From the NCBI GenBank assembly GCA_022360055.1, contig JAKSDO010000262.1, positions 1 through 33,724 on the forward strand: 33,724 bases of DNA. Reading direction: 5' to 3'. This DNA comes from Cytophagales bacterium. Lineage in GTDB: Bacteria; Bacteroidota; Bacteroidia; Cytophagales; Cyclobacteriaceae. Below, one piece after another: positions 1 to 33,724 of this stretch (its first letter is position 1; every line of letters begins with the position of its first letter). The notes beneath the pieces are model-generated. The model saw only the letters and a program-made list of their open reading frames with translations. It made no database searches and was not told the origin of the DNA. Both the position numbers and the translations under genes were made by a program.

Positions 1-1641
1 AAAATCACCAAAGCTAGCTCCAACCGAGTTGTAGCTATCTCCCATATCTATTTTAGTAAATGAAGTTCCTTGTTGATTCAGGTAGAGGAAATTGCCTGTA
101 CCATAGTTTGGCACAAAACAGTCGGACCATCCATCGTTGTTTACATCTGCCCAAACCACACCGATGCTGTTGGTCGCGTCTTCGACGACTTCAATTCCAT
201 AAACCCGTTCCATAGTTCCATCTCTTTTGCTGCGATACAACTGGTTGAATTTGGAACTGAAGTAATCGCTGACAAAAAGATCGAGCCAACCATCTCGATC
301 GTAATCGACAAAGCAGATGTTATGACTGTACCCATCAGTCAAACCTTCCAGATGAGCAGATTGATCCGAAAAGCTCTGGTTGCTATTGCGGTACAATTTG
401 ATTGGGGCACCGTTGTTATTCGCCAGTGCCAGGTCTACCTGGCCATCGTTATCGAAATCACCCCAGGAGGCGCCAATTGAAGGCAATAGATCGTTTGCCA
501 AAGCATCACCCCGATGTTCTGTAAATTGTCCGGTGCCATCGTTGAGATATAATTTGCTCTTCGTATTTGGATCGTAGGCAGGGACAAAAATATCGTCATA
601 TCCATCCTGGTTATAATCTATTGCAGTAATACCCCAACTGTCAAAGGCGACATTCACCACAGGATCATTTGTTATCTCAACCAGCGGAGGCGCTTCCGCA
701 CAATCAGGATCTTCTCCATCGGTAAATCCGTCTCCGTCATTGTCAATGCCGTCTGAGCAATTGGTTTCAAATGGCGGAAGGGACAAAGTACAATTCATAC
801 CGTCATTATTGTTGGTGATTTCACCATAAGCGACTACGACACGTTCCAACGGATTGCCTGACTGATCAAAACGCACGCGTGAGATTTCTCCTGTCGCGTT
901 GTTAGAAAAATAGGAATTTCCCTCGCTGTCTGACCATGCGGCGCCAAAATTGTTGGTCGATAAATTTTCGTTCCACACGATATCAATGGTCATCGCGAGC
1001 GGATCAATTTCGACCAGCTCGAAATTTTTACTCATTCCATAATATTTCTCTTGAACCGGGTTGTATGTGATGTCGGCCGTATTTGGAATGGAAGTTCCAG
1101 ATAGATTCCGGAGAGGTTGAAATGTCATTTGCAGTGGGAATCGATCAAGATCGATGATCCTAAGTTGCGGATGGTTGCCGGAAGTAAATGCGATCCAGTT
1201 CCCATATTTATCAACATCAGCACAGTAACTGATTCCTGTCCAATTTGCAATGCTGCCTAAATCTACTCCATCTCCATAGGCATCAATTTTCAACATATGG
1301 TTTTTTCCGGAATAATTCTTTATGGCATAAATATATCCGTCCTGGACATTGTACCCAGCTCCATTATAGCTTCCGAAACTTGTTGACCCGATGTCCTGAT
1401 AGCTGCTGTTGACCGGATCAAAGATCTTTAGCACGCCGGAGATGACCTGGTATAGTGAATTGTTGCAAGGGAGCACACCATCACATTCTGCAATCAATTC
1501 ACAATCACCGTCAACGCAGTCAATGAAGCCATCTCCGTCATCATCGATGCCGTTATCACAAATTTCCTGAGTAAATGCTGAAATGCTAAGGATTGTAAAG
1601 ACCAATAAAAGGTAAAATCGGAATGGGTATATCTTTTTCAT
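1..1641 (-). CDS. Secreted FG-GAP/VCBS repeat protein, 3' end outside window
   Basis: Open reading frame of 547 codons running off the left edge, so the C-terminus (possibly a T9SS sorting domain) is not seen. It starts MKKIYPFRF with a signal peptide of about 24 residues; an ATG two codons upstream (1647) is an alternative start. After the signal comes a Cys-flanked acidic motif, CDNGIDDDGDGFIDC, with a second similar one (CSDGIDNDGDGFTDGED) near residue 300. These are calcium-type Asp-rich segments common in secreted Bacteroidota proteins. Between them is a probable beta-propeller region. From about residue 330 there are FG-GAP/VCBS-type repeats: DYNQDGYDDIF, DFDNDGQVDLAL, DYDRDGWLDLF, DVNNDGWSDCF. 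The protein is probably an exported surface or extracellular protein; the ligand is unknown. A 9-3-9 palindrome lies about 80 bases upstream. Confidence 0.85.
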   Translation of the reverse strand, partial: MKKIYPFRFYLLLVFTILSISAFTQEICDNGIDDDGDGFIDCVDGDCELIAECDGVLPCNNSLYQVISGVLKIFDPVNSSYQDIGSTSFGSYNGAGYNVQDGYIYAIKNYSGKNHMLKIDAYGDGVDLGSIANWTGISYCADVDKYGNWIAFTSGNHPQLRIIDLDRFPLQMTFQPLRNLSGTSIPNTADITYNPVQEKYYGMSKNFELVEIDPLAMTIDIVWNENLSTNNFGAAWSDSEGNSYFSNNATGEISRVRFDQSGNPLERVVVAYGEITNNNDGMNCTLSLPPFETNCSDGIDNDGDGFTDGEDPDCAEAPPLVEITNDPVVNVAFDSWGITAIDYNQDGYDDIFVPAYDPNTKSKLYLNDGTGQFTEHRGDALANDLLPSIGASWGDFDNDGQVDLALANNNGAPIKLYRNSNQSFSDQSAHLEGLTDGYSHNICFVDYDRDGWLDLFVSDYFSSKFNQLYRSKRDGTMERVYGIEVVEDATNSIGVVWADVNNDGWSDCFVPNYGTGNFLYLNQQGTSFTKIDMGDSYNSVGASFGDF

Positions 1642-2072
1642 GCCCATGTGAATAGAAAGTTCTATGCCAAAATATAATCATCAGATTTTCAGGCATTTAT
1701 AGGATGCGCTTGGTCCAATATTTTCCATAAAATGGAAAATGATCCGGAATTCGAAAAAAATTGAGCGGATTTGATCTGAAGAAAGAGGGATTATTGGAGG
1801 ATGGTTTGATATTTTTGAACACCCGTCCATCACGGCTCCTATAGAGTAGCTTTTCCCAAGAAAATGTTGATACGGATAACCTCCCCATTAATAGAGTGAT
1901 GTTTTCCAGGACTCAAATGGGTGTATATTTTCATTGAATGTAACTTATGATCAATCTACTTGTAAAAGGGTAAAAAGTACACAACAACCCTATTACAAGC
2001 TGGATTTTTATTCTTATCAATCTCAACGCCCAAAAGAAAAAGCAAGTCTAAAATAAGCTGTTGCATTAGTAG
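1642..2072. other. Intergenic stretch without a convincing gene
   Basis: About 430 bases between the start of the FG-GAP gene and the end of the DUF3299-like gene. It holds the leader of the FG-GAP gene and a perfect palindrome at 1720-1740. A 63-codon minus-strand frame (1697-1888) has no recognisable domain and looks random. Confidence 0.6.
1720..1740. repeat. Perfect 9-3-9 palindrome upstream of the FG-GAP gene
   Basis: ATTTTCCAT, spacer AAA, ATGGAAAAT. The arms are perfectly complementary. No T-run follows, so it is more likely an operator for a dimeric regulator than a terminator. It lies about 80 bases upstream of the start at 1641. Its partner is unknown. Confidence 0.35.
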
Positions 2073-2516
2073 CTAATCTGGTTCGTAAGGTTCGGCACCC
2101 TCTAATATATAGTTACATTGATAAATATCATCTTGATTCAAAGCTAAAGTACCTAAAATAGTCACTCTCTGATCCATTTTAAACTTCGGGTGATTCGGGC
2201 GCAGTCTTAATTCGACAATGGATTCGGGCCCCCCACTGCCACAAAAGAAGCACGAGGCATAGGGATAACGCGACAAAATGTAGATACCTTTCTTGCGGTC
2301 AAGAACGAGCATATATCCCTTCAGAAATATTTGTTTGCCTTCCAGTGCTTTTACTGAGCTTCCAAAATGTGGATAATAAAAGTTGGCCTTTACTTCTTCA
2401 CTGTACTTGTCTGTAAATGTGACATCTTCCAAAGTTTTCCAGGTAATTTCGGTTTGAGATCTGGCAACAGGAGCAATCAGTACAAATAAAAGGATCGATA
2501 ATCTAGGCATCGGCAA
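2073..2516 (-). CDS. Small exported protein, DUF3299-like, partner of ABC/FtsX transporter
   Basis: A 147-residue protein. A signal peptide of about 20 residues (hydrophobic run LSILLFVLIAPVA) precedes a single small domain. The domain carries the motif YASCFFCGSGGPESIVEL, a two-cysteine CFFC cluster followed by GGPES, which resembles DUF3299 proteins. It is the last gene of a three-gene minus-strand set and overlaps the permease gene by 14 bases, implying translational coupling. DUF3299 proteins accompany MacB/FtsX-type ABC transporters; from memory, the Pseudomonas PA4063-PA4066 set, reported to be zinc-responsive, has this composition. I infer a periplasmic accessory role in zinc-linked transport or metalloprotein handling. 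The family assignment is from motif recall, not a search. Confidence 0.7.
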   Translation of the reverse strand: MPMPRLSILLFVLIAPVARSQTEITWKTLEDVTFTDKYSEEVKANFYYPHFGSSVKALEGKQIFLKGYMLVLDRKKGIYILSRYPYASCFFCGSGGPESIVELRLRPNHPKFKMDQRVTILGTLALNQDDIYQCNYILEGAEPYEPD

Positions 2517-3750
2517 GTGTTTTTGAGATATTGATATGAAATGCGCTGATGGCCGGGAGCAGGGAAGCCAGCAGCCCGATGGTCAGGGCGGTAACCAGGA
2601 GCCACCATTCTTCCCTTAACCATATCCAGCCTGAAAATGAATAATGATAATCGGCTTCCATTAAGCCGGAAACGAACCAAAGTCCGATCCGGCTGACAAT
2701 TATACCCAGCAGAAAACCTGTCAGGGTCAATAAAAGCCCTTCCTGCAATACCATCCAAACTAACTGCCAACGAGTAGATCCATAGGAACGCATAAGTGCC
2801 ATTTCGTATTGACGGTCTTTCAGGGCACTGTACAAACTGATAAAAACACTGAGTCCCGATACAGCCATGATCACCAGGGCGATGGTGCTGAGTGTGTCTA
2901 TGCCTACCCCCATCAGGCTGAACAGGCGACTGATCTCGTAAGCAGGTACGGCTGCCTGCATATTGGTATTTTCGTTGACCATTCTGGGGAGTTGCATCAT
3001 GCCCATCGGACTTCTGAATTGGATCAGCATAGCTGTGATCTCATGTTCGTGTTCTTCATCTTCCGGGTGATTTTCTTTGTGTGTTTCGTGTTCATGGCTT
3101 TCTTCCGGTTCAACGGCTTGTTCTGCCTCATCTTCGTGATGATGGACTTCCCATACGCTCTCGGTAGCGGTAAGAATGAGTTGGTCCAACACCGAATTGG
3201 TGTAGTTCAATATCCCGACTACCTTATAGGCATGTTCTTCGTGGGTCTCGCCACCGTCATCCAGGCCATGTGCTCCGGTGAAGGAGTCCCCAATTTTTAA
3301 TTCCAGGTTTTCGGCCACCTTAGCACCAACGGCCACTTCAAAAGGCTTCTGCCAAAGCCTTCCGTTGATCACAGTAGCATTGTACAATTGAGGGTATTCA
3401 TGGGTAGAGCCTACGATTCGGTAGCCCTTGTAACTGTCACCATAGGAGAGTGGAATTCCGGAGGCCACAAGCCTGTTCCTTTGAAGCTGCTCAGCTTCAT
3501 ACAGCGAAATATTGCCTGTTGGCGCATCGATGTGATAAACGGCTGATAGTATAAGCTGTAGTGGACTTCCTTTGGCCCCCACAATCATGTCAATACCCCG
3601 CACGTTGTTTTCCATTTGCTGCTGAATGTGGCGATTCACCTGCAAAAGCAAAGAAATCATCCCCACACCCAGTGTCAGAAGTATCAGGCTGAGGGTAGTA
3701 CTTAGCGGACGGCTCGTCATGTTCCGATAACTCAACTTAAAAATGTTCAT
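2503..3750 (-). CDS. ABC transporter permease, FtsX/MacB type, with His-rich loop
   Basis: A 415-residue inner-membrane protein with FtsX/LolC-type topology. One N-terminal membrane helix (about residues 16-36) is followed by a large periplasmic MacB-like domain (about 40-275) and three C-terminal helices (about 280-405). The segment DRQYEMALMRSYGSTR is the usual cytoplasmic coupling region between the C-terminal helices. The periplasmic domain contains a strongly acidic, histidine-rich insert at residues 203-237 with nine His (HHH, then HEH, HK, HP, HEHE), a likely divalent-metal ligand cluster. It overlaps the upstream ATPase by 4 bases and the downstream DUF3299-like gene by 14. Transporters of this class extract or move substrates rather than importing classical solutes. 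I infer a zinc-linked function from the loop and the facing operator palindromes. Confidence 0.85.
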   Translation of the reverse strand: MNIFKLSYRNMTSRPLSTTLSLILLTLGVGMISLLLQVNRHIQQQMENNVRGIDMIVGAKGSPLQLILSAVYHIDAPTGNISLYEAEQLQRNRLVASGIPLSYGDSYKGYRIVGSTHEYPQLYNATVINGRLWQKPFEVAVGAKVAENLELKIGDSFTGAHGLDDGGETHEEHAYKVVGILNYTNSVLDQLILTATESVWEVHHHEDEAEQAVEPEESHEHETHKENHPEDEEHEHEITAMLIQFRSPMGMMQLPRMVNENTNMQAAVPAYEISRLFSLMGVGIDTLSTIALVIMAVSGLSVFISLYSALKDRQYEMALMRSYGSTRWQLVWMVLQEGLLLTLTGFLLGIIVSRIGLWFVSGLMEADYHYSFSGWIWLREEWWLLVTALTIGLLASLLPAISAFHINISKTLADA

Positions 3751-4373
3751 AGTTCAAGTCTATATTGAAACTGTTCTTTCAGTCGTTGGTCGTGAGTAAT
3801 GATAATAAGCTGTGCGTCTGTGGCAGAGGCTTGTTCCTTCAGTAAAGCGGCCACTCTTGCACAGTTTTTGTCATCCAGGCTGGAGGTGGGTTCATCTGCC
3901 AAAATAAGCTGTGGGTTGTTGACTACGGCGAGGGCAATCGCTGCCCGTTGCTGCTCACCCTGGCTCAACCTGTACGGCTTTTCGGACAGCTTATGACCTA
4001 TCCCCAGACGATTAAGTACTTCCTTTATCTTGTTGGAGTCCTGCCGCTTTCCGGCCAGGTATTGTACCAGAGCCAGGTTTTCCTGTAATGAAAGTGCATG
4101 AACAAAGTGAGGACGTTGAAACACCAGTCCGATATGCCGGCCCCTGAAACGGTCCAGTTTTCCTGCGGGTAACTCATTAAGATTTGTTTTCATCAACTCC
4201 ACACTGCCGGCTTTAGGCCTCAGTAAACCAGCCATTAAATGTAGCAATGTTGTTTTGCCAATACCGGACTCACCCAATATCAACAGGTCTTCACCAGCAG
4301 GGAGATCGATATCCGGGAAGCGAAAGCTGGTTTGGTCATTGTAAGCAAAAATCAACGACTGAGTCTTAAACAT
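3747..4373 (-). CDS. ABC transporter ATP-binding protein, LolD/MacB class
   Basis: A 208-residue ATPase starting MFKTQSLIF. The start at 4373 is chosen over 4433 because an AAAGGA ribosome-binding-type sequence lies directly upstream, and because the longer start would run through the operator palindrome at 4413-4437. It shows Walker A (GESGIGKTT), a Q-loop (LVFQRPHF), the signature LSQGEQQR, Walker B (LILADEPTSSLD) and the switch histidine (ITHD). It powers the FtsX-type permease encoded immediately downstream (ATGA overlap). First gene of the three-gene set, with its leader facing two TGCAAC-N3-GTTGCA palindromes, so metal-dependent repression is likely. Confidence 0.93.
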   Translation of the reverse strand: MFKTQSLIFAYNDQTSFRFPDIDLPAGEDLLILGESGIGKTTLLHLMAGLLRPKAGSVELMKTNLNELPAGKLDRFRGRHIGLVFQRPHFVHALSLQENLALVQYLAGKRQDSNKIKEVLNRLGIGHKLSEKPYRLSQGEQQRAAIALAVVNNPQLILADEPTSSLDDKNCARVAALLKEQASATDAQLIIITHDQRLKEQFQYRLEL

Positions 4374-4412
4374 TTCCTTTGTTTTTCTCTGCAAACTTAT
4401 CAAGTGGAATCT

Positions 4413-4437
4413 ATAAATGCAACATAGTTGCATTTAT
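4413..4437. promoter_or_regulatory. Candidate Zur/Fur-family operator 1
   Basis: A perfect palindrome with 11-base arms around a 3-base spacer; the core is AAATGCAAC-ATA-GTTGCATTT. It lies 40 bases upstream of the ABC ATPase start. Fur-family regulators bind inverted repeats of this size. The neighbouring MerC and COG0523 remnants are zinc-starvation markers, hence the Zur suggestion. No regulator gene is present in the window. Confidence 0.6.
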
Positions 4438-4455
4438 TATCCAGTCTATTATATT

Positions 4456-4470
4456 TGCAACACAGTTGCA
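4456..4470. promoter_or_regulatory. Candidate Zur/Fur-family operator 2
   Basis: TGCAAC-ACA-GTTGCA, the same core as the palindrome at 4413-4437, with centres 38 bases apart. It ends 19 bases before the ATG of the MerC remnant (4490). The two boxes together would control transcription in both directions. Confidence 0.6.
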
Positions 4471-4489
4471 TTTAAAAATAAATTATAAT

Positions 4490-4582
4490 ATGAAGAATCA
4501 ATTTATAGGGCTTCATTTGGATTTTATCGGTTTCAGCGCTTCAATGTTATGTGCCGTACATTGTACGACCCTGCCTTTCTGA
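4490..4582 (+). pseudogene. Truncated MerC-domain membrane protein
   Basis: The reading frame MKNQFIGLHLDFIGFSASM continues to LCAVHCTTLPF and then stops after 30 residues. This matches the N-terminal signature of Bacteroidota MerC-domain proteins (IGFSASMLCAxHC, with the paired-cysteine metal motif), which normally run to about 120 residues or more and several membrane helices. The remaining helices are missing: the sequence passes directly into a COG0523 GTPase fragment. This is consistent with a deletion that joined two adjacent genes. The start, leader and operator palindrome remain intact, so a short peptide could still be made, but the transporter is certainly broken. Identification is by motif recall. 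Confidence 0.65.
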
Positions 4583-4750
4583 GCCGATACCAGTTGCTCA
4601 GACCTTCTCCTTTGCCACAGGTGATGAACTATATGACCTTACCCAATCAGTAAGCCGGACACAATGGTTACTTTGGTGGATGCCCACAGTCCGGAAACAG
4701 AAGAATATGGGATAAGCTCATTTGTTTATCAAAACTCTAGGCCATTTCAT
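4581..4750 (+). pseudogene. Remnant of COG0523 (CobW/ZigA-like) GTPase metal chaperone
   Basis: Two fragments in different frames read as parts of one COG0523 protein. The first, from 4581, gives EPIPVAQTFSF and corresponds to the conserved segment after the G-domain switch. The second, from about 4658, gives DTMVTLVDA fused directly to HSPETEEYGISSFVY and then RPFH. The last part is the conserved start of the CobW C-terminal domain (ETEEYGISSFVYRxRRPFHP). Between VDA and HSPE an intact protein has roughly 100 more residues including the NKxD GTP motif, which are deleted here. The N-terminal P-loop is also absent. The gene is therefore dead by frameshift and at least two deletions. Zinc-starvation COG0523 proteins are typically Zur-controlled, matching the upstream palindromes. 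Confidence 0.65.
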
Positions 4751-4757
4751 GGCGATT

Positions 4758-5000
4758 TCAGGAAATTAATGCAATTACGAGCAGATCAACTACACATAAT
4801 CCACCGATTATCAGCACCCAGACCCACCATTTCAAATGAAAGTTTTTAGCAACTCCGGCCTCGATGTAAGTCCAGGCAGAGATGTAAATTGCCCAAATCC
4901 ACCATTCATGAATATGCTTGACAATCATGACGACCATACCAGCCATAAAAATCAGCATGATTAGATTGAATTTCACTAATTCTTTTTTTTGGGATGACAT
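4758..5000 (-). CDS. Small integral membrane protein, unknown function
   Basis: An 80-residue protein starting MSSQKKELVKF. The start at ATG 5000 is preferred to an upstream GTG (5060) because it directly precedes the hydrophobic part. Three hydrophobic stretches are visible: about residues 12-27 (LIMLIFMAGMVVMIV), 32-45 (WWIWAIYISAW) and 58-78 (WWVWVLIIGGLCVVDLLVI). The tryptophan-rich interfaces and basic N-terminus suit a small inner-membrane protein. I do not recognise the family. Its 3' end touches the end of the COG0523 remnant on the opposite strand, so it may mark one edge of the deletion. Ribosome-binding sequence is weak. Confidence 0.6.
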   Translation of the reverse strand: MSSQKKELVKFNLIMLIFMAGMVVMIVKHIHEWWIWAIYISAWTYIEAGVAKNFHLKWWVWVLIIGGLCVVDLLVIALIS

Positions 5001-5122
5001 TGCTGTTTGTCGCTTAAAGTGTTCAATTAAAGGTATTTTGTAGTTCGGTATTGGCTGCACAATCCCATAATTCAGGATAGCACATCAACATTTGCCGTGA
5101 TGACCCACCTCAGGTTCAGAGA

Positions 5123-5518
5123 TTATCTAATCCTTCTCCATATCTCTTTCGACTTGAACCCGTAATACGAGTAAGAAGCCATGATGATATCGGGATTTGC
5201 TAATTCAAATTTTAAATTCGTTTCATACGCTTCCCCTTCCCATTCGAGTGTGTATTTGCTTTTTCCTTTTTTTCCATCAAACAATACACTTGTGTGCACT
5301 TTGCTGTTGTCTTTAAATTTTTCGCCCGTATTGTCGGTATATTCCATCATGTATCCAATTATATTTCCTCCCTCATTTTTGAACTCGATTATTGCAGAAT
5401 CATCTTCTCCAACGAATTCAACATTCCACTTTCCGATCAATACGCTTTCTTTTTGTGCATAAATTTGTGTAATACTACCCAGTAAAATAGTGATGAATAA
5501 AAACTGTACTTTTTTCAT
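5123..5518 (-). CDS. Small secreted lipocalin-like/DUF-type protein
   Basis: A 131-residue protein with a clear signal peptide, MKKVQFLFITILLGS followed by ITQIYAQ. The start at 5518 is chosen because it places this signal at the N-terminus; longer frames reach 5581. The mature part begins with GKWNVEF, then beta-rich segments (AIIEFKNEGGNIIGYM, KYTLEWEGEAYETNLKFEL) and ends IWRRIR. The W-containing opening and the strand pattern resemble small lipocalin-like or DUF2147-like exported proteins, where this part of the barrel opens with GxW. No catalytic residues are evident. It sits alone between the membrane peptide gene and the efflux operon. Function unknown. Confidence 0.65.
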   Translation of the reverse strand: MKKVQFLFITILLGSITQIYAQKESVLIGKWNVEFVGEDDSAIIEFKNEGGNIIGYMMEYTDNTGEKFKDNSKVHTSVLFDGKKGKSKYTLEWEGEAYETNLKFELANPDIIMASYSYYGFKSKEIWRRIR

Positions 5519-5713
5519 AACTGATTTTTTTAAGATGTGCTTTATCATTATAAACATGGACTGACTTTTTTGGCACCCCAATACGCTGAGGTTTACTATT
5601 CACTTATTTGCGCGTCTAAAAGCATTCTGCTTTCCTATTGAAAATTATGAGCTGTAAAGGTGAAATTACATGCCCATAACCAGCGTTGGGAACATCTCAC
5701 CAATTGGCTTATC

Positions 5714-8700
5714 TCAATTTTTAAGAGTTTTTTTATTTCGGATCACATAAAACAGTGAAGGAATAAGATAGAGTGTTAGGACGGTGGATGTAAGTATACC
5801 GCCTATCGTTACTACGGCCATGGGTGTGCGAAACTCAGAACCGGCATCGCCTATCCCCATTGCATTCGGCAGCATTCCGGCAATAATGGCTATGGTTGTC
5901 ATGATTACTGTTTTCATTTTGGTTTTGCCGGCCAGCAACGTAGCTTTTCTGAGTTTCATTCCTTTTTCCCGAAGTTGCTCAGTATAATCATGAATAAGAA
6001 TATCATCATTAACTACAAGCCCCAAAAGCGTGATAATCGCCATCAACGACATAATATTCATTGTTGTTCCACCTACGTACATGAAAACAAAAACACCTAT
6101 CATGGCCATGGGCACTGTTGTGAAAATAATGACAGGATGCCAGAAGTTTTCCAACAGTGAGGCAAGCAGCATGTACATGAGCAATAAAGCAATAACAAAC
6201 GTAACTATCATGTCGCTTACCGTGTCATCCAGCTCTTTTATATTTCCCGACCAATTCATTTCTACTGAAGTTGGGAGATCGATGTCTGCCATGGCTTTTT
6301 CTATATTTTTCTGAGCTTCGTTGGTTGCTACATCGTCTTGAGGAATAATTGAAAACTCGACGGTTTTCAGCTTGTCTTTATGGACTATTTGTGCTTGGGA
6401 GTTTTTAAAATCAATCTCAGCGAGCTGTTCGATGGTGAAAACCCCACTGTTTGTAAAGAATGGAATTTGTCTTATCTTTTCAATCGAATTAATTTGATTT
6501 TGAGGGTAGCTGACCGTAATATCATACTCTTTCCCTTTCTCCTTAAAAACGCTCGCCTTAATCCCATTTATATTGCTTCGGATGGACATTGCCAAATCAA
6601 TGGGACTTAGGCCTAACTCGGCCAAAAATCGCTGCTTTGGTTGTACGTGTATCACCTGGTTCCCTTTGCGGAAGGTAGATTCGTAATTAAGTATCCCTTC
6701 AACATTTTTTAGCATATTATTCACAATTGTATTGGCGTGTTCCAATTCATTCGTATTCATAGATTGAAGTGTAAATGCCAGGGGGGTACCCTCCACAGAA
6801 CTTGAAGTGGAAATAAAGGGGATCACTTCAGGAATTTCATCTAATTCTTTATAAATAGTTTCCGCCAGTTTAGCGTTGGATATGGCGCGTTCCTCCTTTG
6901 GAACCAGCGTTATAATCATATTAGCAAGGTTCGTTCCTGTGGTAAAAAAATTCTTTTCCCCAATATTGTTGAGTATGCCTTTTACTTCTTTGTGATCGCT
7001 TACTTTTTTCTCAACCAGCCCAACTATTCGTGCGCTTTCATCGATTGAAGTTCCCGGTGTTAGTTCCAGTTCGACGAATATATTTCCGCTGTCCTCCTTC
7101 GGTTCAAACTCAAAGCCGATTTTCGTCAACAGGCCTGTGCTCAAAAGAAAAACTGCGAACATGATACCAAATAGCGCAAGGGGTTTCCATTTTTTCGAAA
7201 TAAGGCTTGCAAGCGATTTTTCATATTTGATCTCGAGCCAGGTAAAAAAGCGCTCCATTATCAAAGAGAATTTTCCTGGTTTGCGCTCTTTTCTGAAGAT
7301 GACACTGGTCAGCATTGGTGTCAGCAAAAACGAAACAACCAATGAGAAAATCGTTGCTGCAGAAATAGTGAGCGCATACTCCCTGAAGAAAGCCCCTGTA
7401 ATCGAAGTCATGGTAGCGATAGGAAGGAAAACCACGAGGTTGGTCCCTGTTGATGCAATTACAGCCATCATGACCTCCTGCGTTCCTTTCACAGCGGCCT
7501 CCTTTATTGGCATGCCAGCCTTTTTTAGTCTCAGGATATTTTCAATAACCACAATTGAATTTGAAATAAGCGCGCCGATAGCTACTGAAAAGCTCATTAG
7601 GGTCATCATGTTAAGCGAGGCATTAATCGATCTCATTACCGTGAAAGTCGCTATCAGCGAAACTGGAATGGAAATACTGACAATTAATGTTGTTCGGATG
7701 TCTCCTAAAAAGAATAAGAGTATAAATCCTGTAAGGATGATCCCCAGTACTACATTGGTCAACGCATCATCAACGGAGCTTTTCACATATTTCGACGAGT
7801 CGTATGGAATGCTGAGTGAAATACCATCAGGCAACTGATCCTGCATTTCAGCGATTGTTTCTTTTACAGCATCAGCCACCTCAACCGCGTTTGCCGAAGA
7901 TTTTTTTAAAACACCAATATTTACAATACTCCCGTAGCGCTCATCGTGTGCCACATCGAAAAATGATGATTTCGATTTAATGTTTTTAACCGTATCGATT
8001 ACATCTGCAAAATCACCAATTCTCAAGGGGCCTGATTTATGTGGGATATATGTGTTTTCAATTTCCTTAATGTCATTAAACTTATTCCCTGTTTCAATGG
8101 CAAATTGCCGATGTTCGTTGGAGAAATCACCCCCGGATAATTTTATATTTATCGCATTTACTATTGCTGATACATCAGTCAGATTCATCTCCACTTCGTA
8201 CATCCGGCGCTTATCTGCCAGTATTTTTATCTCTCGAATCTCACCTCCCGTAAGCTCCGCCTTTGAAACACCTTCAATTTTAAGGAGTTTTTCCTTCAGT
8301 ATCCGATTGGCATATTCATAGATCTCATTTGCTGGCTGATCCCCGCCCACGACAATATTTAATATTGCAGCATCATTTGGATTGTACGAAAGCACATAGG
8401 GCCTTTCCGCTTCTTTTGGCAATTCGGGAATAACAAGATCTAGTTTTTCCTTAACCTCCGACAGTGCTTTATCAGGATCTTTTTTCATGTCAAACTGAAT
8501 GATAATCATCGAACTGTTGTCCATTGAGTAAGACTGAAGTAGCTTGATATTATTAAGGCCAATTACTTCCTTTTCGATTTTATCCGTAATCTCAGATTCT
8601 ATCTCTTCGGGAGTTGCTCCATAATTGATCGTATTAACAACAATGACAGGTAACTTCAAATCCGGCAATAGATTTACAGCAAGTTTATTATATGAAAGAA

Positions 8701-8776
8701 TCCCGAAAAACACCAGGGCCAAGAACAACATGGAGGTTGTGACCGGCCGATCTACGGCATATTTTGTAATCTTCAT
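5714..8776 (-). CDS. RND efflux transporter permease with unusual proton-relay residues
   Basis: A 1020-residue permease of normal RND length with the repeated topology: TM1 near residues 13-30, periplasmic porter domain to about 335, TM2-6 about 340-495, TM7 near 533-550, second porter domain to about 850, TM8-12 about 855-1012. It begins KYAVDRPVTTSM, typical of the HAE1-type family. It is the last gene of a three-gene operon, 26 bases after the adaptor gene, and would form the inner-membrane pump with that adaptor and the TolC-like channel. Oddity: TM4 reads GALISNSIVVIEN where the family normally has an Asp (LVDNSIVV or LVDDAIVV). TM10 reads GLVVNDDILIHDY where AcrB has GLSAKNAILIVEF. The usual relay Asp is absent at S405/N406, whereas Asp924/Asp925 appear in TM10. 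Confidence 0.95.
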   Translation of the reverse strand: MKITKYAVDRPVTTSMLFLALVFFGILSYNKLAVNLLPDLKLPVIVVNTINYGATPEEIESEITDKIEKEVIGLNNIKLLQSYSMDNSSMIIIQFDMKKDPDKALSEVKEKLDLVIPELPKEAERPYVLSYNPNDAAILNIVVGGDQPANEIYEYANRILKEKLLKIEGVSKAELTGGEIREIKILADKRRMYEVEMNLTDVSAIVNAINIKLSGGDFSNEHRQFAIETGNKFNDIKEIENTYIPHKSGPLRIGDFADVIDTVKNIKSKSSFFDVAHDERYGSIVNIGVLKKSSANAVEVADAVKETIAEMQDQLPDGISLSIPYDSSKYVKSSVDDALTNVVLGIILTGFILLFFLGDIRTTLIVSISIPVSLIATFTVMRSINASLNMMTLMSFSVAIGALISNSIVVIENILRLKKAGMPIKEAAVKGTQEVMMAVIASTGTNLVVFLPIATMTSITGAFFREYALTISAATIFSLVVSFLLTPMLTSVIFRKERKPGKFSLIMERFFTWLEIKYEKSLASLISKKWKPLALFGIMFAVFLLSTGLLTKIGFEFEPKEDSGNIFVELELTPGTSIDESARIVGLVEKKVSDHKEVKGILNNIGEKNFFTTGTNLANMIITLVPKEERAISNAKLAETIYKELDEIPEVIPFISTSSSVEGTPLAFTLQSMNTNELEHANTIVNNMLKNVEGILNYESTFRKGNQVIHVQPKQRFLAELGLSPIDLAMSIRSNINGIKASVFKEKGKEYDITVSYPQNQINSIEKIRQIPFFTNSGVFTIEQLAEIDFKNSQAQIVHKDKLKTVEFSIIPQDDVATNEAQKNIEKAMADIDLPTSVEMNWSGNIKELDDTVSDMIVTFVIALLLMYMLLASLLENFWHPVIIFTTVPMAMIGVFVFMYVGGTTMNIMSLMAIITLLGLVVNDDILIHDYTEQLREKGMKLRKATLLAGKTKMKTVIMTTIAIIAGMLPNAMGIGDAGSEFRTPMAVVTIGGILTSTVLTLYLIPSLFYVIRNKKTLKN

Positions 8777-8802
8777 TTTCGTTTAATCGTATTGGTTGAT
8801 GT

Positions 8803-9831
8803 TTATTTTATTATTGTGATCAAAGGGTGTTTTTCCAGTTTGTCGGTTCCGGATATGATCAAAGACTCTCCCGGATTCAGGCCATTTTTTACAAACAATT
8901 TTAAACCTACAACACGATCTACTTCCACCGGCCTTTTAACAGCTATGTTATTCTGGTCCATAAATACATAGAATTGACCATTTTGTTGTTTGGTTGCCTC
9001 CCACGGTATCAATATCGCATCCTCAATTTTCTCCATCTCAACGTCAATCATTACTGTGTTTCCGATCGTAGACATGAGAGAAGAATTATTAAATTCCGCT
9101 TTAACTCTGTACGCTTTTTTGATGGGATCCATAATGAGGGCCTTTTGAGTTACTCTACCCGATACGGTGTCATTTTTTATTCTGATTTTTACTTCTGCAT
9201 TTGATTGAATGACATTTATATCTTCACTGGTTACAAAAAAATCAACTTCCATCTCATTGGTTTTTGCTATGGAAAACAATCTTTCACCGGGGACGACCTC
9301 TTTTCCAATATTTACCATTACATCTGTGATCAATCCTGAGAATGGAGCTTCTACAATGTACATTTCATCTGTTTGTTCCAATTGCCTGGCCTGGATATCC
9401 AGCTCTGTTTTTAGCTGATCCACAGAAATTTTAGAAACTGCACCTTTTTTGTACAGGATCACCTGACGGTCATAATTCTTCTTTAATTCATGGTGGGCTA
9501 GTTGAACCTGCTCGACCCTTAGTTCATGGTTTTGCGGGGGATAGGATAACAATACCTGCCCTTTCGCAACACGAGTGCCCGGGGCAATAGTTAACTTTTC
9601 AATCTTTCCTGACAACTCCGCAGAAACCATCATACTTTGCTTGAACCTCACTTCGCTATAGAAGCTTTTTTCAATGGTCAGGTGTTCTTTTTGAACTGTA
9701 ATAGTCCTGACATTTGTTCGTTTGATGATTTCCTCCTGTTCGTAATCATTGGATGAGCAGGAAGTTGCGATGATCAATGTGCCTGCAACAAGTATTAGAT
9801 TGATCATGATCGTTTTTATAGTATTCTCCAC
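8803..9831 (-). CDS. RND efflux periplasmic adaptor (membrane fusion protein), lipoprotein
   Basis: A 342-residue adaptor. The N-terminus has a hydrophobic signal with lipobox ATSC, so Cys25 would be acylated and the protein anchored to a membrane. The order is typical: short lipoyl half (VSAELSGKIEKLTIAPGTRV, about 69-92), a short alpha-hairpin (about 105-155), second lipoyl half (EAPFSGLITDVMVNIGKEV, about 160-178), then the beta-barrel and the membrane-proximal domain (ILIPWEATKQ onward). It bridges the RND permease and the TolC-like channel. It lies 10 bases downstream of the channel gene and 26 upstream of the permease gene, clearly in one operon. Confidence 0.93.
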   Translation of the reverse strand: MENTIKTIMINLILVAGTLIIATSCSSNDYEQEEIIKRTNVRTITVQKEHLTIEKSFYSEVRFKQSMMVSAELSGKIEKLTIAPGTRVAKGQVLLSYPPQNHELRVEQVQLAHHELKKNYDRQVILYKKGAVSKISVDQLKTELDIQARQLEQTDEMYIVEAPFSGLITDVMVNIGKEVVPGERLFSIAKTNEMEVDFFVTSEDINVIQSNAEVKIRIKNDTVSGRVTQKALIMDPIKKAYRVKAEFNNSSLMSTIGNTVMIDVEMEKIEDAILIPWEATKQQNGQFYVFMDQNNIAVKRPVEVDRVVGLKLFVKNGLNPGESLIISGTDKLEKHPLITIIK

Positions 9832-9841
9832 TGTTTTATTT

Positions 9842-11170
9842 TTAAAGATTTCCTAATATTTTTTGAATTGTGATTTTCTCAACGCGGTAATCCAGGAAGG
9901 CATTTAGCCTCAGTAATCTTGACCTTGTGAGGGATACACGAATCTCTTTTGCTTCGAGATTAGTGATCATTCCGAGCTGAATCTTCTCTTTTGCTATTTC
10001 AAGTTCTCTCTCGGATAAACTGATGATTTCACTTTCATTTTTAATGTTTTGGATAGTAACTTTCAGATTTTCCTCCGACCGTTGCAATTCCTTGTACAAT
10101 TCCTTCCGTTTCAAGTCGTATTCCAGCGCTGTATTTTCATTTTCTATTCTTGCCTTCTGAAGATTTGCTTTGTTATACCCGCCTGTTATGATGGGAATTG
10201 AAAGCAGCACTGCTCCGTAGACACTGTTGTTATGATTATCAAAACTCAAATTATCATTGTATGAATCGAAGCCATAGCCAAGCCGTAAATTCACCTTAGG
10301 AAGAAACACCGCCTTCTGTGCTCTCACCTGCTGAGCCGCAATTTCATTTCTTTTGGACAGCATTCTCAATTGAGAATTGTCGCTTAAGATCGGTTCGTAA
10401 TCTGCTTGTGTGCCCAATTCGTTTTCATCGATTTCAATTTTTCCTTCTATGGCAAAGTCATTTGTTTCTTCAAGGTCAGCGAGAAACTTAAGCTCATTCA
10501 ATACACTTTCGTATTCTCTTCTGATCTGCAAAACTTTTGGGAGGGTCTGTTTGTAATAGATCTCTGCCTGTTGTGCCTGAAACTCACTGATATTCCCTTG
10601 TTCCAAAAGATCCTTCATCTGGTTCCATTGCTCCTTTGCCAATTCGCTGTTGGTTTCCATCACTTCCAGGCTCTCTTTTGCAAAAAGCGCCTGCCAGAAC
10701 AGTTGTGTCGCCTGCTTCACAAGCTCATTTGTTAAATCTGTGTGTGTAAGCCGTGCATGTTCTTCTGCGAGTACCGCAATTTTCACTTCGGCAGCGCCAA
10801 TTGGGTTAAGCAAGGCTTGATCTGCAACAACTCCGGCATTGAAATTGTGCTTAAAATTCATTGGAAACCTGTCCGGTAAGTAATCCTCTCCCTCGGTTTC
10901 GCTAATGAACATATAGTTACGTAAAAAATCCTGCTGATAACCTGCCTCCGCAGCAACCGAAGGCAGCAATGCTGCCCTGACCATTTTTCGATTCTTTTCC
11001 GCCTGGTAGATCCTATTGTTGCTTTGTTGAAGATGAATATTATTTTCCTTCAGATGATCCAGGTACGAATTGAGGTTCATGACTTGACCCACAACTGTTG
11101 TTGTAATAGATTGTATCAATATCATTACAGATGAAATAAATTTTAACCCATCTTTCGTTATTGCCTTCAT
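9842..11170 (-). CDS. TolC-like outer membrane efflux protein
   Basis: A 442-residue outer membrane factor. The N-terminus has a signal peptide ending near VVGQ, followed by the family's opening helix (NLNSYLDHLKENNIHLQQ). Two long helical repeats are visible with the usual landmarks: RKMVRAALLPSVAAEAGYQQ in the first half and VRAQKAVFLPKVNLRLGYGF in the second. The end, ITNLEAKEIRVSLTRSRLLRLN, is typical. It would trimerise to form the exit channel for the adjacent RND pump. First gene of the efflux operon; its promoter region (11171-11337) separates it from the AraC-type regulator gene, which is transcribed in the same direction upstream. Confidence 0.93.
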   Translation of the reverse strand: MKAITKDGLKFISSVMILIQSITTTVVGQVMNLNSYLDHLKENNIHLQQSNNRIYQAEKNRKMVRAALLPSVAAEAGYQQDFLRNYMFISETEGEDYLPDRFPMNFKHNFNAGVVADQALLNPIGAAEVKIAVLAEEHARLTHTDLTNELVKQATQLFWQALFAKESLEVMETNSELAKEQWNQMKDLLEQGNISEFQAQQAEIYYKQTLPKVLQIRREYESVLNELKFLADLEETNDFAIEGKIEIDENELGTQADYEPILSDNSQLRMLSKRNEIAAQQVRAQKAVFLPKVNLRLGYGFDSYNDNLSFDNHNNSVYGAVLLSIPIITGGYNKANLQKARIENENTALEYDLKRKELYKELQRSEENLKVTIQNIKNESEIISLSERELEIAKEKIQLGMITNLEAKEIRVSLTRSRLLRLNAFLDYRVEKITIQKILGNL

Positions 11171-11208
11171 ATGTAAAAGATTAAATGTTTGATCTTGTAA
11201 TTCTCAGG

Positions 11209-11294
11209 CAAACATAAAGGAGGTTGTGCGGCTTATCTTCCCATTATATAATATGGGACAAATTTCCGCTCACTTAGATATCCCATTTTATAAT
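11209..11294 (-). promoter_or_regulatory. Candidate efflux operon promoter with regulator sites
   Basis: On the minus strand a TATGTTTG element (11209-11216) matches the Bacteroidota -7 consensus TAnnTTTG, about 38 bases upstream of the TolC-like start. Upstream are two near-identical boxes, CCCATTATATAAT at 11240-11252 and CCCATTTTATAAT at 11282-11294. They are 42 bases apart, four helical turns. The first is also part of the inverted repeat CCCAT-N8-ATGGG (11240-11257). No good -33 element is visible, which fits activator dependence. The AraC-type regulator encoded next door is the obvious candidate binder. Confidence 0.4.
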
Positions 11295-11337
11295 TCAGGA
11301 TACTGTTTGAAGATGTGGATGACTGAAAATGAGCTGG

Positions 11338-12450
11338 TTACTGCTTTTCTGAATTTCGCCTATACCTTGTGGGTGTTATGCCACATTCTTTTTTAAAGGC
11401 ATTGTAAAAAGTTGTTTTACTATTAAAACCCACATCGTAGGCAATCGCAAGAATGGTGAAATGGCTGGTTTTTGATGAAACAAGTAATTCTTTTGCCTCT
11501 TCTACACGAAATTTATTTACAAAGTCTGAGAAACTCATCCCTGTTTTCTCATTGATAACCTGAGAGACATGGTGTAAAGATTTTCCGGCAGCAGAAGACA
11601 AGTCATTTAGACGATACTCCGGATTTCGATATGCCTTGTCATCTTTCATGACGACCTGTATTTTATTCCAAAGTTCATTTGATTCGGATGATTTCAATGA
11701 TGATTTTGCATATTTGATGCCGGCTGTAGTGGTATCATCTTTAAAATCACCATAGATAGAAAAAATCGGAAATCGAATAGCGAAATAAGCCATTGCAAAA
11801 AAGAAGATATTGGTAATCAATGACTCAATTTTAAATTGAGTTTCTAACGCCATGTCAGTGAAATAAGAAACCAAATCACTTTGAATGATCGCAACATAAA
11901 TGATTATTGAAATGATTATGAGTCTCTTCAGCCAGGTATAATTGACCTTTTCGACACCTGTTAGACTTACGCTAAAATTTATACGCTTCAGCTTGAAATA
12001 TGCTAAAACCAGGAAGGCAATATTCAGCAATAGAGCAATCGCATAGTCAATAAAAATTAGGATACTTAAAAATGAATCTGCCTCTATCTGGTCGGAAATA
12101 TCAGGTAGTGTGAATAGGAACAATCCTCTGAGAAGTGTGTAAACAAGGATTACTGTTCCCCAAATCTTATAGTTAATCTGCTCCCTGAAGAGAGAAAATA
12201 CGAAAAAATAAAATAAAACTCCATAAAGATGGTAATACAAATATGATAAGCCTATCCACCCGGAATCGATCAAATCGTTGTAATACAAATAAGAGTCAAT
12301 CTGAGAATAAGTATTCAGCGCAATTATTGATACCAATATAAGCTTTGCACGCCTGTTCTGAACATAACCCTTCCTGTTAGGGATGACAATAATCAGCAAC
12401 ATGATACCAATTAGAATTCCAACGAGTGGGATGTTATTAAGTATTGTCAC
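11338..12450 (-). CDS. Membrane-anchored AraC-family regulator, likely controls efflux operon
   Basis: A 370-residue protein. The N-terminal two thirds hold about seven hydrophobic helices (from IPLVGILIGIMLLIIVI to ITNIFFFAMAYFAI, about residues 7-225). A linker and a C-terminal AraC-type domain (about 265-366) follow. Both helix-turn-helix units are present: SLHHVSQVINEKTGMSFSDF and ILAIAYDVGFNSKTTFYNAF, ending CGITPTRYRR. This 7TM-AraC arrangement is common in Bacteroidota. It suggests a sensor that detects a membrane-borne or membrane-active signal while bound to DNA. The gene lies directly upstream of the RND operon in the same orientation, separated by a 167-base region with repeated boxes, so control of the pump is likely. 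Confidence 0.88.
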   Translation of the reverse strand: MTILNNIPLVGILIGIMLLIIVIPNRKGYVQNRRAKLILVSIIALNTYSQIDSYLYYNDLIDSGWIGLSYLYYHLYGVLFYFFVFSLFREQINYKIWGTVILVYTLLRGLFLFTLPDISDQIEADSFLSILIFIDYAIALLLNIAFLVLAYFKLKRINFSVSLTGVEKVNYTWLKRLIIISIIIYVAIIQSDLVSYFTDMALETQFKIESLITNIFFFAMAYFAIRFPIFSIYGDFKDDTTTAGIKYAKSSLKSSESNELWNKIQVVMKDDKAYRNPEYRLNDLSSAAGKSLHHVSQVINEKTGMSFSDFVNKFRVEEAKELLVSSKTSHFTILAIAYDVGFNSKTTFYNAFKKECGITPTRYRRNSEKQ

Positions 12451-12960
12451 CTTTTACTTTTGTTTGCACATAGGAAAAACACAAATATATGTGAATGTCC
12501 ATAGCAAACTAAAACTGATCCATTAGAATTTTGCTATTCGATTTTGAGTACGAAATAGCATTCAACAATTGATGTGTTCAATTCCCAGGTAAGTAAAGCT
12601 AACTCAGACAGAATTGGATTTACTTACCCTTTCTTTCCTTAATAATTGGTTGATAAAAAGCAGTTGTTCTTTAGAAAAAGAACGATTTCCCTTTGTTTTG
12701 AGCACCCACATATGCCCTGGTTCTTGGTTGCTCCCTCAAATAATGTTGCTTCCCATGCAAATTCTCTTCTCGAGTTGCGCCAAATTCCCTGTTCAAATAT
12801 GAACGGGCAAGAGGTTTTCTGGAGGATATCTGAATAGTTTTCCGATTCAGAAAACACATCTGATTCATAAATGCCTATGCATTCTGACAAAATTCTGATA
12901 CAAATGATCTTTTTCCTTTACCTAAAAGCTTTATTAAGAGTATAAGGATCTATGATTTGC
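12451..12960. other. Gene-poor gap between AraC regulator and PIN toxin relic
   Basis: About 510 bases. Both strands contain short overlapping frames (for example 83 codons on minus, 12639-12890, and 63 on plus, 12646-12837), but none has a recognisable domain, signal peptide or good start context. Possibly degraded coding sequence; I see no RNA gene or clear regulatory element. Confidence 0.5.
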
Positions 12961-13419
12961 TCACCGCTTTCCAAACTGGTCAATTATTCTGTTAAGTAGA
13001 TTATCTGAGAGCCTAAAACCACCATTGGCCAGTTTTAGAATTACAGTTATTAGATCCTTGATCACATCTTTTTTATGGGCTCGAATCAGAACTCCGGTTG
13101 TACCGATTATTTTAATATTTAAGGAACTGGCAAGCTTTCTTCCTTTACGCTCATCAATGATGAGAACAGAATCTTCAATTTCCAGGAACTATGCAATTGA
13201 ACTGGCTTCACCCTTATCCAAAACCTCTTCCAATTCCCTCTTTTTCTGTAGATCCTTTACCTTGACTATTTTGATCCAATTTGGGAGTGGCTCGCCAAAT
13301 TCATTCTTGACCTCCTGGGTGATTGCAACTTCACGGTATAAATCTTTTAGGATATTCAGTAAGCCGATATTATTGAGAGCGATTAAACAGCTGGCATCGG
13401 AAATGACAATATTACTCAT
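12961..13419 (-). pseudogene. PIN-domain toxin (DUF3368-like) interrupted by one in-frame TAG
   Basis: Reading from ATG 13419 gives MSNIVISDASCLIALNNIG, a classical PIN start with the first catalytic Asp, through GEASSIA, then TAG at 13189-13191. Continuing in the same frame without any other defect gives FLEIEDSVLIIDERKGRKLA, then IKIIGTTGVLIRA and GGFRLSDNLLNRI, ending at TGA 12961. These are the conserved C-terminal parts of DUF3368 PIN toxins, including the IIDxxKGRKLA acidic motif. The full frame of 152 codons is normal family length, so only a single nonsense mutation (or a suppressed stop) interrupts it. The truncated 76-residue product lacks active-site acids. It overlaps the antitoxin gene by 8 bases. 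Confidence 0.75.
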
Positions 13420-13630
13420 TGATTATATCATCGATGTCTTCAACAGTTTCACCAAATATCGATACCCCATATTTACCTACACTCTCAACAAATTCTTTTT
13501 TGGTAATTCCAACAAGGTCTGCCGCCTGTCCAGAAGATAGAATTCCTTTGTCAAATAGTTGAGCTGCTAATAGCATCCTGACATCTTTCTCATCGACTGT
13601 ATCCGGTAAATTAATAGTCAATGTTTTCAT
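13412..13630 (-). CDS. UPF0175 family antitoxin
   Basis: A 72-residue protein, MKTLTINLPDTVDEKDVRML onward. It has the family's pattern: a short beta strand, the helical segment MLLAAQLFDKGILSSGQAADL, and the putative DNA-binding turn VGITKKEFVESVGKYGVSIF. UPF0175 proteins are the standard partners of DUF3368 PIN toxins, and this gene precedes and overlaps such a toxin by 8 bases. The antitoxin appears intact although the toxin carries a stop codon. It probably binds its own promoter region. Confidence 0.8.
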   Translation of the reverse strand: MKTLTINLPDTVDEKDVRMLLAAQLFDKGILSSGQAADLVGITKKEFVESVGKYGVSIFGETVEDIDDIINE

Positions 13631-13704
13631 TGCTAATTCCGCTTGATAGATAAATATACTTATATAACGATCAAATTAATACTATTGATAAAAACCAAGT
13701 CATG

Positions 13705-13955
13705 CTAAATCAAGTGTTGATAAGTGTTATCAATCCCAGATTGTTCAAATTTGTCTAGACAGGCCTTGGTTGTTGCCTCACTGCTATGTCCCAAAGCCTC
13801 ACTAATTATTGCAGTTGAAATACCGGATCTTTTGAGTGTTGTAGCATAAGCGTGTCGAGCCCAATAATGTGTTATTTGGCCGGCACTTTCGATTTTTAAC
13901 TCACCGGCACTTTCTTTCAGGCATTTTAGATTTATTTTTTTTCACTCTGTTGAGA
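13705..13955 (-). pseudogene. C-terminal remnant of a tyrosine recombinase (integrase)
   Basis: Minus-strand translation gives ITHYWARHAYATTLKRSG, then ISTAIISEALGHSSEATTK and ACLDKFEQSG, ending at TAG 13705. This is the catalytic end of a Bacteroidota phage-type integrase: the HxxR box (H-Y-W-A-R) and LGHS are present. The nucleophile Tyr position (TTxxYL in relatives) is Cys (TTKACL). Upstream, the frame is broken in a run of eight A (13935-13942). Removing one base would restore NRVKKINLKCLKES, as in relatives. The N-terminal domains are not found. A duplicated GAAAGTGCCGG element (ESAG twice) lies in the relic. It suggests a former mobile element. Confidence 0.75.
13717..13733. promoter_or_regulatory. 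Candidate operator of the antitoxin-toxin pair
   Basis: A perfect palindrome TTGATAA-GTG-TTATCAA lies about 90 bases upstream of the antitoxin start, with a third TTGATAA half-site at 13685-13691. Antitoxins usually repress their own operon through such sites. However, the palindrome also lies within the integrase relic, so the assignment is tentative. Confidence 0.3.
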
Positions 13956-14394
13956 TTACAGTGACAAAACCACTCCGACTTTTGACAGCGATTGCAATTG
14001 TAATGCCCTGTTTGATAACGAGTGCCCGAGAAAAGGATAGGATAGACCTTAGCATCGGTTGGGAAAATTCCTGTTGCGCTGCAACATGAAATGGGAATAA
14101 CTCCAAACAATAGGCACGAGCCAGCATTTGTTGGTGTTGGAGTATCTATGGTAGATAAGCATACCTTTCAACCGGATTTTAATAATAGTAGAAAGGAAGA
14201 CCGCGCCAAGAAGAGCGTGCTAGAATTATAATGGCTTGTCCTAAACTACCCACTGGGTATCTTACACTTACTGGCATTGGCGAAATTATTGATGCTGAAA
14301 TCAAACGGTTATGTTGAAATTCAACTGTTGCAAATGCAGGACTTTCCGGCTTAGCTTCGATTGAAGACATCTTAAAACTTGCCTTAAGCAAATG
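13956..14394. other. Decayed region, no convincing gene
   Basis: About 440 bases between the integrase relic and the promoter of the FG-GAP gene. Short frames on both strands (minus 13901-14110 and 14179-14481; a plus frame around 14041-14230) have no recognised domains. It is probably remnant DNA from the same lost element as the integrase. Confidence 0.45.
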
Positions 14395-14458
14395 AGACAA
14401 TAGTCCGACTATTGGCAACAATTGTCCACGCTTGTTTTTCTCGGACATTCCATTTTTG
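14395..14458 (+). promoter_or_regulatory. 21-bp repeat promoter A, driving the T9SS FG-GAP gene
   Basis: AGACAATAGT (14395-14404) and CAACAATTGT (14416-14425) start 21 bases apart. Exactly 25 bases after the second lies CATTTTTG (14451-14458), a -7-like element ending TTTG. The predicted transcript begins about 35 bases before ATG 14500. That excludes the longer frame starting at 14422 as the true protein start. The architecture is shared with four other promoters in the window. Confidence 0.7.
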
Positions 14459-14499
14459 TACAAACCAATGTGATATCTCAATCGTCAAAGCTTTTAATT

Positions 14500-16464
14500 A
14501 TGGGAAACCGGAGTTTTATTATAAAGTCAGAGATCATTACCCTAAAGGCACTCCTACTTATTGTACTTATTTACATGCCGAATGCCCTTTATTCGCAAAA
14601 AACCAGCATCATATCCTTTTCCCCCGTCAGTGGGCCAGTAGGAACAACTGTCACTATTACCGGAACGAATTTTAATGTTAAACCTTCGGAGAATATTGTT
14701 TTCTTTGGGGCTACACAGGCCATTGTATCTTCTGCTACTCTGACAGCACTCACTGTCAATGTTCCGCCAGGCGCCAGCTATATGCCGATGACGGTATTGG
14801 CCAATGGATTGGCTTATTCTTCTGAACCCTTTACGGTCACTTTCATCGGCGAGCGCATACCGGGTATAAATACGGATTTTGAAGCAGGTCAAAGTCCAGT
14901 ATCAGTTTCCATTGGGGACCTTGACAATGACGGCAGGGCGGACCTGGCGGTGACCAACCAAAATAGTAATGATATTTCCATATTCATGAATACCAGTACC
15001 GGGGTAGGAGCGATCAGTTTTGCGGCCCAAATGAACTATGCTTCAGGAATGAAACCCGTATCAATTTCTATGGGAGATCTGGACAATGACGGCAAGTTAG
15101 ATTTGGCGGTAGCCAATCAAACTGACAATTCCGTTTCTGTATTCCGGAACATCTGTACCAGTACAGGGAGTATTAGTTTTGCGAATAAAGAAGACTATAC
15201 GACCGGGGCGAAACCAAGGTCAGTTACAATGGGCGACCTGGATGGTGATGGTTGGACAGATCTGATACTGGCCGCTCAGGGGGGAAAGAATGTATCGATA
15301 CTTAGGAATATAACCGGTACCGGAACATTTGGTTTTGACAACAAAGAGGACTTTTATGTAGGATCGCAGCTACAATCAGTTGCCGTAGGAGACCTGGATG
15401 GTGATGGGAAGCCGGATTTGGCAGTTGTAGGCAAAAATTCTGATGTGGCAGGAATATTCAGGAACGCCAGTATGGCCACGGGAAACATCAATTTTGACAG
15501 CTTTTATAACTTGATTGCAGGATCCGCACCATCTGCAGTTGCTATAGGCGATTTGGACGACGACGGCAAGTTAGATTTGGCAGTGATAAACGGAGGAGAG
15601 GGTAGTATAAAGTTATATAAAAATTACAGCACAAGCGCCGGAACGATCAGTTTTGATGGCGGAACGGTATATAATACGGACTCAGCTCCCCATTCAGTTT
15701 CCATAAGTGATCTGACCGGCGATGGCAAGCCGGATTTGATGGTAGGGTATAATGACGTATCGATGAACGCTATATCGGTGTTTGAAAATACCAGTACCAG
15801 TTCTAAAGATATAAGTTTTAATACCAGTGCTGCGGTATATGCTACGGGGAATATCCCCGGGTCAGCCGTTGCAGGCGATCTGGATAATGATGGAAGAATA
15901 GATCTGGTCACGGCAAATAGTGGAGATAATACAGTTTCAGTATTGAAGAATTCTAACACTGAAACCGATTTTACAGCGTTTAGTTTTGCAGAGCAGACCG
16001 GTCCGGCCACCATTGATACTATCAATCACACCATAGCCATTGAAGTAAAATACAACACCGATGTAAGCGCCCTGGTTTCGACATTTGCCCTTTCCGAGGA
16101 GGCCATTGCCGCAGTAGGTACAGGAGCACAGAAGAGCGGCACCACTTCGAACGACTTTACAAGCCCGATTACCTATACGGTGACAGCCGGTGACGGCAAC
16201 ACCACACAAGACTGGACTGTAATGGTTACTATAATTGATGATGAAGCAAATCAAGTGGTTGTATATCCCAACCCTGTTTCCCGTATTTTGAATATTCAGT
16301 CCGATACGTTTAAGTCAGCAACTTTATACGGGGTCTATGGACGTGAAGTATTGAAGTCTTTGCAGCAACAAATTGATTTGTCGCAGCTTTCTGCAGGTGT
16401 TTACATATTGGTCGTTGAGGCAAAAACCAATGAAAGAACAAAAATTCGGATTGTAAAGAAATGA
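14500..16464 (+). CDS. T9SS-exported IPT/TIG and FG-GAP repeat surface protein
   Basis: A 654-residue protein starting MGNRSFIIKSE, with a signal peptide ending near LYSQ (about residue 33). Then an IPT/TIG domain (SFSPVSGPVGTTVTITGTNF, to about 115) and seven FG-GAP/VCBS-type repeats (about 130-500). Their calcium-type loops are of the form GDLDNDGRADLAV, GDLDGDGKPDLAV and SDLTGDGKPDLMV. A beta-domain (ITYTVTAGDGNTTQDWTVMV, resembling DUF5018-type modules) comes before a C-terminal type IX sorting domain, VVYPNPVSRILNI through GVYILVVEAKTNERTKIRIV. The protein would cross the outer membrane through the T9SS and be released or surface-attached. Start chosen from the signal peptide and from the promoter whose -7 element ends at 14458. 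Confidence 0.93.
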   Translation: MGNRSFIIKSEIITLKALLLIVLIYMPNALYSQKTSIISFSPVSGPVGTTVTITGTNFNVKPSENIVFFGATQAIVSSATLTALTVNVPPGASYMPMTVLANGLAYSSEPFTVTFIGERIPGINTDFEAGQSPVSVSIGDLDNDGRADLAVTNQNSNDISIFMNTSTGVGAISFAAQMNYASGMKPVSISMGDLDNDGKLDLAVANQTDNSVSVFRNICTSTGSISFANKEDYTTGAKPRSVTMGDLDGDGWTDLILAAQGGKNVSILRNITGTGTFGFDNKEDFYVGSQLQSVAVGDLDGDGKPDLAVVGKNSDVAGIFRNASMATGNINFDSFYNLIAGSAPSAVAIGDLDDDGKLDLAVINGGEGSIKLYKNYSTSAGTISFDGGTVYNTDSAPHSVSISDLTGDGKPDLMVGYNDVSMNAISVFENTSTSSKDISFNTSAAVYATGNIPGSAVAGDLDNDGRIDLVTANSGDNTVSVLKNSNTETDFTAFSFAEQTGPATIDTINHTIAIEVKYNTDVSALVSTFALSEEAIAAVGTGAQKSGTTSNDFTSPITYTVTAGDGNTTQDWTVMVTIIDDEANQVVVYPNPVSRILNIQSDTFKSATLYGVYGREVLKSLQQQIDLSQLSAGVYILVVEAKTNERTKIRIVKK

Positions 16465-16876
16465 ATACAATTACCAATAAAACCTTCATGTGATACCTCT
16501 TTGTATTTATCCCAAAAAAGTAAAGGTATGCTGTCCTCGTATAACCGGAAGCTCATTAATGTCTCAAAAAAGAGAAGTTTTGTTTTACCGGGTTAAAAGA
16601 ATACTGAGTTTACGATCACATTGCCCAAAAGAGAGGCTCATGAAACAATAATCAACTTTTTTGAGACAATGATCCTTTTTGGAATACGGATGGACTCCTA
16701 ATTTTGGCATTATCCTATTTTTTCATCATGGGTGGTCGATAGTTAATTAAATTTGTGGAACTGAAGTATAAAAGCGCTGAAACCCTCAGGTTTTATATTG
16801 TAATACAGTGATTTACTAAAAGCTATGGTAATTAATGGATTTTGAAGTAGAGTAGAATAAATCTTTCATTTCACTT
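16465..16876 (+). other. Long leader and regulatory region of HTCS1
   Basis: No gene. It holds the 21-bp repeat promoter (16643-16706). An inverted partial copy of the same element lies about 109 bases upstream: 16555-16572 is the reverse complement of a GAGACATTAAT-type sequence with the same T-run as 16656-16673. Between the predicted transcription start (about 16713) and the coding start is a leader of about 165 bases. It contains very short ATG frames such as the six-codon frame at 16825. Confidence 0.55.
16643..16706 (+). promoter_or_regulatory. 21-bp repeat promoter B, driving HTCS1
   Basis: AAACAATAAT (16643-16652) and AGACAATGAT (16664-16673) start 21 bases apart. Exactly 25 bases later lies TAATTTTG (16699-16706), a perfect match to the Bacteroidota -7 consensus TAnnTTTG. 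It is nearly identical to the element at 27706-27736. It places an HTCS gene inside the regulon that its own DNA-binding domain may control. Confidence 0.75.
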
Positions 16877-19800
16877 TTGCGAGACAACACTAACATTCGG
16901 GGGATTCTTTTGACGTTTTTAACTGGGTTAACCTTTTCGTTGAGTTCCCAAACGCCTTATCAATATATATCTTATGCTCAAAAAGAAGGCCTTTCCAATG
17001 ATTTTGTGGAAACCGTAGTTCAGGATCATCATGGATTTTTATGGATTGGTACCAGAAATGGACTCAATCGTTTTGACGGGCAACAATTTTTAGAATTTCG
17101 CCATGATCCGGAAGACTCCACTTCTATTAGCAGCAATTGGATAACAAAATTATACGAAGACAGTCGGCAAAATTTATGGATCGGCACCATTAATGGCCTC
17201 AGTAAATTAAACAAGGCGCTTGGTCGTTTTGAAAGAATAGCGTTCAAGCCGTACATAAAAACAGCTATACCGGTTGGTATAAGTAATATTTATGAAGATT
17301 ATAAACAGAATATTTGGGTAAGTACACAAAACTCCGGTCTCTTTAAATTGACTCCCGATAAGGATGAAACCTTGTTCCATCATATATATTACGGTCACAG
17401 CCCTCAATCGACCAACTCATTAAAGAGTAATCAGGCGCGGAGATTTTTGGAAGATCAAAACCACCATTTATGGATGGGTCATTCCGGGGGGGTGGATCGT
17501 CTGAATCCTCACACCGATAAGGTAGACCATTATCTGTTTCCAACTATTCAAAATAGGAAACCCAATATTCGTGATTGCACATACCTAACCACAGATGCTC
17601 ACGGAACAATCATTGCAGCCACTAAATTTAGGGGGATGTATTTTATTCGACCCTCTGATCCGGCGCCGGCGCTCAGACCTTTTAAAGAATATTTTGCCTT
17701 ATCATCTTCAAATCTTCCAGATTTTTCCGGACTGGAAATCGATTGTATACAAATAAGTACACCTGGATATTTACTGATTGGTACTGACCATGGTTTATTT
17801 CAGGTTGATTTGAAAAATGCCAACTACACCCACCTGACTAAAGAGATTTTACCACTGGTTCCCATCAGGTCCTTATTGACAGATAGACAAGGCAATCTTT
17901 GGTTGGGAACCAGCGGTGATGGATTATTGAAACTGACCACTTTGCCAGATCCATTCCGATTCTATCAACACGAGCCGCATGATACCTCCTCCATTTCAGA
18001 AGGACATGTGACTACCGTACTGGAGGATGACTCGGGGAATATCTGGATCGGAACTTCAGGATCAGGATTAGACAAACTTAAATACGATCATCAAGGACAA
18101 CTTATTAAAGAGCAAAACTTTAAACGTAATTTCAGACAAAGCAATTCCTTACTGGATGATAGAATTATCAGGATTTTAAAAGATCATCAGGGGCAACTTT
18201 GGATAGGTACCAAAGGATACGGATTAAATAAGTTAGACCCTATTTCCGGCCGATTTCAGGCTTTCCTTCACGATCCTGATAATCCGTATTCCCTGACTGA
18301 TAATCGCGTCCGAGGATTATGCGAAGATCACCGGGGTTTTATCTGGGTAGGAAGCCTCTCAGAAGGGTTAAACCGCCTGGACCCTCTGAGCGGAGAGGTG
18401 AAGCGGTTTCAACACGACCCTAATAACTCCAATTCAATATTGAGTAATTCAATCAGAACCTTATTTACGGATTCGGAAGGATATATTTGGATCGGTTTTT
18501 CTTGGGGACTGGACAGACTTGATCCGGAAAAGGAAGAGTTTACCCATTTTGTATATAACCCAAATGATCCCGGATCCTTTAATCAGGGGATCGTTTGGTG
18601 CATTTACGAAGACCTGGAAAAGAATCTCTGGGTGGGTACCGGAAATGGTCTTTGCAGGTTTGATCGGAATTCAAACAGGTTTGAACGTTTTTATGAAGAA
18701 GATGGCCTTCCGAGCAACACCATCGTTGGGCTGTTGGAAGACAAAAGCGGAGTTCTATGGATCAGCACGGATAAGGGATTGGCGCGACAAATACCGGCCA
18801 CACTTAAAAATGCCTTCCATTCATTTACTTTTGAAGATGGTCTGGAAACAGTTTCCTTCTTGCCTGAAGCCAATGTGGCTAGTAAGAACAACAGCTATCT
18901 GTATTTTGGAACAACCGATGGCTTGGTAAGGGTAAACCCTGAAGGTATAAGACACGACCGGTATGAAGCGAAATTGGTATTGAACTCTGTTTCAAAACTT
19001 CAGTTCGATGGCAAGGATAATGTGCCTGCTATGGACTACTTTATTAGTGATAAGAAAGAAACCACATTTTCATACAAAGACAAAATCATTAGATTTCGCT
19101 TGTCTGATTTAAATTTATCAAGAAAGTGTAAGCACGAATATGAATATCAATTGGAGGGCTTTGATCAACGGTGGATAAAACTCGGGGAAAACATGGATAT
19201 GAACTTTACAGATCTTGGCCCAGGAAATTATACATTGAAGGCCAGAAGCAGAAACGTGGATACGGATACCAGTAAGGAAGTTCAGTTATTGACAATTTCC
19301 ATATTTCCTCCCTGGTGGAATAATCCCTGGGCTTATTTCTTTTATCTGGTCACCTTGATAGGATTAATTTTATTTTTTTATCGCTTTCAACTCAAACGTC
19401 AATTGGAATACCGGGAAACTAAACGCCTGCAAGCGTTAGATGAGTGCAAAAACCGGATGTATACCAATATCACGCATGAGTTTCGTACACCCCTTACCGT
19501 TATCCAGGGAGTTACCAATCGGATTAGCGGTCACGATAGGGAGAAGCAACTCATTTTGCGCAGTAGTAGTAATATGCTCAGCCTTGTGAATCAAATTCTG
19601 GACTTATGCAAGCTGAAATCCGGTAAAATGAAGCTAAACATGGTGTATGGTAATGTTATTGGATATCTTCACGAGATTTTAGAATCTTTTTACACATTAG
19701 CTGAAAACAAAGGGGTGTCGCTCCATTTTCTCAGTGAGGCCGCGGATCTTATGATGGATTACGATGAGGAAAAGTTTTTTCGCATAGTATCTAATCTGCT

Positions 19801-21019
19801 ATCTAATGCCATTAAATTTACTCCCAGAGGAGGGAATATTTACGTGAATGTCCGCGAGTGCATCACATCCAATTGCATGTTGAAGGCAATGGCTCATGAT
19901 TCAAACCTGTCGGTTGTTATACAGGATACGGGCATTGGCATACCAAAGGAGGAATTACCTCATATATTTAATCACTTTTATCAGGTAGATTCCCTTACTG
20001 ATGCCACACAGAAGGAATTTAGACAAGCCAGTGGGGGTGCGGGGGTAGGGTTGGCCTTATGTGAGGAGTTGGTGAAATTATTGGGAGGAACCTTAACTGT
20101 AGAAAGCAAGCCAAATCAAGGCACGGTTTTCAATCTCAGACTTCCCATCAGCCGGGAGGCCCAACTATCAAGTGAGAATCCAGATCCCGAAAGTGTTGGC
20201 CCTGATCCTGCTTTGATCCAGGACGAGCGTATGGGTGAAAATAGTGACAGGTGGTTTCCGGAAGAAGCCTCCCCAAGCTTACTAATTATCGAAGATAATC
20301 CTGATGTTATGGATTTTGTCTGTGGTCTGGTCGAAAATGATTACAAAGTATCGACTGCACAGAATGGACAGGAAGGTATTGAAAAAGCTATCGAACAAAT
20401 CCCTGATATCATTATTAGTGATGTCGTGATGCCCTGTGTGGACGGATTTGAGGTTTGTGAGATCCTCAAAAACGATGAACGCACCAGTCACATTCCAATT
20501 GTTCTATTAACTGCTAAGGTTGGTATTGAATCCCGCATTTCAGGCTTTAAGCGAGGGGCAGATGCATATCTTACCAAACCCTTTCACGAGGAAGAATTAA
20601 TTGTTCAGCTTGATCAATTGCTTACTTTAAAGAAGCGTTTGCAGCAAAGATATAAATCTTTTGAATCGCCATTGCCTACTTCAGAGCCAGCTCTTCAGCA
20701 AGAAGATGCTTTTATCGTGAAAGTCCGGAAGACAATAGAGGGAAAAATGGGAAATAAAGATTTTAATACCACACAACTGTGTCTGGCGCTTGGTATGAGC
20801 CGTTCCCAGTTGCACCTCAAGATTAAGGCCCTTACCAATCGCTCTACCTCCAATTATATTCAAGCGGTGCGTCTGCAAAAGGCCAGAGAGCTTTTGAGCA
20901 CCACAAATTACAAGATCGTTGAAATTGCGAATAAGGTCGGCTTTCAGAATACTCCTTATTTTTCCCGTCTATTTTCCAAAGAATTCGGGGTGCCTCCTAG
21001 TGATTTCAGGAACAATTAG
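16877..21019 (+). CDS. Hybrid two-component system protein (HTCS1)
   Basis: A 1380-residue one-protein signalling system. A signal peptide (ILLTFLTGLTFSLSSQ) leads to a periplasmic double beta-propeller of Reg_prop repeats; at least eleven have the form DxxGxLWIGTxxGLxRLD. Then a Y_Y_Y domain (about 750-812, YQLEGFDQRW), a membrane helix (about 818-838), a histidine kinase (THEFRTPLTV with His867; N-box SNLLSNAIKF; QDTGIGIP; GVGLAL), a receiver with Asp1182 (IISDVVMP) and KP motif, and a C-terminal AraC domain (about 1275-1380). It senses a periplasmic ligand and regulates transcription directly. No ATG is available before the signal peptide: the frame opens at 16856 and TTG 16877 is the most likely start, without a clear ribosome-binding site. 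Confidence 0.93.
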   Translation: MRDNTNIRGILLTFLTGLTFSLSSQTPYQYISYAQKEGLSNDFVETVVQDHHGFLWIGTRNGLNRFDGQQFLEFRHDPEDSTSISSNWITKLYEDSRQNLWIGTINGLSKLNKALGRFERIAFKPYIKTAIPVGISNIYEDYKQNIWVSTQNSGLFKLTPDKDETLFHHIYYGHSPQSTNSLKSNQARRFLEDQNHHLWMGHSGGVDRLNPHTDKVDHYLFPTIQNRKPNIRDCTYLTTDAHGTIIAATKFRGMYFIRPSDPAPALRPFKEYFALSSSNLPDFSGLEIDCIQISTPGYLLIGTDHGLFQVDLKNANYTHLTKEILPLVPIRSLLTDRQGNLWLGTSGDGLLKLTTLPDPFRFYQHEPHDTSSISEGHVTTVLEDDSGNIWIGTSGSGLDKLKYDHQGQLIKEQNFKRNFRQSNSLLDDRIIRILKDHQGQLWIGTKGYGLNKLDPISGRFQAFLHDPDNPYSLTDNRVRGLCEDHRGFIWVGSLSEGLNRLDPLSGEVKRFQHDPNNSNSILSNSIRTLFTDSEGYIWIGFSWGLDRLDPEKEEFTHFVYNPNDPGSFNQGIVWCIYEDLEKNLWVGTGNGLCRFDRNSNRFERFYEEDGLPSNTIVGLLEDKSGVLWISTDKGLARQIPATLKNAFHSFTFEDGLETVSFLPEANVASKNNSYLYFGTTDGLVRVNPEGIRHDRYEAKLVLNSVSKLQFDGKDNVPAMDYFISDKKETTFSYKDKIIRFRLSDLNLSRKCKHEYEYQLEGFDQRWIKLGENMDMNFTDLGPGNYTLKARSRNVDTDTSKEVQLLTISIFPPWWNNPWAYFFYLVTLIGLILFFYRFQLKRQLEYRETKRLQALDECKNRMYTNITHEFRTPLTVIQGVTNRISGHDREKQLILRSSSNMLSLVNQILDLCKLKSGKMKLNMVYGNVIGYLHEILESFYTLAENKGVSLHFLSEAADLMMDYDEEKFFRIVSNLLSNAIKFTPRGGNIYVNVRECITSNCMLKAMAHDSNLSVVIQDTGIGIPKEELPHIFNHFYQVDSLTDATQKEFRQASGGAGVGLALCEELVKLLGGTLTVESKPNQGTVFNLRLPISREAQLSSENPDPESVGPDPALIQDERMGENSDRWFPEEASPSLLIIEDNPDVMDFVCGLVENDYKVSTAQNGQEGIEKAIEQIPDIIISDVVMPCVDGFEVCEILKNDERTSHIPIVLLTAKVGIESRISGFKRGADAYLTKPFHEEELIVQLDQLLTLKKRLQQRYKSFESPLPTSEPALQQEDAFIVKVRKTIEGKMGNKDFNTTQLCLALGMSRSQLHLKIKALTNRSTSNYIQAVRLQKARELLSTTNYKIVEIANKVGFQNTPYFSRLFSKEFGVPPSDFRNN

Positions 21020-21421
21020 CAAAGTATTCAAATATGATTTTAAATACGTCGGTCCTTCATTGCAGCTATAGTCTTTACAGGTTAGTCCAAATTCCGCATT
21101 AGGCATAATTTGCAGAAAGAGATCCGATTCTCTTTGCTCAAAATTACAGATGGGTAACAAGGATATATCTTTGAGTTCAATGCGGATCATTGCTCGGCTA
21201 AGATTCTTGCCGTGATTTTTCCTAAGTCAACTTAAAAGCTTTTTAAATCCGGATCGATTGTTTTTAAATAGTGGTATCTTATACTAATATCAAGATGGTT
21301 TGATCCGGGTAGGGACCATTACAGGTGCCGGCAGCAACAGGTTGGAAGCCAGCCATCACTTGAAATAAATTTTGCGTAAATTAGTTAAGATTTTTAGAAT
21401 ACCCTCTATGCTTACTCAACC
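21020..21421 (+). other. Intergenic region upstream of HTCS2
   Basis: About 400 bases. No gene found. The 21-bp repeat promoter type is absent: the best weak decamer (21332-21341, upstream of a TTTG at 21371-21374) matches poorly and has no partner 21 bases away. The last 40 bases before HTCS2 resemble the leader of HTCS3 (GTAAGATTTTTA-like at about 21385 and 28530), pointing to common origin. Confidence 0.5.
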
Positions 21422-24400
21422 ATGTCAGAAACTCAGAAAAAATACGATGTTCAGCACTTTCGGGAATTTATACTGCTTCTGGCCGCTTTTATCCCTTTCT
21501 ACTCTACAAGTGCACAAGACCCTGTAGTAAAATCTTCACAGCAAATTGGACTACCTTATATTCAGAATTTTACGCCAGAAGATTATGGAGCCTGTCCGCA
21601 TAATTATTATATCACCCAAGATCAAGAGCAATTGATCTATGTGGCCAATGAGCAAGGGGTTTTGCAATATGATGGTGCAACCTGGAGACTTATTCCGCTT
21701 TCTAATGGTTCAACTGCGTACTCTGTGGCAACAGGGAGCGATGGTCTTGTTTATGTGGGAGGAGAAGGTGAAATTGGCTGCCTGACCTATAATGAGAAGG
21801 GCGATTTACGCTATTTATCTCTATTGGAAAAAATCCCAGTGCAATATCGGGATTTTTCTTATGTGTGGCAGATGGCTGCTACGAGTCGGCATATTTTCTT
21901 TGCTTCCGATAAGTATTTTTTTTTATGGCAAATTGATGGAACAGATGAACAAATGAAAGTATGGGTAGCAAAGAATATTTTTCATAACTGTTTTGTACTT
22001 AATGATGAGATTTATGTATGGGAATGGGATTCTGGATTGGAGCAGTTGATAGGAGATTCGTTGCAAGTAGTCCCTGACGGGGAGACCTTTAAGTTTAGTA
22101 CTATCCGGCTCATGGCGCCCGTTTTAAATTCAGCCGATGGAAAGATTTTTATAGGTACGGTTCAGCACGGTTTGTTTACTTATGACGGTGTCAAAGCCGA
22201 ATCTTTAGAACTTGCTCCGGTTGTTAAGAAATTTTTAGATGAAAACAGTCTTTACAACAGTGTTCCATTGGACGATGGCACCTATGCCCTGGGCACCACG
22301 AGAGGAGGTATCGCAATTATAGACGGGGATGGTCATATGGTCCAGTTGCTCAATACTTCGACTGGCCTCCAGGATGAGACGGTTGACTTTGTTTTCCCCG
22401 ATTGTCAAGGAGGACTTTGGGTCGCTTCGTTTGATGGAATAAGTAGGATAGAAATTCCGACCCCTTTCACCTTTTTTTCGGATGACCTTGGTTTGACAGT
22501 TGATACGAAAGGTGTTCTTTACCATCAGGACAGGTTTTATGCCTATGGTCCGTCTGGATTTTTTCAACTGACCGAACCGACTCCTAATGACTATCGAACT
22601 CATTTTCAATTAGTCCGTGGAGCAGCATCCCAGAGTCAGGTTTTAAAGATGCTCTTTATAGGCGAAGATTTAATAGTGGCAGCCCATAGCGGTGTATTTA
22701 GACTTAATCTGGATGGAACAGTCAATCATATTATTCATTATCCGGCACATTTACTCCAGCCTTCTCGTTTTTATCGGGACATCGCCTATGTCGGCTTGGG
22801 GAGCGCAGTAGGAATCATACAGGGAACATCCCAGAGGTGGAAATTGAAGGGGCATCTTCAAGGGATAAACGAACCTGTCAGAAGCATTGCTGAAGCATCT
22901 CCCGGTCGGTTATGGGTGACAACTATAGAAAATACCTTTAGTGTTCAGGTTGAGGATGAGAATTTTATGAAAGAAAACACGGATTCAAAACCTGATAGTT
23001 TAAGAGAAATAGCTACTGTTATAAAAAAATTTGATCAGTCCAATGGCCTGCCAAAAGGGACGATCTATGCACATAATGTGAGAGGTAATACTATATTTGC
23101 CACTTCATCAGGTTTTCGCAAATTTGATATCGGGTCGAATACCTTCGTCCCGGACTTCTCCCTTGGCTATACGGATACAACACGTAGTATCCATACGCTT
23201 TCTGTGCAACCCAATGGAGATATCTGGTTTGTCGGTAGTAATTCAACTGATGCAGAGCTCATCCGGTTAAAGCTATTTCCAGATGGCAGCTACCGGCAAA
23301 AGGCTCAACGTTTCCGACACATCCTTTCAAATAGAACAACGATCAATGCTATAGATATTGATCCATCCGATCCCGATATTGCCTGGATTTCCACTTCAGA
23401 CGGTTTGATTAAGTACAATCCCAAAGTGAAGAAAGATTATGAAAAAGCTTTTACGGCATTTGTAAGAAAAGTGTTAGCAAATGGTGATTCTTTAATTTTT
23501 GGTGGTTCCCTTTTAAACAGGCAATCGACCATTTTAAACTATGCCTCTAATGCCGTACGTTTTGAATATGCGGCCCCCAGCTTTGACCGACCTGCTAAAA
23601 CCCGATACCAGGTGTGGCTGGAAGGCTTTGATCCAGGCTGGTCGGAATGGATAGGGGAGGCCAAAAAGGATTATACGAATTTGCCGGAAGGGGATTACAC
23701 ATTTCGGGTCAAAGCCAGGAACGTTTATGGCGAGGTGAGCAAAGAAGGAAGCTTTACTTTCTCCATTCTTCCTCCGTGGTACCGCAGTTGGTGGGCCTAT
23801 TCTACCTATCTGCTTTTGGCAGCAGGAGCTATTTATGGATTGTTGCGTTTGAGATTACACCAGCTCCGGTTGCGTAACCAGGAATTAGAGACCTTGGTCC
23901 AAGAACGCACCCGGGTAGTGGAGGAACAAAAAGAGCGGTTGGTGGAGCTCAACCAGGTAAAATCACGCTTTTTCACCAATATTTCTCACGAATTTCGCAC
24001 ACCATTAACTGTCATCGCAGGTATGATGGAACAAATCAAAGATTTACCGGATCAACGGGTGAAAAAAGTCCGTAAGATTATTCAACGCAACACTTCCAAC
24101 TTACTCAATCTGGTCAACCAAATCCTGGAGCTTCGTAAATTGGAAACCGGTAGCCTGGAGTTAAATTTGATTCAGGGCGATATAGTCTCCTATCTGCGTT
24201 ATATCCTGGAATCCTTTCATTCACTGGCCGAGCGTAAAGGAATAAGTTTGCATTTCCTGTGTGACGAAATGGAAATCATCATGGATTTTGATAAAGAGAA
24301 AATGCTCCGAATCATATCCAATCTTCTTTCAAATGCCCTCCGGTTTGGTGCTGAAGGAGGCCGAGCCTATTTGATGGCATCTAGAATTCCAAAAGGACGC

Positions 24401-25516
24401 TCAACGCCTCCAGGTTTGGAAATTAAAGTCCTGGATACTGGTATCGGAATTAGCGAGGAAAAACTTCCATATATTTTTGACTATTTTTACCAGGCAGATG
24501 ACTCTGGCACACGATGTTCAGAGGGCACGGGAATTGGCCTCTCATTGACCAAAGCGCTGGTTGAGCTGATGAAGGGAACCATTAAAGTGGAAAGCAAACC
24601 TGGAAAAGGAACTACTTTTATAGTGTTTTTACCGATTAGCGAGGTAGCTTGTGTGGAAGCATCAGCTTGGAAAACTGATAAAGTAATATCGGGAATACTT
24701 GATGCTCATATATCGGGTGAAGCCGCTCCCGATCTGTCTGTAGCGGACCTATCCGGTGATATTGATAAACCTGTCGTACTCATTATCGAAGACAATACGG
24801 ATCTGGTAGAATACCTTGGGGCTTTACTAGGTAATCAATATTTATTGGAGGTTGCCTGCGATGGTCGACTTGGGGTTGAAAAGGCGCTAAATAAGATTCC
24901 TGATCTAATTCTCTGCGATGTGATGATGCCGGAAAAAGATGGTTTTGAAGTTTGTGAAATGCTCAAAAAAGATGATCGTACCAGCCATATACCGATCATA
25001 TTGCTTACAGCTAGAGCTGATGTCAAATCGCGAATAACGGGATTAGAACGTGGGGCGGATGCCTATCTTTCCAAACCTTTTAATGAAAAAGAGTTAAAGG
25101 TTACTCTCAAGAAATTGCTTGAACTACGCAGGGTATTGCAGGAGCGTTACCGCGCCTTTGACCGGATAGACCCTTCAGAGGACGAAGCGATTATGCGAGA
25201 GGATGCTTTTATCACTAGATTGAAAAATATAGTAGAAGAGCGCCTCACAGATGAAGCATTCGGGATTGCCGAACTTTGCGCCAAAATTGGCATAAGTCGC
25301 TCCCAATTGCATCTTAAGATTAAGGCTTTAACCAACCGGTCTACCTCTCATTTTATAAGAATGATTCGTCTGCAAAAAGCCAAAGAATTACTCCAACAAT
25401 CTGATTTGAATATTTCAGAAATTGCGTATTGCGTTGGTTTTCAAAACCCTGCATACTTTTCCCGGAGCTTTACTCAGGAGTTTGGTATTTCTCCCAGTGA
25501 GTTTGGCAAACATTGA
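21422..25516 (+). CDS. Hybrid two-component system protein (HTCS2)
   Basis: A 1364-residue HTCS starting MSETQKKYDVQ with a signal peptide ending near YSTSAQ. The periplasmic part (about 35-720) is a divergent propeller with few canonical Reg_prop repeats, followed by a Y_Y_Y domain (YQVWLEGFDPGW, about 728-795) and one membrane helix (about 798-816). A coiled linker rich in Glu and Arg leads to the kinase: SHEFRTPLTV with His856, N-box SNLLSNALRF, LDTGIGIS and GTGIGLSL, all intact. The receiver has Asp1166 (LCDVMMP) and YLSKPF; the AraC domain occupies about 1265-1364. It ends 3 bases before the convergent methyltransferase gene. HTCS3 is its close relative over the cytoplasmic half. Confidence 0.94.
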   Translation: MSETQKKYDVQHFREFILLLAAFIPFYSTSAQDPVVKSSQQIGLPYIQNFTPEDYGACPHNYYITQDQEQLIYVANEQGVLQYDGATWRLIPLSNGSTAYSVATGSDGLVYVGGEGEIGCLTYNEKGDLRYLSLLEKIPVQYRDFSYVWQMAATSRHIFFASDKYFFLWQIDGTDEQMKVWVAKNIFHNCFVLNDEIYVWEWDSGLEQLIGDSLQVVPDGETFKFSTIRLMAPVLNSADGKIFIGTVQHGLFTYDGVKAESLELAPVVKKFLDENSLYNSVPLDDGTYALGTTRGGIAIIDGDGHMVQLLNTSTGLQDETVDFVFPDCQGGLWVASFDGISRIEIPTPFTFFSDDLGLTVDTKGVLYHQDRFYAYGPSGFFQLTEPTPNDYRTHFQLVRGAASQSQVLKMLFIGEDLIVAAHSGVFRLNLDGTVNHIIHYPAHLLQPSRFYRDIAYVGLGSAVGIIQGTSQRWKLKGHLQGINEPVRSIAEASPGRLWVTTIENTFSVQVEDENFMKENTDSKPDSLREIATVIKKFDQSNGLPKGTIYAHNVRGNTIFATSSGFRKFDIGSNTFVPDFSLGYTDTTRSIHTLSVQPNGDIWFVGSNSTDAELIRLKLFPDGSYRQKAQRFRHILSNRTTINAIDIDPSDPDIAWISTSDGLIKYNPKVKKDYEKAFTAFVRKVLANGDSLIFGGSLLNRQSTILNYASNAVRFEYAAPSFDRPAKTRYQVWLEGFDPGWSEWIGEAKKDYTNLPEGDYTFRVKARNVYGEVSKEGSFTFSILPPWYRSWWAYSTYLLLAAGAIYGLLRLRLHQLRLRNQELETLVQERTRVVEEQKERLVELNQVKSRFFTNISHEFRTPLTVIAGMMEQIKDLPDQRVKKVRKIIQRNTSNLLNLVNQILELRKLETGSLELNLIQGDIVSYLRYILESFHSLAERKGISLHFLCDEMEIIMDFDKEKMLRIISNLLSNALRFGAEGGRAYLMASRIPKGRSTPPGLEIKVLDTGIGISEEKLPYIFDYFYQADDSGTRCSEGTGIGLSLTKALVELMKGTIKVESKPGKGTTFIVFLPISEVACVEASAWKTDKVISGILDAHISGEAAPDLSVADLSGDIDKPVVLIIEDNTDLVEYLGALLGNQYLLEVACDGRLGVEKALNKIPDLILCDVMMPEKDGFEVCEMLKKDDRTSHIPIILLTARADVKSRITGLERGADAYLSKPFNEKELKVTLKKLLELRRVLQERYRAFDRIDPSEDEAIMREDAFITRLKNIVEERLTDEAFGIAELCAKIGISRSQLHLKIKALTNRSTSHFIRMIRLQKAKELLQQSDLNISEIAYCVGFQNPAYFSRSFTQEFGISPSEFGKH

Positions 25517-25519
25517 TTT

Positions 25520-26317
25520 TTATCGTCGGACCGCACTTACCTGAAAGATGCGCGGAAAACTGATCACAGAATCGTTACGCTTTCTGAAATTTACCAATTC
25601 TGAATGAATTTTTTTGGCGGCGCTTGTCGATATTATACCTTCCTCAATCAATGCTTTAGAGATTCCGTCAAACATTATTTCTGCCATTAACTTGCCTTTC
25701 CCTTCTGTATGAACAGGCTGTGATATTTGAAGTTCCACATTCACAAATCCAGTTTCTTTCAATAACCAAGCCAGTTTTTGCCCTAGGTTGGCGTCAGCAC
25801 CTCTCTTTTTCAGTAAGCGCTGGTATAAGGATACGTAGCTGTTAAAATGAATTGATAAAGGATTGCTGAAGTGTCCGGAATAATCGGTATCTTCAATTAA
25901 TACCCTTCCTTTTGCTTTCAGAGCAAGCCAAATTTTTTTCAGAATTACTTTAGGGTTGCTTAAATGAGATAACAGAAACCTCGAATAAATCAAATCATAG
26001 GTGGATTTGTCATTTAATTCATACACATCAAATACTTTGAACTTGGCATGATTTATTTTACTAAGTTCGGCAGATCTAAACGCTAATTCAATAGATCGCT
26101 TATCAATATCCAGACCCAGAATTTGTCCACTAATTCCAATATGCTTAGCTATCGTAAGTGTTATATCTCCAATACCACAGCCGAGGTCCAGACAATTCAT
26201 GCCTCCTTTTAGGCCTGCCTTTTCAAGAAAACAGGTTGTACCGGACCTTATGGTGCCCAACAACATTTCAAGCTCATTATTTCCCATTTTTCCCCTATTT
26301 ATTGAGTACTTATCCAT
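25520..26317 (-). CDS. SAM-dependent methyltransferase, class I
   Basis: A 265-residue protein with a class I methyltransferase fold. Motif I is LDLGCGIGD (residues 43-51) with the acidic motif II LGLDID (about 69-74), a later FKVFDVYEL, and the LLSHL and GRVLIEDTDY segments. About 80 residues follow the core and may define the substrate. Small-molecule methylation is more likely than nucleic acid methylation, since no DNA/RNA target motif (DPPY, NPPY) is present. It lies 25 bases downstream of the stand-alone AraC gene on the same strand, so it is probably expressed from the four-repeat promoter. Its end is 3 bases from the end of HTCS2. The substrate cannot be determined here. Confidence 0.85.
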   Translation of the reverse strand: MDKYSINRGKMGNNELEMLLGTIRSGTTCFLEKAGLKGGMNCLDLGCGIGDITLTIAKHIGISGQILGLDIDKRSIELAFRSAELSKINHAKFKVFDVYELNDKSTYDLIYSRFLLSHLSNPKVILKKIWLALKAKGRVLIEDTDYSGHFSNPLSIHFNSYVSLYQRLLKKRGADANLGQKLAWLLKETGFVNVELQISQPVHTEGKGKLMAEIMFDGISKALIEEGIISTSAAKKIHSELVNFRKRNDSVISFPRIFQVSAVRR

Positions 26318-26342
26318 AGTTTTCCGTAGATCAACATTTCAG

Positions 26343-26909
26343 TTAAGCCACCTGCTCCTTGCGGAAATCCCGAGGTGACTGTTTAAATTCTTTAGTAAAC
26401 AGACGTGAAAAATATTTGGGATCGTTAAAGCCTACTTCATAGGCCACTTGGCTAATGTTTAGGTCGCTGTCAAGTAGTAAATCGATCGCTTTTCGCAGGC
26501 GAATGGATCGAATATATTTAGATGCCGACAGACCGGTGCGGGCTATGAGATTACGGTGCAATTGCGCACGGCTGATCCCGAAATCCTTACATAATTGGCT
26601 GATGCCATATTGTTCATCATGCAGGTTGATTTCGATCAGTTCGGTAATCCGTTGAATGAACAAGCTGTTCTTCTCAGTACCTTGTTTAGACATCATAGAA
26701 TAAGACTTTGTATTTGTAGTAGGCTCCTGTTCAGTATCTAACTTTTTCATTAACATCACTGGCACATACATCACTGGCACATACATCACTGGCACATTTA
26801 GGGAATGAAGAAATATACTTTTATTCTGGATCATGGGAATGATATTTTCTACCCCATAGAAATTCACATTGAGAGAGCTCATACTGTTGCATAATGCGGT
26901 ATCTCCCAT
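26343..26909 (-). CDS. Stand-alone AraC-family regulator
   Basis: A 188-residue protein. Residues 1-84 have no known fold and contain a VPVMY repeat (39-52). Residues 85-188 form an AraC domain: first helix-turn-helix YGISQLCKDFGISRAQLHR, second NISQVAYEVGFNDPKYFSR, ending SPRDFRKE. The domain closely resembles those of the HTCS proteins (HTCS2: FGIAELCAKIGISRSQLHL and NISEIAYCVGFQNPAYFSR), so it may be an HTCS output domain that lost its sensor. The start at 26909 fits a predicted transcript start near 26939, about 30 bases upstream; a later start at Met72 or Met73 cannot be excluded. It heads an operon with the methyltransferase gene and has four perfect 21-bp repeats in its own promoter. 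Confidence 0.88.
   Translation of the reverse strand: MGDTALCNSMSSLNVNFYGVENIIPMIQNKSIFLHSLNVPVMYVPVMYVPVMLMKKLDTEQEPTTNTKSYSMMSKQGTEKNSLFIQRITELIEINLHDEQYGISQLCKDFGISRAQLHRNLIARTGLSASKYIRSIRLRKAIDLLLDSDLNISQVAYEVGFNDPKYFSRLFTKEFKQSPRDFRKEQVA
26757..26797. repeat. 15-bp in-frame tandem repeat in the AraC gene
   Basis: CACTGGCACATACAT occurs in two full copies plus a partial third, encoding VPVMY-VPVMY-VPVM on the minus strand. The unit is a multiple of three, so copy-number change would lengthen or shorten the protein without a frameshift. It lies in the undefined N-terminal part. Confidence 0.85.
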
Positions 26910-26945
26910 GGACTAGGGACTAAAAGTATTTCATTGTTGTAGCGG

Positions 26946-27051
26946 CAAAGATCGTGTGTCTTGTAAAAATTCCTTTTCACTATTGTTTTTAATCTTTAGA
27001 CTATTGTTTGATCGACTTGCACTATTGTTTGATAAACTTATACTATTGTTT
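26946..27051 (-). promoter_or_regulatory. Four-copy 21-bp repeat promoter C, driving AraC-methyltransferase operon
   Basis: The decamer ACTATTGTTT (AAACAATAGT on the transcribed strand) occurs four times without a mismatch, at 26979, 27000, 27021 and 27042, exactly 21 bases apart. The copy nearest the gene is 25 bases from GATCTTTG (26946-26953), a -7-like element ending TTTG. Three of the four units also share extra bases after the decamer (GAT and ACTT). The periodicity places all copies on the same face of the helix. Confidence 0.85.
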
Positions 27052-27191
27052 TGAAATAGGCGCTCAACTATTTGATAATCAGTTTTGATTAAAAAATAGC
27101 TTTGGAAAAGATTTTATGACGTCTTTTTTCATCATTTTACCATGTTATTTATAGGTCGCCAAAATTCTAGTGCTTCAGGGTTAGTAGGTTG

Positions 27192-27222
27192 AAACAAATC
27201 TCCTCATATTTGAGCCAATGGT
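27192..27222 (+). promoter_or_regulatory. Possible decayed copy of the 21-bp repeat element
   Basis: AAACAAATCT (27192-27201) and AGCCAATGGT (27213-27222) start 21 bases apart. The second differs by one base from AGACAATGGT at 27727. No TTTG is found at the expected distance, and downstream lies only degraded coding sequence, so this may be a dead promoter. Confidence 0.35.
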
Positions 27223-27337
27223 AGGACTCCGGTAATGATCATTTTTTAAAAAGGATCGCTATAGCATTTATTACCTGCGGCCATTGTGGAAAGTAAGCAG
27301 TTCAGGCAGCCCGTTAGCGGTTTGGTTTTACTTTATT

Positions 27338-27522
27338 GGCTCACAAATTAAATTCGCAGGAATCTCTCTGGATCCCAGACAGTGATACCTATACATCGGG
27401 AGGTAAACCCAAATGTTAAATCTGTTGCTATTGATCCAAGCACAATTAGTAATGAATACCTGGAAAGTTTGTTGATTGACGTGGTGATCGAAAATCTCTA
27501 TAACACTAACATCAATTGGTAA
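27338..27522 (+). pseudogene. Possible HicA-like toxin relic
   Basis: Two plus-strand frames read GSQIKF and then, after a shift near 27376, QTVIPIHREVNPNVKS and ISNEYLESLL, ending at TAA 27520. The order G-S-x-I-x-F, then V-I-P-I-H with basic and acidic residues, then a C-terminal short helix, resembles the HicA toxin fold with its central histidine strand. No start codon or intact frame remains. Recognition is weak and unverified. Confidence 0.25.
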
Positions 27523-27552
27523 TTTCACGATCCAAAATTTTAAAGGCATACT

Positions 27553-27627
27553 GTGCTCATTTTAGATGCGAATATTCTTTCTTAAGGTCAAACCCGGTGG
27601 GTGTCTGAAGCGTTGCATGCCTCGAAG
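27553..27627 (+). pseudogene. Possible PIN-domain start, relic
   Basis: A plus-strand frame reads VLILDANILS, a stop, then TRWVSEALHASK. This resembles the first strand and helix of PIN toxins, with the first catalytic Asp. Nothing further is recognisable. Very tentative. Confidence 0.2.
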
Positions 27628-27705
27628 GTTTGCCCTTCCGTATTTATCGGATTCTTGGGGAAGCTACAGTTCTAGATGGCTACACACATCAGTTACCTAT
27701 CGATG

Positions 27706-27769
27706 AAACAATAATCCGATTTTGAGAGACAATGGTAAACTTCTGTCATAGCATTTATTTGGTAATTTG
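27706..27769 (+). promoter_or_regulatory. 21-bp repeat promoter D, upstream of a 35-residue peptide
   Basis: AAACAATAAT (27706-27715) and AGACAATGGT (27727-27736) start 21 bases apart. Exactly 25 bases later lies GTAATTTG (27762-27769), ending TTTG. The paired decamers are almost the same as those of promoter B. The predicted transcript start is about 35 bases before the ATG at 27811. Confidence 0.65.
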
Positions 27770-27810
27770 TCATTACGGGATATCCAATTAATAATGAGAA
27801 ATTTAAACGG

Positions 27811-27918
27811 ATGAAATATTTAATGGGAATCAGCATTATCGTAAATCTTGGTTTTCTTTTGGTGGTGATGGGCATGTTTATAGTAAAAGCGATTTTACGA
27901 ATATTAAGATCTAGGTAA
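27811..27918 (+). CDS. Small single-pass membrane peptide, 35 residues
   Basis: An ORF of 35 codons, starting MKYLMGISIIVNLGFLLVVM and finishing GMFIVKAILRILRSR. It has one hydrophobic helix (about residues 5-25) and a strongly basic tail (KAILRILRSR), as in small inner-membrane regulatory peptides. Support for expression: the 21-bp repeat promoter at 27706-27769 has its predicted start about 35 bases upstream. The start context TTTAAACGGATGAAA resembles that of the SprF-like gene at 32698 (TATAAACGGATGAAA). It stands alone, 650 bases before HTCS3. Function unknown; it could signal to or modulate an HTCS. It may also be chance coding in the leader of a longer transcript. Confidence 0.5.
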   Translation: MKYLMGISIIVNLGFLLVVMGMFIVKAILRILRSR

Positions 27919-28566
27919 AAGATCTTTCCATAGTACAGGCATATTTAGTTGATGTTTATAAAATATAAAAAACACGACAGGTTTTATTATAAGATAAACC
28001 AAAAGGGGGCTACTATCAGATAACCAGAGTGGATAAGATTATCGTTCCTTCTCCGAAGTGCCATGCCAATTAGGGGCTGTGAGGCGTAAGATGCGGACGG
28101 ATGTTTCGTATAGCACGTTTGGTTTACTGCTATTAAGGCAGGAGGACAAAGGGGCTCACTTCAGCAAAGCTTTCCATGATAGGCTGGGGAATATAATCAT
28201 ACACCTGCCTGACCCTGGATTTGCGATGGAGTGAGCCAATAACTTCACTCCCCAGCGGATTTGAATAATTGTATGAGCCCGGAAAATGCCAACATGAATA
28301 ATGGTATCCGGATTCGGAGTTATCTCGATGCGCCTACTCCGCACCAGCAGCGGAGAATCAAGTATTAGCCAAAAAATGTCGGCCCTCCATGCCAAAGATT
28401 TTGGAGGGCCGTGATAACAACATCGCCTTTAAAGCTACCTGAAAAACAATTTAGTTCCGTTAAGTACTATCTCAAGTGTAAGTGATATTAGGTGGAGAAC
28501 TATAAATTAAAATTGATCTAATATACCGGGTAAGATTTTTAAATACCTCCTACATCAAAATCAAAC
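27919..28566 (+). other. Gap before HTCS3, with a stem-loop
   Basis: About 650 bases without a supported gene. A 79-codon minus frame (28156-28395) has no known domain and begins inside a hairpin. One isolated decamer, AAACAATTTA (28444-28453), has no 21-base partner and no TTTG at the right spacing. The final bases before 28567 resemble the HTCS2 leader. Confidence 0.5.
28380..28411 (-). terminator. Strong stem-loop, terminator-like on minus strand
   Basis: CGGCCCTCCA (28380-28389) pairs perfectly with TGGAGGGCCG (28402-28411), giving a 10-bp GC-rich stem with a 12-base loop. On the minus strand the stem is followed, after four bases (GACA), by a run of six T, as in intrinsic terminators. 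No gene is known on that strand to be terminated here, so the role is unclear. Confidence 0.4.
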
Positions 28567-31143
28567 ATGTCTAAAACCAAGCAAAATTATAATTTTATTG
28601 GATTTATTCTATTCATCACAGCGGTTCTACTCGGTAACGTTTTAAGTGTTCAAAGCCAAATTATTGATAGCCTGCGACAGAAATTGGATACATCAAAAGC
28701 AGATAACGCTATCGTTGACTATGCCGCGGATCTAGTCGTCAAGTTAATAGGAATTGATAAGGATGGCACTGAGGTGTTAGTTAGAGCCGCCAATTTGCTG
28801 ATTCCCAATCCAGCGAACTTCGGGGAAAAGGCAATGACCCTTCAGAAAATCAGCATTGGCTATCATGAAACCGAACAGTCAGATATAATTTTGACATTCT
28901 TGGAGGAGGCAAAACAACTGGCAGAGGAGATTGGCTTTAAAAAAGGCCTGACTTTTCCCTTAATTGGTCCGGGTATTATTTATGAAAAGATGGGTCAGTT
29001 GAATCCAACCGACATGTATTTGCAAAAGACTTTGGACATTTCCAATAAATATGCGGACAACTATGTTAAGGTTTATTGTTTGCTGCACCTGCGTAGATCA
29101 TTAAGGAACCGCGAGGAGATTCCCGGGGCAATTAGTCTTCCGAAAGAAGGTTACCTCCAGTCTGAAAGTATGTTGTTGGCTGAAAAGAAAGATATTGCCA
29201 AACAATTATATCAGATCTATAAAGCGCAAGATAAGCTGTCTGGGGCATTGTCGAATCATGAGCGTTTCAAAACTTTACACGACGCTCGGTTTAATGAGGA
29301 AGAAAAAGGAAAACCTACCGGGCTTGAATTGGGATATAAATTTGAAGAGGAAGAATACGAATTGAAAGATCAGGATCAAAGCGAAGCTTTGATGTTCAAT
29401 ATCCGGTTACAACGCCAACACTTTATCCAGGTCGTTATTATAATAGTCTTAGCAATTGCGCTGTTTTTCACCTTAACCATAGCCGGCTATTATTGTTTGA
29501 AGTGTAGAATTAACCTGAAGTTGAGCAAATTAAACATGAAAATCGCAGCTCAAAAGAAGCGATTGCGACGGCTTGACCATCTAAGATTCCAATTCCTTAC
29601 CAACATCTCCTATGAGTTTAGGACACCACTCACCGTTATTAGTCTTATGGTGGAACAAATCAAAGATTTGCCCGATCAACGTGTAAAAAAAGTCCGTAAG
29701 ATCGTCCGGTCTAACGCGTCCAACCTACTCAACCTGGTTAACCAGGTCCTGGAGCTTTGTAAGTTGGAAACCGATAGTCGGGAGTTGAATTTGATGCGGG
29801 GAGATATTGTCTCTTATCTGCGTTATATTATGGAGTCCTTCCGTTTTATGGCTGAGCGTAAAGGAATAAGATTACATTTCCTTTGTGATGAAATGGAAAT
29901 CATAACGGATTTTGATAAAGAAAAAATACTCGGGATCGTATCCAACCTTCTTTCGAATGCGATTGGATTTGGCACGGAGGGTGGACAAGCTTATCTGATG
30001 GTTTCCATGGTCCCTGAAGGACCTTTAACACCTCAGGGTTTAGAGATCAAAGTTTGGAATACGGGTATTGAAATTAGCGAGGAAAAACGTCCATATTTTT
30101 TTGATTGTTCTTGCCGGGCAAATGATTCAGCCCCTGGGCGATCGGTAGGCACTGGAATTTACTTGTCATTGACCAAAGCATTAGTTGAGCTGATGAAAGG
30201 GACCATTCAAGTAGAAAGCGCACCTGGAAAAGAAACTGTTTTTATAGTGTTTTTACCAATTAGCGGGGCAGCCCATAAAGAAGCATCAATGAGGAAAACC
30301 AATAAAGCACTATCGGGAATCCTTAATACCTATATACCTGATGAAACCACTCGAACCGATCTGCTTTTGGAAGCCCTATCGGGAGATGATGGCAAACCGG
30401 TTTTGCTCATTATCGAAGACAACATCAATGTCGTAGAATACCTTGAATCTTTACTTGATGATCAATATCAATTGGAGGTAGCCTTTGACGGCCAGGAGGG
30501 AATCGAAACAGCGTTTAATAAAATCCCCGATTTAATTCTTAGTGATGTGATGATGCCCGGAAAGGATGGCTTTGAAGTTTGTAAAACTCTCAAAGGGGAT
30601 GATCGTACGAGCCACATTCCGATCGTGCTGCTCACTGCCAAAGCGGATGTAGAATCTCGGGTAGCTGGATTGGAACACGGAGCGGATACCTATCTAACCA
30701 AACCCTTTAACGAAAAAGAGCTAAGTGTTACGCTTGAGAAACTGCTTGATTTGCGCAGAGTATTGCAGAAGCGCTATCGCTTTTTGGATCAGATGGTTCC
30801 CTCTGAAGATGTAGCTACTCAGCAAGAAGATGCTTTCATCACTAAATTGAGGAATATAGTAGAGAAGAACCTGACAGATGAAGAATTTGGAATTTCTGAA
30901 CTCTGCACCGTCATTGGAATGAGCCGTACGCAGTTACACCTTAAGATTAAGGCTTTAACTGATCAGCCCACCTCTCACTTTATACGAATGACTCGCTTGC
31001 AAAAAGCTAAAGAACTGCTGAAACAATCTGATTTGAATATTACAGAAATTGCGTATGAGGTCGGTTTTCAAAGTATTTCTTATTTTTCGCGATCCTTTAT
31101 TGAAGAATTTGGCATTACTCCCAGTGAGTTTAGAAATCGTTGA
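28567..31143 (+). CDS. HTCS3: TPR-like sensor with degenerate kinase, intact receiver and AraC output
   Basis: An 858-residue HTCS relative. It starts MSKTKQNYNF with a signal peptide ending near VQSQ. The periplasmic part (about 31-285) is helical and TPR-like, not a propeller. One membrane helix spans about 288-309. The kinase is very similar to HTCS2 but altered at three motifs. The phospho-accepting His is Tyr349 (SYEFRTPLTV, codon TAT). The G1 box DTGIG is NTGIE (Asn498, Glu502). The G2 box GTGIGL is GTGIYL (Tyr532). The receiver keeps Asp660 (LSDVMMP), Thr690 and Lys712; the AraC domain (about 760-858) is intact. It is probably a duplicate of HTCS2 with a replaced sensor; autophosphorylation is unlikely. 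It may be phosphorylated by another kinase or act independently of phosphate. Confidence 0.93.
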   Translation: MSKTKQNYNFIGFILFITAVLLGNVLSVQSQIIDSLRQKLDTSKADNAIVDYAADLVVKLIGIDKDGTEVLVRAANLLIPNPANFGEKAMTLQKISIGYHETEQSDIILTFLEEAKQLAEEIGFKKGLTFPLIGPGIIYEKMGQLNPTDMYLQKTLDISNKYADNYVKVYCLLHLRRSLRNREEIPGAISLPKEGYLQSESMLLAEKKDIAKQLYQIYKAQDKLSGALSNHERFKTLHDARFNEEEKGKPTGLELGYKFEEEEYELKDQDQSEALMFNIRLQRQHFIQVVIIIVLAIALFFTLTIAGYYCLKCRINLKLSKLNMKIAAQKKRLRRLDHLRFQFLTNISYEFRTPLTVISLMVEQIKDLPDQRVKKVRKIVRSNASNLLNLVNQVLELCKLETDSRELNLMRGDIVSYLRYIMESFRFMAERKGIRLHFLCDEMEIITDFDKEKILGIVSNLLSNAIGFGTEGGQAYLMVSMVPEGPLTPQGLEIKVWNTGIEISEEKRPYFFDCSCRANDSAPGRSVGTGIYLSLTKALVELMKGTIQVESAPGKETVFIVFLPISGAAHKEASMRKTNKALSGILNTYIPDETTRTDLLLEALSGDDGKPVLLIIEDNINVVEYLESLLDDQYQLEVAFDGQEGIETAFNKIPDLILSDVMMPGKDGFEVCKTLKGDDRTSHIPIVLLTAKADVESRVAGLEHGADTYLTKPFNEKELSVTLEKLLDLRRVLQKRYRFLDQMVPSEDVATQQEDAFITKLRNIVEKNLTDEEFGISELCTVIGMSRTQLHLKIKALTDQPTSHFIRMTRLQKAKELLKQSDLNITEIAYEVGFQSISYFSRSFIEEFGITPSEFRNR

Positions 31144-31298
31144 TCCTGAGCATCCGACATAGATATTTCTACAAAGCCGGAATGTTCGACTACAGTATTT
31201 AGCAGAATGGTCAGACATCCCAATCTCTACTTCCATGATTTATCCTGGGAAAAATCAATTGGTAAATTTCATCTCAATATTCAGTTTATCTCCTCCTG

Positions 31299-31362
31299 AG
31301 ACAAACCTCCACTTATTTGAAACAATAGTGGATTTCTTGTAATCACTTACTATTCAATTTTG
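31299..31362 (+). promoter_or_regulatory. 21-bp repeat promoter E, driving the CHU_C/SprF pair
   Basis: AGACAAACCT (31299-31308, the less conserved copy) and AAACAATAGT (31320-31329, identical to the four copies at 26979-27051) start 21 bases apart. Exactly 25 bases later lies CAATTTTG (31355-31362), ending TTTG. The predicted transcript start is about 19 bases before ATG 31388. Confidence 0.7.
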
Positions 31363-31387
31363 TGATGCGGAAGGTAATGTAATAGTC

Positions 31388-32602
31388 ATGGTTGATGTTC
31401 ATATTGGTGCTAGTAAGCTAGTTGTTTTTTATAAGATCAGGTTGCTCTTTAGTAGCCTGATCTTATTTTTTTGTTTCACAATAGTAAAGGCTCAGCAGGA
31501 CCCGATACATATAACCACTGATACGATCTCAACCTCCACTTTTTGTGCAGGGGATACTGTTAGCGTTCCTTTCACTTCCGATGCTCCGTTCGACACGAAT
31601 AATATGTTTTACGCTCAAATCTCAGATGCTTTGGGATCATTTTCCAACCCCATATCTATTGGACGCCTGAGCAGCAGGGCAAGTTCAGGAATCATTAGGG
31701 TCGTGATCCCCATAAATATTCCTCCCGGAACAGGTTACCGTATCCGGGTAGTTGGAACTAATCCCGAATCCACGGGCTCCGATAATGGAGCGAACCTCGC
31801 AGTGAACAACAATTCGGCAATTGACTTGGTTACCTCTGATATTAACAACATTTGTCCGTTTAGGAATGTGGAGCTTACGGCCAAAGGAGTGACTTTAGGT
31901 ACAAGAGCCGCTCTTACCTGGTATGATGGACCTCCGGATACCAATGGAACGGTGGTCTTGGGAAACTCAAATCCTTTGATGGTTTCACCTTCCGGCACGA
32001 CAACCTATTATGTAAGATCGGATGGTGGCTGTAGTGTAGTGGAGAAATCCATTACGGTAATCGTCGATGAAACTGAATCGTCGATCAGCTCAGTTACCTC
32101 GGATATTGATAGTATTTATCCTGGCACGAGTGTAGAACTAACGGCAAATGGACTAATTATCGGCACTGGAGCTACGCTTATCTGGTACGATGGTCCCTCA
32201 GGAGCAGGGACAATATTGGGGAGTTCGAACCCTTTAACCGTCTCGCCACCAACTACGACAACCTACTATGCAAGATTGGAGGGTAGTTGTAATACCGTGG
32301 AAGAATCTATTACAGTAATGGTAGACCAGTTGGAAGAGGGTTTATATAATTTCCCAACAGCCTTTACACCTAATGGCGATCATGTGAATGATGTTTGGGA
32401 TATCGGCGAAAACCGAATCCATCCCAGGGCCCATGTCTGGATCTATGACAATAACGGCCAGTTGGTTTTTAAATCTTTAGGATATGAGAAGCCATGGGAC
32501 GGAAACTATAAAGGAAGACCACAACCTGTTGGTACCTATTACTACGTCATAAAACTGAATGACAAAAAGCAAAAAGAAGGTTTTGTCATGATTTTAAAAT
32601 GA
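31388..32602 (+). CDS. Gliding-type surface protein with CHU_C T9SS domain, Ig-like repeats
   Basis: A 404-residue exported protein. A signal peptide (LLFSSLILFFCFTIVKAQ, to about residue 36) is followed by a beta domain (about 40-145). Then two tandem Ig-like repeats (about 150-232 and 236-316) share VTSDI-x-I-x-P, LTWYDGP or LIWYDGP, and TTTYY motifs and clearly arose by duplication. The end is a CHU_C domain, PTAFTPNGDHVNDVW through GTYYYVIKLNDKKQKEGFVMI, the gliding-motility-associated type B sorting signal of the T9SS. The protein would be exported and placed on the surface. It overlaps or nearly touches the SprF-like gene downstream, the standard partner of this protein class, and is preceded by promoter E. 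Confidence 0.92.
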   Translation: MVDVHIGASKLVVFYKIRLLFSSLILFFCFTIVKAQQDPIHITTDTISTSTFCAGDTVSVPFTSDAPFDTNNMFYAQISDALGSFSNPISIGRLSSRASSGIIRVVIPINIPPGTGYRIRVVGTNPESTGSDNGANLAVNNNSAIDLVTSDINNICPFRNVELTAKGVTLGTRAALTWYDGPPDTNGTVVLGNSNPLMVSPSGTTTYYVRSDGGCSVVEKSITVIVDETESSISSVTSDIDSIYPGTSVELTANGLIIGTGATLIWYDGPSGAGTILGSSNPLTVSPPTTTTYYARLEGSCNTVEESITVMVDQLEEGLYNFPTAFTPNGDHVNDVWDIGENRIHPRAHVWIYDNNGQLVFKSLGYEKPWDGNYKGRPQPVGTYYYVIKLNDKKQKEGFVMILK

Positions 32603-32697
32603 CTATGATGAAACCGGCACGGCCGGAGCAAATTCATGATACGCACGAGCATGATTATATTGCTCTGTGTGTCAGCAACCTAAAAAAATATAAACGG

Positions 32698-33663
32698 ATG
32701 AAAGAATATTTGATTTTAGCTTGCTTGGTAGTCCCGTATAAATGCGCAGGACAGGCATTAACCAGTCAGTACTTTCAGAACCTGCCCGCTTACAGCCCTG
32801 CCTTTACCGGGGCCAACAATTTTCTGGACATCAGAACAGCGTTTAGGAAACAATGGACAGGCTTTGAGCGATCTCCTCAAACGGCCTTCATCAGCGCATA
32901 CGGCGCGATTCTTCCTAACCATAATCCCTACAAAAAGACCTCTCGGGAAACAGGTGATCGGGAAGTCTATGAGAATAATAAGCTGGGAGTAGGCGGATAT
33001 GTTTTTCAACATGATCAGTCTCCTTTATCCCAGTCGGAAGCCATGTTTAATTTAGCCGTGCACGTCTGTGTTTCGGAGCATAGTTACTTGGCCTTAGGCA
33101 CTTCTTCAGGGATTTCCAATTCGCGCATTGACATGGACGAAATTACCGTACTTGATCCTAATGATCCGACCTATCAATCCTATCTACGGAATGGTAGTTC
33201 AAATACATTTTTTAACTTTAATGGCAGCCTGGGACTTTATTCTCCGCACTATTTTATGAGTTATGGGATGATGCAACTTATCAATGCACTAATTTCAGGA
33301 AATGAACAAGTCAATAATGAAAGGGTTAGCGTCAGACATAATGTGTTGGCCGGGTTTAGGCTTTATGCCGGTGAGAAAATAGAACTATTATCCAATATTT
33401 TCTATCGATTTGATAAAAACCGACCTGATTTTGTTGATGTCGGCCTGAGGTTGAGATACAATGGAAACCTTGCCGCAGGAATTGCCTACCGGAGTGAAGA
33501 TACTTACATTATGATGCTCGGTTTTACTGTTAGTGATTTGATGATATTGGGTTATTCCTACGAATTTCTGATGTCTGATTCCAATGCCTTTAACCATTCA
33601 AGCCATGAAATTGTACTGGGCGTTAGGTTATTTAATGATTTCAACTCTATTTTGATTTGGTAA
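32698..33663 (+). CDS. PorP/SprF family outer-membrane partner of T9SS surface protein
   Basis: A 321-residue protein starting MKEYLILACLVVPY with a signal peptide ending near KCAGQ. The start at 32698 is chosen because it begins the signal peptide; an earlier ATG at 32599 overlaps the previous stop (ATGA), but would add 33 non-signal residues. Mature landmarks of the family are present: SQYFQNLPAYSPAFTGAN near the start, FRKQWTGFERSPQTAFISA, and beta-barrel strands ending EIVLGVRLF. PorP/SprF proteins help deliver or anchor CHU_C-type proteins on the surface. The gene directly follows such a protein and is almost certainly co-transcribed. Confidence 0.92.
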   Translation: MKEYLILACLVVPYKCAGQALTSQYFQNLPAYSPAFTGANNFLDIRTAFRKQWTGFERSPQTAFISAYGAILPNHNPYKKTSRETGDREVYENNKLGVGGYVFQHDQSPLSQSEAMFNLAVHVCVSEHSYLALGTSSGISNSRIDMDEITVLDPNDPTYQSYLRNGSSNTFFNFNGSLGLYSPHYFMSYGMMQLINALISGNEQVNNERVSVRHNVLAGFRLYAGEKIELLSNIFYRFDKNRPDFVDVGLRLRYNGNLAAGIAYRSEDTYIMMLGFTVSDLMILGYSYEFLMSDSNAFNHSSHEIVLGVRLFNDFNSILIW

Positions 33664-33724
33664 AATCAGAACATTAACTTTCCAATTCCTGTTGATGGAC
33701 AGCCTGCCTTATTTTGCCCGGAAT

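Follow-up and report, generated by a model that had tools for sequence, protein, structure and literature searches.

Results

The window analysed here, a stretch of 33,724 nucleotides, covers positions 1-33724 of contig C54 in a genome of 7.55 Mb and 300 contigs (G000). It encodes three proteins of the HTCS type. HTCS1 (16877..21019, plus strand), with a propeller sensor, and HTCS2 (21422..25516, plus strand) each combine a sensor, a histidine kinase, a receiver and an AraC-type HTH in one chain. HTCS3 (28567..31143, plus strand) has a histidine kinase, a receiver and an AraC-type HTH, together with a sensor that is TPR-like by homology only; it is 47% identical over ~750 aa to the TPR-sensor HTCSs of two genomes of the family (G015 and G095). 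A further AraC-type protein, AraC188 (26343..26909, minus strand), carries its HTH at residues 106-184 and has neither kinase nor receiver. The second gene after AraC188 encodes a SAM-dependent methyltransferase (25520..26317, minus strand), for which none of the listed NCBIfam models scored above cut-off. The T9SS genes encode an FG-GAP repeat protein with a TIG domain and a type A sorting tail (14500..16464, plus strand; Pfam FG-GAP_3, TIG and Por_Secre_tail, TIGR04183), a type B (CHU_C) protein (31388..32602, plus strand), without a full-length relative among the matches listed from 38 other genomes, and an outer-membrane partner of the PorP/SprF family (32599..33663, plus strand). Rfam gave no match in the window at gathering scores, and sigma-70-type promoters in 25400-33724 numbered 17, against 22.7 in shuffled sequence.

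Five composite elements lie among these genes, each consisting of two RRACAATNNT half-sites 21 bp apart, followed after 25 bp by NNNNTTTG. All five are located where an earlier note on this DNA had placed them, the distance from the last decamer to an 8-mer ending in TTTG being exactly 25 bp in every case. Element A (14395..14458, plus strand) has half-sites at 14395-14404 and 14416-14425 and a -7-like octamer, CATTTTTG, at 14451-14458; it shows one mismatch to the composite, and ATG 14500, one possible start of the FG-GAP gene, is 42 nt past its -7 box. Element B (16643..16706, plus strand; half-sites 16643-16652 and 16664-16673, -7 box TAATTTTG at 16699-16706) matches exactly, and the first possible start of HTCS1, a TTG, is found 171 nt past the box. 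Element C (26946..27051, minus strand), in the promoter of AraC188, is an array of four half-sites with a -7-like octamer, GATCTTTG, at 26953-26946; the array is present as described, but the numbers first given for it were the low ends of the decamers, which on the minus strand start at 27051, 27030, 27009 and 26988. Element D (27706..27769, plus strand; half-sites 27706-27715 and 27727-27736, -7-like GTAATTTG at 27762-27769) is an exact composite match, and element E (31299..31362, plus strand; half-sites 31299-31308, degenerate, and 31320-31329, -7-like CAATTTTG at 31355-31362) has one mismatch, with the ATG of the CHU_C gene 26 nt past its box.

The repeat is real, but its description as RRACAATNNT needed revision. 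The decamers are exact in B and D but one base off in A (second copy, CAACAATTGT) and E (first copy, AGACAAACCT), and the decamer is a truncated form, conservation extending to TSCA and giving the full half-site RRACAATAGTSCA. The octamers end in TTTG in all five elements; compared with TAnnTTTG, A is present at position 2 in four of the five and T at position 1 in B only, and those of D (GTAATTTG) and C (GATCTTTG) are weak matches. The genes adjacent to the sites encode T9SS proteins, regulators, the methyltransferase and a small ORF, not SusC/SusD or glycosidases, the glycan-use targets that are usual for HTCS operators without defining them. The small one, a putative 35-codon ORF with a hydrophobic stretch (27811..27918, plus strand), begins 42 nt past the -7 box of D and had been proposed as the target of that element; it is no more than an ORF, and the gene for HTCS3 lies ~800 nt further on, without any terminator-like site on the plus strand in the interval.

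Half-site pairs were enumerated in the window independently of the first choice of sites. Exact pairs occurred five times at a distance of 21 and twice at 42 (both in array C), and not at any other distance between 10 and 59; no element was found directly upstream of HTCS2. Allowing up to one mismatch per half gave ten pairs, five of which had TTTG at the identical offset; two of the others are inner members of array C and three lie at 27192 (plus), 16585 (minus) and 14427 (minus). This agreement has a binomial probability of ~1e-8, or ~5e-7 when 45 offsets are allowed for. Dinucleotide shuffling of the window, repeated 300 times, yielded a single composite with at most one mismatch in total, against the five observed.

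The genome-wide scan against a control, which had been suggested as a check, bore out the element: at up to one mismatch it returned five matches, all in the window, and the reversed pattern one. Allowing two mismatches added only an overlapping register of array C. At up to three, 47 matches stood against 17 for the reversed pattern, so weak sites elsewhere in the genome are indistinguishable from background. Since all matches with at most one mismatch are on one contig, the regulon is restricted to this locus as far as strong sites go. The composite at this threshold was absent from all six congeners, two of which are incomplete (85% and 74%).

Among 196 genomes of the family, 23 have a composite with at most one mismatch. 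This is a mixed set, as 15 of them have a lone one-mismatch match and the reversed pattern gave 9 matches in all. Ten matches were found in G179, three in G115, and one exact match each in G015 and G095. In the latter two, the site lies between an HTCS3-like HTCS gene and a SAM methyltransferase gene, and the fetched stretches contain no AraC188-like short gene; a 349-aa AraC gene (L163_3281) is located ~5.5 kb from the G095 site. In G179, the genes downstream of sites include two AraC188-like ones, a thioredoxin-DUF4369 gene, a methyltransferase-permease pair and a LuxR-type regulator. One of the two AraC188-like genes (L155:9665) has four half-sites upstream, with spacings of 20, 21 and 21, and the other has a two-copy site; two G179 boxes end in TTTA. 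No element was seen upstream of the second methyltransferase copy in G179 or of the G028 methyltransferase. In G303, a four-copy array with its box at 26 bp, not 25, precedes a decayed frame that by eye resembles part of AraC188, with a carbonic anhydrase gene beyond. The G115 sites are on small contigs near T9SS genes, and their targets are ambiguous because one site points off the contig and another faces a convergent gene. Site-linked genes outside the window are often not surface proteins but transporters, a LuxR-type regulator and methyltransferases. Other composite matches occurred in G093, inside an ORF, and in G089, with no close binding domain.

Occurrences recovered without the box in the pattern bear on the spacing. 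In L040, a MAG (Bacteroidia bacterium Co_bin.344), a pair lies in the gap separating an HTCS gene from a divergent one that encodes 1352 aa with a T9SS tail, and TAAATTTG follows at exactly 25 bp. G666, from another family of the same order, is alone among 390 genomes in having the strict boxless pair. Its four sites all have TANTCTTG exactly 25 bp on, the octamers being TACTCTTG or TAGTCTTG. The first lies immediately past an HTCS gene and in front of a gene for a 2576-aa FG-GAP protein; that gene is followed by the second site and then by ORFs of 328 and 1739 aa. An HTCS-like kinase ORF precedes the third site, with ORFs of 627 (FG-GAP) and 1354 aa beyond it, and the fourth comes between an HTH remnant, which it follows, and an O-methyltransferase gene. 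The count of four is not significant alone, because the reversed control also gave four, in G704; the weight of these sites comes from gene context and box.

A relaxed composite with box gave 13 matches in 7 of the 390 genomes of the order, G205, G462 and G473 among them, against one control match. A survey of 183 genomes of the phylum with the relaxed composite returned our genome only. A pair pattern without the box proved too loose within the family (75 of 390 genomes match, with ~48 control matches); its matches include one pair in the congener G004. A related site was also seen in G169, before a PKD-domain gene and a SusC/SusD pair.

Over the 26 sites tabulated, the half-site consensus is RRACAATAGTSCA, a T three bases before the second copy is conserved, and octamer position 2 is A in 92% (the G303 row being one base out of step there). 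The spacing of 20 of these sites is not independent evidence, as they came from the window or from a search that included TTTG. For the six found without TTTG in the search (L040, the four of G666, and G303), it is 25 bp in five and 26 bp in one.

To which proteins the element belongs was approached through its neighbours. The best five AraC188 matches in the 196 family genomes (our own, two in G179, and one each in G095 and G015) every one have a neighbouring composite that shows no more than one mismatch; lower-ranked matches beside sites are those on G179 contigs C56 and C194, and our own HTCS2 and HTCS3. Of 30 loci from the AraC188 search, at most one per genome, a composite with up to two mismatches is present within 1.5 kb (a shorter reach at contig ends) in four; the remaining 26 lack it, and L225, among these, carries a one-mismatch core pair without a box. 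On a tree built from 48 binding domains, site linkage (11 rows) takes two changes, against a shuffled mean of 10.1. HTCS1, HTCS2 and HTCS3 fall with the HTCSs of G179, G015 and G095 in a clade of seven (support 95/86). AraC188 groups with the two G179 AraC proteins, its nearest relatives (98/92), and L040 joins them (89/74).

For this tree, seven identical binding-domain rows were merged and five rows removed, four being second readings of included domains and one (L163_3281, the AraC gene of G095) of poor likeness. Rows of site-bearing genomes away from sites were counted as unlinked, and G169 and G113 (G147 is identical to G169) were given a separate label, both representing a distant HTCS next to a PUL. 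Because likeness to AraC188 governed the choice of rows, and proximity their labelling as linked (for the window HTCSs, their place in the window), the tree supports but does not prove recognition. It supports the view that the motif follows the lineage of the DNA-binding domain, and we infer that the HTCS and AraC188 lineages both read one operator. The original proposal, an HTCS/AraC-type operator of two helical turns with a constant offset to a -7-like box of the Bacteroidota, is supported in this respect: the element and closely related binding domains occur together in several genera.

The spacing is also found with other motifs. Composites of the window type are absent from the HTCS clade that comes next in the tree. 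Past the HTCS stop, however, six of the seven loci inspected there show a related repeat (core GRAACAA) at an interval of 21 bp, with TAnnTT at exactly 25 bp in all six; four of these six repeats are near-identical, and the seventh locus (L220) ends at a contig end. In Prevotella and other Bacteroidales, TTGTCCACC repeats lie between an HTCS gene and a SusC-sized ORF, and TAnnTTTG begins exactly 50 nt after the first repeat in 8 of 8 loci, which had been picked for the repeat, not for the box. L064 has its repeat at the usual distance from the octamer as well. The GTCCA core of the Bacteroidales and the GTSCA of the window are equidistant from the octamer, and the sister clade is without that core.

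In a motif-free test on 1269 TAnnTTTG sites in 80 named HTCS loci, a sample of HTCS loci only, 231 repeat positions were found at lag 21, against 14-86 at the 16 other lags, with a peak 30 bp before the octamer. A lag-21 repeat at 26-34 bp occurs with 23 octamers in 22 loci, compared with 29 in the wider interval of 40-84 bp; of the 23, 16 are by reading of the TTGTCC type and so not independent, and one is L040. A general rule of RRACAA pairs at 21 bp with TAnnTTTG at the window offset was rejected: it held for none of the 25 such pairs in the same loci. These 25 compare with 7 to 11 pairs at distances of 19, 20, 22 and 23, and ~15 of them are the minus-strand reading of TTGTCC repeats, with the promoter pointing the other way.

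Discussion

With the sequence, the spacing, the statistics and the co-occurrence with a binding-domain lineage in hand, we consider it likely, judging from sequence, that the element is an activation operator for HTCS2, HTCS3, probably HTCS1, and the sensorless AraC188, driving surface-protein genes and regulators. Classical AraC-type activation employs tandem direct repeats two turns apart that abut the core promoter. The window has the same tandem layout, but the promoter is of the Bacteroidota type and the putative regulator is either a hybrid kinase in the membrane or an HTH protein without a sensor. In Flavobacterium psychrophilum, TAnnTTTG occupies -12 to -5 (PMC9723704). If this register holds here, the near decamer would fall at about -47 to -38, beside the position of the -33 box, with the far decamer two turns upstream. 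This is where an activator in contact with polymerase would sit.

The scheme that we propose for binding, activation, direction of control and signal would run as follows. Two AraC-type binding domains would occupy adjacent RRACAATAGTSCA half-sites, 21 bp apart, along the same face of the DNA, and, with the near half-site next to the place of the -33 box, the bound domains would recruit RNA polymerase to the -7 box at its fixed distance. The binders would be the output domains of the linked HTCS2, HTCS3 and probably HTCS1, plus AraC188, these binding domains being related. An outside signal sensed by an HTCS would turn on the FG-GAP protein, the CHU_C/SprF pair, HTCS1 (through B) and AraC188 (through the four copies of C), and AraC188, needing no signal, may amplify or hold the state. 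The HTCS and SusR-like regulators of Bacteroides thetaiotaomicron are typically constitutive at a low level (PMC6874557). Here feedback is likely, since the promoters of HTCS1 and AraC188 themselves carry the operator. We read the whole as a probable locus-restricted, self-regulated regulon serving type IX secreted surface proteins.

It seems unlikely to us that AraC188, or one HTCS, is the only regulator and that the others bind different sites and merely lie nearby. The array in the promoter of AraC188 itself, the sites at two G179 AraC genes and the lack of an element directly upstream of HTCS2 would all suit a sole AraC188, but the G015 and G095 sites are directly beside an HTCS gene, in stretches without an AraC188-like short gene, and the HTCS domains linked to sites group separately, in a supported clade. 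Considerably less probable is a role as repressor sites or as a LytTR-type operator. Direct repeats at a two-turn interval are a feature of LytTR regulators too, and geometry alone separates neither activator from repressor nor AraC from LytTR; however, the genes scanned near sites include AraC-HTH proteins with no LytTR domain listed, which leaves the LytTR reading unsupported by these genes, and the near half-site lies upstream of the -7 box without overlap, as in activated promoters.

We give the least credence of all, and very little, to the idea that the repeats derive from a single segment, mobile or recently duplicated, with spacing inherited and not selected. The four G666 loci do share alignable flanks (77-93% over 180-430 bp around the site) and may be mutual duplicates, and the near-identity of four of the six sister-clade repeats points the same way. 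In the window, on the other hand, no kinship is apparent by eye among the spacers and flanks of the five elements, a search for repeats in 26900-31400, a stretch that includes C, D and E, turned up no duplicated promoter segment, and equal spacing recurs in unrelated backgrounds (L040, the sister clade and the Bacteroidales).

The operator class itself is known, as direct repeats of ~21 bp have been published for HTCSs: the operators of B. thetaiotaomicron HTCSs are direct repeats averaging 21 bp and interpreted as binding dimers on one face, paralogous HTCSs share one motif, and targets lie near the regulator (Ravcheev et al. 2013, PMC3878776). The regulon, called undescribed in the earlier note, may be so as regards this motif, but its 21-bp direct repeats are the published HTCS operator signature (PMC3878776). 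The two systems are alike in these repeats, in the AraC-type HTH of the regulators and in regulator-near targets; they differ in that the B. thetaiotaomicron regulons concern glycan use, whereas the window has T9SS surface proteins, a sensorless AraC and regulator promoters, and shows a fixed register to the -7 box, a point for which we found no counterpart in that paper (PMC3878776). The Bacteroidales TTGTCCACC loci share the 21-bp repeat and a GTCCA core placed, relative to TAnnTTTG, as the GTSCA of the window, but have no RRACAATA part, and the next gene is a SusC-sized ORF of 1061-1095 aa. Predicted HTCS sites have been named in two promoters (PMC11253607), and a B. thetaiotaomicron transcript map exists (PMC7366714). 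In the open-licence PMC literature, no description was found of a fixed distance from operator to -7 box, or of AraC, direct repeats, TAnnTTTG and promoter in combination, and the string ACAATAGTCCA occurred in two papers with unrelated titles. Apparently new are the motif specificity, the T9SS targets, the sharing of the motif between HTCSs and a sensorless AraC that has a four-copy array, and the constant -7 register.

A wider proposal, about which our doubts slightly outweigh our belief, is that HTCS and AraC regulators of the Bacteroidota follow one rigid grammar, with half-sites of any specificity 21 bp apart and the near core ~26 bp before the -7 octamer. Here it would carry a two-step switch, in which the HTCSs feed AraC188 and AraC188, driving itself through the four-copy array, locks the surface-protein state. 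The HTCS literature that we found deals with glycan use, and this locus would tie the regulator class to type IX secreted surface proteins and a possible AraC amplifier. A fixed -7 register, which the motif-free test also showed next to HTCS genes in distant Bacteroidota, would allow operators, promoters and target genes to be predicted for many uncharacterised HTCSs and, if the rigid grammar is true, regulons would become readable from sequence alone.

Related repeats at other regulator loci

In Bacteroidales loci of hybrid two-component system (HTCS) regulators, chosen for the repeat and not for a promoter box, TTGTCCACC-N12-TTGTCCACC repeats lie close to the HTCS stop, at about 10319-10700 (L104, L060, L100, L077, L082, L103, L093 and L074). 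In each of them a TAnnTTTG box starts exactly 50 nt past the first TTGTCCACC repeat, and an ORF of 1061-1095 aa, SusC-sized, is found downstream. A sister HTCS clade (L205, L206, L208, L214, L215 and L219) carries a related repeat 3' of the HTCS gene, with the core GRAACAA and a spacing of 21 bp, from which TAnnTT is 25 bp away; the array in L214 is longer.

An array of four half-sites lies upstream of a broken frame in G303 (L229, contig C96, about 8400-8880), with the box spaced 26 bp; this frame looks like part of a relative of AraC188, the sensorless AraC-type protein of the window. In G666, from another family of the same order, modules recur (L263-L265) in which an HTCS gene or its remnant and an identical predicted operator are accompanied by genes for very large proteins with FG-GAP or Ig domains, and a decayed HTH terminates one module copy.

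Features of the window

A terminator-like structure, a 16-bp hairpin with a run of T behind it, is located at 31431-31466 (fold z-score -3.4), about 40 nt into the frame of the CHU_C gene (31388..32602, plus strand) and 69 nt past the -7 box of element E, and is a possible attenuator. The palindrome CAATAGTCCGACTATTG (14398-14414) overlaps the first half-site of element A, and a short tandem repeat within araC188 (26754-26798) encodes repeated VPVMY near the N-terminus. An ABC/MacB-like pair lies in the region 2503-12450 together with an RND efflux operon, to which an AraC-type gene belongs (11338-12450); pair enumeration retrieved no half-site pair there with at most one mismatch in each half.

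Genes beside the sites

A SAM methyltransferase is encoded by the first gene downstream of a site in four genomes (G015, G095, G179 and G666) and by the second in the window, behind AraC188. The 245-aa methyltransferase family is present in 4 of the 196 genomes of the host family. When its five copies were examined, the element stood directly upstream of three, and was not found in that position at the second G179 copy or the G028 copy.

A protein kinase plus LanC-like protein, of the class III/IV lanthipeptide synthetase type, adjoins the HTCS in G015 (L162, 13011-15380). The site-bearing stretches of G179 (L155, L156 and L158) contain molybdenum-cofactor genes (MoaA-like, MoeA and MoCF) together with purine-type transporters, hinting that the content of the regulon differs in that genome.
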